NCBI GenBank assembly: GCA_030533405.1
Contig: JAUNJF010000003.1
Location: 75,204-139,203 of the forward strand
DNA length: 64,000 nt
DNA from: Eubacteriales bacterium
GTDB taxonomy: Bacteria; Bacillota; Clostridia; Lachnospirales; Lachnospiraceae
Reading direction: 5' to 3'
This document shows, piece after piece, positions 1 to 64,000 of the stretch; within the stretch, counting starts at the first letter, position 1, and each line of letters begins with the position of its first letter. The notes beneath the pieces are model-generated. The model did not search any database and was not told the origin of the DNA. It was given only the letters and a program-made list of their open reading frames with translations. The translations under genes were made by a program, and so were the position numbers.

Positions 1-615
1 TTTCCTTGAAATACACAGATTGTTTCCAATTGTACATACAAGCATTGCAGATAGATACAAAATAAAATTCTTTGTTGTTAATAAAATAATAATCTGCAAT
101 ACATTCTGAATAAACCATGAGGATGTCTGATATACAACGCCAATATAAGATAACTGATGTGCATCCACCAATGTCCTTTTATATACCCATAAATAAGATA
201 AAACTGTATTTAACAAATATATGAGATAAATCCAAGTTAAATGTCTGACATTTGGACGATCTTTAATTAGAATATCCATAAACGGAACGACCATCATACC
301 CGCAGCAAACACAAATCCTGCTACCAACTGATAGAATCGCTTATACATACGCATTAACGATTTTTGTTTTTCTATATCCCGATCTGCAATTGGTTTATAT
401 AATGCATAGGTAATTGCTGTTCCAACACCAAGTTCCGATAATGCTAACACATTTAATATATCCGTAAATAAACCATTAATTCCAACATATTCCTGACTTA
501 ATGTATGTGTAAACACTACTCTGGCAGCAAATCCCATTAAAATCGCAAATGCTCTTGCAATAATTGCAACCACTGTATTCTTTGCTGAGTATTCCGTTCT
601 ACTCTTCTCTGTCAC
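1..615 (-). CDS. Polysaccharide flippase (Wzx/MATE-like), C-terminus beyond window
   Basis: This is the N-terminal 205 residues of a multi-pass membrane protein; the reading frame runs off the left edge. The start is GTG, seven bases after a GGAGG ribosome site. The N-terminus shows the usual polysaccharide-exporter layout: a short basic tail, a first helix (about residues 14-35), a loop reading SQEYVGINGLF, then a helix with ALSELGVGTAITYALYKPIA, typical of lipid-linked oligosaccharide flippases. It is the last visible gene of the exopolysaccharide operon, 15 bases after the Stealth gene. The inferred role is moving an undecaprenyl-linked repeat unit across the membrane. The locus also carries PelG, so two export routes may coexist. 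Family call firm, substrate unknown. Confidence 0.8.
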   Translation of the reverse strand, partial: MTEKSRTEYSAKNTVVAIIARAFAILMGFAARVVFTHTLSQEYVGINGLFTDILNVLALSELGVGTAITYALYKPIADRDIEKQKSLMRMYKRFYQLVAGFVFAAGMMVVPFMDILIKDRPNVRHLTWIYLIYLLNTVLSYLWVYKRTLVDAHQLSYIGVVYQTSSWFIQNVLQIIILLTTKNFILYLSAMLVCTIGNNLCISRK

Positions 616-630
616 TATTACGCCTCCAAC

Positions 631-1626
631 TTATTTTTCAAAACATGACTTATTTGGTAAGATATTTTCAAATGCCATGTGTAATTCCTTCTGCATTTCT
701 GAAATATCACCATGAATTTCCGCATCATTGATGCAAATAACCTTTTTCTTTGGTTTACGAATCGCCTGATATAGCGCCTGATTATTCTCACTCATCTCAT
801 AATATTGAAAATTTTTATGTACATTTCTTGGCACAAAATCCCCAGACAATTTTTGCCATTCCCGAAATAAATATTGTGTCACATCCCCATTTCCTCGAAA
901 ACGGTCCTGTGAAGCCTTTCTAAGCGCTTCCCCTTCCTGTTCCCATACTTCCTCATATGTTTTTTTCAAAAATGGGGCTGGACCATGTACGGTATAAAAT
1001 CCCGTATATAACGGAAAAAATAGTTCCAATAAATTATAAAAAAAGTAAAGTGGTGGATAACCAATTCTAAAATAATTGCCTGGATGTGTTTTTACACCTT
1101 CTCGTTTATTAAAATGCTTTGCTAAAATCAGTGAATTATTCATATATATATTTGACATCACCGGATTTTTAGGATTCGCAACGACTGGTTGAAACGCCAA
1201 CATATCAACTGGTTTCCCATCCATAAAAAACACTTCTGGTTTTGTATCATCGACTAAAAAGACATCATCATTAAAAAAAACAAAATGCTCTGCCAATCCT
1301 TCAATTTTATGCAAATAAAGTTCAATCACAGAGCTATTAAATACAGGCAAAATCTCCTTTGGCATATAGTCTTCATGCTTCACAATATGGATTTTCGGAT
1401 TCGTAACATCTAACCACGTAGGAACATGTCCCCATGTAACAAAATGAATTTTTCGCACCCATGGTGCAAATTTTTCTACTCCACGAAACCAATACTTTAA
1501 CAACTCCCAATCTCGATATCTTGCATCACTGGCATCACTTTGAGAATCTGGCATATACTTTGACTTTTCTTTTCTCCATTCTGGATCATTTCCATCTACC
1601 CACATGATTACAAAATCGATATCCAT
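631..1626 (-). CDS. Stealth-family sugar-phosphate transferase
   Basis: The 331-residue protein has the conserved Stealth regions in order: CR1 (IDFVIMWVDGNDPEW, residues 3-17), CR2 starting at RYRDWELLKYWF (36-47) and containing FFNDD (117-121), CR3 around the HGPAPF segment (about 213), and CR4 with CINDAEIHGDI (about 297-307). Stealth enzymes transfer hexose-1-phosphate from a nucleotide sugar to a glycan, giving phosphodiester-linked polymers. The protein lacks transmembrane segments and should act at the cytoplasmic face. It begins directly after the stop of the preceding gene, with GAGAGGTG as ribosome site, so it is co-translated with the EPS operon. The exact sugar is not predictable. 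Its presence implies that this EPS contains phosphate diesters or is decorated by them. Confidence 0.9.
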   Translation of the reverse strand: MDIDFVIMWVDGNDPEWRKEKSKYMPDSQSDASDARYRDWELLKYWFRGVEKFAPWVRKIHFVTWGHVPTWLDVTNPKIHIVKHEDYMPKEILPVFNSSVIELYLHKIEGLAEHFVFFNDDVFLVDDTKPEVFFMDGKPVDMLAFQPVVANPKNPVMSNIYMNNSLILAKHFNKREGVKTHPGNYFRIGYPPLYFFYNLLELFFPLYTGFYTVHGPAPFLKKTYEEVWEQEGEALRKASQDRFRGNGDVTQYLFREWQKLSGDFVPRNVHKNFQYYEMSENNQALYQAIRKPKKKVICINDAEIHGDISEMQKELHMAFENILPNKSCFEK

Positions 1627-3096
1627 CTATTCACCTCTCTTTTTTGTTAACGGCGTGTCTAAAAGTTGGATAGTTCCAACCATATATCCATATTCTGTCA
1701 TTTCTGAATCATTTGCAAATAAGATTCTTTGCTCTGAAGCGCAATCCTTTATTCCAAAATATACTTCATATGTTTTTGGTTCTTCCCCCTTAAAAAACAA
1801 CTCTTGTGACACACACACAGATTCCTTTTCATTCGCACCCGACAAATTCATCACCTCATCTGCATCCATCGAAAGCTCACGAATTTCATCTGTATCAACA
1901 TCGCGCAATAATAGTTCCACCTTTGCCTTTTTATAAAGAGGTGCGAACCCACTATTTTTCAAATACAAACGCAAAGAAACCTGATCTTCCGCATAATGAT
2001 AATCCATCTGCACTTTATTCAAATACAAACGATATCCCAAATGTCGTTCCATGTAGGAAAGACCATCCATTCCCTGATAACAGCTATCTTCCTGCACAAT
2101 ATAATTCTTCCATTTATCAAATACAGCTTGATCATAATCTTTATTGATATATGTCACATGCATTTCGCGTAAATCCTGCAATGCATTTTCAAAATCATTA
2201 TATGCATTCTCAACAATGACCTCACCGCCCTGTGGCACATTTTGACAGAGTTTATTTTGAAAAGAAATCTCCTCTTCTCTGGTCCATTTCGAAAAATCCC
2301 CATCTTCTGCCTGCGTGTGAACGCCGTATGTTCCGTAATCCGTCGCACTTCCAAGCATTCCATCATTATATAACCCCAAGCGATCCATCTTTGTGCCTCT
2401 TCCTTTTTCCATCTCGGCCAAATTCGCAGTTTGATTAATCACACGCCAAAACATTGGGGTACGTACCGACAAAAAAATATCTTCGGATGTACAATCTGCC
2501 AACTGATTTGCAAGTAATTCCAAGTCCCGCTGATTCGTATAAGATGTTCCGTTCATTTCACCAACATTTCCTATAAATAAGCCCTGTAAGGTGAAGATGT
2601 TATCTGCATTCTGATTAATCAATGGAGCAACCTGTTTCATATGATTTAAAATAATATGGATATCTTCTGGATCTAGTTCATTTGCCTTACCGCTCCAATC
2701 ATATAAAAACCGAACGATCCACTGCTTGTCTGTTTTTTGCATATTTTCAAATAAATTTTGTATATTGTTTAATCCCTGATTCGAAATAGGACCTTCTCGA
2801 AAATCCTCTAGATTCACCTGAATCATAGTGAGTGTCGTATTGTCCTCGTCGTTATATCGTTTTTTTATCTCTTCTGCAAAATCCATCTGGTCATCATGAA
2901 TGCGAAAACCATGAATTCTGTAAAATCCACGATTTGGATTCCTTATCATTTTGTTGGACTCTTTGAAATCAGGGCTGCTACAAACAACATTACCATGACC
3001 TCTCATAATAAAATATCCACACCAGATTCCCAATGAAATCAGACCAATTCCGAATAATAATACAAATATAATTAATAGTATTTTCTTAATTTTCAC
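1627..3096 (-). CDS. Membrane-anchored DUF4874/DUF4832 protein
   Basis: The protein has 489 residues. An uncleaved signal anchor (about residues 5-28, KKILLIIFVLLFGIGLISLG) places the rest outside the cell. The body begins with the NPNRGFYRIHGF signature of DUF4874, a TIM-barrel-like domain, followed by a DUF4832 beta-rich C-terminal domain (from about residue 310, with GYRLYLNKVQM and the NSGFAPLYKKAKVEL strand). Such pairs occur in bacterial glycan loci; no activity is established that I know of. The start is GTG behind GGAGGAG and overlaps the end of the large membrane-protein gene by 11 bases, showing coupling. A soluble paralog lies at 5524-6837, so the membrane-protein gene is flanked by two copies. 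Confidence 0.8.
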   Translation of the reverse strand: MKIKKILLIIFVLLFGIGLISLGIWCGYFIMRGHGNVVCSSPDFKESNKMIRNPNRGFYRIHGFRIHDDQMDFAEEIKKRYNDEDNTTLTMIQVNLEDFREGPISNQGLNNIQNLFENMQKTDKQWIVRFLYDWSGKANELDPEDIHIILNHMKQVAPLINQNADNIFTLQGLFIGNVGEMNGTSYTNQRDLELLANQLADCTSEDIFLSVRTPMFWRVINQTANLAEMEKGRGTKMDRLGLYNDGMLGSATDYGTYGVHTQAEDGDFSKWTREEEISFQNKLCQNVPQGGEVIVENAYNDFENALQDLREMHVTYINKDYDQAVFDKWKNYIVQEDSCYQGMDGLSYMERHLGYRLYLNKVQMDYHYAEDQVSLRLYLKNSGFAPLYKKAKVELLLRDVDTDEIRELSMDADEVMNLSGANEKESVCVSQELFFKGEEPKTYEVYFGIKDCASEQRILFANDSEMTEYGYMVGTIQLLDTPLTKKRGE

Positions 3097-5527
3097 TATG
3101 CTCCTCCACTGGAAAACCTAAACGATAAATACATGCTGGATTCTGCTTAAAATAGTAACACACAAAATTATCATCCTCGTAATACGTATGAAGCTCACCT
3201 GGATACAATCTTGAAAATTCCTTACACCACCAATTTAACTTAGATTCTATGATTGCCCTTGATTCAAGGTCAGCATACGAGGTTGTCGCAACCGGCAACA
3301 TCGTATACAATAGTTCATCTGTATCTTCATACAATTCTGAATGCTTGATATCTGGGCACTGCGTTACATAATCTCCATAGTACTGTGGGTACTTTTCATC
3401 CCCCAACCATTTCGGACCATTAAAAAAATGAATTTGACTACGTTGCATTGGCTTTTTTTCTAAATAAATAAACACATATTCTGTCGGAAGTTTATAAAAA
3501 CGATTTGTACAATTATTTGTGAAATTAACAAGCTCCTCGTGATAACCATATTGTATCATTTGATAAAGTTCGTCTACAGTTGACACTATTGTATAACTAA
3601 AATCTGGAAACTGTTCTGTTATATCATAAGTTACCATAACCGCACTATTATATCTTGTGATTTCATAATGCTGAAATCCATGAAATGTACCGGTTGCCTG
3701 CGTAAACACATAAATAACACCAACCAAAGCGGCTCCAATTACATTTTGCAACTTTTGACTCGCAATTTTTATAAATAAAACACTCACTGCATCCACACAA
3801 ATAAAGCACATACCAATCATCATAATCTGGATGATAACAATTACTCGAGACCCCTCTATCAACTGTGGGAATCCCAACGCCCCCGCACAATAAATGACCA
3901 TAAAAAGAATTGTCGCTAAAATGATTGATACATAATGATCGAACTGCGCACAATCCATTTCTTTCTTCCTTTTTATCACGGCAATTAACGTTATTCCAAT
4001 TCTCATCACACAAAAAACTACAAACGACAGCACTGTAATCCACAATAATGCAACACCACGTTTTTGTTTGAATAATTTAATATAGGAAAGTTCATACACG
4101 ATGGATGCCTTCGCTTTGACAAGCTTTTTGATTCGCTTAATCAACGATTCCTTCGGTACCTGTCTAATAGAATCCGCATTAGTTTCATCTTGTGTGTATA
4201 CTTCCTGCGCCTCTGTCTCCGTAGATACAGCTTCCTCTTGTATATTCGAAGCGTCCTGATTTTCAAAAGAATCCTCTTCATTTATACTATTCTCTTCATT
4301 TTCTGCGTCATCACCACTATTCTTATCCTCACCACTCATTACGTTAAGTGCCCATCCAATGGAACCCTGAAACGGAATACCAGATGCAAGCGCTCCAATC
4401 ATCGGTACAACCGCTACTGTTGTACCCATAACGACAGCTAACACCAATGTTACAAATCGCTTAGGCGTAAAAATTTTGCGAACTGCCACTGGCACAAATG
4501 CCACACATAAGAAAAATGCCATAATTGTTGTGTAAAAATGTGCCACCAAAGAAGCTGCAATTGCCATCCAAAAAACAAGTAAATTTTCATTTGCAAATAA
4601 TCTTTTCAGCCATTTATATTTTCCAGTCACCTGTTCCTCTTCCGATATATCACCACGTAAATATCGAATCAAGTATGTCACACACATAAAAGGTGCAAAC
4701 AATGTAAATTCCTGTGGTAATGTCCACTGCAATCGTGACATCGCATATACCGCATCAACATTTACAACATCCAATGTTAAAAACAATGCTACAACAAGAA
4801 TCGGTATATATCTCCATCGAAAAATTTCTCGAAACATCATATAAACAGAAACCAACAATACAAACACATGTATTCCCTGTAAAAACAATAGACAACTATA
4901 AATTCGAATATGAAATAATTCATGCATTGCATAAATCATACAATGCATACCCTCTGGATATACACCCGCTGAAAAAATTTCTCCCTTGGTTAATCCATAA
5001 ATCCATGCATTATGTGGATACAAATCTCCACATCCATAGGAATAATCCTGAAATGCACCATACGAAAAGAAAATGACACCAAATAGCACAACAATCGCTA
5101 AAATGCTATATTCCCAAAACCGTCCCTGAAATGCCTTCAAAAATCGTTTCCACGCATTCTTAATCACATCAACAATCATACCACCTATATGATAGCAATA
5201 ACTTTTGATTCCCAATGTTCCTGACAATACATGTAAAATACGTTTTCCCTCTTCTTTTTTATTTGGAATTCTACTAATCACACAATACAAAAATGACCCA
5301 TAAAATAAAAATGAAATCAGCCATGGGTTTAACATATGCACAAGTCCCAACATCAGTACAGCAGTATTCACTAAAACGATTTGCGTGGTTACACAAAATC
5401 CAAATCGAAATGTCAATGTTTTTTTATGCAAAAATTTCTTAAATATTACCGATGGCCATATGAAAAAAATAAACAAATAAGCAAATAGCACTTTTCCATA
5501 TTCCACCAACCAATACAATGTTGTCAT
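3086..5527 (-). CDS. Large polytopic membrane protein of EPS locus, GT-C-like
   Basis: The 813-residue protein has roughly a dozen hydrophobic helices in two blocks (residues 10-390 and 490-610), split by an acidic low-complexity stretch (about 395-459, rich in Asp, Glu, Asn, Ser). The soluble C-terminal 200 residues are extracytoplasmic in the simplest topology. A conserved-looking loop reading YGCGDLYPHNAWIYGL follows the early helices; acidic residues in such loops are typical of GT-C glycosyltransferases, but no canonical DXD is certain. It overlaps the flanking genes by 4 and 11 bases. The likely role is a lipid-linked-sugar transferase or polymerase of the EPS pathway. It could instead be a structural membrane partner of the two DUF4832 proteins. 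Confidence 0.65.
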   Translation of the reverse strand: MTTLYWLVEYGKVLFAYLFIFFIWPSVIFKKFLHKKTLTFRFGFCVTTQIVLVNTAVLMLGLVHMLNPWLISFLFYGSFLYCVISRIPNKKEEGKRILHVLSGTLGIKSYCYHIGGMIVDVIKNAWKRFLKAFQGRFWEYSILAIVVLFGVIFFSYGAFQDYSYGCGDLYPHNAWIYGLTKGEIFSAGVYPEGMHCMIYAMHELFHIRIYSCLLFLQGIHVFVLLVSVYMMFREIFRWRYIPILVVALFLTLDVVNVDAVYAMSRLQWTLPQEFTLFAPFMCVTYLIRYLRGDISEEEQVTGKYKWLKRLFANENLLVFWMAIAASLVAHFYTTIMAFFLCVAFVPVAVRKIFTPKRFVTLVLAVVMGTTVAVVPMIGALASGIPFQGSIGWALNVMSGEDKNSGDDAENEENSINEEDSFENQDASNIQEEAVSTETEAQEVYTQDETNADSIRQVPKESLIKRIKKLVKAKASIVYELSYIKLFKQKRGVALLWITVLSFVVFCVMRIGITLIAVIKRKKEMDCAQFDHYVSIILATILFMVIYCAGALGFPQLIEGSRVIVIIQIMMIGMCFICVDAVSVLFIKIASQKLQNVIGAALVGVIYVFTQATGTFHGFQHYEITRYNSAVMVTYDITEQFPDFSYTIVSTVDELYQMIQYGYHEELVNFTNNCTNRFYKLPTEYVFIYLEKKPMQRSQIHFFNGPKWLGDEKYPQYYGDYVTQCPDIKHSELYEDTDELLYTMLPVATTSYADLESRAIIESKLNWWCKEFSRLYPGELHTYYEDDNFVCYYFKQNPACIYRLGFPVEEHSEN

Positions 5528-6837
5528 GAAATCACCTCATCGATCTCGTAATTCATTAATTTTCCAATATATACTCTATCACGTTGTTCTTCATTTCCAA
5601 AATGAATTCTTTTCCCATCCAACACTCGAAAAGCTTGTAAATAAAAATGTGTTACATTCTTTTTCTTTGGATGAACGCTACACACAAATTGCATCTCCAT
5701 TTGCATTCCACTTGCAATGCCAGACAAGTCTCCACAAACTGTTATCATCCGTTCATCCTGTCCACATTGTGCTACAACTTCCACACGCATCTCATGATAC
5801 GCATTTGCAAAACCTGTATTTTTTATCCAAACACTCGCCTGTACATACCCATCTTCTTTCCTAGACATCCTAAAATCTTGAATCACAAAGCGATATCCCA
5901 AATGAGCCTGCACATACTCATATACATTTTTCCCTCTCCAGACATCTCTTCCATCATATTTTTTTTCTTTCCAAAGATTTAACATATTACAATCATACAA
6001 TCGATTCAAATAGGAAATATGCATCTTTCTAAAACACAACATCATTTCCTCTATTGTAAGACCGTCTACAAATCCATCACCGTAAACTGCCTCTCCACCA
6101 TTGGGAACAATGGCACAAAGCTTATTTTGAAATTCTAATTCCTCTTGTCTTGTCCACATTTTATCCCAATTTTGCTGAATCTCCACTCCATATGTACCCA
6201 TATCTGTCTCTGATGACATAATTGCATCATTAAATAACCCTATCTTACATTGATTTCTATTATTTTTCCACAGATATTCATTTCTTAACATACGATATAT
6301 GACAGGCTTTCGAACCGCCAAAAAAACATCTTTTCCCAACTCGCGATCCAGGATTTCAACCAACTCGCGCAATTGTCCGATTCCCTGAAATTTGGAGCCA
6401 TGCATTTCTCCCCAATTCCCAATTAACAATCCCTGAAAAATGAAAATTTGATTTCTCCAAGGTTGTATCAACCTTCCAATTGTCTGTAAATGCTTTTTAA
6501 CAAGAGAAAAGTCATCTGGCTCCCATTTCAAAGCATTTCCCTCATGATCATAAACCACTCGTAAAATGATATCCTTCTCATGTTCTGCAAAAAAACAAAT
6601 AGCTGTTTTTATTGCAGCAGTTGCCTCCTCTGACAGTTCTTCATTATGATATTTCCCAATATCAATAAGTAACAAAACCAAACTTTCCTTTTCCACTAAG
6701 CACTCTGTAAACAATTGATAATCAATATCTTCACCAATTACCACAGTGAAAATCTGGTAGAAGCCTCTCGCAGGATTACATATATTTTCAAAGGACTCTT
6801 TTAATTGTGCTTTCTGATAAAGACGATTAAAGAGCAT
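5524..6837 (-). CDS. DUF4874/DUF4832 protein, no membrane anchor
   Basis: The 437-residue paralog of the 1627-3096 product carries the same signatures (NPARGFYQIF near residue 21, IFIFQGLLIGNWGEMHGS, LGYRFVIQDFRM) but starts directly in the domain, without a signal peptide or anchor. It would therefore be cytoplasmic, unlike its partner. DUF4874 resembles a glycoside hydrolase TIM barrel; a role in handling a nascent glycan on the inner face is an inference. ATG follows GATGGAGGG, overlaps the GT2 gene by 11 bases and ends in an ATGA overlap with the membrane-protein gene. The paired copies with different predicted location are worth noting. Confidence 0.75.
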   Translation of the reverse strand: MLFNRLYQKAQLKESFENICNPARGFYQIFTVVIGEDIDYQLFTECLVEKESLVLLLIDIGKYHNEELSEEATAAIKTAICFFAEHEKDIILRVVYDHEGNALKWEPDDFSLVKKHLQTIGRLIQPWRNQIFIFQGLLIGNWGEMHGSKFQGIGQLRELVEILDRELGKDVFLAVRKPVIYRMLRNEYLWKNNRNQCKIGLFNDAIMSSETDMGTYGVEIQQNWDKMWTRQEELEFQNKLCAIVPNGGEAVYGDGFVDGLTIEEMMLCFRKMHISYLNRLYDCNMLNLWKEKKYDGRDVWRGKNVYEYVQAHLGYRFVIQDFRMSRKEDGYVQASVWIKNTGFANAYHEMRVEVVAQCGQDERMITVCGDLSGIASGMQMEMQFVCSVHPKKKNVTHFYLQAFRVLDGKRIHFGNEEQRDRVYIGKLMNYEIDEVIS

Positions 6838-7597
6838 TGCTTCCCTCCATCTCTACATGAAAAAGTTTAATTCTGACCCATACCGCTACAATAGAAAACA
6901 TCATTCGAAACATATATATGATAGGTCTCAATCCTGAATGCATACTAACACCTTCTGTACGCAAATGCATAACAGCTGGAATTTCAACAACGCGATATTT
7001 TAACAAAATCATTTGCATAATCATATTTGCATCCGGATACCGATCATCAAAATGGTTATATTTTGCATAATACGAAAATGCACTCCTACTTTGTCCCTGT
7101 AATCCTGTTGTCGGATCTGTAATCGTCTGTCCCGTTCCCAATTTAATTAGCATACGAAATAAGCAATACGCTATTTTCTTTAACAACGAGGTCGGATATT
7201 CTTCACATTCTTTCATAAAACGAGAACCCAACACAATATCTGGGCATTTACCATGCTCATCCGGAGTTTTCAGTTTTTCGTATATTTGAAGAATATTACT
7301 TACATCATGCTGTCCATCCGCATCCATTTGAATAATGTATTTGTATCCTTTTTTTACAGCATATTTGTAACCAAGCTGAAGACCATTTCCATAACCCAAA
7401 TTAAAAATATGATTTACTATTTTCACACCATATTTTCTTACAACCGCCTCTGTATTATCCTTTGAATAATCATTCATAACCAAAACATCTGCCACAGAAG
7501 CAATTTCTGGTTGTTTCAAGGCTTCCAATACCTTTCCTATATTCTTTTCCTCGTTGTATGCTGGTATTATAATTAAAACCTCTTTTGTATTTTTCAT
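6827..7597 (-). CDS. GT2 family glycosyltransferase (DPM1/polyprenyl-phosphate type)
   Basis: The 256 residues match the DPM1-like GT2 fold. The N-terminus is EVLIIIPAYNEEKNIGKVL, the nucleotide-binding MNDYSKDNT follows, and the metal-binding DXD is MDADGQHD at 91-98. The later TTGLQGQSRSAF region helps bind acceptor. There is no long C-terminal membrane domain beyond a weak hydrophobic stretch near 225-245, so this is the soluble-type enzyme that transfers a sugar from a nucleotide donor to polyprenyl phosphate or a lipid-linked acceptor. It sits in the EPS operon seven bases after the GT4 gene and overlaps the next gene by 11 bases. Donor sugar unknown. Confidence 0.88.
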   Translation of the reverse strand: MKNTKEVLIIIPAYNEEKNIGKVLEALKQPEIASVADVLVMNDYSKDNTEAVVRKYGVKIVNHIFNLGYGNGLQLGYKYAVKKGYKYIIQMDADGQHDVSNILQIYEKLKTPDEHGKCPDIVLGSRFMKECEEYPTSLLKKIAYCLFRMLIKLGTGQTITDPTTGLQGQSRSAFSYYAKYNHFDDRYPDANMIMQMILLKYRVVEIPAVMHLRTEGVSMHSGLRPIIYMFRMMFSIVAVWVRIKLFHVEMEGSNAL

Positions 7598-7603
7598 ATG
7601 TCC

Positions 7604-8812
7604 TCACCCTTCCATCAAAGCAAGCAACTTTTGTATCTCCATACTGCTATCTTCATTTTTCTTAGCTGCCATCTCACCTAGTCTTTTTCGTTTTGCTTCA
7701 TCATGAATCAACTCACGTACTGACTGAAAAATAGCTTCTGCCGTAAAATCACACAATACACCATCCACATCCTGAATCACCTGTTCCCGATTCCCACTAC
7801 AATCTGAAACAACCATTGGTTTTCCAATAATCTGCGCTTCCTGAATTGCGATACTCTTGCCCTCAAAGCGACTAGCATGTACATAGATATCTGCCTGTTT
7901 CATATATGGATACGGATTTTTCACCGCACCCGGCATCAAAAAATCTTTCTGTAACCCTAACTTTTCTACCTGGTCTTCCAATTTTTTTCGTTGGTCACCA
8001 TCACCTAATACATACCATCTTACATTTTCGCCACTATCTTTTAACATTTTCATCGCATCAATAGAAACTTCAAATGCTTTTTGTGTCGTTAATCTACCAA
8101 CTGACAAAATACGGATTCCAGAAAACTCGTCTGTAAATCCCTCATTTTCTTCTGCTCTTTTTCGTATCCCTTCACAGTCTAAAATATTATGAAAAACCTG
8201 TGTTTTCTTGCTGTACTCCGGATACGCTTTTTCAAAAGCCATCTTCACCTCATCAGACACAGTAAATATTTGATCAAAATGTTTGTAACAATCCTGATCA
8301 AGTGCTCTTGTATAACCAGCTTTCTCATAATCCACATGCACAAATGCTGCTTTTTTATCGGCATTTACCCAATTTGCAACATAATATGTGGAACCTCCTT
8401 CTAAATACGCAACAGCCAAATCATAATGTTCATCAAATCGTTCCGCTCCCTCCGACAAGATATCCCACAATAATTTTTCAATCAGAATTTTTCGTTTTCT
8501 AATCATATAACATAAATTACGCACCAGATAAGGAAATTTTCGAATCACATTTCCTCGCTTTAACAGTGCCTTCAACACGGTTTTTTTAAGGTTTCCCTTT
8601 CCCTCAGCACTTAGCACCGAACGATTATCAAAATGACTGTTTTTTAACTTCACATAGTCTGGCAGCATAGAAACCATTTCACCTTGCCCCATCAATACAT
8701 ATAGTGAAATCTCATATTGTTCAGAATCCATTTTCCGAAGCAATTCCAACAAAGCCGTTTCAGCTCCAGCCTGACCCAGTGTATTAATCACAAAAAGTAC
8801 TTTTTTCATCAT
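7604..8812 (-). CDS. GT4 family glycosyltransferase
   Basis: The 402-residue protein has a GT-B fold. The N-terminal half starts with KKVLFVINTLGQAGAETALLEL, typical of capsule and EPS GT4 enzymes that load an acceptor lipid. The C-terminal half carries RILSVGRLTTQKAFEVSIDA, the VHASRFEGKSIAIQEAQ motif with the E-x7-E catalytic and nucleotide-sugar pair, and KPMVVSDCSGNREQV. The enzyme should retain stereochemistry and work at the cytoplasmic membrane face. It lies 20 bases downstream of the DUF2304 gene and 7 bases upstream of GT2. Donor and acceptor cannot be read from sequence. Confidence 0.88.
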   Translation of the reverse strand: MMKKVLFVINTLGQAGAETALLELLRKMDSEQYEISLYVLMGQGEMVSMLPDYVKLKNSHFDNRSVLSAEGKGNLKKTVLKALLKRGNVIRKFPYLVRNLCYMIRKRKILIEKLLWDILSEGAERFDEHYDLAVAYLEGGSTYYVANWVNADKKAAFVHVDYEKAGYTRALDQDCYKHFDQIFTVSDEVKMAFEKAYPEYSKKTQVFHNILDCEGIRKRAEENEGFTDEFSGIRILSVGRLTTQKAFEVSIDAMKMLKDSGENVRWYVLGDGDQRKKLEDQVEKLGLQKDFLMPGAVKNPYPYMKQADIYVHASRFEGKSIAIQEAQIIGKPMVVSDCSGNREQVIQDVDGVLCDFTAEAIFQSVRELIHDEAKRKRLGEMAAKKNEDSSMEIQKLLALMEG

Positions 8813-8832
8813 GATTTACCTCATTCAAACGA

Positions 8833-9207
8833 TTACCCAATTTTTTCTTCCAACTGTTGTATTCTTTTTTCCAATTCTTCCTTCTCTGCATTCATCAAAG
8901 ACATCTGAATGGCAATTTCATTATTCTTGCGTACCAGCTCAGATATTTTACAACTCATAAAATAAATACCAAAAATCGAGCCAAGCGCAAACATAATTAA
9001 TAAAACCAAACCTGTTTTACTAATAAATCGATTAATGATGGTTGGTCTTAGAAAAATACCTGCAATCATTAAAATTACTGCAAACATTCCCCATGACAAA
9101 CAAAACGATACTGTCATGCTATTTTTTGCAAGCGATGCCATTGTAACACAAAGAATAATCAGTCCAACAAGCACCATAATCATTTGTAAAATCACACCAG
9201 AACCCAT
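8833..9207 (-). CDS. DUF2304-like small membrane protein
   Basis: This 124-residue protein has three hydrophobic helices (about 6-28, 33-52 and 62-85) followed by a charged coiled-coil tail (95-123, NAEKEELEKRIQQLEEKIG). That is the DUF2304 architecture found beside GT2 and GT4 enzymes in glycan loci, where such proteins may help flip or recruit polyprenyl-linked sugars. Its start lies one base after the PelG stop, so expression is coupled to pelG. A specific activity is not established. The main alternative is a general scaffold for the glycosyltransferases downstream. Confidence 0.7.
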   Translation of the reverse strand: MGSGVILQMIMVLVGLIILCVTMASLAKNSMTVSFCLSWGMFAVILMIAGIFLRPTIINRFISKTGLVLLIMFALGSIFGIYFMSCKISELVRKNNEIAIQMSLMNAEKEELEKRIQQLEEKIG

Positions 9208-9208
9208 A

Positions 9209-10666
9209 TTACATCACCTTCTCTTTCACACTTGCGTCATATACTTTGTTATCTGGACGAATACCTTCTCCCATTTTTAAGATATGTCCCCTGCAAAAGA
9301 TATGACGATCCAGATTTTTTTCTATGTATCTTAAACGAATATAAGCAAACGCCCAACCAACAACAGAACCAGCAAAAAAACCGATTCCAAACCAAATTGG
9401 CTGCAAGCTGGTAGATAAATATGCACCGACCAAAGTCGCTAATGCAAAGCTAATGGCTGTAAACAAAGCACCATTTAAATCATCAAAGTAGTATAGGAAA
9501 ATGATTTCCGCATACATAGTAAACAATACAAAATATCCAGCCGCAAGACATGGGTAAATTTGCATGACAATTCCTCCAAATCCAAACATCGGTAAAATAA
9601 TCATACAAACAAAAAATACAACAACTGTCACAATAAACTGAATACGTACTAAGCTCATCAACTCATCCGAAAGCTGCTCAAACATTCTTTTTTTTGCATT
9701 TTCAATGTCCATTCCTCGTCCACCTATTACAGCTTCAGAATACTTTTTATATCGTTCATGAAAATGCATTTCCACTCTTGAAATAAAAATAACACTTGCG
9801 GATATATTGGTAAACATGGCCAGACAAGTTGCCATATCATATGATGTCATACAAACAAAGCTTTTTACAACAATCAAATGCATATCCGTCGTCCAAAACA
9901 CAAAATTATGCATATATAATCCCAATGTATAAATAAAATTGGTCAATACCAACTGCCAATATTTTTTAAAATATTGCAACACTGCTTTGTATCGTCCACT
10001 ATTCTCTCTAAAATAAGAACGAATCAATGCGTACTCCAAACTTCCTGTGATTAAAAAACCAACATCCAATGATACCAACATGGCATAGATTGCATCCACA
10101 TCATAGGAGTACACCAAAATAACAGATAGCAAAACCGTTATAAGCATTCCAATGGTAAAAAATAATGAGATTTTTTTATACACTTTGCAGATTGATAAGT
10201 ACAGCATAGAATAAAAAACAAATACAAGTGCCATATATCCGCAATATCCCGCAAACACAAAACGAAGCTGCACATCACCAACCAAATATTCATGAATACA
10301 AAATGGAATTCCCACTAATACACTTAATATTGTGTTCATCAATAACCCTGTATAGTAACAAGGCATAATATCCTCATACTTTTCTTCATAGATAATGTCT
10401 GACATATATTTGGATAATACTGCATTAAATGGCGATGCCGTTAACAATCCAAAAATAAATATATATAAAACTGTACAGGCATACAATTCTCTTTCTGCAT
10501 ATCCAAGTTTGAAAACACCCAATAAATACTGCATCAGCACAACTGCACCAATTACCACAAACATTGGTGCAACCGTAATCATAGAACTATAGCCAAATCC
10601 AACCAAATTGGTAGCAATCGTGTTTTTTCCATATATTCTATTTAGTTTTACTCCAATTCCTGCCAT
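9209..10666 (-). CDS. pelG: Pel exopolysaccharide membrane transporter PelG
   Basis: The 485-residue polytopic protein (about 12 helices) starts with the PelG signature: a short amphipathic segment ending in LNRIYGKNTIATNLVGFGYSS, then paired helices. Internal motifs RVEMHFHERYKKYSEAVIGG and FYYFDDLNGAL-like text (LYYFDDLNGALFTA) match the PelG family. PelG works with the cytosolic glycosyltransferase PelF and, in proteobacteria, PelD and PelE to move a partly deacetylated GalNAc-rich polymer across the membrane. Here pelF lies directly upstream, 77 bases away, with pelD- and pelE-like genes earlier in the same operon. Length fits the family (about 455-490). Family call is strong; polymer chemistry is inferred. 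Confidence 0.92.
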   Translation of the reverse strand: MAGIGVKLNRIYGKNTIATNLVGFGYSSMITVAPMFVVIGAVVLMQYLLGVFKLGYAERELYACTVLYIFIFGLLTASPFNAVLSKYMSDIIYEEKYEDIMPCYYTGLLMNTILSVLVGIPFCIHEYLVGDVQLRFVFAGYCGYMALVFVFYSMLYLSICKVYKKISLFFTIGMLITVLLSVILVYSYDVDAIYAMLVSLDVGFLITGSLEYALIRSYFRENSGRYKAVLQYFKKYWQLVLTNFIYTLGLYMHNFVFWTTDMHLIVVKSFVCMTSYDMATCLAMFTNISASVIFISRVEMHFHERYKKYSEAVIGGRGMDIENAKKRMFEQLSDELMSLVRIQFIVTVVVFFVCMIILPMFGFGGIVMQIYPCLAAGYFVLFTMYAEIIFLYYFDDLNGALFTAISFALATLVGAYLSTSLQPIWFGIGFFAGSVVGWAFAYIRLRYIEKNLDRHIFCRGHILKMGEGIRPDNKVYDASVKEKVM

Positions 10667-10743
10667 ATCATTTTCCTCTCATTTCATTGGTAGTCGTATG
10701 ATTTCTTCTGCTATCCCGCCACGATGTTAAAACATGCTCTTTT

Positions 10744-12156
10744 TCAAACCAGTATCTCTTGGTAAATCTCATAATATTTGTTCTGCATCTGATCTAATCG
10801 ATAATATTGATTTGCACGTTGATAACCACATGCACCCATCTGTTCCCGTAAATCTGGATGTTCAGCAATCTGAACCATTGCTGTCGCAATCTCCTCCGTG
10901 TTCATAATATGCGTTAATATACCCGCCGTTCCACAGGTATCACCCTCTTCTCCATAAATCAATTCCCTACAATTTCCTACATCCGTAGCAATCACCGGCT
11001 TGCCAGCTGCAAAGCTCTCCAGAATCGTAAGTGGCTGTCCTTCACTAATACTCGTTAATATGGTAAAATCCATCCTTCCAAGATACTCTTTTACATTGAT
11101 TCTTCCTGTAAACACAACATCTTTGACCTGAAGCACTTCTACCAATTCCTGACATTCTCTCGTATATTCTTCGTCCTCATCCATAGGACCCATAATCCAT
11201 AATTTCAAATTTGTAACTCTTTGCTTCGCGAACGAAAAAGCACGAATCATAGTCTTTACATCCTTAATCGGAGCAACTCGAAGAACGGCTCCTACATTGA
11301 TATACTTCTCATCCTCTTCTGTCTTACCAGGTAACCCTTCAAAATTCTGCGTGATAATTCCATTTGGTGTCAACTGAATTTTATTTGGATTACATCCCAA
11401 ATCAATCTGTAACTCTCTTGCATGACCATACAACGCGGTTACTACATCCGCACTTCGATAACATATTTTCGACATATTACGAAATTGATCAATCCAGATA
11501 TTTTTATAAATTCCATTTACCCATTTCGCCTTTAATATTTCTTCTTCTCGCTCTCTTGTATAAATACCATGTTCTGATAAAAGCAATCCGCATATATTTT
11601 GATATTTTGCAATACTTCCTAATATTCCAGCATATCCAGTAGATACACAATGATAAATATCCGCTTTGGGAATTCTTGTTTTCATAATCAAAAACATTGG
11701 CAAATAAATAGAACGCATCGTCCACAAAAAATCAGAAAACATAACCTGTGGATAATTCTTATCATAACATTCCCGCACAATTTTAAAGAAATCCTCACCC
11801 ATCAATAATTCATCTACCGAAAACTCTGTATAACTAAAAAAATCAAATAAAATTCTCCAATCTGTTTCATAATTCAAAACAAGATTTCGAAGTTCACGAT
11901 ATTGCTGCCTATTTAATCGGATTTTCTTTCGCCTTTTTCCCGGATTCCAATCCACATCATTTAAATAAGCTTCATACACAGCAGACACATTAGGCAACAT
12001 CTCATATTTGAATTTTCCGCTTTGAGAACGATCTGAAATAATAGCCAATATAATAAACTCTACATCCGAAAATGCCTGTATCATACTGTTAATCCATCCA
12101 GATACACCACCCACAACATATGGGTAGCATCCCTCAACTACAAAACACACCTTCAT
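10744..12156 (-). CDS. pelF: Pel polysaccharide glycosyltransferase PelF
   Basis: The 470-residue GT4-like enzyme starts with the PelF hallmark MKVCFVVEGCYPYVVGGVSG. The C-terminal Rossmann half has AVLRVAPIKDVKTMIRAF and SISEGQPLTILESFAAGKPV, giving the E-x7-E catalytic pair, then ATDVGNCRELI. PelF uses UDP sugars to polymerise Pel in the cytoplasm and feeds PelG. I chose the ATG at 12156, not the in-frame start 72 bases upstream, because it begins exactly at the family N-terminus, has a GAAAGGA ribosome site and leaves a 19-base gap to the preceding stop. Length matches the family (about 480-510). Confidence 0.93.
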   Translation of the reverse strand: MKVCFVVEGCYPYVVGGVSGWINSMIQAFSDVEFIILAIISDRSQSGKFKYEMLPNVSAVYEAYLNDVDWNPGKRRKKIRLNRQQYRELRNLVLNYETDWRILFDFFSYTEFSVDELLMGEDFFKIVRECYDKNYPQVMFSDFLWTMRSIYLPMFLIMKTRIPKADIYHCVSTGYAGILGSIAKYQNICGLLLSEHGIYTREREEEILKAKWVNGIYKNIWIDQFRNMSKICYRSADVVTALYGHARELQIDLGCNPNKIQLTPNGIITQNFEGLPGKTEEDEKYINVGAVLRVAPIKDVKTMIRAFSFAKQRVTNLKLWIMGPMDEDEEYTRECQELVEVLQVKDVVFTGRINVKEYLGRMDFTILTSISEGQPLTILESFAAGKPVIATDVGNCRELIYGEEGDTCGTAGILTHIMNTEEIATAMVQIAEHPDLREQMGACGYQRANQYYRLDQMQNKYYEIYQEILV

Positions 12157-12175
12157 AGAAAACCAATCCTTTCTG

Positions 12176-14005
12176 CTACTTAAATGGTTCCTTATACTGC
12201 CATACACTCTCTGACGTTTCTGTCTCAATCTTCACATCAGTATCCGTAACATGTAATAAATACATATCATCTCCAAGTGCTGTAAACGAGCCGCCAGTAA
12301 TCTGTTTAATCTGCTCCCCATGTGTTCGAAACATAAAGTAAGCATTTTCCCCAGCATTTTCTACCTGTAAGCGAATTTCATTACCTTCCCGTTCCTCCCT
12401 GTAAGATAGATTTAAAAACGCTCTCGCTCTTTCATCTGCACTAGACATGGTTGTCTGATCAAAAAACATATATTTGGAATAAAAAGTATCCACATTACTA
12501 ATCACATCATCAAAGTATATCTGCCAATGATCTTTGTTACTCGTTGGCCACATTACACGATGCAAATCAATCAATAAATTGGAATATCCCAATGCCGTTA
12601 CTGTACTTCGATACCTCAAATCCTTTGTAAATGAATATTCTCTCGCAACCTCCGTTACACCTAACAATGTAACATCATCCGTATAATATGATAAAATCGG
12701 TTCCTTTTCTCTTCTATAACAACTAATTGTATGAATTCCTTCTAATGCATTTTTCTCATTTAATGCCCATTTTAAATCGTCAGAAATATTATTCACATAT
12801 GCAGTTCCAAATTGATATGCGTAATTCGCATTTTGGTAAAATGAATCATCCTGCTTTGCCTTTTCGGACATTGTGACTCCTCCGTAATAATTCATCGAAC
12901 GTCCGGCTTCTGCATTTGCTTCTTTCATCTGTTGTAAAAAGAATACTAACTGATCATCACTAGGTTTTACATCATTTGTATAATTATATTTTGTTTGAAT
13001 ATAACATGTCATCTTAATATCATTTTTAGATGCCATGGATAGAATACTTGGCCACATAATATCACGCATGACTGCATCATTTTCTCTACTATAGATTGCC
13101 TTCATAATATTACTATTTTCTTTTGCTAAGGTTGGATAATCTGCAATCAAAGTACCTTGCGCATTCACAACTGGATATAACATATAATCATTACATTCAA
13201 ATACAAATGCATCCAAAATTCCCATTCCAGTCAGGGAATCACAAAAATCACCATTCATTGCAAATATCATTGTGTTATCATAATGATTTCTCCATAAAAC
13301 ACGCGGGAATTCATCTCTCTTTACAAACTGTTCATTTTTCAAACCAACCATATAAGTTTTCGAGCCACTACCACAAATATACCATGGCATAACCAAATCA
13401 AAATCCTGTAATTTTTGTTCCTCAACTGTGTTCGCCTTATAAATTGCTTCTCCTCCCAACAAGAAACCAGAAAACAAATATAATCCATCTACGATCGTTT
13501 TATCTTCCCGTATTTCCTCTATTCCAAGCAATGCCTGTAATACCTGGTTTTGTTTCACCTGATTTACATCTGGCAAATTACAAAAAATAACAGGGACACC
13601 TTTCTCCGCAAGCTCTTTCACATTAAAAATCTGTTCATCAATATCTACACTTTTTGAATCGACCAGCAATAATTCTGGCAAATGTTCTTGCAAGGAGTCA
13701 ATTTCTGACAAATCATCCCGTTCTAACACATTACGCTTTGTGTATGTACACCACTGCATAACGGTATCTCTCACCGTTGATTCATCTGTTCCTAAAAAAA
13801 TAACATAACGACTATCCAAATCAGAGAGCATTTCTTCCTCTGACTTCAACTTCCAAGAATATTCCTTACTCGGAAGATTGCTAACGTGATATTCATTTGT
13901 ATCGTATTGATTACTGTTCTGTTTTACAATCTGTGAAAACTGAAACATAAACAATAATACGCACATCATTAAAAAAATGACAAAGAAATTTCTACGTGAT
14001 ATCAT
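12176..14005 (-). CDS. DUF2194 membrane-anchored PelA-like protein
   Basis: The protein has 609 residues with an N-terminal signal anchor (about 6-25, NFFVIFLMMCVLLFMFQFSQ) and an extracytoplasmic body. It resembles DUF2194 proteins of Pel loci, which correspond to the deacetylase part of PelA: a Rossmann-like N-terminal part, then a polysaccharide-deacetylase-like barrel beginning near TMIFAMNGDFCDSLTG (about 245-260), where the acidic pair expected for metal binding would sit, and a small beta C-terminal domain (530-600). Deacetylation of Pel outside the membrane is the natural role, but I cannot confirm all metal ligands, so activity is uncertain. Thirteen bases separate it from the PelE-like gene. 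Confidence 0.72.
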   Translation of the reverse strand: MISRRNFFVIFLMMCVLLFMFQFSQIVKQNSNQYDTNEYHVSNLPSKEYSWKLKSEEEMLSDLDSRYVIFLGTDESTVRDTVMQWCTYTKRNVLERDDLSEIDSLQEHLPELLLVDSKSVDIDEQIFNVKELAEKGVPVIFCNLPDVNQVKQNQVLQALLGIEEIREDKTIVDGLYLFSGFLLGGEAIYKANTVEEQKLQDFDLVMPWYICGSGSKTYMVGLKNEQFVKRDEFPRVLWRNHYDNTMIFAMNGDFCDSLTGMGILDAFVFECNDYMLYPVVNAQGTLIADYPTLAKENSNIMKAIYSRENDAVMRDIMWPSILSMASKNDIKMTCYIQTKYNYTNDVKPSDDQLVFFLQQMKEANAEAGRSMNYYGGVTMSEKAKQDDSFYQNANYAYQFGTAYVNNISDDLKWALNEKNALEGIHTISCYRREKEPILSYYTDDVTLLGVTEVAREYSFTKDLRYRSTVTALGYSNLLIDLHRVMWPTSNKDHWQIYFDDVISNVDTFYSKYMFFDQTTMSSADERARAFLNLSYREEREGNEIRLQVENAGENAYFMFRTHGEQIKQITGGSFTALGDDMYLLHVTDTDVKIETETSESVWQYKEPFK

Positions 14006-14017
14006 GTTCTCCCACCC

Positions 14018-14920
14018 TTAACGAAATACTCTTAACAACTCTAATGTCTCGCTATCAACTACTACGGACGAATTTTTCAACTCCTCAACCACAGAAAAGA
14101 ATTTCTCTCGTTCACCACAAGAAAAATATAACTTAAGCTGACATGTATATGTAGCAAGTGCATTGGGGTAATATGATGCTGCTCGCTTACACCATTTTTC
14201 GGAGCGATCATATTCGTTGATTTCCAAAAGACGCATACTAAGTGCCTCATAATGTGTACTACTAACTTTTTCTGGTTGATTTGCAAATAGAATTTCACCA
14301 ATTTCATCAAAAATTTCAACGTAATGTCTTTGTTCCATATCTGTAAAAACTTTCTGCTCCAAAACACGATTCATATAGTCTATTAACACTTCTGCATAAA
14401 CCATACTGTTTTCTTCCTGCTTTAGGACGATTGTTCTGTGTTTTTCCACATAAACGCGAAATCGATTTAGTGCTTCCTGTAACATTGCTGCAGCATAGTG
14501 CGCTGTTTCTGTATCCTCACTATTAAGGGCTAATGAAATACTATATAAAAAATTCTGAATATCTCCTCTAACTATATTCATCATTAAAAAGCGCAAATCC
14601 TTTTCATTGGTAATCTCAATCGCTTCCTCCAAAGAAACCATATTTCGCTCCTGCTCTTCCATAGCACCAACAATCGCTTTTGCTCTTTCCTTACTAAAAA
14701 TAACATCATCCAAGTCAACAGGTTCAGAAAAAAACACTTTATATACAACATACGCACACAAATAAAATATAGGGCCCAATACTGGACACACAAGCATAAC
14801 GATAAATCCCACCATGTAGTTTTTATTTTTCTTCATAATGATATTGCTAATCAAATAGATCACAGCAACAATCACATTCACAATCAATATCAAAATAAAA
14901 ACTTTCATATCTGTTCTCAT
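14018..14920 (-). CDS. PelE-like membrane protein with TPR-type repeats
   Basis: The 300-residue protein has two N-terminal helices (about 6-29 and 35-62) separated by a short basic loop, then a soluble helical domain (70-300) that looks like TPR repeats (for instance NEYDRSEKWCKRAASYYPNALA, in which Trp, Ala and Tyr are spaced as in TPR helices). PelE in the Pseudomonas system has exactly two helices plus TPRs and forms an inner-membrane complex with PelD and PelG. The ATGA overlap with the PelD-like gene supports stoichiometric synthesis. Sequence identity to known PelE looks low, so the call rests on architecture and context. Confidence 0.72.
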   Translation of the reverse strand: MRTDMKVFILILIVNVIVAVIYLISNIIMKKNKNYMVGFIVMLVCPVLGPIFYLCAYVVYKVFFSEPVDLDDVIFSKERAKAIVGAMEEQERNMVSLEEAIEITNEKDLRFLMMNIVRGDIQNFLYSISLALNSEDTETAHYAAAMLQEALNRFRVYVEKHRTIVLKQEENSMVYAEVLIDYMNRVLEQKVFTDMEQRHYVEIFDEIGEILFANQPEKVSSTHYEALSMRLLEINEYDRSEKWCKRAASYYPNALATYTCQLKLYFSCGEREKFFSVVEELKNSSVVVDSETLELLRVFR

Positions 14921-17109
14921 TCGTCACTGTCCCCCAATATCTCACTCTCAAATCCTATATCTGCCAGTCTCTTTACAACCTGTTTTGCATCTTCAAAATT
15001 TGTATTGGATAGCAATATATATATGTTACCATCCTCTAGCAAACCTGCATAATCATGATCTCGCATTTTATCTGCCAAAATATTACTTACTTCTCCAAAA
15101 TCCATCTGATTTGTATTTTCTAAACGAAGAACCATACAATCCGTAAAACCCTGTCTAGCTGCTTTCATATATGCTGCTACCAAAGAAGAAAATGCATCCG
15201 CGTCTAGCAGTTTTGTTCCTTCAATATATCGTTCCTCTTCAAGCGCAGCCAAATATCGGTTTGCCCTGACCACTGCGTCACGAATCAACGCACCAATGAC
15301 GGTTAACTGATTTGCTTGTCCTAACGTCATACTTTCCCACGGCAAATCCCAGATCATAATAATCATCTGCATGACATCCTGCTCATCAAAAATAGCACTT
15401 GCCATAAGTGGAAATTTCTCGTCTAATTTACGATTAATATATACATTTTTTGAACTAAGTACTTCATACATCTCACCTAATTCTTTGTATTTAACCGAAT
15501 TTCCCAATACTCTCGCATATTTCGATGTAGATGAAAATAATCTCGCATACACCTTGTTAGATACAGTATAAATCGCAACATCCTTACTCTTTACTAATTT
15601 AGAAACCATATCCGCGGCATAAAAAAGAACTTCTTCCTGACTATATTGATCTAACGACGATGTGATACTATAAATTTTGCCAACACTATCATTTTGATTC
15701 ACAATTTGTACTTGTAATGCATCCTTTACACGTACATTGCTGTCATTAATCTCTTTAATATCTCCAAGCTGCATATTTAAAAAGTCCTGCTCACTTTTCT
15801 GTTCAAATTTTAGCTTGGTAATATAATCTCTCATATACCCAACAGCAAGACCTAATATAAACAACTGCGCAATCCACACATATGTATTACTATCCACCAT
15901 CAATTCAAGACCTGAACGATCATACATCTGTCGAAAACAATATCCCATTACCGCAAGAATTGCAGATAAAATTGCCTGTTTTTGTCCGTAAATAATAGCA
16001 AACAACAAGACATATAATAAATAAAAATCAAGATTTGCAAAATATTTACTTCCAACAGATCTATTATTAATCATAAATGACAAAATAAATACTGCAAAAT
16101 TTTCAATAAATGGAACAAGGACCTTTACAATCCACCCTGTCTTTTTAAATATACGATCAATCAATGGCTCTTTACGTTCTCCACCATATACGAAAACGTG
16201 TCGATACTTTTTCATCTGTGCAATTACTTTTTTTATTACATCCTCGTTATTACATAAAAATGAGCCACCAAATTCATTATGAAACCGCTTGCCAGACAAT
16301 ACTTTTCTTCTTTCTCTTGTTCCAACCACCACAAGCTCCACATCAAATCCCAAATAGCTTCGAATGATTTCTGCTAATTTGACATCCATTATCTCTTCAT
16401 CTGATGCCAAATTGTAAAGACTATACTGATGCTTCTTGCTTACTAACAACCGATACATAAATTCAATCGCATCAGAAACAAATAACAAAGAATAAGATTC
16501 TCCCTGACTTACGGAAATTACGCCACTTTCTAACGCCTGTAAACATTTCTTTGTACATGGGTCCGTTACATCCTCCAAATATTCTGGCAAAGAATAAACA
16601 TGTTCCAAACGCAAAACGATAATATCCTTCTCACAACTGACACGATAATTCTCACACATCGCCTCCGCCTGTGCCAAAGCCATATTTTTGAAACTCCGAG
16701 GTGTCAATATCATATCTTCTGTAATATCTTCTACATAATTCCCCTCGAAAACCTCCTCAGAAGACAGGTAAATAAAACGACCCGAATTCTTCATGATATA
16801 GCCCATCAAAATATTAAGCATGCACGCATTATATTTTACAGACTCCGATTCTTCATTTTTCCAAGCATAATTGGTATCGTATGCGCCCATATAAATCGTC
16901 ACATCTGGATTCACACTTTCAAAAATCTCATTAAGACAACTCGCGTCATACGGGAAATCGTAACGTTCAAATACCTTTTGATAGGAATGCTTTTGATACC
17001 GAGAACCTGTCAAAAGATATACTCTATGACCTTCTTTTTTCAGTTTTATAATGAGATTGTTGATAAAACTACTACAACCGCCAATCAATAATACATTCAT
17101 ATTTCTCAC
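14917..17109 (-). CDS. pelD: PelD-like c-di-GMP receptor with N-terminal SDR/epimerase domain
   Basis: The 730-residue fusion has four parts. Residues 1-310 form an NAD-epimerase-like SDR domain (MNVLLIGGCSSFINNLI; the Gly-rich loop is altered, so cofactor binding is doubtful). Residues about 325-440 hold four membrane helices. Residues about 470-600 form a GAF domain. Residues 610-725 form a degenerate GGDEF domain. The last has LLEDGN in place of GGDEF, so no cyclase activity is expected, but keeps RDHD (683-686), the inhibitory-site RxxD used by PelD to bind c-di-GMP. The start is GTG in a GTGA overlap with the PqqD-like stop. Role: switching on Pel polymerisation when c-di-GMP rises. Confidence 0.85.
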   Translation of the reverse strand: MRNMNVLLIGGCSSFINNLIIKLKKEGHRVYLLTGSRYQKHSYQKVFERYDFPYDASCLNEIFESVNPDVTIYMGAYDTNYAWKNEESESVKYNACMLNILMGYIMKNSGRFIYLSSEEVFEGNYVEDITEDMILTPRSFKNMALAQAEAMCENYRVSCEKDIIVLRLEHVYSLPEYLEDVTDPCTKKCLQALESGVISVSQGESYSLLFVSDAIEFMYRLLVSKKHQYSLYNLASDEEIMDVKLAEIIRSYLGFDVELVVVGTRERRKVLSGKRFHNEFGGSFLCNNEDVIKKVIAQMKKYRHVFVYGGERKEPLIDRIFKKTGWIVKVLVPFIENFAVFILSFMINNRSVGSKYFANLDFYLLYVLLFAIIYGQKQAILSAILAVMGYCFRQMYDRSGLELMVDSNTYVWIAQLFILGLAVGYMRDYITKLKFEQKSEQDFLNMQLGDIKEINDSNVRVKDALQVQIVNQNDSVGKIYSITSSLDQYSQEEVLFYAADMVSKLVKSKDVAIYTVSNKVYARLFSSTSKYARVLGNSVKYKELGEMYEVLSSKNVYINRKLDEKFPLMASAIFDEQDVMQMIIMIWDLPWESMTLGQANQLTVIGALIRDAVVRANRYLAALEEERYIEGTKLLDADAFSSLVAAYMKAARQGFTDCMVLRLENTNQMDFGEVSNILADKMRDHDYAGLLEDGNIYILLSNTNFEDAKQVVKRLADIGFESEILGDSDE

Positions 17110-17372
17110 TGAACCTTTCCTACGCCATACTGTTCAAGTTGTAACAAAAATTCATTTACATCCTGTTCAACCAATTCTATATCGGCATCATATTCCATAC
17201 TCATTAGATTCACAATTTGATTTCTATTATTTCCCTGCTCAAGCATTCTCCAAATCTCTGCACCCATTTCATTCATCCGAAGGGGTGGCTTATATGGAAC
17301 ACCCAGCTGGTTAATATCTAACAACCAATAAACACCCGCTGCCCTACGTAACACATACTGTTTTTTGTCCAT
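17106..17372 (-). CDS. PqqD-like peptide-binding domain protein
   Basis: The 88-residue protein fits the PqqD fold: an N-terminal beta hairpin (YVLRRAAGVYWLLDINQ), then the LRMNEMGAEIWRML helix with the family pattern LN-x-G-x-x-IW, and a winged-helix end (MSMEYDADIELVEQDVNEFLLQLEQYGV). PqqD domains grip leader peptides or other short sequences for partner enzymes. Here it is the first gene of the EPS operon and overlaps pelD by four bases. No radical SAM enzyme or precursor peptide is next to it, so a RiPP role is unlikely. PqqD-type proteins are also found in polysaccharide loci, where the function is not settled. Ribosome site AGGAGAAAGG. Confidence 0.8.
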   Translation of the reverse strand: MDKKQYVLRRAAGVYWLLDINQLGVPYKPPLRMNEMGAEIWRMLEQGNNRNQIVNLMSMEYDADIELVEQDVNEFLLQLEQYGVGKVQ

Positions 17373-17407
17373 ATCATCACCCTTTCTCCTGAATTTTTTA
17401 ATACTTT

Positions 17408-17436
17408 ATTATACTATAATTTAGGTTTTTTTTCAA
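17408..17436 (-). promoter_or_regulatory. Sigma-A promoter of the pel/EPS operon
   Basis: On the minus strand TTGAAA (17431-17436) and TATAAT (17408-17413) are separated by exactly 17 bases. The start of the PqqD-like gene lies 36 bases beyond the -10 box. A strong terminator just upstream (17449-17520) isolates this promoter, so the operon from 17372 to the left edge very probably begins here. Confidence 0.85.
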
Positions 17437-17448
17437 ATCACAAGCATC

Positions 17449-17520
17449 AAAAAAAGCACGAACACATAAAAGCATTCGCACTTTTTATCAGCATACTGAT
17501 TTTAGAGCAATGCGTGCTTT
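17449..17520 (-). terminator. Intrinsic terminator upstream of the pel promoter
   Basis: On the minus strand AAAGCACG (17513-17520) pairs with CGTGCTTT (17453-17460), followed by a run of seven T (17449-17455). An inner pairing GCATT/AATGC lengthens the stem. It would end transcripts from the antiporter gene and the kinase remnant. Confidence 0.75.
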
Positions 17521-17533
17521 ACACGCTAATTTT

Positions 17534-17644
17534 CTATAAAATCGAAAACATAATTTTCACACTTGCTCCGCCAGTTTCTCTTGAATTTTCCAATAACAAT
17601 TCTCCTCCATGACTGTCTGCTTTTATTGTCCGCATATCATTCAT
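17534..17644 (-). pseudogene. Remnant of a sensor histidine kinase C-terminus
   Basis: A 36-codon open frame with no usable ribosome site encodes the end of a HATPase domain: HGGELLLENS (residues 12-21), then RETGGASVKIMFSI. That is the G2-box-to-end segment of a kinase, equivalent to the familiar HGG...L.S..G.GT.F...LP. Nothing matching the rest of a kinase is present; the antiporter gene stops six bases upstream. The rest was probably lost by deletion when the antiporter region was joined here. Confidence 0.7.
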
Positions 17645-17649
17645 TTATT

Positions 17650-18834
17650 TTATCCTATATCATGTTTTAATAATTTCTTATAGCTGCAATCAATTACAAA
17701 TGCTCCAAGTGGTGCAGTCATTACAATTGCAAGAACTGCAACCGTCAGCACAATGTCCCCACAAGCCAGTCCCATACTGAGTGGAATTCCACCAATCGCA
17801 GCCTGCACCGTTGCCTTAGGTGTATACGCCATCATCGCAAACAATCTTTCTTTTCGGTTAAACTTTGTTCCTAACATACAGGCAAACACACCAAGCATTC
17901 GAAATACAAGTGCACCTATAATCACAAGTAATGCACCGACACCTACATTTTTCAGATATCCAATGTTCACCGTAGCACCCACTAATACAAACAGAAATAC
18001 TTCAGCACCAACCCATAATTTGTTGTATTTTGCAGACAATCGCTTTGCAACGGGTTCCCGATATTTTTGAAGCGCAATTCCTATAAACATAATCGCAATT
18101 AAGGCAGAGAATGTGATACTGGTCTGCATAGCATCCTCTGCTACTACAAGTGCAAAAGATACACAAAGAACCAACAAAACCTTCACGGTATCTCTGACAT
18201 GCACCTTTTCAAAATATTTTGCAAATAACCATCCCACGATTGTTCCAAGTATAACACCAATGGCAATCGAAACTGGAATATTTACAAAACTTAATACCGA
18301 CACGCCTTTTCCCTGCGTCAATCCAGTAAATGTTGTAAATAAAACAATAACGTAGACATCATCCACCGACGCACCCGCTAAAATAAGCTGTGGAATTCCT
18401 TCCTTTGTTCCATACTTTTCATCCATCAATTTTACCATTCTTGGAACTACAACCGCTGGTGAAACAGCAGCCAATACTGCACCCATAATGGCAGCCTCTA
18501 ATATGCTAATTCCTAACACCTTCGGTCCTAGCAAAAGCATACCTAAAAGCTCGAAAGTCGCTGGCACAAAACACATCATAACCGCAGGTCTTCCAATCTT
18601 TTTGAGTCCCGAAACATCCAAACTGAGTCCCGCTCTTGTTAAAATAATAATCAGTGCAATCTTTCGAATCTCTGCTGAAATATTCAAAATAGACGGATCC
18701 ATCCAATTCAAAACATAAGGACCTAACAGGATTCCAGTTGCCAACATTCCAATCAAGCTTGGCAATTTGCATTTCTTGCATAACCAACCTAGTGCCATAC
18801 CAACTATTAAAATCAACGTTATACTAAGTAACAT
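17650..18834 (-). CDS. Cation:proton antiporter (CPA family)
   Basis: The 394-residue protein has about 12 helices with the Na+/H+ exchanger fold. The N-terminus LLSITLILIVGMALGWLCKK leads to PSLIGMLATGILLGP, the loop typical of CPA transporters. ILTRAGLSLDVSGLKK and ASVDDVYVIVLFTTF provide membrane-embedded acidic residues; the DD pair near residue 158 is the probable ion site, as in NhaA/NapA-type proteins. A long C-terminal TrkA-type regulatory domain is absent. Its transport of Na+ or K+ against H+ is inferred from family. It appears to be monocistronic. Confidence 0.85.
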   Translation of the reverse strand: MLLSITLILIVGMALGWLCKKCKLPSLIGMLATGILLGPYVLNWMDPSILNISAEIRKIALIIILTRAGLSLDVSGLKKIGRPAVMMCFVPATFELLGMLLLGPKVLGISILEAAIMGAVLAAVSPAVVVPRMVKLMDEKYGTKEGIPQLILAGASVDDVYVIVLFTTFTGLTQGKGVSVLSFVNIPVSIAIGVILGTIVGWLFAKYFEKVHVRDTVKVLLVLCVSFALVVAEDAMQTSITFSALIAIMFIGIALQKYREPVAKRLSAKYNKLWVGAEVFLFVLVGATVNIGYLKNVGVGALLVIIGALVFRMLGVFACMLGTKFNRKERLFAMMAYTPKATVQAAIGGIPLSMGLACGDIVLTVAVLAIVMTAPLGAFVIDCSYKKLLKHDIG

Positions 18835-18905
18835 ACTTTACAATCTCCTTTCATAACAAGTAGCAATATGGCATTTCACAAGACGCCTCCCATTCAAGTT
18901 CATCA

Positions 18906-19544
18906 CTAAGCGGCTTTAAGCTTGCATTTCTTCAATCGCAACACCTTAGAATAATCGCAATGTGACTCGCTCACAATCTCTAACCCAAACTGTGCAAAAT
19001 ATGCTTTTAAATCTTTTACAATAAATGTCTTGTATGGTTTTGGTTCCAAAAGTTCAATTGGCAAATAGATAATCTTCTGGTACCATTTATCGCTTCGTTC
19101 CCACTCCGTAAGAATAAGTTCACCATCCTCCTTCATGACACGAACTGCTTCTTCCACAATCTTATTCGCAAGCGTTTCTTCCGTTTCATGTAACACCAAT
19201 GACAATAAAACCTTATCAAAACATGCATCCTTGAATGTCATTTTCGTGGCATCCATACAGTAAAACTTAATATTATGTACGTTTTCTTTTTTTCTCTTCA
19301 TTTTTGCAATCGTAAGCATATCCTCAGATAAATCTACACCTACAATCTTCACTTTTCTTTTTCCTTTCGCAATGTTAATTGCATTTGTTGCTGTACCAGT
19401 ACATAAATCAAGCACCGCATCATTTTCATCAATTGCGTCAATCACTACCTTTCGTGGACTTGATGCATAGTTACGAAAATAAACAACATCCAACAGATCA
19501 TAAAAATTAGACATAATCTTATAAAATAATTTTGAATTCATCAT
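18906..19544 (-). CDS. Class I SAM-dependent methyltransferase (UbiE-like)
   Basis: The 212-residue protein has the Rossmann methyltransferase core: VLDLCTGTATNAINIA (motif I, about 45-60), VGVDLSEDMLTIAKMK (motif II), FYCMDATKMTFKDACFDKVLLSLVLHE (motif III and post-III). Acidic Asp in VGVD binds the ribose of SAM. This type methylates small molecules, including quinones and phospholipids. It follows a CAAX/PEMT-type membrane methyltransferase by 14 bases and is transcribed with it, so the two may act on the same lipid. No quinone genes are near, so a ubiE/menG label is not justified. Confidence 0.82.
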   Translation of the reverse strand: MMNSKLFYKIMSNFYDLLDVVYFRNYASSPRKVVIDAIDENDAVLDLCTGTATNAINIAKGKRKVKIVGVDLSEDMLTIAKMKRKKENVHNIKFYCMDATKMTFKDACFDKVLLSLVLHETEETLANKIVEEAVRVMKEDGELILTEWERSDKWYQKIIYLPIELLEPKPYKTFIVKDLKAYFAQFGLEIVSESHCDYSKVLRLKKCKLKAA

Positions 19545-19558
19545 ACCCCTCCTTCTAC

Positions 19559-20074
19559 TTACAGCACATCATTTGTTTTCCTAGGGAACCATGGTATACA
19601 ACGATTTACTCGTTTGCAGTAATCCATATATTCCTGTCCATATAACTTTGCTAGCCATTTTTCTTCTGTATTGATCAGCATAATGGTCATCGCCATCCAA
19701 TAAACAAATGGCAAAATAAGCAACAATATATTATGTGCAATCAGTATCGCACCTGTACACCAAAGCATATGCGCTACATAACACGGATTGCGAACAAACC
19801 TATAAGAACCATTGGTCTTTAGTTGATTCTCTTTAATACTGTCCACTAAGTTTCCTGCAAAATCAGCACCTAAAAATAAAACAGTCGCCTCTAAAAGAAC
19901 GAGCACACCCAAAACGAAAAAAATACGTTTCGCAAAAATTGATGTCATAACACCTGGTAACAATCCCTTAACGGATAACAAAATAAAAATAGCTGTAATC
20001 ACCGCAATAGAACATCCATAAATCGGCCCCACACCAAATACTGGCAAATGATTTTTTTTATTCATATAATTCAC
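19559..20074 (-). CDS. Isoprenylcysteine/phospholipid methyltransferase-like membrane protein
   Basis: The 171 residues form about five helices. The C-terminal part has the ICMT/PEMT signature: GSYRFVRNPCYVAHMLWCTGAIL (RNP-x-Y), then NTEEKWLAKLYGQEYMDYCKRVNRCIPW, in which EE..L...G..Y..Y...V....P is diagnostic. Members methylate membrane substrates such as isoprenylcysteine or phospholipid headgroups with SAM. It is the first gene of a two-gene operon with the soluble methyltransferase. Its own promoter lies at 20094-20122. Substrate unknown. Confidence 0.82.
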   Translation of the reverse strand: MNYMNKKNHLPVFGVGPIYGCSIAVITAIFILLSVKGLLPGVMTSIFAKRIFFVLGVLVLLEATVLFLGADFAGNLVDSIKENQLKTNGSYRFVRNPCYVAHMLWCTGAILIAHNILLLILPFVYWMAMTIMLINTEEKWLAKLYGQEYMDYCKRVNRCIPWFPRKTNDVL

Positions 20075-20093
20075 CTCATTTCTTCATATGAAT

Positions 20094-20122
20094 ATATAAT
20101 CATATATCGCTTTGTTTGTCAA
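20094..20122 (-). promoter_or_regulatory. Sigma-A promoter of the methyltransferase pair
   Basis: On the minus strand TTGACA (20117-20122) is followed after 17 bases by TTATAT (20094-20099), or after 18 by TATATT. The start codon of the membrane methyltransferase is 20 bases downstream, with GAGGTGA as ribosome site. It lies right after a terminator, consistent with a new transcription unit. Confidence 0.78.
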
Positions 20123-20131
20123 CCAGAAAAT

Positions 20132-20156
20132 AAAAAAACCTAGAACATTGTCTAGG
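20132..20156 (-). terminator. Intrinsic terminator after the 20163-21167 gene
   Basis: Minus-strand CCTAGA-CAATGT-TCTAGG (20139-20156) is a clean six-pair stem followed by seven T (20132-20138). It sits seven bases after the stop of the upstream gene. Confidence 0.85.
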
Positions 20157-20162
20157 CTTCTC

Positions 20163-21167
20163 CTATTCTTTTATATGCGTTTTTCCTTTATACTGTTTTA
20201 TCATAATTATAAAATTGATTAGCCATAATATAAATACTGCTACACCGACACCCCAAGGCACGCGGGGATCTTGTATCACTTCAACATGAACATATCCAAA
20301 ACCTCCCTGTGTAAATGCAATATAATTTACAACTTTGTTTCTGGTAATTTTATAATATCCCTTTTCGCAATGATCTCTTGAATAATCTAGTTTTCGACTG
20401 ATTATCTCCGCATATTTATATGCATTCCCTGTAATCATTTTCATTCGTTCAAAGGATTCCTTCATCCAGGCAGCTTCCATGATACTATTCTCACAAAGTA
20501 ACCAGTCATCATTTGCTTCCACTACCTGAAGCTTTGATATGTCCTCTTTATTTGAACAGGCAATCACATTTACTTCATTATGATTTTCGTCCAAAAAAGT
20601 CAATTGCATTGGATAGATTACAGCCCCATGCTTTGCATATTTGTCTACACGAATACTTCCACCTGGATAATCACACAAAAAATGATAGATGTCTGCACCA
20701 TATCCTGACAACACACATGCGCGCAAATCCACTAATCCTGCCATATGATCGATACCAGAGTTTCCTCTGTCATTGCCATGAACCACATCATGCCAAACAC
20801 CATTTGTTAATCCATGCTCACCAGTTTTTGTTGTATAAATGTATGCATTCTCACGTTTCACACATCCCTCTTTGATTGCATAATCACTCGAGTACATTCG
20901 TTCAAAAAGTGTCACATCATACTGGCTATCCATTTCATCACAGTCCTCTTGCGCAACCATATAAACCTGTTTTGCAATGTCCATTTTACTAATCCCATAT
21001 CCATTCAATTCTTCAAAAGGACATTCCGCAGTCTTTCGATCAGGATGTTGAATTCCATAATGCACATCATATATAGAAATGGTCGCTCTCATAAAAAGGA
21101 AAAGTGCCACGATTACAGAAATTATGCCATAAATTAAAATAAATAGAATTGTTTTCCTCTTCTTCAT
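20163..21167 (-). CDS. Unrecognised protein with two flanking membrane helices
   Basis: I do not recognise this 334-residue protein. It has a membrane helix at each end (about 7-27 and 304-323) and a roughly 275-residue domain between them, most simply outside the cell since the N-terminus begins MKKRKT and the C-terminus is basic (KQYKGKTHIKE). The middle domain has six scattered cysteines, the GNDRGNSGIDHM segment, and no familiar catalytic motif. Ends with a strong terminator, so it is the last gene of its unit. No neighbour suggests a function. Confidence 0.6.
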   Translation of the reverse strand: MKKRKTILFILIYGIISVIVALFLFMRATISIYDVHYGIQHPDRKTAECPFEELNGYGISKMDIAKQVYMVAQEDCDEMDSQYDVTLFERMYSSDYAIKEGCVKRENAYIYTTKTGEHGLTNGVWHDVVHGNDRGNSGIDHMAGLVDLRACVLSGYGADIYHFLCDYPGGSIRVDKYAKHGAVIYPMQLTFLDENHNEVNVIACSNKEDISKLQVVEANDDWLLCENSIMEAAWMKESFERMKMITGNAYKYAEIISRKLDYSRDHCEKGYYKITRNKVVNYIAFTQGGFGYVHVEVIQDPRVPWGVGVAVFILWLINFIIMIKQYKGKTHIKE

Positions 21168-21254
21168 TTATCCAATCTTTCATCCTTCCATTCTTTTATT
21201 CAAATAGTCATAAAACAACTTTTATCATTTTATTTGTTTTTTCTATATACAATC

Positions 21255-21608
21255 CTATTGCTCAGCAAAAACAACCGTAATCATAACATCTGCTATCAAC
21301 TTGCCCGCCTCATTTTTCACTTCCACCAGATAGACACCAAGCTTCTTCCCTATTTTTCTCTCTAACACGGTAGCTGTCATTTTTTCACCCACCATTGCAG
21401 GTCTGTAAAAATGAATATTCGAATCTGATGCCGCTCCTTTTTTCCCCAACGATGTAACATATCTTCCTATCGCTTCGTCAGCCAACAAAAAAATGATACC
21501 TCCATGCACAACTCCATTAACATTTGCATTTTTTTCATTCGGAATCAATGAAATTGCATAGTTTTCTCCCTGTTCTTCGATTATATCAATATCTTTTACT
21601 TCAAACAT
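21255..21608 (-). CDS. PaaI-type hotdog thioesterase
   Basis: The protein has 117 residues from the ATG at 21608. This start is preferred to an in-frame one 18 bases upstream because GGAGGGG stands just before it. The hotdog signature is NANVNGVVHGGIIFLLADEAIGRY, with the HGG loop and the Asp-Glu of the central helix that activate water in PaaI/YbgC-like enzymes; RPAMVGEKMTATVLERKIGKKLGVY completes the sheet. It should hydrolyse acyl-CoA thioesters; the acyl chain is unknown. It stands alone between small genes. Confidence 0.85.
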   Translation of the reverse strand: MFEVKDIDIIEEQGENYAISLIPNEKNANVNGVVHGGIIFLLADEAIGRYVTSLGKKGAASDSNIHFYRPAMVGEKMTATVLERKIGKKLGVYLVEVKNEAGKLIADVMITVVFAEQ

Positions 21609-21669
21609 ATTTCCCCTCCATTGCAAATCAGCTCAAATACTACCACTCATTCTACACTAGATATTTCAA

Positions 21670-21686
21670 GAACGCACCCAGCGTTC
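21670..21686 (-). terminator. Short hairpin after the zinc-ribbon gene
   Basis: Minus-strand GAACGC-TGGGT-GCGTTC forms a six-pair stem two bases past the stop of the zinc-ribbon gene. There is only a weak T run after it, so termination may be partial. Confidence 0.5.
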
Positions 21687-21688
21687 TC

Positions 21689-21955
21689 CTAAAACCACTC
21701 ATAGTCTCCGCCTGTCACAGCAAGACTTAACAATTTATCATAACGCTCAACTTCCTCATCCCTTACAACCTGAATAAGCTTAGCAGCCTCAACAACCTTT
21801 GGCATCTCATCATCTGGTCCAATCTCCATATCTGGTGTTTCCCCACAATATGGACAAACCAAGCTTGGTCCGACCTGTACATTCAAAAAACGGCTACCGC
21901 AATCCTTACACTCATAATATCCACACAAAACTGTCCCATCTGGCACGTAATACAT
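21689..21955 (-). CDS. Small zinc-ribbon protein
   Basis: The 88 residues contain two knuckles, CKDC (residues 17-20) and CPYC (34-37), forming one four-cysteine zinc ribbon, followed by an acidic helical tail (MPKVVEAAKLIQVVRDEEVERYDKLL). Such proteins bind nucleic acid or partners, but nothing more specific can be said. It is small but credible because of its regular CxxC spacing and isolated frame. Just upstream lies the long palindromic repeat at 21985-22197. Confidence 0.65.
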   Translation of the reverse strand: MYYVPDGTVLCGYYECKDCGSRFLNVQVGPSLVCPYCGETPDMEIGPDDEMPKVVEAAKLIQVVRDEEVERYDKLLSLAVTGGDYEWF

Positions 21956-21984
21956 ATCTTTTCCCTCTTTCCTATGTATTTGAT

Positions 21985-22197
21985 TTAGGTAATTGCGAAA
22001 CTCTCAATTTGTTAATTTGAGTTGTACAATGTTGACAAATATCTAAGTTGGGGTATTTCTGTATGTTGGTACTTAGGTCACGTACTTTGTGACCTTATGT
22101 ACCACTACATACAGAACTAAGTGCAAACGTCCCCAACTTGGATTTGTTAATATTGTATAACTCTCGATAGCTTAAATTAAATTTCGCAATCACCTAA
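21985..22197. repeat. About 213-bp imperfect palindrome, MITE-like
   Basis: The two ends, TTAGGTAATTGCGAAA (21985-22000) and TTTCGCAATCACCTAA (22182-22197), are inverted copies matching at 15 of 16 positions. Inner segments also pair: GAGTTGTACAATGTT with its counterpart before ATAACTC, AAGTTGGGG with CCCCAACTT, GGTAC with GTACC, and AGGTCAC (22075-22081) with GTGACCT (22089-22095) at the centre. It fills the gap between two same-strand genes. No coding frame is evident. A small non-autonomous mobile element or a large structured RNA both fit. A shorter related copy lies at 51566-51607. Confidence 0.75.
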
Positions 22198-22204
22198 TAT
22201 TTAT

Positions 22205-23377
22205 CTAATTTTTCTTCAGTTTTCGCAGGCGTGACAATGCCTCATCCAATGTTTCTTTCTGGCGTGCAAAATGCAAACGAATTAAATGATTCACATCCTC
22301 ACGGAAAAAGCTAGAACCTGGCACTGCAGCCACACCTACATTTCGAATCATCCACTCGCAAAATTCCAAATCAGAATAGCCTGCAAACTGTGGCAAATCC
22401 AAAAACTCCTGAATATCGATCATCACAAAGTAGGTTCCCTGTGGTTCGTTATGCTTTAATCCAATGTCATCCAACCCCTTTAGGAAATAATCTCGCTTTT
22501 CTGTATAGATTCTTTGCAGCTCTTCGTAATAAGATGTTGGAAAATTAAGTCCAACAACTGCCGCCTCCTGAAGCGGTGCTGCTGCGCCAACTGTCAAGAA
22601 ATCGTGTACTTTCTTTGCCGCCTCAATCACCTCTGCCGGCCCAATCAGATAGCCCAACCGCCATCCTGTAATCGAGTATGTCTTAGACAAGGAATTACAG
22701 GTAATCGTATGCTCATACATGCCTGGCAAGCCTGCCATATACACATGCTCATACGGCTTATATAAAATGTGCTCATACACCTCATCTGTCACAACAAATG
22801 CATCATACTTTACTGCAAGCGATCCAATTGCCATTAATTCTTCTCTTGTAAACACCTTACCACATGGATTCGATGGATTACAAACAATAATTGCTTTTGC
22901 ACCAGCTTGAAATCCCTGCTCCACCAGTTTCAAATCAAATTCATACGTTGGTGGTACAAGCGGAATATAAATCGGCTCCGCACCAGATAAAATAGCATCC
23001 GCACCATAATTTTCATAAAATGGCGAGAATACCATTACCCGATCTTTCGGATTACAGATTGTCATCATCGCGGTCATCATGGCTTCCGTTCCACCACAGG
23101 TCACACAAATTTCTGTGTTCGGATCAATCTTTCTTCCGATTGCTGCACCCTGTTTTCTTGCCAATGCTTCTCTAAAATTCTGTGCGCCAAACGTAATAGA
23201 ATACTGATGTGGACCATTTTTTGCAACCCTCTCTAATGCATCTAACATCTCCATTGGTGGATCAAAATCCGGAAATCCCTGCGATAAATTGATAGCTCCA
23301 TATTCGTCACTGATTCGTGTCATTCTTCTAATAACCGAATCTGTAAATGTTCCTACTCTTTCACTTAACTGCGGCAT
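22205..23377 (-). CDS. PLP-dependent class I/II aminotransferase
   Basis: This 390-residue fold-type I enzyme is a member of the AspC/ArAT subgroup. Recognisable pieces are INLSQGFPDFDPP near the N-terminus, the FNTIEEC-like NPSNPCGKV loop, VVTDEVYEHI with the PLP-binding Asp, and CNSLSKTYSITGWRLGYL with the Schiff-base Lys. The C-terminal HLIRLHFAR supplies the substrate-carboxylate Arg. I chose ATG 23377 because it has AAGGAAG at a good distance and starts at the family N-terminus. It would transfer amino groups between amino acids and 2-oxo acids; the exact amino acid is not certain. Confidence 0.88.
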   Translation of the reverse strand: MPQLSERVGTFTDSVIRRMTRISDEYGAINLSQGFPDFDPPMEMLDALERVAKNGPHQYSITFGAQNFREALARKQGAAIGRKIDPNTEICVTCGGTEAMMTAMMTICNPKDRVMVFSPFYENYGADAILSGAEPIYIPLVPPTYEFDLKLVEQGFQAGAKAIIVCNPSNPCGKVFTREELMAIGSLAVKYDAFVVTDEVYEHILYKPYEHVYMAGLPGMYEHTITCNSLSKTYSITGWRLGYLIGPAEVIEAAKKVHDFLTVGAAAPLQEAAVVGLNFPTSYYEELQRIYTEKRDYFLKGLDDIGLKHNEPQGTYFVMIDIQEFLDLPQFAGYSDLEFCEWMIRNVGVAAVPGSSFFREDVNHLIRLHFARQKETLDEALSRLRKLKKN

Positions 23378-23498
23378 TTTTATCTTCCTTTTCTCTATGT
23401 TATCTTTGATACACATTGTTATTCCCTTTGTATACCTTTTCGCTATGCGCGTGCTCTACACTTCCAACAAGCTCCTAATCGAGTTCAACGATATATAG

Positions 23499-24713
23499 TC
23501 ATTTTTCTCCTTCTGAAAATGCCAATAGCATTCGAATTCTACTCTTGACCAGTGCATCTGTTCCACTTGCATCATAATCAACAGAAATATACTGTGCATC
23601 TGGAAAACTGCGTCGTAACGCTGGATATAATCCTCGTCCACATACATGACTGGGCAAACACCCGAATGGTTGCCCACAAATAATGCGGTTGTACCCATTT
23701 TGTACATGATTTACAAATTCTGCTCCAATCAACCATCCATCTCCGATACTACACTGATAGGTCACATAACCATCTGCTTTTTGCTTAAATACATCATATG
23801 CATCCATACAGTATAGACCTTCCTCTTTGATTGCCGCAACCATAGTCTGTTGCAAATCCAAAAACTTATGATATACAAGCTTACAAAAACGCCCCATGAT
23901 ATCTTCGCGCACAACGCCACCTTCACTCAACAAATGCGTATCCACATAATAAAGGGCATACCACGTCATGCCATTAATGGAATATTCACAATCCTGACTT
24001 TGTAAATATGCTTCCAAATCCCAGTTTCCCAAATGACAGTACTTGATATACAACTCTCCAATAATCCCAATCTTCGGTATGGTTCGGTCAACACGAGGAA
24101 TTTTTGCGAACGATTGTGCTATATCGCAATACTTCCTTTTCATCTCCCGAAATGACAAATGCATTCCTTTCTCAATATCTTTCGATAACTTAGTCATCCA
24201 CTGTTGATACAATTCTTCTGTTTGTCCAGTACATTTTTCGTATGGTAAAACTTGATTTTTTAAAATCATCAGCATATCTCCATAAAAAGCACCTGCAACA
24301 GCTTTTTTTAGCATAGCATATGTGATAGGCAGTCTATGTTTGCGTTCAACTCCAGTTACATTTAAAGAAATAATGGGAACCTGTGCAAATCCTGCCTGAT
24401 CGAGTGCCTTCCGAATCATTGGAATATAATTGGAACCCCTGCAGGCATCTCCTGCTTGTGGCTCCAATATCACGGTTTGATTCACATCATATTTTCCACT
24501 GTTTAATGTCTCTAAAATCTGTCCTACAATTAAAATGCCTGGATAACACAAATCATTATGCACATATTTCAATCCATAATGAACAATATCTTTAGATGCG
24601 TCCATCACAACTGGATAGTATTTCCCAGAATAAAATGCGTACTTTAATAAAGGGAAGTGTGCATCCAACATAGCCGGTATCAACAAAGTCTTTTGTGATG
24701 GTTTCCGTCTCAT
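23499..24713 (-). CDS. Acyl-CoA dehydratase activase-related protein, no ATPase domain
   Basis: About 404 residues resemble the C-terminal half of the large 2-hydroxyacyl-CoA dehydratase activase-related proteins. HNDLCYPGILIVGQILETLN with Cys59, GDACRGSNYIPMIRKAL with Cys94, and CGQPFGCLPSHVCGRG near the C-terminus contain the cysteines expected to hold an iron-sulfur cluster. The usual BcrAD/BadFG ATPase domains (about 600 residues) are missing. The ATG at 24713 has GGGGAG eight bases away; a GTG nine bases upstream is possible. The gene follows the hydrolase-like gene by 22 bases, suggesting an operon. Reaction unknown. Confidence 0.72.
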   Translation of the reverse strand: MRRKPSQKTLLIPAMLDAHFPLLKYAFYSGKYYPVVMDASKDIVHYGLKYVHNDLCYPGILIVGQILETLNSGKYDVNQTVILEPQAGDACRGSNYIPMIRKALDQAGFAQVPIISLNVTGVERKHRLPITYAMLKKAVAGAFYGDMLMILKNQVLPYEKCTGQTEELYQQWMTKLSKDIEKGMHLSFREMKRKYCDIAQSFAKIPRVDRTIPKIGIIGELYIKYCHLGNWDLEAYLQSQDCEYSINGMTWYALYYVDTHLLSEGGVVREDIMGRFCKLVYHKFLDLQQTMVAAIKEEGLYCMDAYDVFKQKADGYVTYQCSIGDGWLIGAEFVNHVQNGYNRIICGQPFGCLPSHVCGRGLYPALRRSFPDAQYISVDYDASGTDALVKSRIRMLLAFSEGEK

Positions 24714-24735
24714 CTTACCCACTCCCCTCCTTTTT

Positions 24736-26448
24736 CTATTTCATAATACGTTTCAATACAACATTAACACCTGGCATAAGCTGTAACATAACTTTGCCAT
24801 TCTCAACCGGTATTTCTTTTCCTGTTGACAGATTATGAACAGACTTGCAATCTTTGCCCACTTCTATCACACAGGATTCAAAATATGACAAATCTGAACG
24901 CACAACCAAGCAATCATTATCATATAAAAAGAGCATAATACCTGCTGGTGCATCTAAACGAACCGAAATCTTCTTATCAAACAATCCACGAATTGCATCA
25001 AGCACCTGTGTCGGATAACAGTACAAATCACCCATATTATCAGGAATGGTAATCACACTGATTCGTCCCATCCCATAACTGCAACGAAGCACTATCGGAT
25101 AATTCATTCCCTGACCATATGCCGCTGCCAACTCCCATATATCATTCGTACAATAGTCTAGTTGCGGTATCAAAACCGCTTCTCTTCCCACATAATTTCC
25201 ACTTACCGATAATCCATTATCCTTCGTAATTGCATAATCCTTTACAAATGCTTTGCGCGTACTATACGATACATTTACAAACTCCTGTATAAAAGCCTCG
25301 TTGATTTTTTGCAAAAAACCAGACGTACAAATCACATCTGCACCCGCCATAAGGCTTTTTTTCATTTTCGCAATAATCTCTTTATCCTCTGCCGCACCGG
25401 CAGCTAAAAACACAACCTTTTCATCCTCAGGGTATTGCATGGTTCCTATAAGCGGAATGCCACACATACCAAGATAACTATGAATATTATCCTCTCCACG
25501 CGCTGCATTTGGACGATAAGAAGCAATTCCAACCGTATTACCCAACTGATCTAAATACGCATCCATTTCTATAAACATCTGCTCTAAGGACGCGGCAAAC
25601 ACCGAATAACGCTGGTCCAACACCAAAGTACCCATACAAAAAATCGTAATTTCCTTTGCTCTGGCAAATAACGTTAAATACCCTTGTTCCAAATAAGATG
25701 TCAAATTATACGTACATTCATATGGGTCAAACCATCCACCCAAATTTCTTCCAGGAGCCGCACTTTCCAAATAAGTCATAATAAAATAGCTTAAATACTT
25801 AGGTAAATGCTGTTGTGCATAATCTGGATTTCTTGTTTCTGTTCCTGTATAAATAAAATCAAACAGTTCTGATTCCGTTTCCAAATCATATCCAGTTTCC
25901 TGATATACCTCATACCACTGTGGATATTTTATAATCACATTCACACTTGGATTTTCTTCCTTCGCAACATGTAACACAAGCTCATTCGCCACCTCAACCA
26001 TCTGCTCTTTTCGAAATGCAGACCAGCTTCTTACGCCCTTTTGTGCAATGCATTTGGGACATCTGCAATTGGTAAAAAAGAAATCATCTAAAATAATCTC
26101 ATCAAAGCACTGCGCCAACATCCGAATTGCCTTCTCAACTTTTTGTCTATCCTCTTCATCAGAATAGCATAACGACACATATCCCTCATTCTGTCCACCA
26201 GCGCAGGTTGTGATTCCACCACTTACTGCAATTCCCTGTTCTTCAAAATAAGATTTCATTTGCAGCAAATCGTCTTTTTCACACCACACATCACCACGGA
26301 AATTCTCTAAATACACTTTTCCAATTTGCACATGTTTGTGTAAACATTTAAACTGCTCAATAAACGCTTCCTGATTCTTTGCAAACTGCAATACATCATG
26401 TACCGGACAATACACTGCCACATTAAAATTACGATAACGCTTCCCCAT
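24736..26448 (-). CDS. Glycoside-hydrolase-like TIM-barrel protein
   Basis: The 570-residue cytoplasmic protein starts with a barrel-like half (residues 1-330): FDEIILDDFFFTNCRCPKC gives a strand ending in paired Asp and a CRCPKC cysteine pair, and FIYTGTETRNPDY gives another loop with acidic residues. A Rossmann-like trimerisation-type domain follows (about 340-480, as in GH42), then a small beta domain. Family name not certain. It may be a hydrolase acting on an unusual sugar, yet its pairing with the activase relative suggests something other than sugar breakdown. Ribosome site is weak (GGGGAAATAAT). Confidence 0.55.
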   Translation of the reverse strand: MGKRYRNFNVAVYCPVHDVLQFAKNQEAFIEQFKCLHKHVQIGKVYLENFRGDVWCEKDDLLQMKSYFEEQGIAVSGGITTCAGGQNEGYVSLCYSDEEDRQKVEKAIRMLAQCFDEIILDDFFFTNCRCPKCIAQKGVRSWSAFRKEQMVEVANELVLHVAKEENPSVNVIIKYPQWYEVYQETGYDLETESELFDFIYTGTETRNPDYAQQHLPKYLSYFIMTYLESAAPGRNLGGWFDPYECTYNLTSYLEQGYLTLFARAKEITIFCMGTLVLDQRYSVFAASLEQMFIEMDAYLDQLGNTVGIASYRPNAARGEDNIHSYLGMCGIPLIGTMQYPEDEKVVFLAAGAAEDKEIIAKMKKSLMAGADVICTSGFLQKINEAFIQEFVNVSYSTRKAFVKDYAITKDNGLSVSGNYVGREAVLIPQLDYCTNDIWELAAAYGQGMNYPIVLRCSYGMGRISVITIPDNMGDLYCYPTQVLDAIRGLFDKKISVRLDAPAGIMLFLYDNDCLVVRSDLSYFESCVIEVGKDCKSVHNLSTGKEIPVENGKVMLQLMPGVNVVLKRIMK

Positions 26449-26473
26449 ATTATTTCCCCTAATCCATTATTTA

Positions 26474-27673
26474 TTAAAAATTTAAAATATGCCCCATTTT
26501 CTCCTGCTTTGTTTTTAAATAAAACTCGTCATATTTTCCTGGTTCCATGACAATTGGCACACGCTCTACAATATCTAATCCATATCCCTTTAATCCATAT
26601 ATTTTAAGTGGGTTATTGGTCATCAAACGAAGCTCTTTAATTCCTAAGTCCACCAAAATCTGTGTACCAATCGTATAATCTCTAGCGTCCTCCGGAAATC
26701 CCAATTCCACGTTAGCCTGCACGGTATCTCTACCATGATCCTGTAATTCATACGCACGAATTTTATTAATCAGACCAATTCCACGACCTTCCTGTCGCAT
26801 ATACAAAAGAACACCCCTGCCCTCTTTTGCAATCATCTTCATAGCAGCATCATACTGCTGTCCACAATCGCAACGAGCAGAACCCAAAGCATCACCTGTC
26901 AAACACTCAGAGTGTACACGACAAAGAACTGGAGCGCCATCTGTGATATCTCCCTTCACAAGCGCAACATGATGCTCACCATTTAACTGATTCACATATC
27001 CATGAATTGTAAACTCACCATATCTTGTTGGCATTTTCGCCTTGGCAACGCATTTCACAAACACTTCATGCTCTTTACGATACTGCACCAAATCTGATAT
27101 TGTACCAATCTTTAAATTATGTTTCTTTGCAAATGCAAACAAATCATCTCTTCTTGCCATGGTTCCATCATCATTCATAATCTCACAACACAAACCAACA
27201 GGCTTTAAACCTGCTAATTTCATAAAATCAACCGTTGCCTCTGTATGACCCTGACGTTCAATGACTCCACCTGGTCTTGCCTCTAATGGAAACATATGTC
27301 CCGGACGACGAAAATCTTCTGGTTTTGCTCCATCCTCAACAAACTTTCTTGCGGTCAGTCCTCTCTCATAAGCTGAAATACCTGTTGTGGTATCTACATG
27401 GTCTACCGATACAGAAAATGCAGTACAATGATTGTCTGTATTGGTAATACACATCTGTGGTAAATGCAATTTATCTGTATAGCTTTCATCCATTGGCATA
27501 CAAATCAAGCCCTTTGCATAGCTTGCCATAAAATTCACATTTTCTGTCGTTGCAAACTCAGCTGCACAAATCACATCTCCCTCATTTTCTCTATCTTCGT
27601 TATCTAAGATTACGATACATTTTCCTGCCTTCAAATCCTCTACTAATTCCATTGTTGAATTAAACTCTGCCAT
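26474..27673 (-). CDS. ribBA: RibBA: DHBP synthase and GTP cyclohydrolase II
   Basis: The 399-residue bifunctional enzyme makes both precursors of riboflavin. Residues 1-200 are DHBP synthase ([21 protein letters not shown] and [15 protein letters not shown], converting ribulose 5-phosphate to the four-carbon unit). Residues 205-399 are GTP cyclohydrolase II with the zinc ligands in [17 protein letters not shown] and [16 protein letters not shown]. It follows ribE by 29 bases and shares its FMN-riboswitch control. ribD and ribH, usual partners, are not in the window, so the pathway must be completed elsewhere. Confidence 0.96.
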
Positions 27674-27702
27674 TTTTATTCTCCTTTTTTCCTACTTTGT
27701 TC

Positions 27703-28365
27703 CTACATAAATCCGTGCTGTGATAAAAAATCAACCGATATTCCACTTTGCGCTTTGGTAGACGAATCATCCACATCTTCAAAATGCATCAATCGCTCAA
27801 TGTATTTTCCCACAACATCATTTTCCAAATTCACAATATCACCTGGTTTTTTATCCAATAATGTTGTGTTACTTCCTGTATGCGGAATCAGTGATACCTT
27901 AAAACACTGTGCATCCACATAAGCAACTGTTAAAGAAATTCCATCTATCGCAATGGATCCTTTTTCGATAATATATTTTAACAGCTTTGCAGGTGTTTTT
28001 ACTGTTACCCACACCGCATTGTCCTCTTTTACAAAACTTTCAATTTCTCCCGTTCCATCAATATGTCCACTGACAATATGTCCACCAAATCTTCCATTTG
28101 CAGCCATTGCCCGTTCCATATTGACTTTACTACCCTTTGACAAGCTTCCAAGCGAAGAACGTCGCAACGTCTCTGCCATGACATCCACTGTAAATGTGTT
28201 AGCCGTCTTTGTTGTCACAGTCAGGCAGACACCATTTACCGCAATCGAATCTCCGATATGCATATCTTCAAAAATGATATTTCCTGCAAGCGTCATTTGA
28301 GAAGACTTTGCACCTTTTTGAATGGAAACCACTGTTCCAATCTCTTCTATGATTCCTGTAAACAA
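27703..28365 (-). CDS. ribE: Riboflavin synthase alpha chain
   Basis: The 220 residues consist of two lumazine-binding barrels. The first starts MFTGIIEEIGTVVS and contains DSIAVNGVCLTV and GHIVSGHIDGTG; the second contains GSIAIDGISLTVAYVD and ENDVVGKYIERL. The enzyme dismutates two 6,7-dimethyl-8-ribityllumazines to riboflavin. The start codon is TTG: the invariant MFTGI sequence begins there, with AAAGGA ten bases upstream. The gene is preceded by the FMN riboswitch and a terminator, so FMN shuts down transcription before the start codon. Confidence 0.95.
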   Translation of the reverse strand: MFTGIIEEIGTVVSIQKGAKSSQMTLAGNIIFEDMHIGDSIAVNGVCLTVTTKTANTFTVDVMAETLRRSSLGSLSKGSKVNMERAMAANGRFGGHIVSGHIDGTGEIESFVKEDNAVWVTVKTPAKLLKYIIEKGSIAIDGISLTVAYVDAQCFKVSLIPHTGSNTTLLDKKPGDIVNLENDVVGKYIERLMHFEDVDDSSTKAQSGISVDFLSQHGFM

Positions 28366-28388
28366 TTTTTCACAATCCTTTCTATCTC

Positions 28389-28429
28389 AAAAATAAAAAT
28401 GTCCCAAAGTAACTTCTTACCTCAGGACA
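28389..28429 (-). terminator. Riboswitch-controlled terminator before ribE
   Basis: Minus-strand TGTCCTGAGGTAA-GAAG-TTACTTTGGGACA (28400-28429) is a 13-pair stem including three G-U pairs, followed by ATTTTTATTTTT. It lies between the RFN aptamer and ribE, the expected position of the expression platform. Confidence 0.88.
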
Positions 28430-28470
28430 CAGTACATACATTAACATATAACCTGACACCAATCGTCAAG

Positions 28471-28596
28471 CTTCCTTCTTCCATCCAGACTATAACTGTC
28501 GGCACCAGAATCTCACTGGTTCATGCCATTTGGCTCGCGGGCTTATGAATCATTCAAATACCGCCGGTGGAGACTTTCACTCCGCCCCGAAGTTCT
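28471..28596 (-). promoter_or_regulatory. FMN riboswitch (RFN element)
   Basis: The minus strand shows the conserved RFN blocks in order: ACTTCGGGGCGGAGTGAAA, CCACCGGCGGT, AAGCCCGCGAGCC, GAACCAGTGAGATTCTGGTG, and CCGACAGTTATAGTCTGGATG followed by GAAGAAGGAAG, which closes P1. It senses FMN. With the terminator at 28389-28429 it should repress the ribE-ribBA operon when FMN is plentiful. The whole 326-base gap between ribE and the AEC transporter is filled by this leader. Confidence 0.97.
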
Positions 28597-28691
28597 TTTC
28601 ACTTTTGTCATTACTCATATCCGTGTTTTTCCAAAAACACCTTCGAACGTCTTTTATCTTATCATAGTTCCCTGTAAATTACTACATTTTT

Positions 28692-29612
28692 CTAAAGAAA
28701 AAAACCAAACAAAACAGGAATGGTAACAAATGCCAAAAGATTGGAAACAAGTGCCATACTTGCACCTAACGTTGTATCCCCTCCGTATGCAGCAGGAATG
28801 ATAATCGTATTTAATCCCAGTGGCATCGAATATGCACAAATCACGACATCCCGAATTTCATTTGGTGTTACAATCCATCGCATAACGCAAAATAATATCA
28901 ATGGCAATATTATCAATCGATAACAAGACACCCAATAAACCCTTCTCATTTTCAACAATTCCTTGACAGAAAACCTTCCAATCACAAATCCAGTCAACAG
29001 CATAGCAACAGGAAACATACAGGCTGCACCGACACCTAAAAATCTTGACAATACATTCGGTAACGAAACATTCCATAATCCAAGGATGATTCCTATAACA
29101 GAGGCGATATTAATCGGATTCATCAGCTTCTGATAATACGGTTGTGACTTTTTATTCGGCATAAGCCAAGATATCCCCACACTATTAATAAATATATTAA
29201 TCGGCAACGTAAAAATCAAATAATCAAATAATATTTCCTCACCAAATACCCCCTCCACCACCGCATTCCCCATAAATGCAATATTTGCAACCGAAAAAGA
29301 ATAACGATATATGCCTACTTGATTTTTCTCTTCTACAAAAAATGGAGTCAGCAAAAATGCAAACAAAATAGCAACCCCTAAAAATATACAACCATATATA
29401 AAAAATGGAGCTTTCATTTTTAAATTTTCTATCGTACACCGACTAATAAATGTATTCAGCACCAAACACGGCATAAATACCATATTTTCAAGCTTTGACA
29501 TTGTCGCATCGCTTTCTTTGGGCAACAAATTCTTTTTCTGAAACACCCATCCTACTGCAAGAAATAAAAACATCAATATCATTTGATTTGCTGTCAGACC
29601 AAATATCCCCAT
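28692..29612 (-). CDS. AEC-family transporter (auxin efflux carrier type)
   Basis: The 306-residue membrane protein has about ten helices in two inverted halves. MGIFGLTANQMILMFLFLAVGWVFQKKNLL starts the fold; the two crossover helices contain NAVVEG and SMPLGLNTIIIPAAYGGD, the latter typical of AEC carriers, which export or import organic anions such as malate. ATG 29612 was chosen over a start 45 bases upstream because it starts at the first helix and has an AGGTG ribosome site. A GTGTTTT/AAAACAC hairpin shortly after the stop may terminate it before the riboswitch. Substrate unknown. Confidence 0.85.
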   Translation of the reverse strand: MGIFGLTANQMILMFLFLAVGWVFQKKNLLPKESDATMSKLENMVFMPCLVLNTFISRCTIENLKMKAPFFIYGCIFLGVAILFAFLLTPFFVEEKNQVGIYRYSFSVANIAFMGNAVVEGVFGEEILFDYLIFTLPINIFINSVGISWLMPNKKSQPYYQKLMNPINIASVIGIILGLWNVSLPNVLSRFLGVGAACMFPVAMLLTGFVIGRFSVKELLKMRRVYWVSCYRLIILPLILFCVMRWIVTPNEIRDVVICAYSMPLGLNTIIIPAAYGGDTTLGASMALVSNLLAFVTIPVLFGFFL

Positions 29613-29631
29613 ATCACACCTACCAATTTCC

Positions 29632-29679
29632 GATAGGAAAAAGGAGTCTTTATACACTATAAAAACTCCTTTTTCTATC
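29632..29679. terminator. Bidirectional-type terminator between exonuclease and AEC genes
   Basis: GATAGGAAAAAGGAGT (29632-29647) is the near-perfect inverse of ACTCCTTTTTCTATC (29665-29679). The long stem ends the exonuclease transcript; its A/T-rich arms could serve both strands. No gene on the plus strand needs it. Confidence 0.75.
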
Positions 29680-29730
29680 TCATGTACTTTCTATATAGGT
29701 TAACAAAATACATGTGTTTTATTCATTTTT

Positions 29731-30411
29731 TTATGCATTCTCTGTATATCTACAATTCGGGAATCCTGCACATCCCCAAAACGCTCCATATCTTCCGTTT
29801 CTTTTACGAAGTTCCTCCCCACAAAATGGACATGTTTTGGCATTCGTTGCCTGTTCTGGTTGCGATGCAAGTGCTTTTCCAAATGCTTCAAACACCTTCT
29901 GATTCATCCGACAATCATTGAGTGCACGATGTGCTCCCTGCGTTGATAAGTGATAATACTGTGCTAAATCTGTCAAACGATGATGTGAAAGCTCTGGAAG
30001 AAGCTTCTTTGCCATTCTTAAGGTATCCACATAATCATTTTCCGGAATTTGCCCCAGATACTTTTGTGCATCCCGATAAATAAATTTTAAATCAAAGCTC
30101 TTAATGTTATGCCCTACCAAAACATCATCACCAGCAAATTCTAAAAACCTTGGCAAAACTTCTGCAAAAGTCGGAGCGTTTTTCACCATTGCATCCGTAA
30201 TTCCATTGACTGCTGAGGCGGCATACGGAATGGTTCGAAGCGGATTTACCAATTCGCTAAATTCCACAACTACTTTTCCATCCTTAACCTTAATTGCAGA
30301 AATCTCAATCACTTCGTCATAATTAGACGAGATTCCTGTTGTCTCTAAATCAAACAACACATAAGATGGTATATAGCTATTCAATTGTTTTCCTGGTTTG
30401 TTTCCTAACAT
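29731..30411 (-). CDS. DnaQ-like 3'-5' exonuclease with zinc-finger tail
   Basis: The 226 residues hold a DEDDh exonuclease (about 13-175): Exo [22 protein letters not shown], Exo [13 protein letters not shown], Exo [15 protein letters not shown], giving the four metal-binding acids and catalytic His. The tail (about 190-226) is a topoisomerase-type zinc finger with CPFC and a CAGFPNC pair. It resembles the PolC/epsilon proofreading nuclease or small stand-alone exonucleases that act on DNA or RNA ends. The zinc finger probably assists nucleic acid binding. It follows a zinc-ribbon protein gene by 23 bases. Confidence 0.9.
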
Positions 30412-30434
30412 CCTTTTTCTCCATATATAGATTA

Positions 30435-31505
30435 TTATTTAATCTTCTTGATTTTACCCATTTGCACAACGATTTTTCGTTTTTCCCCTAATTCAAATTT
30501 TTGCCATTCTTCAAGGGATACGTCCTTATTATAAACCTTATTTTTCTTTGTCACAAACGTCACAACGTATTTCTCAATTCGTTCTCCCTCGCGTTCCTGA
30601 TCTGCTAACACCACGTCACCCCAATATGGATCTTCTTTTTTTCCATCTGTTTTTACCGAGTGATCATAAATCCATTTTTCAATTTCATAGTAATACTTTG
30701 TCTTATATATGGGAACATCCTTATACACCGGCTGCCGTTCTGTCTCTGTATAATATTCCGTTCGATACCTTGGTGTCTGCACGGTTTCTTCCTTAAAAGT
30801 TCCATCTCCATTATCTATGTAATTTGTATGGGTATCATATCCATCTAACACATCCCGCGACTTTTGTACCGACACATCCTCATAATGATCAATCACATGA
30901 TCATAATGGTGTATTTCTTTTTTATGGTCATACTCCCGTCCACCTGCAGGCACAGCCCAATCCGATTCCTTCACGGTCTTGTATGCCTCAATCTGAATCT
31001 CACGACTCCAGGATTTGTCTTGCAATGTTGCGGCTGTGTTCTTTGGCCATAAAATAATCGTCATCAATGCAATCAGCAACGCTGCAATCCACGCAAACCG
31101 TTTTCTAGTTCGTAAGCTCTCCCGCATGCCACGCTCTTTATCTTGTGTCTTAACAGACGAAGCTGGAGAATATTTTGGAGATAGCGTACTCGATTGTTTT
31201 TGTTCCGCCATCTTTTTGGGATTATCAAAATAATCTCCGCTCTTACTCTCTTTCGGTGCACCACAATTTACACACTCACCAACATGATAACGGTTCAATC
31301 CACCACAAAAACTACAAGTCCAATCTGCACCTTTTCCATAATTCTGTGCAACCTTCGCATCCAAATAATTTTTTTGTTCACCCAGATAGAACTTTGTTCC
31401 TTCATCCTGCGGATGTCCGCAACCAGGACATTGCTTTTTCAATCCACCAATCCCTTTTTGATTGCAATAGGGACAATCCCATAAACCTTCCACTAAATTC
31501 GACAT
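30435..31505 (-). CDS. Membrane protein with two N-terminal zinc fingers
   Basis: The 356-residue protein starts with two CxxC modules: CPYC/CPGC (residues 11-14 and 26-29) and a RanBP2-like finger CSFC...CVNC (62-65, 76-79). A single helix follows (about 134-155), then an external domain dense in Tyr and charged residues ([34 protein letters not shown]), rich in repeated Y-x-T/E patterns. Similar zinc-ribbon membrane proteins are widespread in Firmicutes without a known role. A cytoplasmic zinc part with an outside domain suggests a stress or envelope function, but this is a guess. Confidence 0.7.
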
Positions 31506-31544
31506 TTTTCTCTCCCATTTTCTTTTTTTGCTAATATGTATAAA

Positions 31545-31588
31545 TTAAAAAATGATAAGAAAACACGATATCGTATTCTCCTATCATT
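31545..31588 (-). terminator. Intrinsic terminator of the ABC transporter operon
   Basis: Minus-strand AATGATAGGAGAATACG pairs with CGTGTTTTCTTATCATT (31551-31588), followed by TTTTTT. It lies 45 bases after the stop of the last permease gene. Confidence 0.82.
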
Positions 31589-31633
31589 TATTATAACATT
31601 TTTTTCTTGCAAAGGAATAAAAACCTTTTTTAT

Positions 31634-32737
31634 CTAAAACGCTGTCACATCAGCACGGCTCATCATTCGTCCCTTCGACAAAACAAGTGGAATCACAATT
31701 AACAAATCGCATATCATAAAACCAACCATGCCTGTTTGAGATGCAAACATGAGATACTCACCCTTTGGTACATAGTAAAGTTCATTTATAATATATGTAT
31801 ATGTTAACATAATACCTGCTCCTATGATACAGGCAATTGCGTTCATAACAAACACTTCTGCTATCACCTTTTTCTTTACATCCCATTTACTTCTTCCAAG
31901 TGCCCGGTATACTCCAAATTCATAAATACGTTTTATGTACTGTCCTGTTATGACAGAATTCACTGTCACTGCAAGCACAATAGCAATCAATATATCAATC
32001 AAATAAAATAACACAAAAAAGATTTTGATTTGACCCATGAAACTTGCCTCTTCTGTTTCAGAAATCTGCACTTTTTTATCTTTCGCCAAATCTCTAACAT
32101 AATCATAGAGTTCTTTTCCAACCATCGTATCACTATAAATATACAAACGCCCCAGATTTTCGTCATCCTCATAAACATAAAAAGTACAAAAGCTTCCATC
32201 ATCAATAATTGCATCCACAGTATACACACCATCTAAAACAGAATCAAATGTCTCATCTAGCTTATCACCAAGTTTTATTCCCTTATTATTTGCAAAATCC
32301 TGACTAATCACCATGCTTCGATGCTTACAGTTTGAAAAATCCCCTTCAATTCCAAGATGGTTAAAAACCTTCTTCATATCATCAACGGAATTAAACACAT
32401 AAGACCATCCACCCATTTCTAGATTTAACACAGTTTGATGTTGCATTCCACTAAATCCCAATGCAGTAACATCCACATAGTTTAATTTCGGATCCTCTTG
32501 GACAAGTTTTTTAAATGCAGCAAAATCCTTATATTCTTCATCTGTTGGTTGAATACCGGCAACAACAACCTGGTTCGAATACTCAAATTCCTTGTGAAAC
32601 GGGTAAATGACAGATTGAATATAGTTACCACTTAAAAACATAAGTGTTGCCAAAACCATCATAAACACACCAATAAAACATCTTCCCTTATTTTCTTTCA
32701 TATAATAGATTGCTGAAAATGGATTTCTTTTATTCAT
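31634..32737 (-). CDS. FtsX-family ABC transporter permease
   Basis: The 367 residues have the FtsX/MacB layout: helix 1 (about 19-39), a large extracytoplasmic domain (40-225), then three helices (about 232-260, 288-310, 330-352) with the typical RIYEFGVYRALGRSKWDVKKKVIAE loop between helices 2 and 3. It should form a heterodimer with the 33424-34584 permease and use the ATPase at 32730-33422. Such systems export lipoproteins or peptides or give peptide-antibiotic resistance. It overlaps the ATPase gene by eight bases. The closely linked NarL/HK two-component pair fits an antibiotic-sensing module. Confidence 0.88.
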   Translation of the reverse strand: MNKRNPFSAIYYMKENKGRCFIGVFMMVLATLMFLSGNYIQSVIYPFHKEFEYSNQVVVAGIQPTDEEYKDFAAFKKLVQEDPKLNYVDVTALGFSGMQHQTVLNLEMGGWSYVFNSVDDMKKVFNHLGIEGDFSNCKHRSMVISQDFANNKGIKLGDKLDETFDSVLDGVYTVDAIIDDGSFCTFYVYEDDENLGRLYIYSDTMVGKELYDYVRDLAKDKKVQISETEEASFMGQIKIFFVLFYLIDILIAIVLAVTVNSVITGQYIKRIYEFGVYRALGRSKWDVKKKVIAEVFVMNAIACIIGAGIMLTYTYIINELYYVPKGEYLMFASQTGMVGFMICDLLIVIPLVLSKGRMMSRADVTAF

Positions 32738-33422
32738 CTTGTTTCCTTTCTGATTCTGACATCACAACATTACTCAATTTACCATCCCACATTTCAACTA
32801 AGATATCTACATCTTCCAATACTGATCGGTCATGGGTTACAACAATCACCAAACGCTCCTTCGAATACGCTTTTAATATCTTCATGACATTAAATGCATT
32901 TTCATGATCTAGTGATGCCGTCGGCTCATCCGCAAAAATGACCTTCGGATTATTAATCATGGCTCTTGCAATTGCAACACGCTGACATTGTCCACCAGAT
33001 AGTTTTGCTGGACGTTTTCCCCATTCCCGTTCCTTTAGTCCGAGTGCTGTCAGATACTTTGTTGCATTTTCAACTGCCTCTTTTTTCTCACTGGTCGCTG
33101 CAACAATCACATTATCCAAAGCTGACATATAGGGAACAAGATAATGCTTTTGAAAAACAAATCCAAATTCCTTTCTTCGCATTTCCTCTCTTTGCTTGTT
33201 TGAAAGCATTGTCAATTCCTTTCCATTGTAAATTACATTTCCCTCGGTTGGTGTTTTTAAGGTTGACATAACATACATTAATGTGCTTTTTCCACTTCCT
33301 GAAGGACCAATCATTCCAACAAGTCCCTTGTCTGGTAATTCCAAATCAAAACCATTTAAGGCATACATTTTATCCTCTGAATCCATATCATAAATCATAC
33401 TTACATTTTTTATTTCAAACAT
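32730..33422 (-). CDS. ABC transporter ATP-binding protein (MacB/LolD type)
   Basis: The 230-residue ATPase has Walker A GPSGSGKST (39-47), Q-loop FQKHYLVPYMSALDNVI, signature LSGGQCQRVAIARAM, Walker B VIFADEPTASLD and the H-loop VVTHD. This is the LolD/MacB subgroup that powers FtsX-type permeases. It is sandwiched between the two permease genes, with one base to the upstream stop and eight overlapping bases downstream. Function depends on the permease pair; probable peptide or antimicrobial export or sensing. Confidence 0.94.
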   Translation of the reverse strand: MFEIKNVSMIYDMDSEDKMYALNGFDLELPDKGLVGMIGPSGSGKSTLMYVMSTLKTPTEGNVIYNGKELTMLSNKQREEMRRKEFGFVFQKHYLVPYMSALDNVIVAATSEKKEAVENATKYLTALGLKEREWGKRPAKLSGGQCQRVAIARAMINNPKVIFADEPTASLDHENAFNVMKILKAYSKERLVIVVTHDRSVLEDVDILVEMWDGKLSNVVMSESERKQDE

Positions 33423-33423
33423 A

Positions 33424-34584
33424 TTAGTCCTCCATTCGATCCACTGTTTTTATCTTATGAATTGTTACAAGAATTGGTATCTGTAAAACACCAATAATTG
33501 CCATAAATGCTGCAACGATTCGCAGTAAATGTGCAAAATCAAAATAACGATAAATCAGTCCCATATTATCAAGTACCATATGCGCAAATACATAAAGGAT
33601 AATCATCGTCACTACAATTCCAATCACAGTGCTCATACCAAAAATAAGAGCGATTTCCCGCATCATCATTCCATAAATTTCTTTCCGTCCAAAACCAATC
33701 GAACTATATAAACAATACTCGTTAACACGACTACGCATAAAGGATATGTAGGCAACCAATATAGAAATTGCCAGGAATACCATAACCACGACTAACAGAG
33801 CTACAATCGCAACATCCAATACATCCGTTACCATTTCCTTATAACTCTTTTTCCACTCCACAGCATCATGAAGTGTATCGTATTCTGTGACCTCTATTCC
33901 TGTATCCTTTAATACCTTTGCCATATCCGAATTTTCTTCATTACAATATACAGTCATGTACCACCCAGTGTTCATATATCCCTTGGGTGTTCCCACACAA
34001 ACGAGATAATCTGACTCCACAACACCAACCACTTTAAACACCTTGCCATAATAATTCTCCATAAAGTAGCCATCAAGCTGCATTTTTCTGTTCATAAACA
34101 CCTTCTTGTCAACCAGAATCTCACCATCTGCTTTCGGCATTCGACCGTCTACAAGTTTTGCATCCATATGCTCTAAATAGGCCGGCACCTGTTCGGGCTC
34201 TAACAGCGGAAAATAATAACTAACCGATCCAACAATCCCCTGATAATTCGCACTTAACACCTGAGAATATACAACCTCTTCTACTCCATCATGAACCTTT
34301 AATTGTTTCATGATATCTGCTCTTGTTTCTTCCACCTTTTGTCGAAATTCATCATCCGTCGCATACGCATCCTGATCAATCCCTGCCGTCTCCAGACTCA
34401 AACTGATATATGCCACATGTTTGGGCAATTCCAAAAATAATGTTCGAAAACTCTCCTGTGTTGTCATCAGCAAAAAGTTAATCACATACATGGTCATCAG
34501 GGTCAGCGATAGTGCAATCAGCATAACCCATACCTGTTTTTTATTGTTTCGCACAAATTTCAGTGCTGATAATTGATTTTTCAT
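33424..34584 (-). CDS. FtsX-family ABC transporter permease, first of pair
   Basis: The 386-residue protein again shows FtsX layout: helix 1 (about 20-42), an extracytoplasmic domain (43-245), three helices (about 255-283, 305-335, 352-375) and the RSRVNEYCLYSSIGFGRKEIYGMM loop. The start is ambiguous. I used ATG 34584, which begins MKNQLSALKF; an in-frame TTG lies 15 bases upstream. Neither has a ribosome site at the usual spacing. The only strong one (AAAGGAG) lies further upstream, ahead of a GCAGCAAA/TTTGCTGC hairpin and a short overlapping frame. Promoter and terminator context suggest this is the first gene of the transporter operon. Confidence 0.82.
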   Translation of the reverse strand: MKNQLSALKFVRNNKKQVWVMLIALSLTLMTMYVINFLLMTTQESFRTLFLELPKHVAYISLSLETAGIDQDAYATDDEFRQKVEETRADIMKQLKVHDGVEEVVYSQVLSANYQGIVGSVSYYFPLLEPEQVPAYLEHMDAKLVDGRMPKADGEILVDKKVFMNRKMQLDGYFMENYYGKVFKVVGVVESDYLVCVGTPKGYMNTGWYMTVYCNEENSDMAKVLKDTGIEVTEYDTLHDAVEWKKSYKEMVTDVLDVAIVALLVVVMVFLAISILVAYISFMRSRVNEYCLYSSIGFGRKEIYGMMMREIALIFGMSTVIGIVVTMIILYVFAHMVLDNMGLIYRYFDFAHLLRIVAAFMAIIGVLQIPILVTIHKIKTVDRMED

Positions 34585-34603
34585 TTTGTTCTGCAGCAAA
34601 CAT
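34541..34603 (-). CDS. Possible 20-codon leader peptide overlapping permease start
   Basis: ATG 34603 lies nine bases after AGGAG and opens a 20-residue frame (MFAAEQNEKSIISTEICAKQ) that ends inside the permease gene in another frame. It uses the best ribosome site in the leader, and a GCAGCAAA/TTTGCTGC hairpin covers its start. It could couple or attenuate translation of the permease, or could be chance. Low confidence. Confidence 0.25.
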   Translation of the reverse strand: MFAAEQNEKSIISTEICAKQ

Positions 34604-34691
34604 TTGCTGCGTGCTCCTTTCCTGTTGTTTTTCCTATTTTTTCTTCATTTCATCCTACTTTGATAATCCCATCTTACTCATTTTACGCAAA

Positions 34692-34733
34692 TAAAAAAAG
34701 TGACTGTAGTCATATTTTCGTATGACCACAGTC
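34692..34733 (-). terminator. Intrinsic terminator of the two-component operon
   Basis: Minus-strand GACTGTGGTCATA pairs with TATGACTACAGTC (34702-34733) around a short loop and is followed by a T-rich tract (CACTTTTTTTATTT). It lies about 18 bases after the response regulator stop and separates it from the ABC transporter. Confidence 0.88.
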
Positions 34734-34750
34734 TTATTCCTGTCACGCTT

Positions 34751-35416
34751 TTATTTTTGTAATTCCACAATCAACTTCACACGATCATGAATACCTGTTT
34801 TATCATAAATATTTGAGATATAATTCTTTACGGTTCCCTCAGATATATATAATCTATCCGCAATCTGTTTGTTCGTAAGCCCTTCTACCATAAGAGAACA
34901 GATTTCCTTTTCTCGATTTGTCAATTCCGATGAAATATCATTTTGTGAAGCATTCATCTTGTCTGGTGTATCTTGTTTCACACCCAAATTTTTGGTCATA
35001 AGTTCTGTCAATCTACTCATAACCTTTTGATCCAGCACTGTAACACCACTTAAAATTTGTGCAACTGCGCCCAATATAGCATCTTTTCCACTATCCTTTA
35101 ACAGATAACCATCAGCACCACCTGCAATTGCTTCTGTAATGTACTGATCATCATAAAATGTGGTAAGTACCAAAATCTTTATCATAGGATATTTATCCTT
35201 CATGATTTTGATCAGTTCAATGCCACCCATACCTTTCATATTCAAATCCACAAGTGCAATATCACAGACATCTGCTTTTTCCTCTAAAATATGTAGTGCC
35301 GCATTTCCATCATTCGCTTTTCCAATAATTTCCATATCATTTAACGACAAGATGATTTCCAAACTATCTAACAATAGATTCTCATCATCAACTAACAATG
35401 CTTTATATGTAGCCAT
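34751..35416 (-). CDS. NarL/LuxR-type response regulator
   Basis: The 221 residues consist of a receiver domain (1-125; phospho-acceptor Asp in IALVDLNMKGMGG near 57, acidic pair VDDEN at 10-14, Lys in GYLLKDSGKDA) and a LuxR HTH (155-221; ELTNREKEICSLMVEGLTNKQIADRL, then YISEGTVKNYISNIYDK). It is encoded five bases after its kinase. By position it probably controls the adjacent FtsX-type transporter, as in many peptide-sensing systems, but no operator was identified. Confidence 0.93.
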   Translation of the reverse strand: MATYKALLVDDENLLLDSLEIILSLNDMEIIGKANDGNAALHILEEKADVCDIALVDLNMKGMGGIELIKIMKDKYPMIKILVLTTFYDDQYITEAIAGGADGYLLKDSGKDAILGAVAQILSGVTVLDQKVMSRLTELMTKNLGVKQDTPDKMNASQNDISSELTNREKEICSLMVEGLTNKQIADRLYISEGTVKNYISNIYDKTGIHDRVKLIVELQK

Positions 35417-35421
35417 AATCT

Positions 35422-36576
35422 TTATCCTCCAAATACAATTGGTAATTCCACCATAGATTTGAACCCATGATCATTTGCAAAATGTGTTTTTCCTCCACAC
35501 TTTTCCACATAAGAAATAATTTTTTTGATACCAAAACCATTCTCAATTCTTTGTTCTGCATTAGAATCCTGAAAATCACTTGCACCATTATCCGCAATGT
35601 CCAATCTAATATGCGCTGAATCACCTGTCAACACAACAACAAATGTATCTGCTTTCCCATGTTTGACACCATTAGTGAGCATTTCCTGCAACACACCTGT
35701 CAAAAAAACAACATGATCATGTGGTAGCTTAATATCATCAGGAACGTCATCAAAATTTTGTCGAATTTCCATACTCGTATCCATTACAAATTCTGAACCA
35801 ATCATTTCCAATTCTGCTTTCAACTCTCCAGCCGTTAATGCCACATTTGCTTCATCCAACACTCTAACCGCACGACGAATAGATTCCAGGCTTCCCCGAA
35901 TTCTTGTATTGGCATCGTTCATCTTTTTGCGCGCTTCATCTGGTTTGACATCATAAAGCAAATCAGCTGCATCCAATGTCATAATCGCAGCGGTAATAGA
36001 ATGCCCTACACTGTTATGGATATTACGACTAATGTTTTCACGTTCTAGTAATCTTGCGTTTTTTTCATCCATATAGCGCTGTTTCACAAGCTGCTCATTT
36101 AACCTTTTTTCATGTAATTCACTAATATTAGATGCTACAATTCTCTGACCTTCTCTTACTTTTCGTTGTTCCATTCGAGTCATACCAATCATAATCAAAC
36201 TTAACACAGTATATCCTGCCATAAGACATATGGTCTGTAAAATAACCATTGCAACAGAAGTACCCTGATGAAACAACACCTGGCAAGCGAAAAAAATAAT
36301 GGTACCCATCGCACAACGATACAGCAGTTTCAACTCTTTATAAAGCAGAAAAATCAAAAAACCAGAAACATTTCCTGATAATATGGCAAACATCAGCAAA
36401 ATAATGCCATAAATGATCTGTATCCACTTTTCATGTTCTTCCTCCAAGGAGCGATACGTTGTCATAACCATTAAAACCGCTGCAACAACAATCATCATCA
36501 CTGGCTCTTTTGTAAAAAACATTCCCAATCCTGTGAGAAGCATAATCATTAAGTTGTCCAAAATTGCATATATCAT
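35422..36576 (-). CDS. Sensor histidine kinase (HisKA_3, NarL partner)
   Basis: The 384-residue kinase has five or six N-terminal helices (about 8-145) with hardly any external domain, suggesting sensing in the membrane. The dimerisation domain reads ENISRNIHNSVGHSITAA, where the His of NIHNSVGH is the phosphorylation site of the HisKA_3 family. The HATPase part has VLQEMLTNGVKHGKA (N box), RLDIADNGASDF and NGFGIKKIISYV (G boxes). It phosphorylates the 34751-35416 regulator. Membrane-type sensing together with an adjacent FtsX transporter resembles bacitracin-type systems, where the transporter itself is the sensor; this is inference. Confidence 0.9.
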   Translation of the reverse strand: MIYAILDNLMIMLLTGLGMFFTKEPVMMIVVAAVLMVMTTYRSLEEEHEKWIQIIYGIILLMFAILSGNVSGFLIFLLYKELKLLYRCAMGTIIFFACQVLFHQGTSVAMVILQTICLMAGYTVLSLIMIGMTRMEQRKVREGQRIVASNISELHEKRLNEQLVKQRYMDEKNARLLERENISRNIHNSVGHSITAAIMTLDAADLLYDVKPDEARKKMNDANTRIRGSLESIRRAVRVLDEANVALTAGELKAELEMIGSEFVMDTSMEIRQNFDDVPDDIKLPHDHVVFLTGVLQEMLTNGVKHGKADTFVVVLTGDSAHIRLDIADNGASDFQDSNAEQRIENGFGIKKIISYVEKCGGKTHFANDHGFKSMVELPIVFGG

Positions 36577-36607
36577 AGGCTACCCCATTCAAACAAACTG
36601 TACCATA

Positions 36608-37372
36608 TTACATCTTTCTTGCCACAAAAATATATCTTGCCATTTGCTCACAAAATGCCTCATACCCATCGACTACATATTCTGTCTGAAGGACTAAAAG
36701 TTCATACCAGTTTGCATATCCTTCTGCTTCAAATTCTTCTTTATGTGCAATCGCCGCCTCACGTTTTTTGACTAATAAATCATAGGTCTGTCTTGTAATA
36801 TCAACAACTTCATAAGACATTTGATTCTTGCGAAAGGCTTCCACAATCTGTGTCGATTCCACATCCTTTGTCTTTGGAATCACATCCCCTTCCTGATATC
36901 CGACAAAGAAAACGCCATCCTTTTTCAACCACGTTTTCAGCTGACCGACAAACACATTCATGTCCTTTGCAAAATACATCGTATCCATAGAGGTAATCAC
37001 ATCAAACGAATCTGGTTTATATGTGATTTCTCCAATTATACCCTCCTGAAAATCTGCTTGTTCACGGAACAGATTCTTTGCTGTTGCAATTGCCTGCGCC
37101 GAATAATCAAACCCATGAATATATGCCCCAGTTTTCTCTTGTAAATATCCAACCATCTTTCCATTTCCGCATCCAATATCTAAAATATGGACATCTTTCC
37201 CCTCTGGAATATATTGTAAAATACGGTCTATCTGCTCTTTATCACTGAATCCATCCTGTGAAAAATCAGCACCAAATGCATCTTTGCAAAAATTGCGAAA
37301 CGCATTCGAGTTTTCTGCCATTGTATAAAATTCCTGATACGCATCATAAAATAATAAATCTTCTTTTTCCAT
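36608..37372 (-). CDS. Class I SAM-dependent methyltransferase
   Basis: The 254-residue protein has motif I VHILDIGCGNGKMVGYLQ (about 62-79), HGFDYSAQAIATAK (motif II with the ribose-binding Asp), and ITYKPDSFDVITSMDTMYFAKDM (motif III and after). The N-terminal helical part (1-55) and the C-terminal half (175-254, rich in Tyr and Glu) probably choose the substrate. Nothing nearby indicates what is methylated. Ten bases separate it from the downstream aldo/keto reductase, so a weak operon is likely. Confidence 0.82.
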   Translation of the reverse strand: MEKEDLLFYDAYQEFYTMAENSNAFRNFCKDAFGADFSQDGFSDKEQIDRILQYIPEGKDVHILDIGCGNGKMVGYLQEKTGAYIHGFDYSAQAIATAKNLFREQADFQEGIIGEITYKPDSFDVITSMDTMYFAKDMNVFVGQLKTWLKKDGVFFVGYQEGDVIPKTKDVESTQIVEAFRKNQMSYEVVDITRQTYDLLVKKREAAIAHKEEFEAEGYANWYELLVLQTEYVVDGYEAFCEQMARYIFVARKM

Positions 37373-37381
37373 GTAAACTCC

Positions 37382-38581
37382 TTAGTTCGCTTTTTTATTT
37401 CTTTCCTTTGTTACATACTTACGAGCCGCATTGATACCAACTTTATACAGGAACGGTCTTAATTCTTTGTCTGCCTCTGCAAGCTTTTCACGAATGGCAA
37501 TATGCTGTGGACAGTGCTGTTCACATTTTCCACAGTTGACACATTGCGATGCAAAGCCTGGATCCTTACGCAATCCCATATTCTGCGCAAACGCAAAACG
37601 AGCAGATGATTTTTTCTCAATATACATCATATTATAGTAATAAAAATTACCTGGAATATCAACACCCTTTGGACAAGGCATACAGTAACGACAGCCAGTA
37701 CATCCCACTTTTTCATTCGCACGAATCGCCTTTACAATCGATGCAATCACATCTTCATCCTCTTTGGTAAACGCATTTGCCTGTACATCCGATGCAATTC
37801 TTATATTTTCCTGCACCATTTCCATCGAATTCATTCCCGATAAGACACAAGTTACTTCTGGCTGATTCCACAGCCAACGAAGTCCCCATTCTGCCGGAGT
37901 ATATTTTCGCTCATTTTTCTGAATAATCTGCATTGCTTCTTCTGGTAACATATTTACAAGCTTACCACCTCGAAGCGGCTCCATAATTACAACTGGAATT
38001 CCCTTTGCCGCAGCAGCCTGTAATCCAATTCTTCCAGCCTGACTATTTTCATCTAAATAATTATATTGAATCTGACAAAAATCCCAATCATATGCATCCA
38101 GGATTTTTAAAAACATATCCGTATCTCCATGATAAGAGAATCCAATATTACGCACACTTCCATCCTTCTTATGATTTTCAATCCAGCTCTCAATACCAAG
38201 TGCCTTAAGATTCTCCCACTCCTGAAGATCTGTAAACATATGCATCAGATAGTAATCCACATAATCCGTCTGTAAACGCTGTAATTCCTCCTGAAATGTC
38301 TTATCAATTGCTGCTGCATTCCGAATCATATACTGCGGTAATTTTGTCGCAATTGCAACCTTCTCCCGCACCTGATTCTTCGCAAGAATTTTACCAAGAC
38401 ACTCCTCGCTTCCTGGATAAATGTATGCGGTATCAAAATAATTAACACCCTGTTCAATCGCTGTTAAGACTTCCCGTTCTGCCTTTTCAAAATCAATCGA
38501 ATTTCCTTTCCTTGTAAAACGCATACAACCATATCCAAGCAACGAAATCGAATTTCCATATTTATCCTCTCTATACTGCAT
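37382..38581 (-). CDS. Aldo/keto reductase with C-terminal 4Fe-4S domain
   Basis: The 399-residue protein has an AKR barrel (1-285; ISLLGYGCMRFTRKG, NYFDTAYIYPGSEECLGK with the catalytic Asp/Tyr, DYYLMHMF, IEPLRGGKL) and a ferredoxin-like tail (CTGCRYCMPCPKGVD, about 300; QCVNCGKCEQHCPQHI, about 355) carrying two clusters. Such AKRs are widespread in anaerobes and may swap electrons between NAD(P)H and ferredoxin or reduce carbonyls; no substrate is established. ATG 38581 has GAGGG upstream and is preferred to a TTG 18 bases before it. The MATE remnant ends within the ribosome site of this gene. Confidence 0.9.
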   Translation of the reverse strand: MQYREDKYGNSISLLGYGCMRFTRKGNSIDFEKAEREVLTAIEQGVNYFDTAYIYPGSEECLGKILAKNQVREKVAIATKLPQYMIRNAAAIDKTFQEELQRLQTDYVDYYLMHMFTDLQEWENLKALGIESWIENHKKDGSVRNIGFSYHGDTDMFLKILDAYDWDFCQIQYNYLDENSQAGRIGLQAAAAKGIPVVIMEPLRGGKLVNMLPEEAMQIIQKNERKYTPAEWGLRWLWNQPEVTCVLSGMNSMEMVQENIRIASDVQANAFTKEDEDVIASIVKAIRANEKVGCTGCRYCMPCPKGVDIPGNFYYYNMMYIEKKSSARFAFAQNMGLRKDPGFASQCVNCGKCEQHCPQHIAIREKLAEADKELRPFLYKVGINAARKYVTKERNKKAN

Positions 38582-38588
38582 ATTTCCC

Positions 38589-39214
38589 TCACTTTCCAAC
38601 TTCCATTACTGAATTTTTCATCCATCTACCACTCAAATAATATGACCACGCAATGGTACATCCAATTGCAAATCCAATAAAATATTAATCACAGAAGAAA
38701 TCAAAAGAAAATACAAAGTTGCTGCACTATCTCCTATTGCGCGCAAAATGGAAGAAAAAATATTATATCCATACTGAAACACCAATCCCACAATATAGAT
38801 TCGAAGATATAAAAGTGTTAATTTCATAATCTCATCTGGTACTTTGATCCAATACTTTAATGCCAGTCGAGAACCTGCAATACCCACAATCGAAATTACA
38901 ATTCCCAACAATAATAACAACAGTATACCTGTTGATGCTGCCTCTCGGACTTCTTTTTCCTTTTTTGCACCATAAAATTGTGCGACAACCACACCATTTC
39001 CTGCTGACAAACCAATTGCAATTGCCAACAAGAAAAATGTTAATGTTCCCGTCGTTCCAACAGATGCAAGAGATTCTTCTCCTGCAAATTTTCCAACTAC
39101 TATTGTATCTACTGTATTATATAACTGCTGTAATAATGAGCCCGCCAAAACTGGCATTGCAAAAGTCAAAATATGCTTCCACGGAGCTCCTTCTGTCATC
39201 GCTTTTCCGTTCAT
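38589..39214 (-). pseudogene. MATE efflux transporter with large internal deletion
   Basis: The N-terminal 175 residues of a MATE transporter are intact (APWKHILTFAMPVLAGSLLQ, VGKFAGEESLASVGTTGTLT, SSVINILLDL). The frame then shifts and stops at 38633. In the next frame the sequence goes on as FAIGCTIAWSYYLSGRWMKN to a stop at 38589, which matches the end of MATE proteins. About 240 central residues are missing. An internal deletion plus frame change best explains this. The C-terminal frame stops just before the start of the aldo/keto reductase gene. Confidence 0.85.
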
Positions 39215-39273
39215 TTTGTTCCTTTCTCGTACCTTTTTAATCCAATATAAATGCTGCTTTCCCTGCGCACATT

Positions 39274-39810
39274 TCAGTTTTCAACCACCCACTCATCATG
39301 ATATGTTACTGTCACCTCTGTATTATCGGGCTGCGTAAATACAATTTGCGTCGGTTGATTATATTTTGTATCTCTCTCCAATAGTCTTCCACGTTCATCA
39401 TAAGCTAACTGTACCGTTGTGCCTGATGAAGCTGTTTTAATTTTTAAATCTCCGATATCATCCTGAAACAACTTCGTCATATGCGTATAATATTTGTGTT
39501 TTAATTGATTATCCTTTAATTCTGTATTTTTCGTACCTGATGCAGTCACATAACAATACAAATATTTTATTTCCCCACTTTCATACATCATCAGTCGAAT
39601 ATCATTTCCATCCGCATAGGCTTCTACATAAGTACTCTCTGCAGCCATCGCAATTGCTCTTGCAGCAGTTACATACTTTTCATCTTTTGCGCGATCGATG
39701 TAGCCAAGCAGCGCTGGCACTAAAATAGCTGCAAGAATTGCCAGAATCACTAAAACAACAATCAACTCAACTAGCGTAAACCCTCTATTATTCGTCTTGC
39801 TCTTACACAT
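39274..39810 (-). CDS. Type IV pilin-like / pseudopilin protein
   Basis: The 178-residue protein has a basic leader (MCKSKTNNRG), the class III prepilin site G|FTLVEL at residue 10/11, and the hydrophobic helix LIVVLVILAILAAILVPALL followed by an amphipathic spine (GYIDRAKDEKYVTAARAIAM). The remainder is a beta-rich globular head. It should be cleaved and N-methylated by a PilD-type peptidase and assembled into a pilus or secretion pseudopilus. No pil assembly genes are in the window, so this pilin is an orphan here. Ribosome site GAGGAGG. Confidence 0.88.
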   Translation of the reverse strand: MCKSKTNNRGFTLVELIVVLVILAILAAILVPALLGYIDRAKDEKYVTAARAIAMAAESTYVEAYADGNDIRLMMYESGEIKYLYCYVTASGTKNTELKDNQLKHKYYTHMTKLFQDDIGDLKIKTASSGTTVQLAYDERGRLLERDTKYNQPTQIVFTQPDNTEVTVTYHDEWVVEN

Positions 39811-39865
39811 ATAACCGCCTCCTCTACTGATTGTCCCATCAAGTAGTATATCGGCTTTTTTTCAC

Positions 39866-40927
39866 CTATTCCTCATGAAATATTCCCTTTAAAATATCAT
39901 CTTCCATCAAAACCTGCTTCGCCTTATCCCGATATGCCTCCTCGTGCAAATATACATGTCGAAACGGTTTCATTGCTGGTGCTAAATCAATTGCCTGTAA
40001 ATAATCTTCCCGATTCAAATGCAATTCCTTACAGTGGTCAAAAAAACCTGTTTGCGTAAAAAATTTACGAATTCTTTCATAACGATGTTCCTGCACAAGC
40101 GACATAATATAAGTGGCAATTCCCACCTGTATTCCATGCAGTTGCGGATTGACTAACATTTTATCTAATGCATGGCTAATCAAATGTTCCGACCCACTTG
40201 TTGGTGCACTACTTCCTGCCACCTCATTTGCCAAACCACTTGTTGTCAAACCATTTACCAATTCTCTAATAAACACCTCTCTCGTAACACTGTCTAGTGG
40301 CATACGAACAAACGAATTCACAGCATTTTTTGCAAGCATAACAGCTGTATCATTGATTTCAGAAACTCCTGTCTTCGCTTCAAACTGCCAGTCATATAAT
40401 GCCGTAATCTTTGCCACCATATCACCAATTCCAGAAAAAATATATTTTTCAGGCGCACTCATGATTGCATCTGTATCTACAACAATACCATATGCAAGCG
40501 TCGCTGGCACACTGGTTCTTCTATCATTTACAATCAAGGAGGCCGTAGAAGAACAAAATCCATCACTGGATGCACTTGTTGGCACACTGATAAACGGTAA
40601 TTTTCTCAAAAAACCAACATATTTTGTTGCGTCAATGACCTTACCACCACCAATACCAATGACTGCCTGCGTTTTATCTGGCAATGAAAATGCCATGGTC
40701 ATAATATCATCAATTTTTACAGTGTCCAGTTCTTCATAATGAAGAACCTGCACCTTGGCATCCTCCATTCCCTTTAGCACTTTTTCGCCAAACAATTGAA
40801 TCAATCCATTTCCAAAATATATAACGACTTTATGAATATCTCTTTGAGCTAAATATTCCCCTATATACGAAAGCATATCTCCACCAACCTTTAAGATTGC
40901 CGGCACTGCTATTTGCTTCTTATCCAT
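39866..40927 (-). CDS. sn-Glycerol-1-phosphate dehydrogenase-like (EgsA/AraM)
   Basis: The 353-residue protein is of the iron-containing alcohol dehydrogenase superfamily. It has AVIGIGGGKVIDATKYVGF (NAD-binding Gly loop), PFISVPTSASSDGFCSSTASL, and the metal-site His in SGSEHLISHALDKM and LHGIQVGIATYIM. That pattern fits the bacterial AraM/EgsA group, which reduces dihydroxyacetone phosphate to G1P. ATG 40927 has GGAGGAAG upstream. The gene follows an Lgt-like gene with a 17-base gap, so lipid biosynthesis is a shared theme. Confidence 0.87.
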   Translation of the reverse strand: MDKKQIAVPAILKVGGDMLSYIGEYLAQRDIHKVVIYFGNGLIQLFGEKVLKGMEDAKVQVLHYEELDTVKIDDIMTMAFSLPDKTQAVIGIGGGKVIDATKYVGFLRKLPFISVPTSASSDGFCSSTASLIVNDRRTSVPATLAYGIVVDTDAIMSAPEKYIFSGIGDMVAKITALYDWQFEAKTGVSEINDTAVMLAKNAVNSFVRMPLDSVTREVFIRELVNGLTTSGLANEVAGSSAPTSGSEHLISHALDKMLVNPQLHGIQVGIATYIMSLVQEHRYERIRKFFTQTGFFDHCKELHLNREDYLQAIDLAPAMKPFRHVYLHEEAYRDKAKQVLMEDDILKGIFHEE

Positions 40928-40944
40928 GCATTCTTCCTCCTTCA

Positions 40945-41658
40945 TTAGTCTGTAACAGCACACGCTTTACAACGCAAACTATACATCTTCAAATTATAAA
41001 TCATAGCAACAATAAAAAAAATAATACATACCATTTGATTCATCGACAAAACAACGCCAACATGTTCCTGTCTTAAATATTCTAACCCAAATTTACAAAT
41101 GGCACACAACATAATCACAACGGAAATCATTACTTTCTGTTTTCTTTGCACATATAGGCTAATTCCAACACAAAATACCACAAAAAACACAACACTTTCC
41201 AATAACTGAATTGGAAAGACCATTTCTGTCTTCACAACCTGATTATCATAACATACCGCAAAAGGACCATCATACGCAATCCCATGACAACAACCGACAA
41301 AAAAACAACCCAACTTGGATATACTATACATCAATGGCAACACTACAATATAAGACAACCAAAATGTAAAAGACTGCTTACGATATATTTGATTGAAGAT
41401 TGCTATTCCTATTAAAAGTCCAATGACACCGCCCAAACTGGAAATTCCTGCTGTAAAAAAAGACTCTCTAAAACCGCTATGTATCATGGTATATAATTTT
41501 GCGCCATACACAATACTAAACGCATTTAAAAACAAAGAATAAAAAATAATATTTCTCTCTATGTCTGCTTTTTTTAGTAGCTTACCCACAACACCAAATG
41601 GTACAACAAAGGAAAGCACTAAAAAAACAGCATATGGAGAAATCACGAAATCCTTCAT
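40945..41658 (-). CDS. Lgt-like prolipoprotein diacylglyceryl transferase family protein
   Basis: The 237-residue membrane protein has about seven helices. SSLGGVIGLLIGIAIF and SISKLGCFFVGCCHGIAYDGPFAV match the Lgt family, with the CCHG loop common in a divergent Firmicutes branch and no canonical HGGL(I/L)GG. It may therefore transfer a diacylglyceryl or other lipid group to something other than a standard lipoprotein Cys, or be a degenerate paralog. ATG 41658 is preferred to a start 21 bases upstream because GGGGTGA is placed before it. It sits four bases after the stop of the small membrane protein gene. Confidence 0.72.
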   Translation of the reverse strand: MKDFVISPYAVFLVLSFVVPFGVVGKLLKKADIERNIIFYSLFLNAFSIVYGAKLYTMIHSGFRESFFTAGISSLGGVIGLLIGIAIFNQIYRKQSFTFWLSYIVVLPLMYSISKLGCFFVGCCHGIAYDGPFAVCYDNQVVKTEMVFPIQLLESVVFFVVFCVGISLYVQRKQKVMISVVIMLCAICKFGLEYLRQEHVGVVLSMNQMVCIIFFIVAMIYNLKMYSLRCKACAVTD

Positions 41659-41662
41659 ACAA

Positions 41663-42076
41663 TCACCCCATATTACCACATTGTTCCATACAGGATTGAC
41701 AGGTTACCAAACAAGTAACAATTAAAACAATCACTGCAACCACAATCAAAATTGCAATTACAATATAGAGCCACATCAAGACCTTTCCAAATATATTTTT
41801 CGGATACTTGATTCGCACATAAATCATAAGCACAATAGCAGCAATCACAGCTGCACCATTTACAGCAGACAAAATATTAAAAACAATCGCATCTGCTTCA
41901 CTGCTGTCACTACTTGTCGTAAGAGCCAATACAACAATAGAAAAAATAGTTAATACAATCGGTAGCACCATACAAATCAAAGAGATCAGACACAATTTGT
42001 TTGCTGTCTTTTTCTCTTCTTCGAATGCAACCTCTTGCACCTTTTGTTCTAACTCTTTTTGTTCCTTATCCTCCAT
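41663..42076 (-). CDS. Small membrane protein, family unknown
   Basis: From ATG 42076 (preceded by GGGGGAG) the protein has 137 residues. An acidic helix (1-25) precedes three membrane segments (about 30-55, 70-92, 97-122) and a short cysteine-rich end CLVTCQSCMEQCG. That tail, with CxxCMxxC, could bind metal or form disulfides. I do not recognise the family. It lies four bases upstream of the Lgt-like gene and 34 bases after a terminator, so it likely starts the three-gene lipid-type operon. Confidence 0.6.
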   Translation of the reverse strand: MEDKEQKELEQKVQEVAFEEEKKTANKLCLISLICMVLPIVLTIFSIVVLALTTSSDSSEADAIVFNILSAVNGAAVIAAIVLMIYVRIKYPKNIFGKVLMWLYIVIAILIVVAVIVLIVTCLVTCQSCMEQCGNMG

Positions 42077-42109
42077 CCGTCTCCCCCTCGTTACCTTTCT
42101 TGCGTACTT

Positions 42110-42146
42110 CAAAAATTGCAGTTCCTAGCTACCCAGAAACTGCAAT
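42110..42146 (-). terminator. Intrinsic terminator after the PBP-GGDEF gene
   Basis: Minus-strand ATTGCAGTTTC pairs with GGAACTGCAAT (42115-42146), an 11-pair stem with one G-U pair, followed by TTTTT. It lies 20 bases past the stop. Confidence 0.88.
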
Positions 42147-42166
42147 CAAATAATTTATTATTTCAC

Positions 42167-44047
42167 TTATCGAATCGCTTTTCCCTGTGCTTTGCGAATA
42201 TTTTTATTCTCATACATTCTCCTATCTGCGATTCTAACACAATCTGCAAATGACAAATCCCCTTCATTCATGACACAGGTACCAACACTGGCATCAACCT
42301 GATATGGTAATTGCTGTGAATTCACTTTTTGCAATTCCTTTTCCAAATTCTTCAAAAAACGTGCTTCTCTATTTTTCGATGCACCAGTTAAAAATGCTGC
42401 AAATTCATCTCCACCGACTCTTGCACAAAATTCATCCTTACCAATTGATTTTTTCAATGCAGAAGCAAACAATTTTAAAGCATTATCGCCCTCCATATGT
42501 CCAAAGTTATCATTCACATATTTGAGACCATCCATATCAATACTTACTAATGTCATGACATTCTTAGATTCTGCCCCCGCAATCATCCGATCACGAATCA
42601 ATTTATCAAAACCTCTTCGATTATATAATCCAGTAAGCGAATCCTTTTGATATAGTGCCTTAATTTTCTCTAAATCTTCCAATTTTTTCTGAACAGATGC
42701 ATTCTCAATCGCATTTGCAAGTGTCATAATATATCCTTGCGTAAAGATATCAAACCAGCCTTTTTGCGGAAACTCTGCAACCAAATATCCATAAACATTA
42801 TTCTTAAAATGAAGTACGAATATCATAAAATTCTGTATTTCATCCTGTTTCCAAATATCCTTCGGCAAAATATCTTTTCTTGGAAAACTGATTTTTTTCT
42901 TTTCTGCACGCTCTTCCCCATGAAAAACGCGCTTTAAAATCATCTGCTCCGAAAATGCACTCGCATTCTCAACTGCAGCATAACCTTCCTCTTCAGTATC
43001 ACACATGCATAAATACACATTGTCCGTATTAAACAAGCGACCATACTTTTCTGTAATCCACAAATATTCTTCTTCATCAAAAGCATCCTGATACTCCGTT
43101 GTAGACAACATAATATCCTTCATTTTAGATATATTTTGATATTTTTCATCAACTAGTTCTGACACCTGACTCACATGAATTTGTTTTCCACAACCACAGC
43201 TCTTATGCAATTTTAATTTCGGTGTAACATATTCATAAGTTTCCTGCGATTTTCCACTATTTACACGATCAATAATTTCTACTGCCTTCTTTGACATTTT
43301 ATCAAAATCAACCATCATTGATGTTAACGATGGATGATATTGTTTTGCTTCAATTACATAATCAAAACCAGATACACATACATCCTCTGGAACACGTACT
43401 CCATGTTCTCTTAATTCCTCACATATAGATAACGCCATATAATCATTGGCACAAATGATTACCTGTGGATAAGTTTCTCTTCCTTCCATAAACCAAGAAA
43501 GTGCTTCTTTCCCTTTTTCACGCCAGTAATCTCCATGGAATATCATATGTTCTGTAACCGGTATCTGATATTCCTCCATCGCATTCAAAAAACCTTGTAA
43601 ACGTTCCACAGAATCTTGCGAACCTTTTTTTCCAGACATAAAGCAAATATCCCGAAATCCATGATGCTCAATAAAATGTTTTGTCATCATTTCAATACCA
43701 ACAGTATTCTCTGACAGCACACTGTAAAAACCTTCTCTTTTTGTTCGCATATACACAACAGGACATGTTGCGTCTTTTTTTAATACCTGATACAGTTCAT
43801 CTCCCATGCCAGGAATATTAAACACATCTTCTGTTACAATTACACCATCAAATCCAGACATATCAGGCAAAGAAATACATGCTTTTTCCCCCTCTGCATA
43901 TAAAAAATCCTCATTATACGAACCATATGTACAAAAGCTAATGACGCCATATCCCTTTTGATTGGCATATTGGGAACATAATTTCATAATTTCTTCTTGA
44001 AGATTACCAACAACTTCTCCTAAAAAAATTGCAATTTTTTTACACAT
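42167..44047 (-). CDS. Diguanylate cyclase with LacI-type binding domain
   Basis: The 626-residue protein joins a LacI/PBP1-like ligand domain (1-285; MSGFDGVIVTEDVF, HHGFRDICFMSGKKGSQDSVERLQGF, VIICANDYMALSICEELR) without any HTH or signal peptide, a GAF-like linker (300-440), a short coiled coil, and a GGDEF domain ending in ARVGGDEFAAF (GGDEF at 545-549). The catalytic motif is intact. The I-site RxxD is missing (the equivalent positions read GKDE), so product inhibition is unlikely. A cytoplasmic sugar-type ligand may tune c-di-GMP production. It is probably one of the sources of the signal read by the PelD-like protein. Confidence 0.88.
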   Translation of the reverse strand: MCKKIAIFLGEVVGNLQEEIMKLCSQYANQKGYGVISFCTYGSYNEDFLYAEGEKACISLPDMSGFDGVIVTEDVFNIPGMGDELYQVLKKDATCPVVYMRTKREGFYSVLSENTVGIEMMTKHFIEHHGFRDICFMSGKKGSQDSVERLQGFLNAMEEYQIPVTEHMIFHGDYWREKGKEALSWFMEGRETYPQVIICANDYMALSICEELREHGVRVPEDVCVSGFDYVIEAKQYHPSLTSMMVDFDKMSKKAVEIIDRVNSGKSQETYEYVTPKLKLHKSCGCGKQIHVSQVSELVDEKYQNISKMKDIMLSTTEYQDAFDEEEYLWITEKYGRLFNTDNVYLCMCDTEEEGYAAVENASAFSEQMILKRVFHGEERAEKKKISFPRKDILPKDIWKQDEIQNFMIFVLHFKNNVYGYLVAEFPQKGWFDIFTQGYIMTLANAIENASVQKKLEDLEKIKALYQKDSLTGLYNRRGFDKLIRDRMIAGAESKNVMTLVSIDMDGLKYVNDNFGHMEGDNALKLFASALKKSIGKDEFCARVGGDEFAAFLTGASKNREARFLKNLEKELQKVNSQQLPYQVDASVGTCVMNEGDLSFADCVRIADRRMYENKNIRKAQGKAIR

Positions 44048-44075
44048 CCTGTCTCACCTCTATTCTGTATGTATC

Positions 44076-45167
44076 CTAAAACACAACTCGATTACGACCT
44101 GCATTCTTACCCGAATACAATTTCTGATCCGCTTTCGAAATTGTTTCATCTATGTTATGTCCATACTCATATTCTTCTAATCCAAATGTCATTGTAACAG
44201 AAATCCTTTGCTCTTGATACTCAATTTCTGTCTTCTGAATTCTTCTTCGTATATCCTCTAAAACACCACAAGCCTCATCTCCGTTGATTCCATAAAATGC
44301 AATCAAAAACTCTTCTCCACCCCAACGACCCACTTCACCATATGGGGCAACCATTTCCTGGAGCATTTGTGCCACATTTCGGAGCACAACATCTCCTCCT
44401 TCATGTCCATAGGTATCATTTACACGCTTAAAAAAATCAATATCCGCAATCGCAATATCTACTAAGGCATAATCATTTTTATGTACATCTATCCTCTTGT
44501 TCACTGCCTCTAACACTGCTCTTCTGTTGTACAACTGTGTCAATGCATCGATATCTGCCATTTTTCGTACACGTTCATTATACTTTACCAGCTTTGACTC
44601 CATCTGCTGTGCTTCTTTACTGAAAATATATATACTAACCGTTACTATGATAAAAATGAACATGATGTTGATAATTTGCATCCACATTTGTAACCGCAAC
44701 CCCATCGTATACACACTAGGATGCAAATTTACTAATAGAAACAATCCATTCCATGCCATCCACAAGAAAGCACCATAACACACTTTCACATGAAGCGATG
44801 AGGTACTTGCAATAAAATTGAACACCAAAATAGCAAAAAGAAAATCTTGTACACCAGAATCCCATCCTAACATATATACATAATGAACAATCCAAAAAAT
44901 AGAAATAATCTGCAAAAAATTCAGAACAATCTTTGTATGATTCATGTAAGTTCCAAAGAAAAGCGCCATGTAACTTGATAAGCAAAAAACACCAATCACA
45001 GAAACGTTCCAATTACATGCAAGCAGCAGTACAACACTTTGGATTAAAAAGTAAGCACTCATAATCAATGTAAATAATCGAATGAGTAGCGCCGTCTTTC
45101 TCGCTTCATTTTCATTTTCTACATCTTTTAAAACAAACGATTGAAATCGTAATAACAGATTCTTCAT
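44076..45167 (-). CDS. Membrane diguanylate cyclase (GGEEF)
   Basis: The 363 residues have five or six membrane helices (about 28-190), a coiled-coil link, then a GGDEF domain with DIDFFKRVNDTYGHEGGDVVL (substrate-binding) and GRWGGEEFLIAF (GGEEF at 283-287). The active site is intact. The I-site is absent: Ala-Pro-Tyr-Gly replaces RxxD. It lacks an outside sensing domain, so signals must reach it through the membrane helices. It sits 28 bases before the PBP-GGDEF gene; the two may be one operon that raises c-di-GMP. Confidence 0.9.
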   Translation of the reverse strand: MKNLLLRFQSFVLKDVENENEARKTALLIRLFTLIMSAYFLIQSVVLLLACNWNVSVIGVFCLSSYMALFFGTYMNHTKIVLNFLQIISIFWIVHYVYMLGWDSGVQDFLFAILVFNFIASTSSLHVKVCYGAFLWMAWNGLFLLVNLHPSVYTMGLRLQMWMQIINIMFIFIIVTVSIYIFSKEAQQMESKLVKYNERVRKMADIDALTQLYNRRAVLEAVNKRIDVHKNDYALVDIAIADIDFFKRVNDTYGHEGGDVVLRNVAQMLQEMVAPYGEVGRWGGEEFLIAFYGINGDEACGVLEDIRRRIQKTEIEYQEQRISVTMTFGLEEYEYGHNIDETISKADQKLYSGKNAGRNRVVF

Positions 45168-45223
45168 TGTCTCACCCCATTTGAGAATGTATTACATATG
45201 TCCATCTTCGCAATACACATCAT

Positions 45224-46939
45224 CTAAACCGTAAACTTCGATAAAATCTGTTCTAAATCTTTAACAATAGACTCATTCGTACGACTGCTTTCATGTACAC
45301 GCTGCATCATATTATGCAAATCCTCTGCATTATCAGATACTGTTGTAATACTTGCTGTCTCCTGTTCCACTACCGCCATAATCTGACTGATATTATCCTC
45401 AATTCGTTTCATATCCTCATTCAAAGACTTTGAAAGATTACTAAATGCATCCATCTGCTCCATAAATGCTGTTGCATCTTCGCTGTACGAATTACTAACC
45501 AGAGCAAGGTTCTCATAATCACTTTGCACTTCCTCTTCTACAAATGCAACCATTACATGAGCTGCTTCTACCAATTCATTGATTGTTCGAACCGTATAAG
45601 TATTCAATCCAACAATCTCCCCCGCTGTTTTTGCGGTCGCATCTGCCAAATTACTAATCTCACTTGCCACAACAGCAAATCCTTTACCACTTTCACCAAC
45701 TCTCGCCGCTTCTATGCTTGCATTCAATGCTAACAATTGTGTCTGTTCTGAAATGGAAATAATCTCTTCTGTCAGCTTCATCGTCTCCTCGACCTTCACT
45801 GCTTCTGCAATTTTCTCTTCCAATGCATCTGCTATTTCTTTTGTCATGGATGCAATTTTGCTTCTTACTTCTTCACTTTGAACTTTTGCATTTACCGCAT
45901 TTTGACGAATAGAAATCGCATTAGAATATTCATCTTTCGCCTGCAAATATACATTACTAGCACTTCTTTTTGCGTTTTCTGTTGCAATTGCAATTTTTGT
46001 AACAGATTCTGTTGTTTCATTCATTGCACATGTCATATCATTTAATGAATTCACCATCATATCCAATTCCGCTGCAAATGCATCCATTTCATGTTGAATT
46101 ACTTCTGTAGAATTACGCAATGTAGATTCATTCTGTTTTACAGCCAACATCATATCCTTCAATTTAGCAATAAACTTGTTAAAGCTCTTTGCAACCTGTC
46201 CAATTTCATCACTACTTGTAACCTGTAACTGTTTTGTTAAATCTCCATCGCTACTTGCAAGTTCTGTCATTTTTTTATTGATTACAATCACATTATTTGC
46301 CATAATTTTTCCAATAATCATAGAAAGAATAACAGATAATGCAACAACAATAATCTCAATAATAAGCAATTGCTTTGTCAAATCCGCAGTTTTTTTGTTG
46401 ATACTATCAATGGTACAATCGACACCGACAATCGCAACAACCTTCCCATCAACCATAATCGGCGCAAAACCACTATAAAAGCTTCCCCATTTATCCTTTG
46501 TCACTTCATAATCCAGAGACGGTTCACCCGCTAATGTCGCATCAATCACATCATATGTCTCATATGGTTCTCCGATTGCTGCCCCATCTTCTGTATCAGC
46601 ATCTACTACGAATTCCAACTGTCCATCTCGCTGTCTCATCGTATATATATATTTTATACTCTCATCATCCAAAAATGCCTGCAACGTTTTCAAAATGTCC
46701 TGATAGGTATCTGTTTCCTCATCACCAGGCATTAGTGTATTTAATTGTTCACCATCCACCACATCTGCAGCAGTCTTTGCAACTGCAATTGTGTTTGCGC
46801 GACTGATTTCTATCATGTTACTCTTCATGTTCGAAATACTGACAACACTAATAATAACACTGATTAGGACAGAGGTAAGTAGTGTTGCCCCTGCAATTTT
46901 TGTGCTTAATTTGAACCCTATACCCTTTATCTTTTTCAT
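45224..46939 (-). CDS. Methyl-accepting chemotaxis protein
   Basis: The 571-residue receptor has two membrane helices (about 11-34 and 186-208) around a periplasmic-type Cache-like domain ([41 protein letters not shown]), a HAMP linker (about 209-262) and a long signalling coil whose tip reads [25 protein letters not shown] 46939 (GGGGGG ribosome site) is preferred to an in-frame start 72 bases upstream. No che or flagellar genes are in the window. The Cache domain probably binds a small metabolite such as an amino acid or carboxylate. Confidence 0.92.
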
Positions 46940-46985
46940 ATTGTAGCCCCCCAATAACAAACAATAACGACGTACTATATCATTT

Positions 46986-48047
46986 TTACAAAAGAGTCTT
47001 AATATACGCAACTAATGCATCTGATGCCTTTTGATGAAAACACTCCATCGGATGATAATCTGCAACATATCCCACATTACCATCCTGTTCTGGCAATTCA
47101 AACGTTGAAATACGCTGATCCCCTGTCTCCTGTGCATATTCCTGACATGCTTTGCACACAAAAGGATACAATCGATTCCCCATCAGTCCCAATACACAAA
47201 CAATGTGTGCCTTTGCATTCCTGCTTCGTACCAAATGCAAAAATTGCTTATATGCATCCTTATACTCCATCTGTCGTTCTTCCATATCCTGACAATAACT
47301 ATCGTCATTTGTACCCAGGTTAATCACAATCAAATCTGGTTGAAAACGTTCAAAGTCCCAGGCAACATCCGTGGTTTGCAATGTTCCATCAAAGGTATCA
47401 AAACACAAACCAAGTGTTGTATATCGATCTGGAATTCTTTGATCCGTGTGCTTTACATCCAAATCATCTGTATATCCTGAAATAATACCATGCCCACTTG
47501 TCGAAAACATACTATAATCTGCATCCAGTGCCATTGCTGTTTTATAAGCAAATGCCTTGGTTACATCCTCTGTCGCCGTCGAAAAATGATGTTCACAATC
47601 TTCATCATCCACACCATAACCACAAGTAATCGAATCCCCAATAAACTCCATTCGATATGCGCGTTCTTTCCCTGCACAAAACTGACTGGTATCTGATGTA
47701 ATCTGCCTAATACCACACATTGACATAGCACATTCCGATAACTTGATAATCTTAACATCTACCGTCTGCTCTTCCGTTGAATGCAAAATCACGCATTCCT
47801 TTTTTTCACAATCAACTAATGTATCAACAACTCTCTCATCATTGACATAAACAGCAACTCTGGGATAATTCTCAGGAACCTCCGCATTTAAAGCTGCTTC
47901 TCTTCCACATATCGTAAGAGCTAATTCCTTTCCTGTGTAAGAAAATTCCACACCAGACCCTGATAATATCAGCCATAAAACATCCTGATAAAAATGTGTT
48001 CTACCGATATGCTTAACCTCTATTTGATTTAATCTATTTGTCATCAT
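46986..48047 (-). CDS. SGNH esterase, CE2 type (deacetylase)
   Basis: The 353-residue protein has an N-terminal jelly-roll domain (1-115) and an SGNH domain. Block I is [18 protein letters not shown] with the nucleophile Ser; [15 protein letters not shown] gives the Gly block; [14 protein letters not shown] gives the Asn; the end [13 protein letters not shown] gives Asp-x-x-His-like residues. This order fits CE2 acetyl esterases, which remove acetyl groups from plant polysaccharides. No signal peptide is visible, so it may act on imported oligosaccharides. ATG 48047 has AGGA at a good distance; a GTG 24 bases upstream is possible. It has its own promoter. Confidence 0.85.
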
Positions 48048-48140
48048 ATACGCTGTCCTAATCCCCTTCACTCACTCATAAATCTGCCCTTCTCAAACAT
48101 ACAAAACACTTGCAAAATTGCAATGTTTTTCATTACTTTT

Positions 48141-48169
48141 ATTATACCTTTAATTAGGTATTTTTTCAA
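48141..48169 (-). promoter_or_regulatory. Sigma-A promoter of the CE2 esterase gene
   Basis: TTGAAA (48164-48169) and TATAAT (48141-48146) are 17 bases apart on the minus strand. The arrangement closely resembles the pel promoter. About 90 bases separate the -10 box from the start codon, a fairly long leader in which I see no clear structure. Confidence 0.82.
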
Positions 48170-48174
48170 TCAAG

Positions 48175-48200
48175 AAAAAGCACATCAAAAAATGTGCTTT
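48175..48200 (-). terminator. Intrinsic terminator of the SDR-LanC-CysK operon
   Basis: Minus-strand AAAGCACAT pairs with ATGTGCTTT (48177-48200) and ends in TTTTT. It lies 29 bases after the stop of the third cysteine synthase-like gene, closing the nitrogenase-like region before the CE2 promoter. Confidence 0.88.
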
Positions 48201-48228
48201 CCCAATCACTTCATATATTCCTCACTTG

Positions 48229-49206
48229 TTATTTATACATATTAGTTGAAAGATATTTCATACCATTGTCTGCAAGTATCACTACAATATTTTTTCCTTC
48301 ATTCTCTGGACGCAGTGCAAGTTCTTTTGCCGCTGTAAGTGCTGCTGCTGCTGAAGCTCCTAAAAATACACCATCTGTGGTTGCAACCTCTCTCGCTGTT
48401 GCGTAAGCATCCTCACCCTTTACATTAATCACCTCATCATATTTAAAGTTTCTTCTTACTACAAACGGATGGGTACAGCCTTCTGGCTTATCAAAGATTA
48501 CAACTCCATCGATTGTCGCTTTCGCATCTGGTACAAACGAGAGTGAATCTGGTGTCGGCTGAACGCCAACGATTTTGACACCTGGAACATGATCCTGAAG
48601 ATAACTTCCTACACCTGCAAGTGTTCCTGCTGTTCCTGCGAGCATAACAGCAATATCAATCTTTCCGTCTGTATCTTCAACTAACTCAGGTCCTGTTGTC
48701 TTATAATGGGCAAGTGGATTATTCTCATTAAATAACTGCTGTACATAATAATAATCCTTTTCCTTTGCATGTTTCGTAACACATTCCATAATCTTTACTG
48801 GATTAAATCCAAACTCTGCCACAACCTCCTTTGCACCTGGAATATCATCATATTCCTTTACATCCGTACCATACGCCTTCATAATCTGAATTCTCTCCGG
48901 TGTACAACCTGGCTCCATATAGATAATGAGTGGATGTCCTGTTGCTGCACAAAATGCTGCAAGCGCAATACCTGTATTTCCACTGGTTGTCTCAATCACA
49001 GTCTGTCCTGGCTTTAATTCCCCAGATTCTTCTGCAGCCTGAAGCATTGATAATGCCGCTCTATCCTTTATACTACCTGATGGATTAAAATACTCAAGCT
49101 TGCCTAAAACCTTAGCCCTCAAATGATTCTTTTCTTCAAAATTTACCAACTCTAATAGCGGTGTATGTCCAACTAATTCTGTTATACTTCTATGAATGTT
49201 TGCCAT
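48229..49206 (-). CDS. Cysteine synthase-like PLP enzyme, paralog 3
   Basis: The 325-residue fold-type II PLP enzyme has SGSIKDRAAL with the Schiff-base Lys47, TTSGNTGIALAAF (the Asn loop) and an AGTAGTLAGVG loop instead of the GTGGTITG phosphate loop of true CysK. An extra segment (about 210-250, with DKPEGCTHPFVVRRN) is reminiscent of the longer O-phosphoserine or cystathionine-synthase-like members. It should do beta-replacement on an activated serine, but acceptor and donor may differ from O-acetylserine and sulfide. It is 34 bases after the LanC-like gene and is the last gene of that operon. Confidence 0.85.
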   Translation of the reverse strand: MANIHRSITELVGHTPLLELVNFEEKNHLRAKVLGKLEYFNPSGSIKDRAALSMLQAAEESGELKPGQTVIETTSGNTGIALAAFCAATGHPLIIYMEPGCTPERIQIMKAYGTDVKEYDDIPGAKEVVAEFGFNPVKIMECVTKHAKEKDYYYVQQLFNENNPLAHYKTTGPELVEDTDGKIDIAVMLAGTAGTLAGVGSYLQDHVPGVKIVGVQPTPDSLSFVPDAKATIDGVVIFDKPEGCTHPFVVRRNFKYDEVINVKGEDAYATAREVATTDGVFLGASAAAALTAAKELALRPENEGKNIVVILADNGMKYLSTNMYK

Positions 49207-49240
49207 AATTAAAATCCTCCTATTTTTTACGCTCTTATCA

Positions 49241-50599
49241 TTAATCTAAAAATTCAAAAATCTGTGTAATTTCTTTTCCTGCCAATGCTCCATACAAAGA
49301 TACCAACGCACTGGCGGCACCTGCACTACCCATATATAATCCTATATGCGCATCCACATTCCAAGGCATTACTCTCGTCCAAGCATTATACCAACGTGTT
49401 CCTTCATCGTTTTTAAATGCATCACCAATCAGCTTATCTGCAATGTCTGTTGCCAGCTTCTTATATTTTTCATCTCCTGTTAGTTTGTAACCATCTATAA
49501 AATGTAGAAAAACTCCTGCACTACCACAGCAAATACAATCATTCCATAATCCTTTTGACCGCTTATATGTAACGCCTGCCTGATCAAGTGCATTTGTCAA
49601 TCGTTTATAAAAATCAAGATATTTAGCATCCTTCGTTGTCTTATAAAGTTCCTTTGCTACAATTGCATCTCCAACTGGTCCATGACACATACTTAAGTAA
49701 AATACATCAAATGGCTTATCTGCATTTTCCAAATATAAGTATGGAACAATCGATGCATTATCTTTATTGATTGCAATATTTTCAAGAAACGCAAAACCTG
49801 CCTTTGCTAACGCAAGATATGTTTCATCCTTTGTAGCCTGATAATATTTTGTTAAAAGGTAAACAATACCTGCCGTACCATGTGCGAAGTTCGGTAAAAT
49901 TCCTCCCTCTGGCAACTCTGGGAAATAATTATGTATATCAAAGAATTTCCAATATACGGTCCCATCCTCTTTCTTAGTATGAAATGTTATAATATAATCC
50001 AAGTATACCTTCGCATAAGAAACATACTTTTCATCCTTTGTAAGTTTATAAAGATACAACCAATATGCTACAACACTTCCATCACCCATGTAATCAGGAA
50101 TTCCAGACCAATGTATGAAACCATCTTCTTTGATTGCCTGTTCATAAGCCACATCTCCTGTTTTGATCGCATAGTCACGATATTTTTGTTCACCAGTCTT
50201 TTGATACAACAACTCTGCAAACAAACCCTCACCAGTCAGACCACCATGAATTCCAGGCTTTTGTCCCAAATCATCATGAAATGTGTTTAATAAATATTCA
50301 CCCGCAGCAATCGCTTGATCCAGATACGCTTTCTCCCCTGTCGCTTCATACAACTGTATATAGAAATGTCCAACGCCTGCAGCACCTGAATAAATGCTTC
50401 GATCTGTCATCTTTTCCGCAAGATCATCGCCTGCGCTACTACCTGCTCCACTGCTAATTTTCCATGCTTTTCCTATTTCTTTCTCAACTTCATTCTTCCC
50501 AAGCCATTTTTCAACATCAAGCGCTGCCTCAAGGTAACTCTCTGTATCATTCTTTTTATATACGCTAATGTCAGAATATGGAATTAACTTTTCTGCCAT
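49241..50599 (-). CDS. LanC-like protein with Cys-Cys-Gly zinc site
   Basis: The 452-residue protein folds as an alpha/alpha toroid with seven GxxG-type turns: GAAGVG (72), GGLTGEG (119), MGDGSVV (171), HGTAGIV (240), CHGPVGD (305), CCGSAGV (357) and MGSAGAA (423). Canonical LanC zinc ligands are a Cys in turn 5 and Cys-His in turn 6. Here Cys305 is present and turn 6 is Cys357-Cys358, a three-cysteine site as in ProcM-type cyclases. No leader peptide or dehydratase is nearby, so lanthipeptide making is doubtful. Its CysK neighbour suggests thiol addition to a dehydroalanine-like molecule; this is inference. Confidence 0.82.
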   Translation of the reverse strand: MAEKLIPYSDISVYKKNDTESYLEAALDVEKWLGKNEVEKEIGKAWKISSGAGSSAGDDLAEKMTDRSIYSGAAGVGHFYIQLYEATGEKAYLDQAIAAGEYLLNTFHDDLGQKPGIHGGLTGEGLFAELLYQKTGEQKYRDYAIKTGDVAYEQAIKEDGFIHWSGIPDYMGDGSVVAYWLYLYKLTKDEKYVSYAKVYLDYIITFHTKKEDGTVYWKFFDIHNYFPELPEGGILPNFAHGTAGIVYLLTKYYQATKDETYLALAKAGFAFLENIAINKDNASIVPYLYLENADKPFDVFYLSMCHGPVGDAIVAKELYKTTKDAKYLDFYKRLTNALDQAGVTYKRSKGLWNDCICCGSAGVFLHFIDGYKLTGDEKYKKLATDIADKLIGDAFKNDEGTRWYNAWTRVMPWNVDAHIGLYMGSAGAASALVSLYGALAGKEITQIFEFLD

Positions 50600-50764
50600 C
50601 TATTCATCTCCTTTTTTCATTCTCTATTAAGTCTGTAGGTTTTCTATGAATAGATACTAGCATTTTTACGTATCCCTGTCTAATCAATAAATTTTGTTAT
50701 TCGTTATCATTTTTTCTTATAACAGCATTAACTTTATAACATGTTGCAAACATAACTTCATGTA

Positions 50765-51538
50765 CTAATTACAAGAAATGCCGCCATCCACTGTAAGTGA
50801 CGCTCCAGTGATAAAAGATGCATCATCACTGGTAATAAACAACACTGCATCAGCTATATTTTTCGGTGTACCATATGGAACAACAGGATCCATTCCAGCC
50901 TTCACTCTCTCAAATCCAAATGCACTTTCCTGTTCATGGTTTGCGGACATATCTGTTTTGATTGCACCCGGACATATTGCATTGCATCGGATTCCCTTAT
51001 GCAAATACATAAATGCTGTATGTTCAGTCAATCCAATCACGCCATGCTTAGATGCTGTATATGCTGAACTTGCTCTACAACCCTTTAACCCTGCCATAGA
51101 AGCAATATTCACAATATTTCCTCCATGTTCCTGTTCCAGCATAACATTTACAGCCTTTCGCATTGCATACATGGTTCCTGTAAGATTTACCGAAATAATT
51201 CGTTCCCATAAATCATTATCAAGTTCGCCGATTGGTTCATATCTTCCACCAATACCTGCATTATTCACTAAAATATCTAATTTACCAAATTGTTCTACCG
51301 CATATGTAATCATACCTTCTGCATTTTCCTGTTTCGAAATATCTCCTACAAAAATTTCTAATTTTCCTGGAAAATTCTCTTTTGCAACTTCTTCTTTTAG
51401 CACATTTAATGCGTCTTCTTTTAAATCCACCGCAACCACATTAGCACCCTCCTTTAAATAGCGTAATGTGATTTCCTTACCCATTCCATTTCCTGCTCCT
51501 GTCACTACAATACTCTTATCCACAAATTTCATTTTCAT
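50765..51538 (-). CDS. SDR-family oxidoreductase
   Basis: The 257 residues carry the classical SDR motifs: VVTGAGNGMGKEITLRYL (TGxxxGxG, about 12-18), VDLKED (the Asp that prefers NAD(H) over NADP(H)), NNAG (about 89-92), the IASMAG serine and YTASKHGVIG with the catalytic Tyr-Lys. TVDGGISC at the end is typical. It oxidises or reduces an alcohol/ketone of unknown identity. It is the first gene of the SDR-LanC-CysK set, 205 bases beyond the Rrf2 gene. In that gap lie a palindromic repeat copy and a TTGACA with no good -10. Confidence 0.88.
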   Translation of the reverse strand: MKMKFVDKSIVVTGAGNGMGKEITLRYLKEGANVVAVDLKEDALNVLKEEVAKENFPGKLEIFVGDISKQENAEGMITYAVEQFGKLDILVNNAGIGGRYEPIGELDNDLWERIISVNLTGTMYAMRKAVNVMLEQEHGGNIVNIASMAGLKGCRASSAYTASKHGVIGLTEHTAFMYLHKGIRCNAICPGAIKTDMSANHEQESAFGFERVKAGMDPVVPYGTPKNIADAVLFITSDDASFITGASLTVDGGISCN

Positions 51539-51565
51539 ACACTCCTGTCTTTCTAATTTTAATTC

Positions 51566-51607
51566 GGTAAATGCAAACTCTCAATCACGCAAATTGAGTT
51601 TTGCAAT
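51566..51607. repeat. Small hairpin related to the 21985-22197 palindrome
   Basis: TGCAAACTCTCAAT (from 51573) folds against AATTGAGTTTTGCA to form a stem with a short loop. The sequence GGTAAATGCAAACTCTCAAT and the AATTGAGTT arm are close to GGTAATTGCGAAACTCTCAAT and AATTTGAGTT at 21988-22022. It lies in the leader of the SDR gene. A second copy of the same dispersed element, reduced to its outer hairpin, is likely. Confidence 0.55.
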
Positions 51608-51743
51608 ATCCTATTTTCATATAAATGATATCTTTATTATTTATTTCTGTCTAATACACAAAAATAATGTCAAGTCATAAATTCCATTTATAACCTGACA
51701 TTATATTACTCACACATTATGTGATGACACACACCTTAATCTC

Positions 51744-52160
51744 TTAATTTCCATCCTTTTTCCAATCAATCAGATCCTGAAGTGTAGTATTTTCCAGCAC
51801 ATCATCCATGGCCTGGTTTAATTTTCTCCACAAGGGATAGCAAAAACATATATCTCTGCGCTCACAAACTTCATCTCCATGTGCACAATCTGTTGGATAT
51901 AAATCTCCATCTAAACACTTAATAATCTCTCCAACTGTATACATATCCGCAGTTTTTACAAGTCGATATCCCCCCTTTGCACCTCTTGCACTTTTTACCT
52001 TTTTAGATTTTTGTAAATGCGACACTATATTTTCCAAATATTTTTCAGATATGCCTTCACGCTCGGCTACCTCCTTCAGTCTAACAAAGGCTGGCCCCTG
52101 ATATAACGATAAATCAATCATAAATTTGAGCGCATTTTTTCCTTTTGTTGTAATAACCAT
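51744..52160 (-). CDS. Rrf2-family regulator, IscR-type cysteine set
   Basis: The 138-residue regulator begins with the winged helix (TTKGKNALKFMIDLSLYQ, then VRLKEVAEREGISEKYLENIV with the recognition helix, and SARGAKGGYRLVK wing). Cys92, Cys99 and Cys105 are spaced almost as the three cluster ligands of IscR (92, 98, 104), so a Fe-S cluster is likely. CymR, the Rrf2 regulator that pairs with CysK in Bacillus, has no such set. By position it should regulate the nitrogenase-like genes or the SDR-LanC-CysK genes in response to iron-sulfur or sulfur status. An inverted repeat lies in its own leader. Confidence 0.9.
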   Translation of the reverse strand: MVITTKGKNALKFMIDLSLYQGPAFVRLKEVAEREGISEKYLENIVSHLQKSKKVKSARGAKGGYRLVKTADMYTVGEIIKCLDGDLYPTDCAHGDEVCERRDICFCYPLWRKLNQAMDDVLENTTLQDLIDWKKDGN

Positions 52161-52172
52161 TCCATCACCTCT

Positions 52173-52193
52173 TTCCTATGTGTTTAGTAGGAA
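52173..52193 (-). promoter_or_regulatory. Putative Rrf2 operator
   Basis: TTCCTA (52173-52178) and TAGGAA (52188-52193) form an inverted repeat 13 bases upstream of the Rrf2 start codon, overlapping a possible TTGAAA promoter. The extended half-site GGAATTT recurs before the SDR gene near 51685. Autoregulation by the Rrf2 protein is the simplest explanation; not demonstrated. Confidence 0.5.
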
Positions 52194-52210
52194 TTTCATT
52201 TCAAAAATAT

Positions 52211-52234
52211 ACCGGTGCATCATACATCACCGGT
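52211..52234. terminator. Terminator after the nitrogenase-like operon
   Basis: ACCGGTG (52211-52217) pairs with CACCGGT (52228-52234) around a ten-base loop. On the minus strand it lies eight bases past the stop of the Cys-rich NifX-like gene and is followed by TATATTTTT. It separates the nif-like operon from the Rrf2 gene. Confidence 0.8.
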
Positions 52235-52241
52235 TTTTATA

Positions 52242-52667
52242 CTAACCTTGTCTTAATGATTTGTGATTATCAATCTTATCATAATAATTCGCTATTTTTT
52301 CTAATGCTTCCGTTATATTACAGGCAATATCAAACACAGAAATAGCCTTTCTTTCAAATTGTTTTTGTGCCTGAAATCCCACTTTTGCACAAAGCACACA
52401 TCTGCAATCTGCTATCCTTTCAACTTTTTGCGTCACTCCCGCAGAACCTCCACATCCATGTCCATTTCCTGAGCATCCCTCCGAATTACATTCTGCAGTT
52501 CTACAAATGTTACTTTCTGTATAATCTTCATTCTCTTCAATCACTCTTGATTCTAATAACGTGAATTCTTTTCCACTCACTTTATAAATCAAAAAATGAT
52601 CTACTTCACCAAACTTCAAATCTATATTTTCTCCATCGGAAGATCCGATTGCAACCAAATAAGCCAT
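52242..52667 (-). CDS. NifX/NafY-like cofactor-binding protein with Cys-rich insert
   Basis: The 141 residues have the dinitrogenase-cofactor fold of NifX (SDGENIDLKFGEVDHFLIYKV at the N-terminus, then IADCRCVLCAKVGF and a helical end). Between the two halves is an insert with Cys55, Cys60, Cys65, His70 and Cys72, and Cys88, Cys90, Cys93 follow. NifX-type proteins carry NifB-co or related clusters between NifB and the final site. This extra Cys/His patch could hold a metal cluster. It is the final gene of the operon, directly after the NifK-like gene and a hairpin. Confidence 0.85.
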   Translation of the reverse strand: MAYLVAIGSSDGENIDLKFGEVDHFLIYKVSGKEFTLLESRVIEENEDYTESNICRTAECNSEGCSGNGHGCGGSAGVTQKVERIADCRCVLCAKVGFQAQKQFERKAISVFDIACNITEALEKIANYYDKIDNHKSLRQG

Positions 52668-52688
52668 TTATTTCACATCCTTTATATA

Positions 52689-52726
52689 CAGAATCAACCT
52701 TCAAAAAAATTTGAAGGTTGGTTCTG
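52689..52726 (-). other. Strong hairpin between NifK-like and NifX-like genes
   Basis: CAGAACCAACCTTCAA (minus) pairs with TTGAAGGTTGATTCTG over 16 bases with two mismatches or wobbles, around a T-rich loop. No T run follows it, so it is unlikely to stop transcription fully. It more probably adjusts expression of the last gene or protects the upstream mRNA end. Confidence 0.7.
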
Positions 52727-52735
52727 CATCAACTT

Positions 52736-54034
52736 TTAATTAAATCTAGAAACAGCCACTGTATAAATATCTTCTATTAAGCGTATACCACCTGCATATC
52801 CAACATAAAAGCTATCAAATACCACCTTATCCTGCACTGGCCACGAAACATTCAAAAAATTACCTTTTAATGATTCTGTCACTTCTTTTTCATAATAACC
52901 ACCAAGTACCAATGGATATCCATGATAATCATGATTCTGAATTTCTTCGTGAATCTTATATCCATCTGTTTCAAAGGATACTTCTGCTTCGATGCCATAA
53001 TTCAGATTTTTAAACTCTTCTGCAATCTGCTCCCTATAATTTTTAGGTGTATCATCGACAACAAATTGTTTTGCTGGTACTAATCCCAAATCATTCACCA
53101 AGAACTTCGTAATTCCAAGTGTATACTGTGCATCTGCAACAACTGTGAACTGCTTATTGATAACACGATTTTCCAAAAAGAGATCTGCATATCTTTCTAT
53201 AAGATAGTAATAATAATCTTCATGTTCCTTAATAACAGCTTCTATCTTCTCATCTGCAACACCTGCAAATTTACCAATTTCACGTAAAAATTTGCTTGTT
53301 TCAGTTGCTCCAATTGGAAGCGTCTTATAATGTAAATATGGAATTCCTAATTTTCTTTCCATTTTCTTCATGGAACCAAGGCCAACCCAAGGAGAAACCA
53401 GTAAATTAAACTCCGCCTCTGGAATCTTGTTGATATTATCAATACCACGTTTATATCCAAAAATCGTATTTGGCGTTAATCCAATTTCTTTAATTAGTTT
53501 TTCAAGCTCTCTTATATTTCCAAGCCAAAACAAATCCTGATATGGAACATCAGCCCAAATATTTACAAGTCCTTTTTGCTTTGTTTCTGACTTTTCTAAA
53601 TACTGTTCAACAATGGCATCAATAACCTGTTCATGTCCCTTAAAGTTGTTTCCTTTAAATCCTGCAGTAGGCGCATAGATAACTGGTTTTTCACCATCTG
53701 TAAATCTAGAAACAACTTCACTAGAATCATCTCCAACAATTTCAGGAATACATCCAGTAAGAACTACGTATAAATCTGCATCAACTACCTTAAGTGCATT
53801 TTTAATTGTAGAATTTAATTTCTTTACACCACCAAACACAACATCCTTTTCATTAATACTCGTACAAGGAAATATATTGGGTGAAAAATAGCCCGAACTT
53901 CCCGTTGATTCTGATAACTTTTGTGCACATCCTGGACCCGAATGTAAAATTGGAAGTGCTCGTTCAATCGCCTGCACACTTTGCATTGCACCAAGTGCAC
54001 ATTTATATCTCTGTTTATCAAGTAATTTTGCCAT
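52736..54034 (-). CDS. Nitrogenase-like catalytic component, beta (NifK-like)
   Basis: The 432-residue protein is a short NifK/NifN homologue. CALGAMQSVQAIERALPILHSGPGCAQ and VLTGCIPEIVGDD supply Cys12, Cys36 and Cys95, matching the spacing of the three P-cluster ligands of NifK (70, 95, 153: gaps 25 and 58; here 24 and 59). The C-terminal PVQDKVVFDSFYVGYAGGIRLIEDIY fits the family. It lacks the long N-terminal extension of true NifK. It forms the partner of the NifD-like subunit, with start and stop codons overlapping by one base. Reduction of dinitrogen is not implied; see the alpha subunit. Confidence 0.88.
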   Translation of the reverse strand: MAKLLDKQRYKCALGAMQSVQAIERALPILHSGPGCAQKLSESTGSSGYFSPNIFPCTSINEKDVVFGGVKKLNSTIKNALKVVDADLYVVLTGCIPEIVGDDSSEVVSRFTDGEKPVIYAPTAGFKGNNFKGHEQVIDAIVEQYLEKSETKQKGLVNIWADVPYQDLFWLGNIRELEKLIKEIGLTPNTIFGYKRGIDNINKIPEAEFNLLVSPWVGLGSMKKMERKLGIPYLHYKTLPIGATETSKFLREIGKFAGVADEKIEAVIKEHEDYYYYLIERYADLFLENRVINKQFTVVADAQYTLGITKFLVNDLGLVPAKQFVVDDTPKNYREQIAEEFKNLNYGIEAEVSFETDGYKIHEEIQNHDYHGYPLVLGGYYEKEVTESLKGNFLNVSWPVQDKVVFDSFYVGYAGGIRLIEDIYTVAVSRFN

Positions 54035-55500
54035 TATTTCGCCTCCTCTAAGAATGTATTTACATCCTGCTCATACCACCAGTCTGTATATGGAAGCTTT
54101 GTTCTCTTTGCAAGATTTGCCTCAAAACTTCTATTTTTAATTGCATCGACAATCGTCTTTGCAAATTCCAGCGTATGCTTATAACCAAATATCATATACT
54201 CATCAGCAACATAAATTGCTGGCGTACCATTTTTTATCGCCCAAACTGTCGAACCCGGATGACGAGATAAATACATATCCGGCTGATATTTATTAAGTAT
54301 GTTCATTACCTCGTAGTTTTGCTGATCCGCAACACTTGCCTCAAAATCAATGTCATTATCTAAAAGATATTTCATTGATGGTGGTACATCACCATTTTCA
54401 TATTTCTTGTCATAATGCCATGCAAGAGCCCACACCACCTTAATTCCTAATTCATCTAGTACTCTTGACACCTCAAATGTATAACCAGGTCCCATACCAA
54501 GAACTGCAGTAAGACCTTGAAGTTCTTTTTTCACCTCTTCAATTTGCGGAATATAGATTGCACGTTGCTCTTCAATATACTTTTCTACAAGTTCGCTTCG
54601 ATTGGTTACTTTTCCAATCTCTCTAAGCCATGCCTCAAAACCTTTGATTCCGCACTGATTAATGCTTCGAACGTATGGCACACCATATTTCTCTTCTAAT
54701 GCATTTCCAAGATAATTTCCAAGAGTTCCACAAATACAAGTTGTAGCTATACTTTCTGATAAATGTGACAATTCCTCAATCGTAGAATTACAATATAAAA
54801 ATACTGGCTCCAAATCAAAATTCTTAAAAATATCGATAATTTCAGGTCTCGCACTTTCAAAGAAGTTCTTGAAATTAATTTTATTCGTTTTTACACCTTC
54901 TCTTGGAGGCTGTACAATTTCTTGCAAAATAGCATGATCAGAAATATCAAAACCTGTTGCCCAAATTCTTGACTTAAAACCTTCACAATGAACTGCAACA
55001 ATTGGAACACTTATTTCTTCCCTTACTTCTTCCACAATACTGTCAATATCTTCTCCAATAATACCCGTCGCACAAGAACTAGAAACAAAAATTGCCTTAG
55101 GTGAATATCTCTTATTTACTTCAAGAATTACATTTCGAAGTGTTTCAGTTGAACCAAAAATTGTATCATTTTCATTCATATCTGTTCCTACATAAATTGT
55201 ATCGCTTGTAACACCTCTTTTTTTTGCCATAACTCTGGACATATAATACGAAGTTGCACCAGCAACTGAACATCCAGCTGGTCCATGATGGATTACCGCA
55301 ACATCTCGAATTGCAGCCAACTGACTTAATCCACAAGTAGACAAACATGTACTTGACTGTGAAAAACATCTTGAACATCCCTTTAAGGTTCCACATTCGC
55401 TTTGACTAGCGAGATCTTTTAATGTACCAACATATCCTGTTATAGAACCAATTCTGTTCTCTCTTGTTGCTACATTTGAATTACTTAAATTAATTGCCAT
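54034..55500 (-). CDS. Nitrogenase-like catalytic component, alpha (NifD-like)
   Basis: The 488-residue NifD homologue has P-cluster-type cysteines Cys52, Cys77 (IHHGPAGCS) and Cys143 (SSSCATGIIGEDI). The 77-143 gap (66) equals that of NifD. Cys257 in CICGTLGNYLGNALEEKYG aligns exactly with the FeMo-co ligand Cys275. The FeMo-co His442 region reads YVADEYMIFGY, with no His, and the NifD His195 segment is replaced by EGFKSRIWATGFD. So a P-cluster and a cofactor are expected, but the catalytic pocket is not that of N2 fixation. Methylthio-alkane reductase is the best known relative by logic. A cysteine-rich N-terminus (36, 42, 45, 52, 56) is unusual. Confidence 0.9.
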   Translation of the reverse strand: MAINLSNSNVATRENRIGSITGYVGTLKDLASQSECGTLKGCSRCFSQSSTCLSTCGLSQLAAIRDVAVIHHGPAGCSVAGATSYYMSRVMAKKRGVTSDTIYVGTDMNENDTIFGSTETLRNVILEVNKRYSPKAIFVSSSCATGIIGEDIDSIVEEVREEISVPIVAVHCEGFKSRIWATGFDISDHAILQEIVQPPREGVKTNKINFKNFFESARPEIIDIFKNFDLEPVFLYCNSTIEELSHLSESIATTCICGTLGNYLGNALEEKYGVPYVRSINQCGIKGFEAWLREIGKVTNRSELVEKYIEEQRAIYIPQIEEVKKELQGLTAVLGMGPGYTFEVSRVLDELGIKVVWALAWHYDKKYENGDVPPSMKYLLDNDIDFEASVADQQNYEVMNILNKYQPDMYLSRHPGSTVWAIKNGTPAIYVADEYMIFGYKHTLEFAKTIVDAIKNRSFEANLAKRTKLPYTDWWYEQDVNTFLEEAK

Positions 55501-55516
55501 ATCTATTTATCCTTTC

Positions 55517-56533
55517 CTAAAATCCAACTTTTCCCTCAATTTCCGGTCTGATCTTTTGCAAATCTTCTGAAAGATATCTTTCTCCATTATCCGGCAAAAG
55601 AGGAACAATAAGCTTTCCTTCATTTTCTTCAAGAAGTGCCTGCTTGATTGCTACTGCGAGAGATGCTCCTGCCGATGCACCTACAAATATCCCTTCGTAC
55701 TTCGCTAACAAATGAATTGCTCTTAAAGTTTCTGCATATGTAATAAAATGATATTCATCTGTTAATTCATTACTAAAGTTAGCAGGTGCCATAGGGGTAA
55801 TTCCATTCTCATCATGCACTTGATGAATCCCATGAAATCCACCATCTTCTGCACCTTTTACTACCGGATTCGCCACATCATCTGGTGAAGGTTGTGTAAT
55901 AATAGTTTTTATTTTTTTATTCTGCTCTTTAAGATATTTGCTAATTCCATGTGTGGATCCACCTGTACCAACACCTCCAACAAAAATATCTATTTTCCCA
56001 TCTGTATCTTCCCATATTTCAGGTCCTGTAAACTTGTAATGCGCATTTATATTATCTGGGTTATCCAACTGTCTAGTGACATATGCATCATCAATATCCT
56101 GTTTCATATATTCAAGTACATCACTAAAAGCCGCAATCCCTCTGTCAAAAACTCCTGCAGTCAATTCATTAGGCACATCTGTAATATCTGCCTGATACGC
56201 TTCAAGGAGTTTGAGCCTCTCCTCAGAAACTCCATTTTGAAGTCCAATCTTAAATTTATATCCCTTTGCAGCTGCAAAGGCTGCCATTGCAATTCCTGTA
56301 TTTCCACTGGTAAATTCAATAAGTGTTGTTTTATCTGGATGAATATCACCTCTTTTTTCTGCAGCTTCAATAATCTCCAAAGCAATTCTATCTTTATGAG
56401 ATCCTGCCGGATTAAAGTATTCCAATTTTCCAGCAACTCTACCTTTTAGACCAAGCGCTTTCTCTAATCTCTTAAATTCAACAATAGGTGTTCTTCCGAC
56501 AAGTTCTGTAACTGACTGATAAATTTTTCCCAT
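55517..56533 (-). CDS. Cysteine synthase-like PLP enzyme, paralog 2
   Basis: The 338-residue fold-type II enzyme reads NPAGSHKDRIAL with Lys47, where canonical CysK has GSVKDR; FTSGNTGIAMAAF and GVGTGGSTHGISKYL are also altered. An insertion near residues 215-245 (DGGFHGIHQVHDENG) and a longer C-terminus (to EGKVGF) separate it from classical CysK. It lies between nifH and the nifD-like gene, 16 bases before the latter, so it is surely co-expressed with the reductase. Capture of the sulfide or thiol made by the reductase is the natural guess. ATG 56533 begins the family N-terminus with AAAGGA before it; two earlier ATGs are possible. Confidence 0.85.
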   Translation of the reverse strand: MGKIYQSVTELVGRTPIVEFKRLEKALGLKGRVAGKLEYFNPAGSHKDRIALEIIEAAEKRGDIHPDKTTLIEFTSGNTGIAMAAFAAAKGYKFKIGLQNGVSEERLKLLEAYQADITDVPNELTAGVFDRGIAAFSDVLEYMKQDIDDAYVTRQLDNPDNINAHYKFTGPEIWEDTDGKIDIFVGGVGTGGSTHGISKYLKEQNKKIKTIITQPSPDDVANPVVKGAEDGGFHGIHQVHDENGITPMAPANFSNELTDEYHFITYAETLRAIHLLAKYEGIFVGASAGASLAVAIKQALLEENEGKLIVPLLPDNGERYLSEDLQKIRPEIEGKVGF

Positions 56534-56566
56534 ATCCATCATTTCCTTTCTAAAAATATTTGCCCT

Positions 56567-57501
<935 letters not shown>

Positions 57502-57858
57502 TTACATAAATAATTGTTTTAGTTTTTCATAATTTATCATTTGATTAATTGAATCTTCTATAAGTCCAGGTATTTCATAACATTCAATCCCTTTTCTTTC
57601 CGCTAATGCCGCAGCACCATTTCCAATCCGACTCACCAGCAAATAATGACAATCAGATATTCTTTCAATATTTTTTAGCAATTTTTCTTCATCGTGGTTA
57701 CCACCTTCGCATACTGGTTTGACCTCTCTTTTTTCCCAAAGACTAGGAATATCATTTTCAATTTTATAGATCAAAAAAGATTTCGCCCTTCCAAAATGCT
57801 GATTCACTACAATTCCATCACTAGAAGCAACCGCAATTAACCGTTTCTTTTCATCCAT
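57502..57858 (-). CDS. NifX-like / NifB C-terminal-type domain protein
   Basis: The 118-residue protein is a stand-alone dinitrogenase-cofactor domain: IAVASSDGIVVNQHFGRAKSFLIYKIEND, with the conserved HFG, then ISDCHYLLVSRIGNGAAALAERKGIECY. In many NifB proteins this domain is fused at the C-terminus; here it is a separate gene overlapping nifB by eight bases. It probably holds the NifB-co-like cluster during transfer. A second, Cys-rich relative lies at 52242-52667. Confidence 0.88.
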   Translation of the reverse strand: MDEKKRLIAVASSDGIVVNQHFGRAKSFLIYKIENDIPSLWEKREVKPVCEGGNHDEEKLLKNIERISDCHYLLVSRIGNGAAALAERKGIECYEIPGLIEDSINQMINYEKLKQLFM

Positions 57859-58723
57859 GAGAAAATGTCTCCTTCACATTTAATCTTCTTTGATATATCT
57901 GATCACCATATTCTGATTTTCCCGGAACTCCAACTGCATCTGCTCTACAATGTTGACAATGTCTAAACACATCTATATACCTACTAGCTTTCGTTCTTGC
58001 TTCATCAATTTCCGCACACACAGGTGCTTTTACATCTTTCAGTTCATGTTGTGGAATCAAAGGAATGATATTGTATATGCTTGCCCCCGCTTGCTTTACG
58101 TTTTTTGCAATTTCCTCAATGTGTTCTCCATTAATCTCTGGAACAAGAACCGTATTAACCTTTACCGTAATGCCTGCTGCTGCAACTTTTTTAATTCCCT
58201 CCAACTGATTTTCAATTAATATCTTTGCACCTTTGACACCTTCTATCTTTTCTCCATGATATATTATGTACGCATTCAATTTACTTTCTATTTCTGGATC
58301 AACCGCATTTACTGTAACTGTCAACGAATCAATTCCTACAGCAATCACATCATCTGCTCTTTCATTCAGCAATAATCCATTCGTGCTCATACATCTAATC
58401 AAATCCGGAAATTTTTCTTTAATCATTTTAAATGTATTCAATGCATTATCTGACGCTAATGTATCTCCCGGACCAGCAATACCTGCCACCTTAATATCTG
58501 GACACAAATCCAATGCCTTCGAAAGGATTTCTTCACATTCTTCTGGCTTTAATATTTTTGACGTTACACCTGGTCTTTTCTCCACATCATTCAAGGTTCT
58601 GTCACAGAACCTACAAGCAATATTACACCCAGGGCTCACCGGAAGATGAATTCTACCTGCATTATTCTTATGCCCGCCAAAACAAGGATGAGAACTCTGT
58701 AGGTCTTTATATGTATTACTCAT
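57851..58723 (-). CDS. nifB: NifB-type radical SAM cofactor maturase
   Basis: The 290-residue radical SAM protein has HPCFGGHKNNAGRIHLPVSPGCN, the CxxxCxxC triad Cys33-Cys37-Cys40 (CNIACRFC), Cys14, and the C-terminal CQHCRADAVG (Cys256, Cys259), all hallmarks of NifB. RPGVTSKIL and GIAGPGDTL match NifB too. NifB builds the 8Fe-9S-carbide precursor. I chose ATG 58723 (GAGGGTG before it). The frame is open further upstream, but that part reads through the tRNA-like gene and has no homology. It is a short NifB lacking the NifX domain. Without NifEN, NifB-co may be inserted directly. Confidence 0.95.
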   Translation of the reverse strand: MSNTYKDLQSSHPCFGGHKNNAGRIHLPVSPGCNIACRFCDRTLNDVEKRPGVTSKILKPEECEEILSKALDLCPDIKVAGIAGPGDTLASDNALNTFKMIKEKFPDLIRCMSTNGLLLNERADDVIAVGIDSLTVTVNAVDPEIESKLNAYIIYHGEKIEGVKGAKILIENQLEGIKKVAAAGITVKVNTVLVPEINGEHIEEIAKNVKQAGASIYNIIPLIPQHELKDVKAPVCAEIDEARTKASRYIDVFRHCQHCRADAVGVPGKSEYGDQIYQRRLNVKETFSHG

Positions 58724-58781
58724 GTGACACCCTCTTTCTTCATATTCTTTTGTGCAACCTATATCTGTTTTTCGTTGCAAG

Positions 58782-58851
58782 CGATCCCGGTTGGACTCGA
58801 ACCAACAACTTCGGAGTTGCAATCCTATGCCATTCCAGCGGCCACGGAATC
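58782..58851 (-). tRNA. tRNA-Cys-like gene, anticodon GCA, non-canonical
   Basis: The 70-base minus-strand sequence folds as a tRNA: acceptor GATTCCG/CGGGATC (one G-U), D-arm GCC/GGC with GCTGGAAT loop, anticodon arm TAGGA-TTGCAAC-TCCGA (anticodon GCA, U33, A37; one A-G mismatch), four-base variable loop AGTT, and T-arm GTTGG-TTCGAGT-CCAAC. The TGGCC...TGG..GGCA D-arm resembles tRNA-Cys. It departs from tRNA-Cys identity: discriminator G73 in place of U73, and no CCA is encoded. It lies 58 bases upstream of nifB in a sulfur operon. A divergent extra tRNA-Cys, a regulatory tRNA-like RNA, or a decayed copy are all possible. Confidence 0.75.
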
Positions 58852-58858
58852 TAACATC

Positions 58859-58934
58859 AAAAAACCAGAGATTTTGCACTTCCAAGTAACTGTTCGCTAA
58901 CACCGAATCAATCCTTATGTGCAAAACCTCTGGT
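58859..58934 (-). terminator. Long hairpin with T run between yezD and tRNA-like gene
   Basis: Minus-strand ACCAGAGGTTTTGCAC (58919-58934) pairs over 16 bases with GTGCAAAATCTCTGGT (58864-58879), with one G-U pair, followed by six T. The loop is unusually large (39 bases). It ends the cysK-yezD message in part, or acts as a conditional terminator ahead of the tRNA-like gene and nifB. The large loop suggests a structured RNA function in addition to termination. Confidence 0.78.
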
Positions 58935-58947
58935 CTTTCCAGTCAGT

Positions 58948-59100
58948 TTATAATCTTATTTTTTCTGTTTTATCAATTTGAATCACTTTTCCATCTTGAA
59001 TAATCAAATTCACACTACCATATCTTATGTCAGTCACAATATTTTTAATCTTATTCAAGTAGTTTTCGTCTCTTTTTTCCCATTTAGATTCATCAGCCAT
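58948..59100 (-). CDS. yezD: YezD-family small protein (DUF2292)
   Basis: A 50-residue protein too short for routine calls. The core reads IVTDIRYGSVNLIIQDGKVI, then QIDKTEKIRL, matching the YezD/DUF2292 pattern (YGS...QDGK..QI...EK.R). Members lie beside sulfur and cysteine genes in many bacteria; function unknown. AGGAGG is seven bases from the ATG. It starts 11 bases after cysK and ends before the large hairpin, so it is co-transcribed with cysK. Confidence 0.85.
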   Translation of the reverse strand: MADESKWEKRDENYLNKIKNIVTDIRYGSVNLIIQDGKVIQIDKTEKIRL

Positions 59101-59111
59101 TTAAAATCCTC

Positions 59112-60047
59112 CTAGTTATTAAATAATGGCGTAGACAAATATCTATCTCCAGAATCAGGAAGCAATGCTACAATTGTCTTTCCCTTATTTTCTGGTCTCT
59201 TAGCAAGAATCTCTGCAGCCTTAAGTGCTGCACCTGACGAAATTCCAACCAAAATACCTTCTGAAACAGCAAATGCCTTTCCTTCTGCAAATGCATCTTC
59301 ATTATCAATGGCAATAATTTCGTCATATACCTTTGTATTCAAAACATCTGGTACAAATCCCGCTCCAATTCCCTGAATCTTATGTGCTCCTGGCTTACCA
59401 GTTGATAGTACAGCACTTGTTGCAGGCTCAACAGCAACGACTTTCACATCTGGGTTTTGTTCCTTCAAATATTCTCCAACACCTGTGATGGTTCCACCTG
59501 TACCAACGCCAGCAACAAATATATCAACCTTTCCCTCTGTCTGTTTCCAAATTTCAGGACCAGTTGTTGCTTTATGCACCTTAGGATTTGCAGGATTTAC
59601 AAACTGTCCAAGAATAACCGAACCCTCAATCTCCTTGTTAAGCTCCTCGGCCTTCGCAATCGCACCCTTCATACCTTTAGCGCCTTCTGTAAGAACAAGC
59701 TCTGCACCATAAGCCTTCAAAAGATTTCTTCTTTCCACACTCATTGTATCCGGAAGCGTTAAAATCGCTTTATATCCCTTTGCTGCAGCTACCGATGCAA
59801 GACCGATACCTGTATTTCCACTTGTCGGTTCAATGATTGTTGCTCCTGGTTTTAAAATTCCCTTTTCTTCTGCATCCTCTATCATAGCCAATGCAATTCG
59901 ATCCTTAACAGATCCTGCTGGATTTAAATATTCCAGTTTTGCAAGTACAGTTGCCTGTGTAATCTCTCTTTTCTTCGCATAACCATTAAGCTGTAATAAT
60001 GGAGTTTCTCCAATTAATTCTAATGCACTCTGTTTAATTTCACTCAT
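59112..60047 (-). CDS. cysK: Cysteine synthase A (O-acetylserine sulfhydrylase)
   Basis: The 311-residue enzyme has the full canonical CysK signature: [15 protein letters not shown] with Lys48, [13 protein letters not shown] and the [16 protein letters not shown] phosphate loop, then [11 protein letters not shown]. It makes cysteine from O-acetylserine and sulfide. ATG 60047 has GGAGG eight bases before it; an ATG 15 bases upstream is within that ribosome site. It is first in the yezD/nifB direction and has a structured leader with a terminator. It likely takes sulfide from the nitrogenase-like reductase into cysteine, in parallel with the two divergent paralogs. Confidence 0.95.
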
Positions 60048-60073
60048 ATTCTTTTCCTCCATAAATAAATTTT

Positions 60074-60162
60074 AAATAAAAATAGCAGTTACCAACTTAA
60101 GGCAACTGCAAGTCTTTCTTTCCTTGCCAACCCTCAAGTTTCTTAAAATATCTTTTTAAGAA
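60074..60162 (-). promoter_or_regulatory. cysK leader with attenuator-type terminator
   Basis: Minus-strand GCAGTTGCC-TTAAGTT-GGTAACTGC (60085-60109), nine pairs with one G-U, is followed by TATTTTTATTT. Upstream lie a TTCTTAAAA/TTTTAAGAA stem (60140-60162) and a GGCAAG that can pair with the CTTGC just before the terminator. That alternative pairing would act as an antiterminator. I recognise no known riboswitch or T-box core. The arrangement is that of a conditional leader. Confidence 0.6.
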
Positions 60163-60189
60163 TTATTCCCTCTTTGGATTGACTCTATA

Positions 60190-60242
60190 TTATCATGAAC
60201 GTATTCATTTGAAAATTTGATAAATTTTATCATCAATGATAA
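60190..60242. promoter_or_regulatory. TTATC/GATAA operator-like sites upstream of cysK
   Basis: TTATCAT-CA-ATGATAA (60227-60242) is a perfect inverted repeat. GATAA (60219-60223) forms a second pair with it, and another TTATCATGAAC lies at 60190. The same TTATC-six bases-GATAA unit occurs before the rhodanese-ThiF gene (61407-61422). Spacing and symmetry suit a LysR-type site; the LysR regulator is encoded nearby. Confidence 0.5.
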
Positions 60243-60282
60243 CTTTTTCTTATTGCATATTCGTTTAATATATTATCCTCTT

Positions 60283-61380
60283 TCAACCCACAAGTGTAGT
60301 AGCACATGCCTTCATTCTATAACAATTCGCATTATCCTGAATATTGGTTATACTCGCGTCATCCCCACACACTTTACATCTTACATTTTTATTTGGTAAT
60401 TTCACTATCCTACTTGTCATAGAAAGTCCGTCAAATACATACATTCTTTTTACTAGCAAATCTCCTATATCGGTAATATACTTAATTGCTTCTAAAGCCT
60501 GTATACTACCAATTATCCCTGTCACAGCACCAATAACTCCTGCGGTAGAACAATTTGGCATATCCGGATTCTCAGGAATATTCTCAAATATACATCTATA
60601 ACAAGGACCTTGATCTGGCACATATGTCATGACCTGACCATGAAATCCTATACATCCAGCATGACAAAATGCTTTTTTATGAAGCACACACGCATCATTC
60701 ACCAGAAATTTAGTTTCAAAATTATCAGAAGCCTCAATAATAAAATCATATTCACATATTATTTTCTCGATATTTTCCGGTGTAATAAAATCTGTATATA
60801 CATTTACTTTAATATTGCAATTTAGACGTTTTATTTTTTCTTTCGCATATAAAGCCTTATTCACATTAATACCTTCCATATCATGAATAATCTGCCGCTG
60901 CAAATTGGATACACTTACAACATCTGCATCAATCAATCCAATTTCACCAACACCTGCGCTGGCTAAATATAAAGCAACCGGAGATCCCAATCCTCCAACT
61001 CCAACAATCAACACCTTTGCTTTTTTTAATTTCTTTTGTCCTTCTATTCCTATTTCCGGAAGAATAATCTGTCTATCATAACGCTGGAGTTCTTCCTCAG
61101 ATAACTCATCTAAATAATGAATCAACCACGATTTGTAACCACCAACTAAATCATATGCTTCATACCCACGTTCTCGCAATTTTTTCACCACAACTGCGCT
61201 CTTTTGACCATACATACAATATACGATAAGTTTTTTATTTTTATGTTTTTCTTCCGACAAAGATTCTATTTCAATTGCTCCATCAATGTGACCATGCATA
61301 TATGCTACACTTCCTCTTGTATCAACAAACAAAATGTCACGCAGATTCAACGTTTCCGCTTCTTCTATTGTAATTTTCAT
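60283..61380 (-). CDS. Rhodanese-ThiF/MoeB fusion protein
   Basis: The 365-residue protein has an N-terminal rhodanese domain (1-100; catalytic Cys55 in VYCMYGQKS) followed by an E1-like ThiF/MoeB domain (ATP loop VGVGGLGSP at 127-135, then LQRQIIH, PDMPNCSTAGV with the likely catalytic Cys277, and zinc pairs Cys260/Cys263 and Cys335/Cys338). In MoeZ-type proteins the order is ThiF then rhodanese; here it is reversed. It should adenylate the C-terminus of a small sulfur-carrier protein and load sulfur on it. No such carrier (ThiS/MoaD type) is visible nearby. Its role may be to supply activated sulfur to the cysteine pathway. Confidence 0.9.
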   Translation of the reverse strand: MKITIEEAETLNLRDILFVDTRGSVAYMHGHIDGAIEIESLSEEKHKNKKLIVYCMYGQKSAVVVKKLRERGYEAYDLVGGYKSWLIHYLDELSEEELQRYDRQIILPEIGIEGQKKLKKAKVLIVGVGGLGSPVALYLASAGVGEIGLIDADVVSVSNLQRQIIHDMEGINVNKALYAKEKIKRLNCNIKVNVYTDFITPENIEKIICEYDFIIEASDNFETKFLVNDACVLHKKAFCHAGCIGFHGQVMTYVPDQGPCYRCIFENIPENPDMPNCSTAGVIGAVTGIIGSIQALEAIKYITDIGDLLVKRMYVFDGLSMTSRIVKLPNKNVRCKVCGDDASITNIQDNANCYRMKACATTLVG

Positions 61381-61406
61381 ATATATCTTCTTACCTTTTC
61401 ACTCTC

Positions 61407-61434
61407 TTATCATTAACGATAACAAATTATTATC
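61407..61434. promoter_or_regulatory. TTATC/GATAA operator-like site upstream of rhodanese-ThiF
   Basis: TTATC-ATTAAC-GATAA (61407-61422) is an inverted repeat in the 58-base gap between the LysR gene and the rhodanese-ThiF gene, with a further TATC at 61431-61434. It matches the sites upstream of cysK. Confidence 0.5.
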
Positions 61435-61438
61435 ACCA

Positions 61439-62344
61439 TCATAATTCCTTATATTTCAACAATTCCTCAATATATGTGGTTCCAATATCACTAATTGCAT
61501 GGTTTTCCCTTACAAGATACCCTATTGTAAGCGGATCTTCTTCCTTTAATTTAATACACACAAAACCGTCTTTTAAAGCAATACTCTCTGTCATATTTCC
61601 TGTTCCAATTGAATATCCATTCAGAGATGCCATTAATTCCGCTGTGGTTGCTCTATCATTTGATTTCAGAAGTTTATGAAAATCATAATCGCCAAGTGCT
61701 TCTTCTGTTAGATAATAATCGCTCTCACCATTCTGATCAAAAGAGACACACGGATAATTCTCCAATTCCTCTAATGACAACTCTTGCTTACCAGCTAATG
61801 GATGTGTCTTCCACAAATATGCATATGTATTTCGCATCATCAATGGTACAAATTTTAACTGATATTCTCTAAACAATTTCTTCATTACTTTTTCATTATT
61901 GTTAGAATACGAAATAATACCGATTTCACTTTTCAAATTTTTAACACTACTAAGCACATCTTCTGTTTTCGTTTCATGAACAGCATAAACATATTTCTGC
62001 GCATCATATTTCTTTACTGTATTAATAAATGCGTGCAACGCAAACACATAGTGTTGCATAGATACACTAAAATGCTTCTTATCTTTCCACTTATCGATAT
62101 ACCGGTCTTCTATTAGTTCATATTGGCTCACTGCCTGTTTTGCATAAGCCAAAAATTCTCTTCCCTCATCTGTAATACTTACACCTTTATTATTTCGCTC
62201 AAATATCTGAATATTAATCTCTTCTTCCAATTCTCGTATTGTAAAAGACAAGGCCGGCTGAGAAATAAACAGCCGACTCGCCGCCTCTCTCATGGAAGAG
62301 GCATTTGCTAGAGCAATTACATATTTTAGTTGCATAATTGTCAT
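61439..62344 (-). CDS. LysR-family transcription regulator
   Basis: The 301-residue regulator starts MTIMQLKYVIALANASSMREAASRL with the usual winged HTH (ISQPALSFTIRELEEEI) and a two-lobed inducer domain. ATG 62344 has GGGAGGAG before it and is preferred to a start 33 bases earlier. CysL, CysB and SalR-type LysR proteins control sulfur genes, and SalR-like regulation of methylthio-alkane reductase gives a precedent. Here TTATC/GATAA repeats near cysK and the rhodanese-ThiF gene are likely targets. The inducer may be O-acetylserine or a sulfur compound; unknown. Confidence 0.92.
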   Translation of the reverse strand: MTIMQLKYVIALANASSMREAASRLFISQPALSFTIRELEEEINIQIFERNNKGVSITDEGREFLAYAKQAVSQYELIEDRYIDKWKDKKHFSVSMQHYVFALHAFINTVKKYDAQKYVYAVHETKTEDVLSSVKNLKSEIGIISYSNNNEKVMKKLFREYQLKFVPLMMRNTYAYLWKTHPLAGKQELSLEELENYPCVSFDQNGESDYYLTEEALGDYDFHKLLKSNDRATTAELMASLNGYSIGTGNMTESIALKDGFVCIKLKEEDPLTIGYLVRENHAISDIGTTYIEELLKYKEL

Positions 62345-62369
62345 ACTATTCTCTCCTCCCAACAACTTA

Positions 62370-62996
62370 TTATGCACATTTCCAATTACATTTTACACTT
62401 TCATAAATAGCTTCCGCTAAGTTGTCATGTCCCACAATGTCTAAATGTTCCTGATCCGCCTTACTTGGACTTGCGTATTCTGACGCTGCAAGAAAATGAA
62501 CCTTTCTCTTCTCAGCAACCTTCTGATACTCTTCCTTCAAATGCTTGGACACCACCACTGAATTTGCATTAAATTCTGGATCATATTGTTCCATCCAAAC
62601 ATCCTCTCCTAACTGAATTGGCGATACCAAAAGAACCTTTTCTGGAGCAACATATTTTAAAACCAAATCCAAACATTCTTCAACACCATGTGCAATTCTC
62701 TTTTCTGTATTTCCATAATGAGATTTACAATCATTTGTTCCAAGCATCAGAATTACAGAGTCGATATCCTTTGTTTCCTTAAAAATATCTCTAAGCGTAT
62801 TCACACCTTTTCGATTTGGTCTGCTAACATCTTCAAACACTGTTGTTCTTCCACATAATCCCTGCTCTATAATATTCACATCGTTTAGTTTTTCCTGTAA
62901 TTTACTTGTCCACCGAATTCCCCATGGATACCGTTCCTTTGTGTTTGGATTATATCCCCATGTATTAGAATCACCAAAGCATAATATATTTTTCAT
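62370..62996 (-). CDS. SGNH/GDSL hydrolase
   Basis: The 208-residue protein has Block I ILCFGDSNTWGYNP with the catalytic Ser, Gly block residue in EQGLCGRTTVFED, Block III ILMLGTNDCKSHYG with the Asn, and the C-terminal DQEHLDIVGHDNLAEAI with Asp and His. It is probably an arylesterase-like esterase of the TesA/SGNH family acting on small acyl esters. No signal peptide. ATG 62996 is preferred over a start 24 bases upstream since GGAGGTG fits it. It precedes the LysR gene by 25 bases. An O-acetyl esterase role on acetylated amino acids is possible but not shown. Confidence 0.85.
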   Translation of the reverse strand: MKNILCFGDSNTWGYNPNTKERYPWGIRWTSKLQEKLNDVNIIEQGLCGRTTVFEDVSRPNRKGVNTLRDIFKETKDIDSVILMLGTNDCKSHYGNTEKRIAHGVEECLDLVLKYVAPEKVLLVSPIQLGEDVWMEQYDPEFNANSVVVSKHLKEEYQKVAEKRKVHFLAASEYASPSKADQEHLDIVGHDNLAEAIYESVKCNWKCA

Positions 62997-63082
62997 AGCG
63001 AATAACACCTCCAAATTCATCTTTTCTTATGATTTACCAATATAGCACTACTGCTTGTTTTGAGTCTAATACATATAATCTT

Positions 63083-64000
63083 TCATTCGTGATAACTATT
63101 CTTTATAACATCACGGATACGATCTAACGCTTCCTTTAAAGTCGCTGTATCGGTAGCAATATTAATTCTCTCAAATCCTTCACCAACCGCTCCGAATATA
63201 GCACCACTATCTAACCAAAGCTTTGCTTTATTGACAATCAAATCTTCTCTTTCATCTTCACGCAAACCAAGATTTCTAAAATCAATCCATATCAAATATG
63301 TTCCCTCTGGTTCAATCAATTTGATTTCTGGTATCTCTGTCTGAATATATTCTCTGACAAAATCTAAATTCTTTTTTAGATATTTCTTCAGTTCCTGATA
63401 CCATTCCTCACCGTATTTATATGCAGCCTCGCAAGCCACAATTCCCATCGTATTGAGCTGACTATAACCTGCTGCTGCGATTTCTTTTTTAAATGCATGT
63501 CTTAAATGAGCATCCTGAATGATAATATTAGATATCTGCAAGCCTGCTAAATTAAATGTTTTTGCTGGAGAGGTTGCGGTAATACAATACTCCTTGATTC
63601 TTTCATCTACATTTACAAGTGGTGTGTGCGTATATCCATCAAATGTAAAATCCTCATGAATTTCATCGCTCACTACAACCACCTCATATTTGACACAGAT
63701 TTCTGCAATTTTTTTCAACTCTTCTACTGACCACACTCTACCTACTGGATTATGCGGACTGCAAAGCAAAAATAATTTCACATGATTTTCTTTAATTTTC
63801 TGTTCAAAATCCTCAAAATCAATGTGGTATTTTCCATCCTCCAAAAGCACTAAATCATTGCTCACAAGCTTTCTGTTATTATCTACAATTACCTCTGTAA
63901 ATGGATAATAAACAGGTTGCTGGATTAGTACTGCATCTCCTTCTTTTGTGTATGCCTTCACAGCCATTGCAAGTGCAAATACAACACCAGGTGTCTTTAC
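63083..64000 (-). CDS. MalY/PatB-type C-S lyase, N-terminus beyond window
   Basis: The open frame runs 306 codons to the right edge, including KTPGVVFALAMAVKAYT. This text matches the GVVPAL...A.R.FT segment of MalY/PatB cystathionine beta-lyases. The PLP lysine lies in ATSPAKTFNLAGLQIS, and LCSPHNPVGRVW and VVVSDEIHEDF are typical. These enzymes split cystathionine or other S-conjugates to give a thiol or sulfide, ammonia and pyruvate. It opens the sulfur cluster in transcription order. The first roughly 85-95 residues are outside the window. Confidence 0.92.
   Translation of the reverse strand, partial: VKTPGVVFALAMAVKAYTKEGDAVLIQQPVYYPFTEVIVDNNRKLVSNDLVLLEDGKYHIDFEDFEQKIKENHVKLFLLCSPHNPVGRVWSVEELKKIAEICVKYEVVVVSDEIHEDFTFDGYTHTPLVNVDERIKEYCITATSPAKTFNLAGLQISNIIIQDAHLRHAFKKEIAAAGYSQLNTMGIVACEAAYKYGEEWYQELKKYLKKNLDFVREYIQTEIPEIKLIEPEGTYLIWIDFRNLGLREDEREDLIVNKAKLWLDSGAIFGAVGEGFERINIATDTATLKEALDRIRDVIKNSYHE

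Follow-up and report, generated by a model that had tools for sequence, protein, structure and literature searches.

The 64-kb window (the whole stretch of DNA analysed) carries a gene cluster built round a nitrogenase-like reductase, NflHDK, whose D protein belongs, as judged by sequence, to a clade of its own (clade A) that is the sister of methylthio-alkane reductase (Mar). Our preferred reading, which we consider somewhat better than even, is that this is a sulfur-assimilation cluster in which the reductase would cleave C-S bonds and release sulfide for cysteine synthesis, under the control of protein regulators and an RNA attenuator. All named genes of the cluster are open frames on the minus strand (Table 1), and the inventory that a sequence-only reading of this DNA had given (NifH-, NifD-, NifK- and NifB-like proteins, two NifX-like proteins, three CysK paralogs, YezD, a rhodanese-ThiF protein, PatB, and LysR and Rrf2 regulators) was recovered in full on that one strand. 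The cluster continues beyond position 64000, where one gene of metB type and one of cysE type lie just upstream of the window genes; both proteins are recognised, yet fall below curated cut-offs among the families listed (158.2 bits against 210.65 for the cysE type). No dedicated transporter was seen in the 64-kb window. A tRNA-Cys-like gene and two copies of a hairpin element (hp), absent from the sequence-only reading, also lie in the cluster.

Table 1. Features of the cluster, with positions in the window
Feature	Position	Strand	Basis
CysK3, divergent CysK-type PLP enzyme	48229-49206	-	PF00291; below cysK cut-off
LanC-like protein	49241-50599	-	PF05147 107.5 bits; weak LanCL matches in PDB
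SDR (short-chain dehydrogenase)	50765-51538	-	PF13561
Rrf2-type regulator (IscR/CymR-like)	51744-52160	-	PF02082; IscR 109.9, CymR 108.0 bits, both below cut-off
NifX-like cofactor carrier 2	52242-52667	-	PF02579
NflK (NifK-like), partner subunit	52736-54034	-	PF00148; PDB best match MarK
NflD (NifD-like), catalytic subunit	54034-55500	-	PF00148; PDB best match MarD 9fmg
CysK2, CysK-type PLP enzyme between nflH and nflD	55517-56542	-	PF00291; below cysK cut-off
hp element copy 2, between nflH and cysK2	56564-56582	-	sequence
NflH, Fe-protein reductase	56638-57486	-	passes TIGR01287 nifH cut-off
NifX-like cofactor carrier 1	57502-57858	-	PF02579
NifB-like radical SAM protein, ATG at 58723	57851-58723	-	TIGR01290 262.3 bits
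tRNA-Cys-like gene, anticodon GCA, G73, CCA not encoded	58782-58851	-	ARAGORN; Rfam RF00005 45.3 bits
Terminator hairpin CCAGAGG...CTCTGG + T-run	58859-58933	-	sequence; folding
hp element copy 1, consensus CTGACYRGANAACYRGAGG	58927-58946	-	sequence; covariation
YezD / DUF2292, 50 aa	58948-59100	-	PF10055 66.3 bits vs cut-off 22
CysK1, cysteine synthase A	59112-60062	-	passes TIGR01139 cut-off
Rhodanese-ThiF protein	60283-61380	-	PF00581 + PF00899
LysR-type regulator	61439-62377	-	PF00126/PF03466
PatB family C-S lyase, 398 aa, cut by window end	63083-64000	-	TIGR04350 485.3 vs cut-off 340 (whole protein)

Kinship to MarBHDK, proposed from the sequence beforehand, was borne out by the PDB ranking of D and K, the fold of D and the D tree. 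Against PDB chains, NflD matched R. rubrum MarD (9fmg) best at 297 bits, with nitrogenases at 127 or below, and NflK matched MarK best at 370 bits, with the next chain at 90 and nitrogenases no higher. The AlphaFold model of NflD (pLDDT 88) found its best fold match in 9fmg (TM 0.89; nitrogenases about 0.7), at only 33% sequence identity between NflD and MarD. In a quick D tree, which held one characterised MarD and no Bch, CfbD, Vnf, Anf or NfaD rows, clade A was monophyletic (SH-aLRT 99) within a larger clade with Mar (99); Mar grouped with a group b (97), apart from clade A (99), and the two came together with three other rows at 99; NflD fell outside the clade of the characterised MarD. 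Two separate D proteins are encoded in one Propionispira arboris locus (L212), one of clade A and one that shares about 73% identity with R. rubrum MarD; since both types coexist there, clade A and Mar are not simply interchangeable.

Alignment showed that NflD keeps the P-cluster positions C52, C77 and C143, in columns shared with NifD rows, and the [Fe8S9C] positions of MarD (C257, R413 and H414), and that NflK C12, C36 and C95 align with MarK cysteines; from these kept positions we infer a P-cluster and an [Fe8S9C] cluster in NflDK. The likeness to Mar (PDB 9fmg, 9d9u) extends across the clade, in which MarD C66, C91, C158, C270, H375, R428, H429, W195 and F199 are kept in 16/16 rows, including the Arg428-His429 pair that might be a hallmark of Mar (PMC12552129, excerpt). 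Clade A differs from Mar in two pocket residues, MarD H194 being Ile in 16/16 rows and C73 being Ser or Gly (Ser59 in NflD), so Mar chemistry cannot be assumed for it. On the nifD equivalog NflD scored 135.7 bits against a cut-off of 653.55, which a true nifD relative exceeded (684.5), and for NflK the best model was BchB (106.9 bits, cut-off 490.35), followed by nifK at 98.7, both far below cut-off. An identity as DPOR, COR or CfbCD finds no support, no Bch or Cfb curated cut-off having been reached. The sequence-only reading had named a tetrapyrrole or F430 affiliation as the case against itself: neither D ligands nor cut-offs point there, although the tree is without the Bch, CfbD, Vnf and Anf rows, NflK scores higher with BchB than with nifK, and NflH comes near CfbC.

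NflH passes the NCBIfam nifH model TIGR01287 (467.6 against 394.35 bits) and falls narrowly short of CfbC (393.9 against 402). The NifB-like protein (cut-off 343.65 bits) covers positions 9-279 of the 441 in the profile, the part without the NifX-like end, and would make the [Fe8S9C] precursor; a NifB-type partner gene is a further likeness to Mar, as is a genome in which NifEN was not found. The draft source genome, 95.8% complete, holds one strong NifH and exactly two PF00148 proteins; because these are NflD and NflK, no NifEN scaffold was found in it, an absence that, like others called in this genome, is provisional given the incomplete assembly. NifB and the NifX-like carriers may provide an [Fe8S9C] cluster that NflDK would use directly, without NifEN, molybdenum or homocitrate, with NflH delivering electrons in an ATP-driven manner via the P-cluster.

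Much of the same gene block recurs in 80 named loci, indicating that it did not arise by chance. CysK types are the commonest neighbours in these relatives, with a CysK gene just upstream of nflD in 52 of the 75 loci with room for one, and YezD (34), metB-type (29), PatB (25) and cystine-type binding protein (19) genes are also found among the 80. With CysK types and YezD as its most frequent partners, clade A differs from Mar. The LanC-like gene, which had been counted as part of the set, turned out to be an occasional companion outside the core (5/80). Transporters near the relatives vary between cystine, methionine and sulfonate types, so gene context fixes no single substrate, and CysK beside nflDK and a cystine-type transporter showed no mutual substitution (Fisher p 0.22). 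One other genome of the same genus was searched and has no D gene, which makes the nitrogenase-like system accessory.

The cluster also contains a candidate RNA attenuator. Copy 1 of the hp element starts one base past the yezD stop and is a covarying hairpin, its covariation being found in phylum matches collected without a pairing rule. A terminator hairpin overlaps its 3' arm; the stretch 58867-58934, which is without the last stem bases of the terminator, folds at -26.2 kcal/mol (z -5.3), and the long loop keeps this terminator off a simple terminator scan. No terminator was seen after copy 2. Elsewhere the element lies ahead of genes for sulfate-, sulfonate- and cystine-type uptake and of one for a sulfopropanediol dehydratase, and at some sites the downstream genes are without a clear sulfur role. 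Rfam gave no hairpin match over the leader (58859-58946) at E <= 5, and the tRNA was the cluster's sole match at gathering score. By description alone the arrangement resembles an attenuator reported by Naville and Gautheret in 2010, a premature terminator, seemingly of bacilli, that precedes a sulfonate ABC transporter and an unknown gene (PMC2965389, excerpt). DUF2292 (YezD) is listed as uncharacterised in Pfam. Under a shortage of reduced sulfur, LysR, Rrf2 and the YezD-linked attenuator would activate the cluster.

The tRNA-Cys-like gene lies behind the attenuator and would therefore be transcribed on read-through, unless it has its own promoter. It could be an ordinary or decaying tRNA with no regulatory tie, a possibility we regard as real, if doubtful: the RNA is recognisably tRNA-like, and the gene was not found in 40 of the 64 clade-A loci with NifB. 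The stems of the 24 copies that do occur, however, covary at 10 pairs, which argues against decay, and the copies differ as a class from housekeeping tRNA-Cys (91-98 against 48-56 bits). All 24 have A or G73 and C or T as the 14th base from the 5' end, whereas housekeeping tRNA-Cys has U73 and A14 in 13/13 copies, U73 being the discriminator and a tRNA-Cys identity element (PMC7609411, excerpt). Position is also telling, with the gene 5-147 nt ahead of nifB in 25 cases and, at one locus (L095), directly before a YezD-hp pair instead. The GCA anticodon and cloverleaf are those of housekeeping and selC* tRNA-Cys, and a tRNA-Cys gene beside SepCysS offers a precedent for one next to sulfur genes; the 70-nt RNA here has 7/5 arms, unlike the 8/4 selC* type (PMC7609411 and PMC5424206, excerpts), and adjoins nifB, YezD and an attenuator, unlike housekeeping tRNA-Cys. 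A role in sensing or mRNA processing is more likely than decoding.

Of the CysK paralogs, CysK1 passes as cysteine synthase A (450.7 bits on TIGR01139, cut-off 350.95); CysK2 (246.5) and CysK3 (242) do not reach the equivalog cut-off, and CysK2 aligns with the conserved lysine and TSGNTG loop retained. A search for sulfite reductase returned 0 NIR_SIR matches in the draft genome and was positive in 11 of 14 control genomes, so that the source, a gut-type bacterium, seems to lack the capacity for sulfite reduction. This absence and the gene context strongly suggest a role for the cluster in sulfur assimilation, in keeping with the earlier claim that it feeds CysK-type enzymes; the release of sulfide or a thiol that the same claim supposed is still a proposal. 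The [Fe8S9C] site of NflDK would reductively cleave a small organosulfur compound at a C-S bond; the sulfide released (a thiol is less likely) would reach cysteine via CysE- and CysK-type enzymes, and MetB- and PatB-type enzymes could pass sulfur on to homocysteine and methionine.

The reductase might instead serve methionine salvage as in R. rubrum: it would free methanethiol from 2-methylthioethanol or dimethyl sulfide, and a MetB/MetY-type enzyme would then form methionine from this and an activated homoserine. Mar is the nearest characterised relative, and a Cys_Met_Meta_PP (metB-type) gene adjoins patB in the genome, as well as occurring among the relatives; but this enzyme scores higher as the cystathionine gamma-lyase/synthase type (460 bits) than as OAH sulfhydrylase (312), with no cut-off passed among the best 25 of 42 families, and the prevalence of CysK types and the two D proteins of P. 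arboris also make salvage rather improbable. Cleavage of a sulfonate, as by isethionate reductase (Isr), is a much less probable reaction. Isr is a nitrogenase-like enzyme that intestinal bacteria are said to possess, some relatives have sulfonate-type transporters close by, and IsrBHDK of R. capsulatus shares with clade A a sulfur-assimilation context and, in relatives, nearby ABC transporters; but IsrD keeps one P-cluster cysteine and is without equivalents of Cys62/Cys154 and of the cofactor cysteine Cys275 (PMC11423573, excerpt), all of which clade A retains, and the sulfite it yields would meet no detectable sulfite reductase here. Hardly credible is a simple NifEN-less nitrogenase, as proposed for Endomicrobium NfaDK: NflH, NifB and NifX would fit it, and Endomicrobium proavitum is cited as taking up 15N2 without NifEN, presumably through NfaDK (PMC9147875, excerpt), but NifD Gln191/His195 are Trp/Phe in clade A, as in Mar, Mar with its [Fe8S9C] cluster shows no N2 reduction (PMC12552129, excerpt), and those neighbours whose role is clear belong to sulfur metabolism.

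A sulfur-assimilation role centred on C-S cleavage thus remains our preferred reading, and the cluster, tRNA-Cys copy and hairpin together suggest an undescribed route to sulfur under undescribed control. The claim that the gene set was undescribed holds in part: Dos Santos et al. in 2012 noted Cys275-bearing nitrogenase-like alpha subunits beside cysteine synthase or O-acetylhomoserine sulfhydrylase, a trait common to clade A, and the available part of that paper makes no mention of clade A, YezD, the hp element or the tRNA-Cys-like gene (PMC3464626). Searches of one open literature library likewise yielded no description of clade A, the tRNA or the hairpin. MarHDK-like genes in or near type I mlp clusters, compared by description only, are similar in being Mar-like, in anaerobes (mostly Firmicutes) and tied to methyl-sulfur metabolism, and belong to group IV-A with corrinoid methyltransferases (PMC10418091, excerpt).

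Tentatively, the parts may be combined further. The YezD-coupled hairpin attenuator might mark a sulfur regulon in Bacillota and Treponema; a non-decoding tRNA-Cys paralog without U73 and A14 might then report cysteinyl-tRNA status, or cut the transcript, and so set the expression of nifB and the reductase; and the reductase might have a new activity, converting a thiol or a thioether to sulfide with release of a hydrocarbon; in the rumen, methylated sulfur could for instance yield methane or ethane. The tRNA and hairpin are in any case leads towards an RNA system that senses sulfur and towards a role for DUF2292. To our knowledge, a substrate has been established for few enzymes of the nitrogenase-like kind; the C-S-cleaving ones matter for how sulfur is supplied, and hydrocarbons released, where oxygen is absent. 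The sharing of a Mar sister clade by rumen and gut bacteria would help explain where their cysteine gets its sulfur; the clade may also be a further source of sulfide or small hydrocarbons. Clade A is carried by Lachnospiraceae, Ruminococcus, Clostridium, Treponema, Bacteroidales and others, and its cultured carriers (Lachnobacterium bovis DSM 14045, Butyrivibrio sp. M55, Ruminiclostridium hungatei DSM 14427 and Lacrimispora celerecrescens) make the system testable.

The first PDB match of both NflD and NflK, the D and K proteins of the window's nitrogenase-like reductase, was the methylthio-alkane reductase (Mar) of R. rubrum (297 and 370 bits), with nitrogenases reaching at most 127 and 90 bits. 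An AlphaFold model of NflD (pLDDT 88) gave a TM of 0.89 to MarD (PDB 9fmg) and of about 0.7 to nitrogenases. Profile evidence on the family is less sharp than these matches: NflK scored 106.9 bits with BchB and 98.7 bits with nifK, both far under cut-off, and NflH passed nifH (467.6 versus 394.35) and nearly passed CfbC (393.9 versus 402). A 58-row tree of D proteins, built by quick search with SH-aLRT support and with one characterised MarD, placed NflD in a clade of 16 rows (clade A, SH-aLRT 99), and a node at SH-aLRT 99 united clade A, R. rubrum MarD, nine Mar-like rows (group b; both group names are our own) and three other rows. Outside that node stood true NifD/NifE (100) and rows whose cysteines follow the pattern published for IsrD of isethionate reductase (100), the label "Isr-like" coming from this pattern alone. 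Clade A and Mar are sister groups, with clade A outside Mar proper. The sequence-only reading had proposed such a tree, and ours goes part of the way, setting NflD apart from true NifD/NifE and with Mar among rows that include no Bch, CfbD, Vnf, Anf, NfaD or reference IsrD. N2 fixation, sulfonate release and tetrapyrrole chemistry were all weighed and rejected after tests of family membership. The D protein of one clade-A relative, Propionispira arboris (L212), is 72% identical to that of the window, and its locus also encodes, beside a divergent second NflDK, a D protein with about 73% identity to R. rubrum MarD that is truncated at the locus edge.

All 16 clade-A rows keep Cys66, Cys91, Cys158, Cys270, His375, Trp195, Phe199, Arg428 and His429 (MarD numbering; P-cluster cysteines assigned by columns common to NifD rows, roles of most other residues from PMC12552129). 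By contrast with Mar, His194 of MarD is replaced by Ile in 16/16 rows, and Cys73 by Ser or Gly. From these residues we infer that clade A would share the P-cluster and [Fe8S9C] cluster of Mar, set in an altered pocket. Between them, NifB (9–279) and the first NifX-like protein (327–438) span most of the 441-position NifB profile.

The genes named in the sequence-only reading are all present, in one direction on the minus strand, in the last 16 kb of the window. The block continues beyond the window end in the own-genome locus (L234) with the remainder of patB, a metB-type gene whose top match is cystathionine gamma-lyase or synthase and which is below cut-off in all families among the best 25 of 42, and a cysE-type (serine O-acetyltransferase) gene, also below cut-off (158.2 bits versus 210.65). 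A single strong NifH (436 bits; three further matches reach at most 35.7 bits each) was found in the genome, where NflD and NflK are the sole PF00148 proteins, leaving no NifEN pair; a search for NIR_SIR sulfite reductase, positive in 11/14 well-known control genomes, returned no match. These absences are provisional, the assembly being a draft of 95.8% completeness. A promoter scan gave no excess of sites (52 versus 64.5 in shuffles). A few relatives also have the SDR, LanC-like and CysK3 trio, at other places (L149, L061); the LanC-like protein has, by eye, CHG and CC motifs that may bind zinc.

Features of the window discussed in the text
Feature	Position	Strand	Remark
FMN riboswitch	28469-28598	-	Rfam, 101 bits
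SDR, LanC-like, CysK3 trio	48229-51538		
NflK	52736-54034	-	
NflD	54034-55500	-	
Hairpin copy 2	56564-56582	-	between nflH and cysK2; no terminator seen
NflH	56638-57486	-	
tRNA-Cys(GCA)-like gene	58782-58851	-	70 nt; between terminator and nifB
Terminator	58859-58933	-	
Hairpin copy 1, CTGACTGGAAAGACCAGAGG	58927-58946	-	one base past yezD stop; its 3' arm also begins the strong terminator
YezD (DUF2292)	58948-59100	-	

Of 250 family genomes, 39 have a D homolog at E <= 1e-20. A near full-length clade-A match (63% or more) occurs in 13 of these, the own genome among them, and clade-A fragments in a further two; the set's only other genome from this genus has no D homolog. From at least 576 confirmed in a scan of named genomes, 80 loci at 62–94% identity were kept, from Lachnospiraceae, Ruminococcus, Butyrivibrio, Lacrimispora, Clostridium, Megamonas, Propionispira, Treponema and Bacteroidales, several with rumen samples in the record title; this spread suggests transfer between phyla. 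Bacteroidales and Treponema records (L165–L167, L190–L192) have clade-A D genes 82–86% identical to the window's, a sign of transfer between phyla or of binning errors, these being metagenome-assembled genomes.

Across the 80 loci, which include truncated contigs and some genomes twice under different ids (e.g., L065 = L162), we counted NflK in 78, NflH in 59, NifB in 57, the two NifX types in 54 and 51, YezD in 34, the hairpin element described below in 32, the metB type in 29, PatB in 25, LysR in 23, tRNA-Cys in 21, a cystine-type binding protein in 19, Rrf2 in 14, CysK3 in 7 and LanC in 5, all of them minimum counts given the contig ends. Each label is the best match within a small reference protein set, "CysK1" also taking in CysK copies about 50% identical to it. 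CysK lies immediately upstream of nflD in 52 of the 75 loci with room. Because CysK-type enzymes are the commonest partners and no sulfite reductase was seen, sulfide would be the favoured product. Transporters in relatives' loci are of cystine, methionine or sulfonate type, so gene context does not single out one substrate. The idea that a cystine-type transporter can stand in for CysK next to nflDK, or the reverse, was unsupported (Fisher p 0.22; 58 loci with room: CysK only 30, transporter only 8, both 10, neither 10).

The sequence-only reading had suggested that the precise gene set is undescribed. Dos Santos et al. (2012) already tie such nitrogenase-like proteins to cysteine synthase genes (PMC3464626), a 2023 preprint ties Mar-like genes to methyl-sulfur clusters (PMC10418091), and Isr is a separate enzyme (PMC11423573). 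Searches of one open-access library gave no description of clade A, its tRNA-Cys-like gene or the YezD-linked hairpin. The RNA parts are a lead.

A tRNA-Cys-like gene lies 5–147 nt upstream of nifB in 24 of 64 clade-A loci with NifB, some genomes counted twice, and in L088. Across 24 distinct copies, 94.4% of cells pair, with both-sided changes at 10 pairs, and covariation scored 0.347 for the cloverleaf versus at most 0.124 for slid structures; one anticodon-stem pair (columns 26–40) is unpaired in 24/24. The copies were gathered by D-arm and T-loop letters, so that some D- and T-stem pairs are set by the selection and the acceptor stem is free, and they include L095, not beside nifB. The minimum-energy fold of the window tRNA differs from the cloverleaf (z -0.96), which is assigned because of the covariation. 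Among 20 genomes, a model of the gene gave a single match of 91–98 bits in each of seven, with all else at 57 bits or less; six of the seven also hold a separate tRNA-Cys (48–56 bits). Housekeeping tRNA-Cys has U73 and A14 in 13/13 copies read in the family, whereas the embedded kind has A or G73 and C or T at position 14 (24/24); charging uses U73 as an identity element (PMC7609411). No housekeeping tRNA-Cys was found in the own draft genome. At a strict threshold, the embedded kind occurs in 9/392 genomes of the order. The tRNA-Cys of L095 (16838-16909, minus strand), of this embedded kind, stands immediately before YezD and the hairpin, at a locus whose nitrogenase-like system is Isr-like, not clade A.

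The hairpin CTGACYRGANAACYRGAGG, often adjoining YezD, precedes many sulfur genes in Bacillota and Treponema loci (L279, L283, L288, L297); it has no Rfam match, and both looser-pattern matches in the own genome are the window copies. Among 398 phylum genomes, 22 contain the strict pattern, at 26 sites in total, and none contains its reverse. These sites, found without a pairing rule, pair fully in 25 of 26 cases, with covariation at each of the two variable pairs (p 2e-4 and 3e-5, uncorrected for genome kinship); we used them because an earlier hairpin survey had kept only rows with pairing arms and was unusable for covariation. Elsewhere the hairpin precedes genes for a sulfate transporter and sulfopropanediol dehydratase, both above cut-off, and for sulfonate- and cystine-type transporters, below cut-off. 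It also precedes genes that do not speak for sulfur: hisC-type (L133), an 893-aa protein without family (L134), oligopeptide permease (L221) and radical SAM (L130). Matches lying wholly or partly within reading frames (L138, L140, L143) may be chance. Naville and Gautheret (2010) report an attenuator ahead of a sulfonate transporter (PMC2965389), which may or may not be this hairpin.

YezD was recognised near 9 of the 26 phylum sites, on the opposite strand in two, and 28 of 46 YezD frames in the collected loci have the motif within 150 nt. In 18 of those 28 it starts four bases before the frame end, so that the TGA of CTGAC is the yezD stop codon. The looser pattern matched 69/250 family genomes, 18 with the true motif as judged by eye (loop and stem kept; G021, G089 and G090 excluded as doubtful, the rest as background), and 14 of the 18 have DUF2292. 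The chance probability of this overlap (p 7e-14) is inflated because motif and DUF2292 often share one locus. The strict motif is absent from 9/23 DUF2292 genomes, one of which (G207) has a CGAC variant (L096). YezD as obligate partner of the hairpin is unsupported, 4 of the 18 true-motif genomes being without DUF2292 (G184, G243, G142, G174). YezD itself has a low-confidence predicted fold (pLDDT 66.7, pTM 0.31), and the linked hairpin offers a lead to DUF2292 function. Longer YezD-like proteins (L212, 19626-20048; L214, 875-1231) have, by eye, apparently two DUF2292-like repeats.
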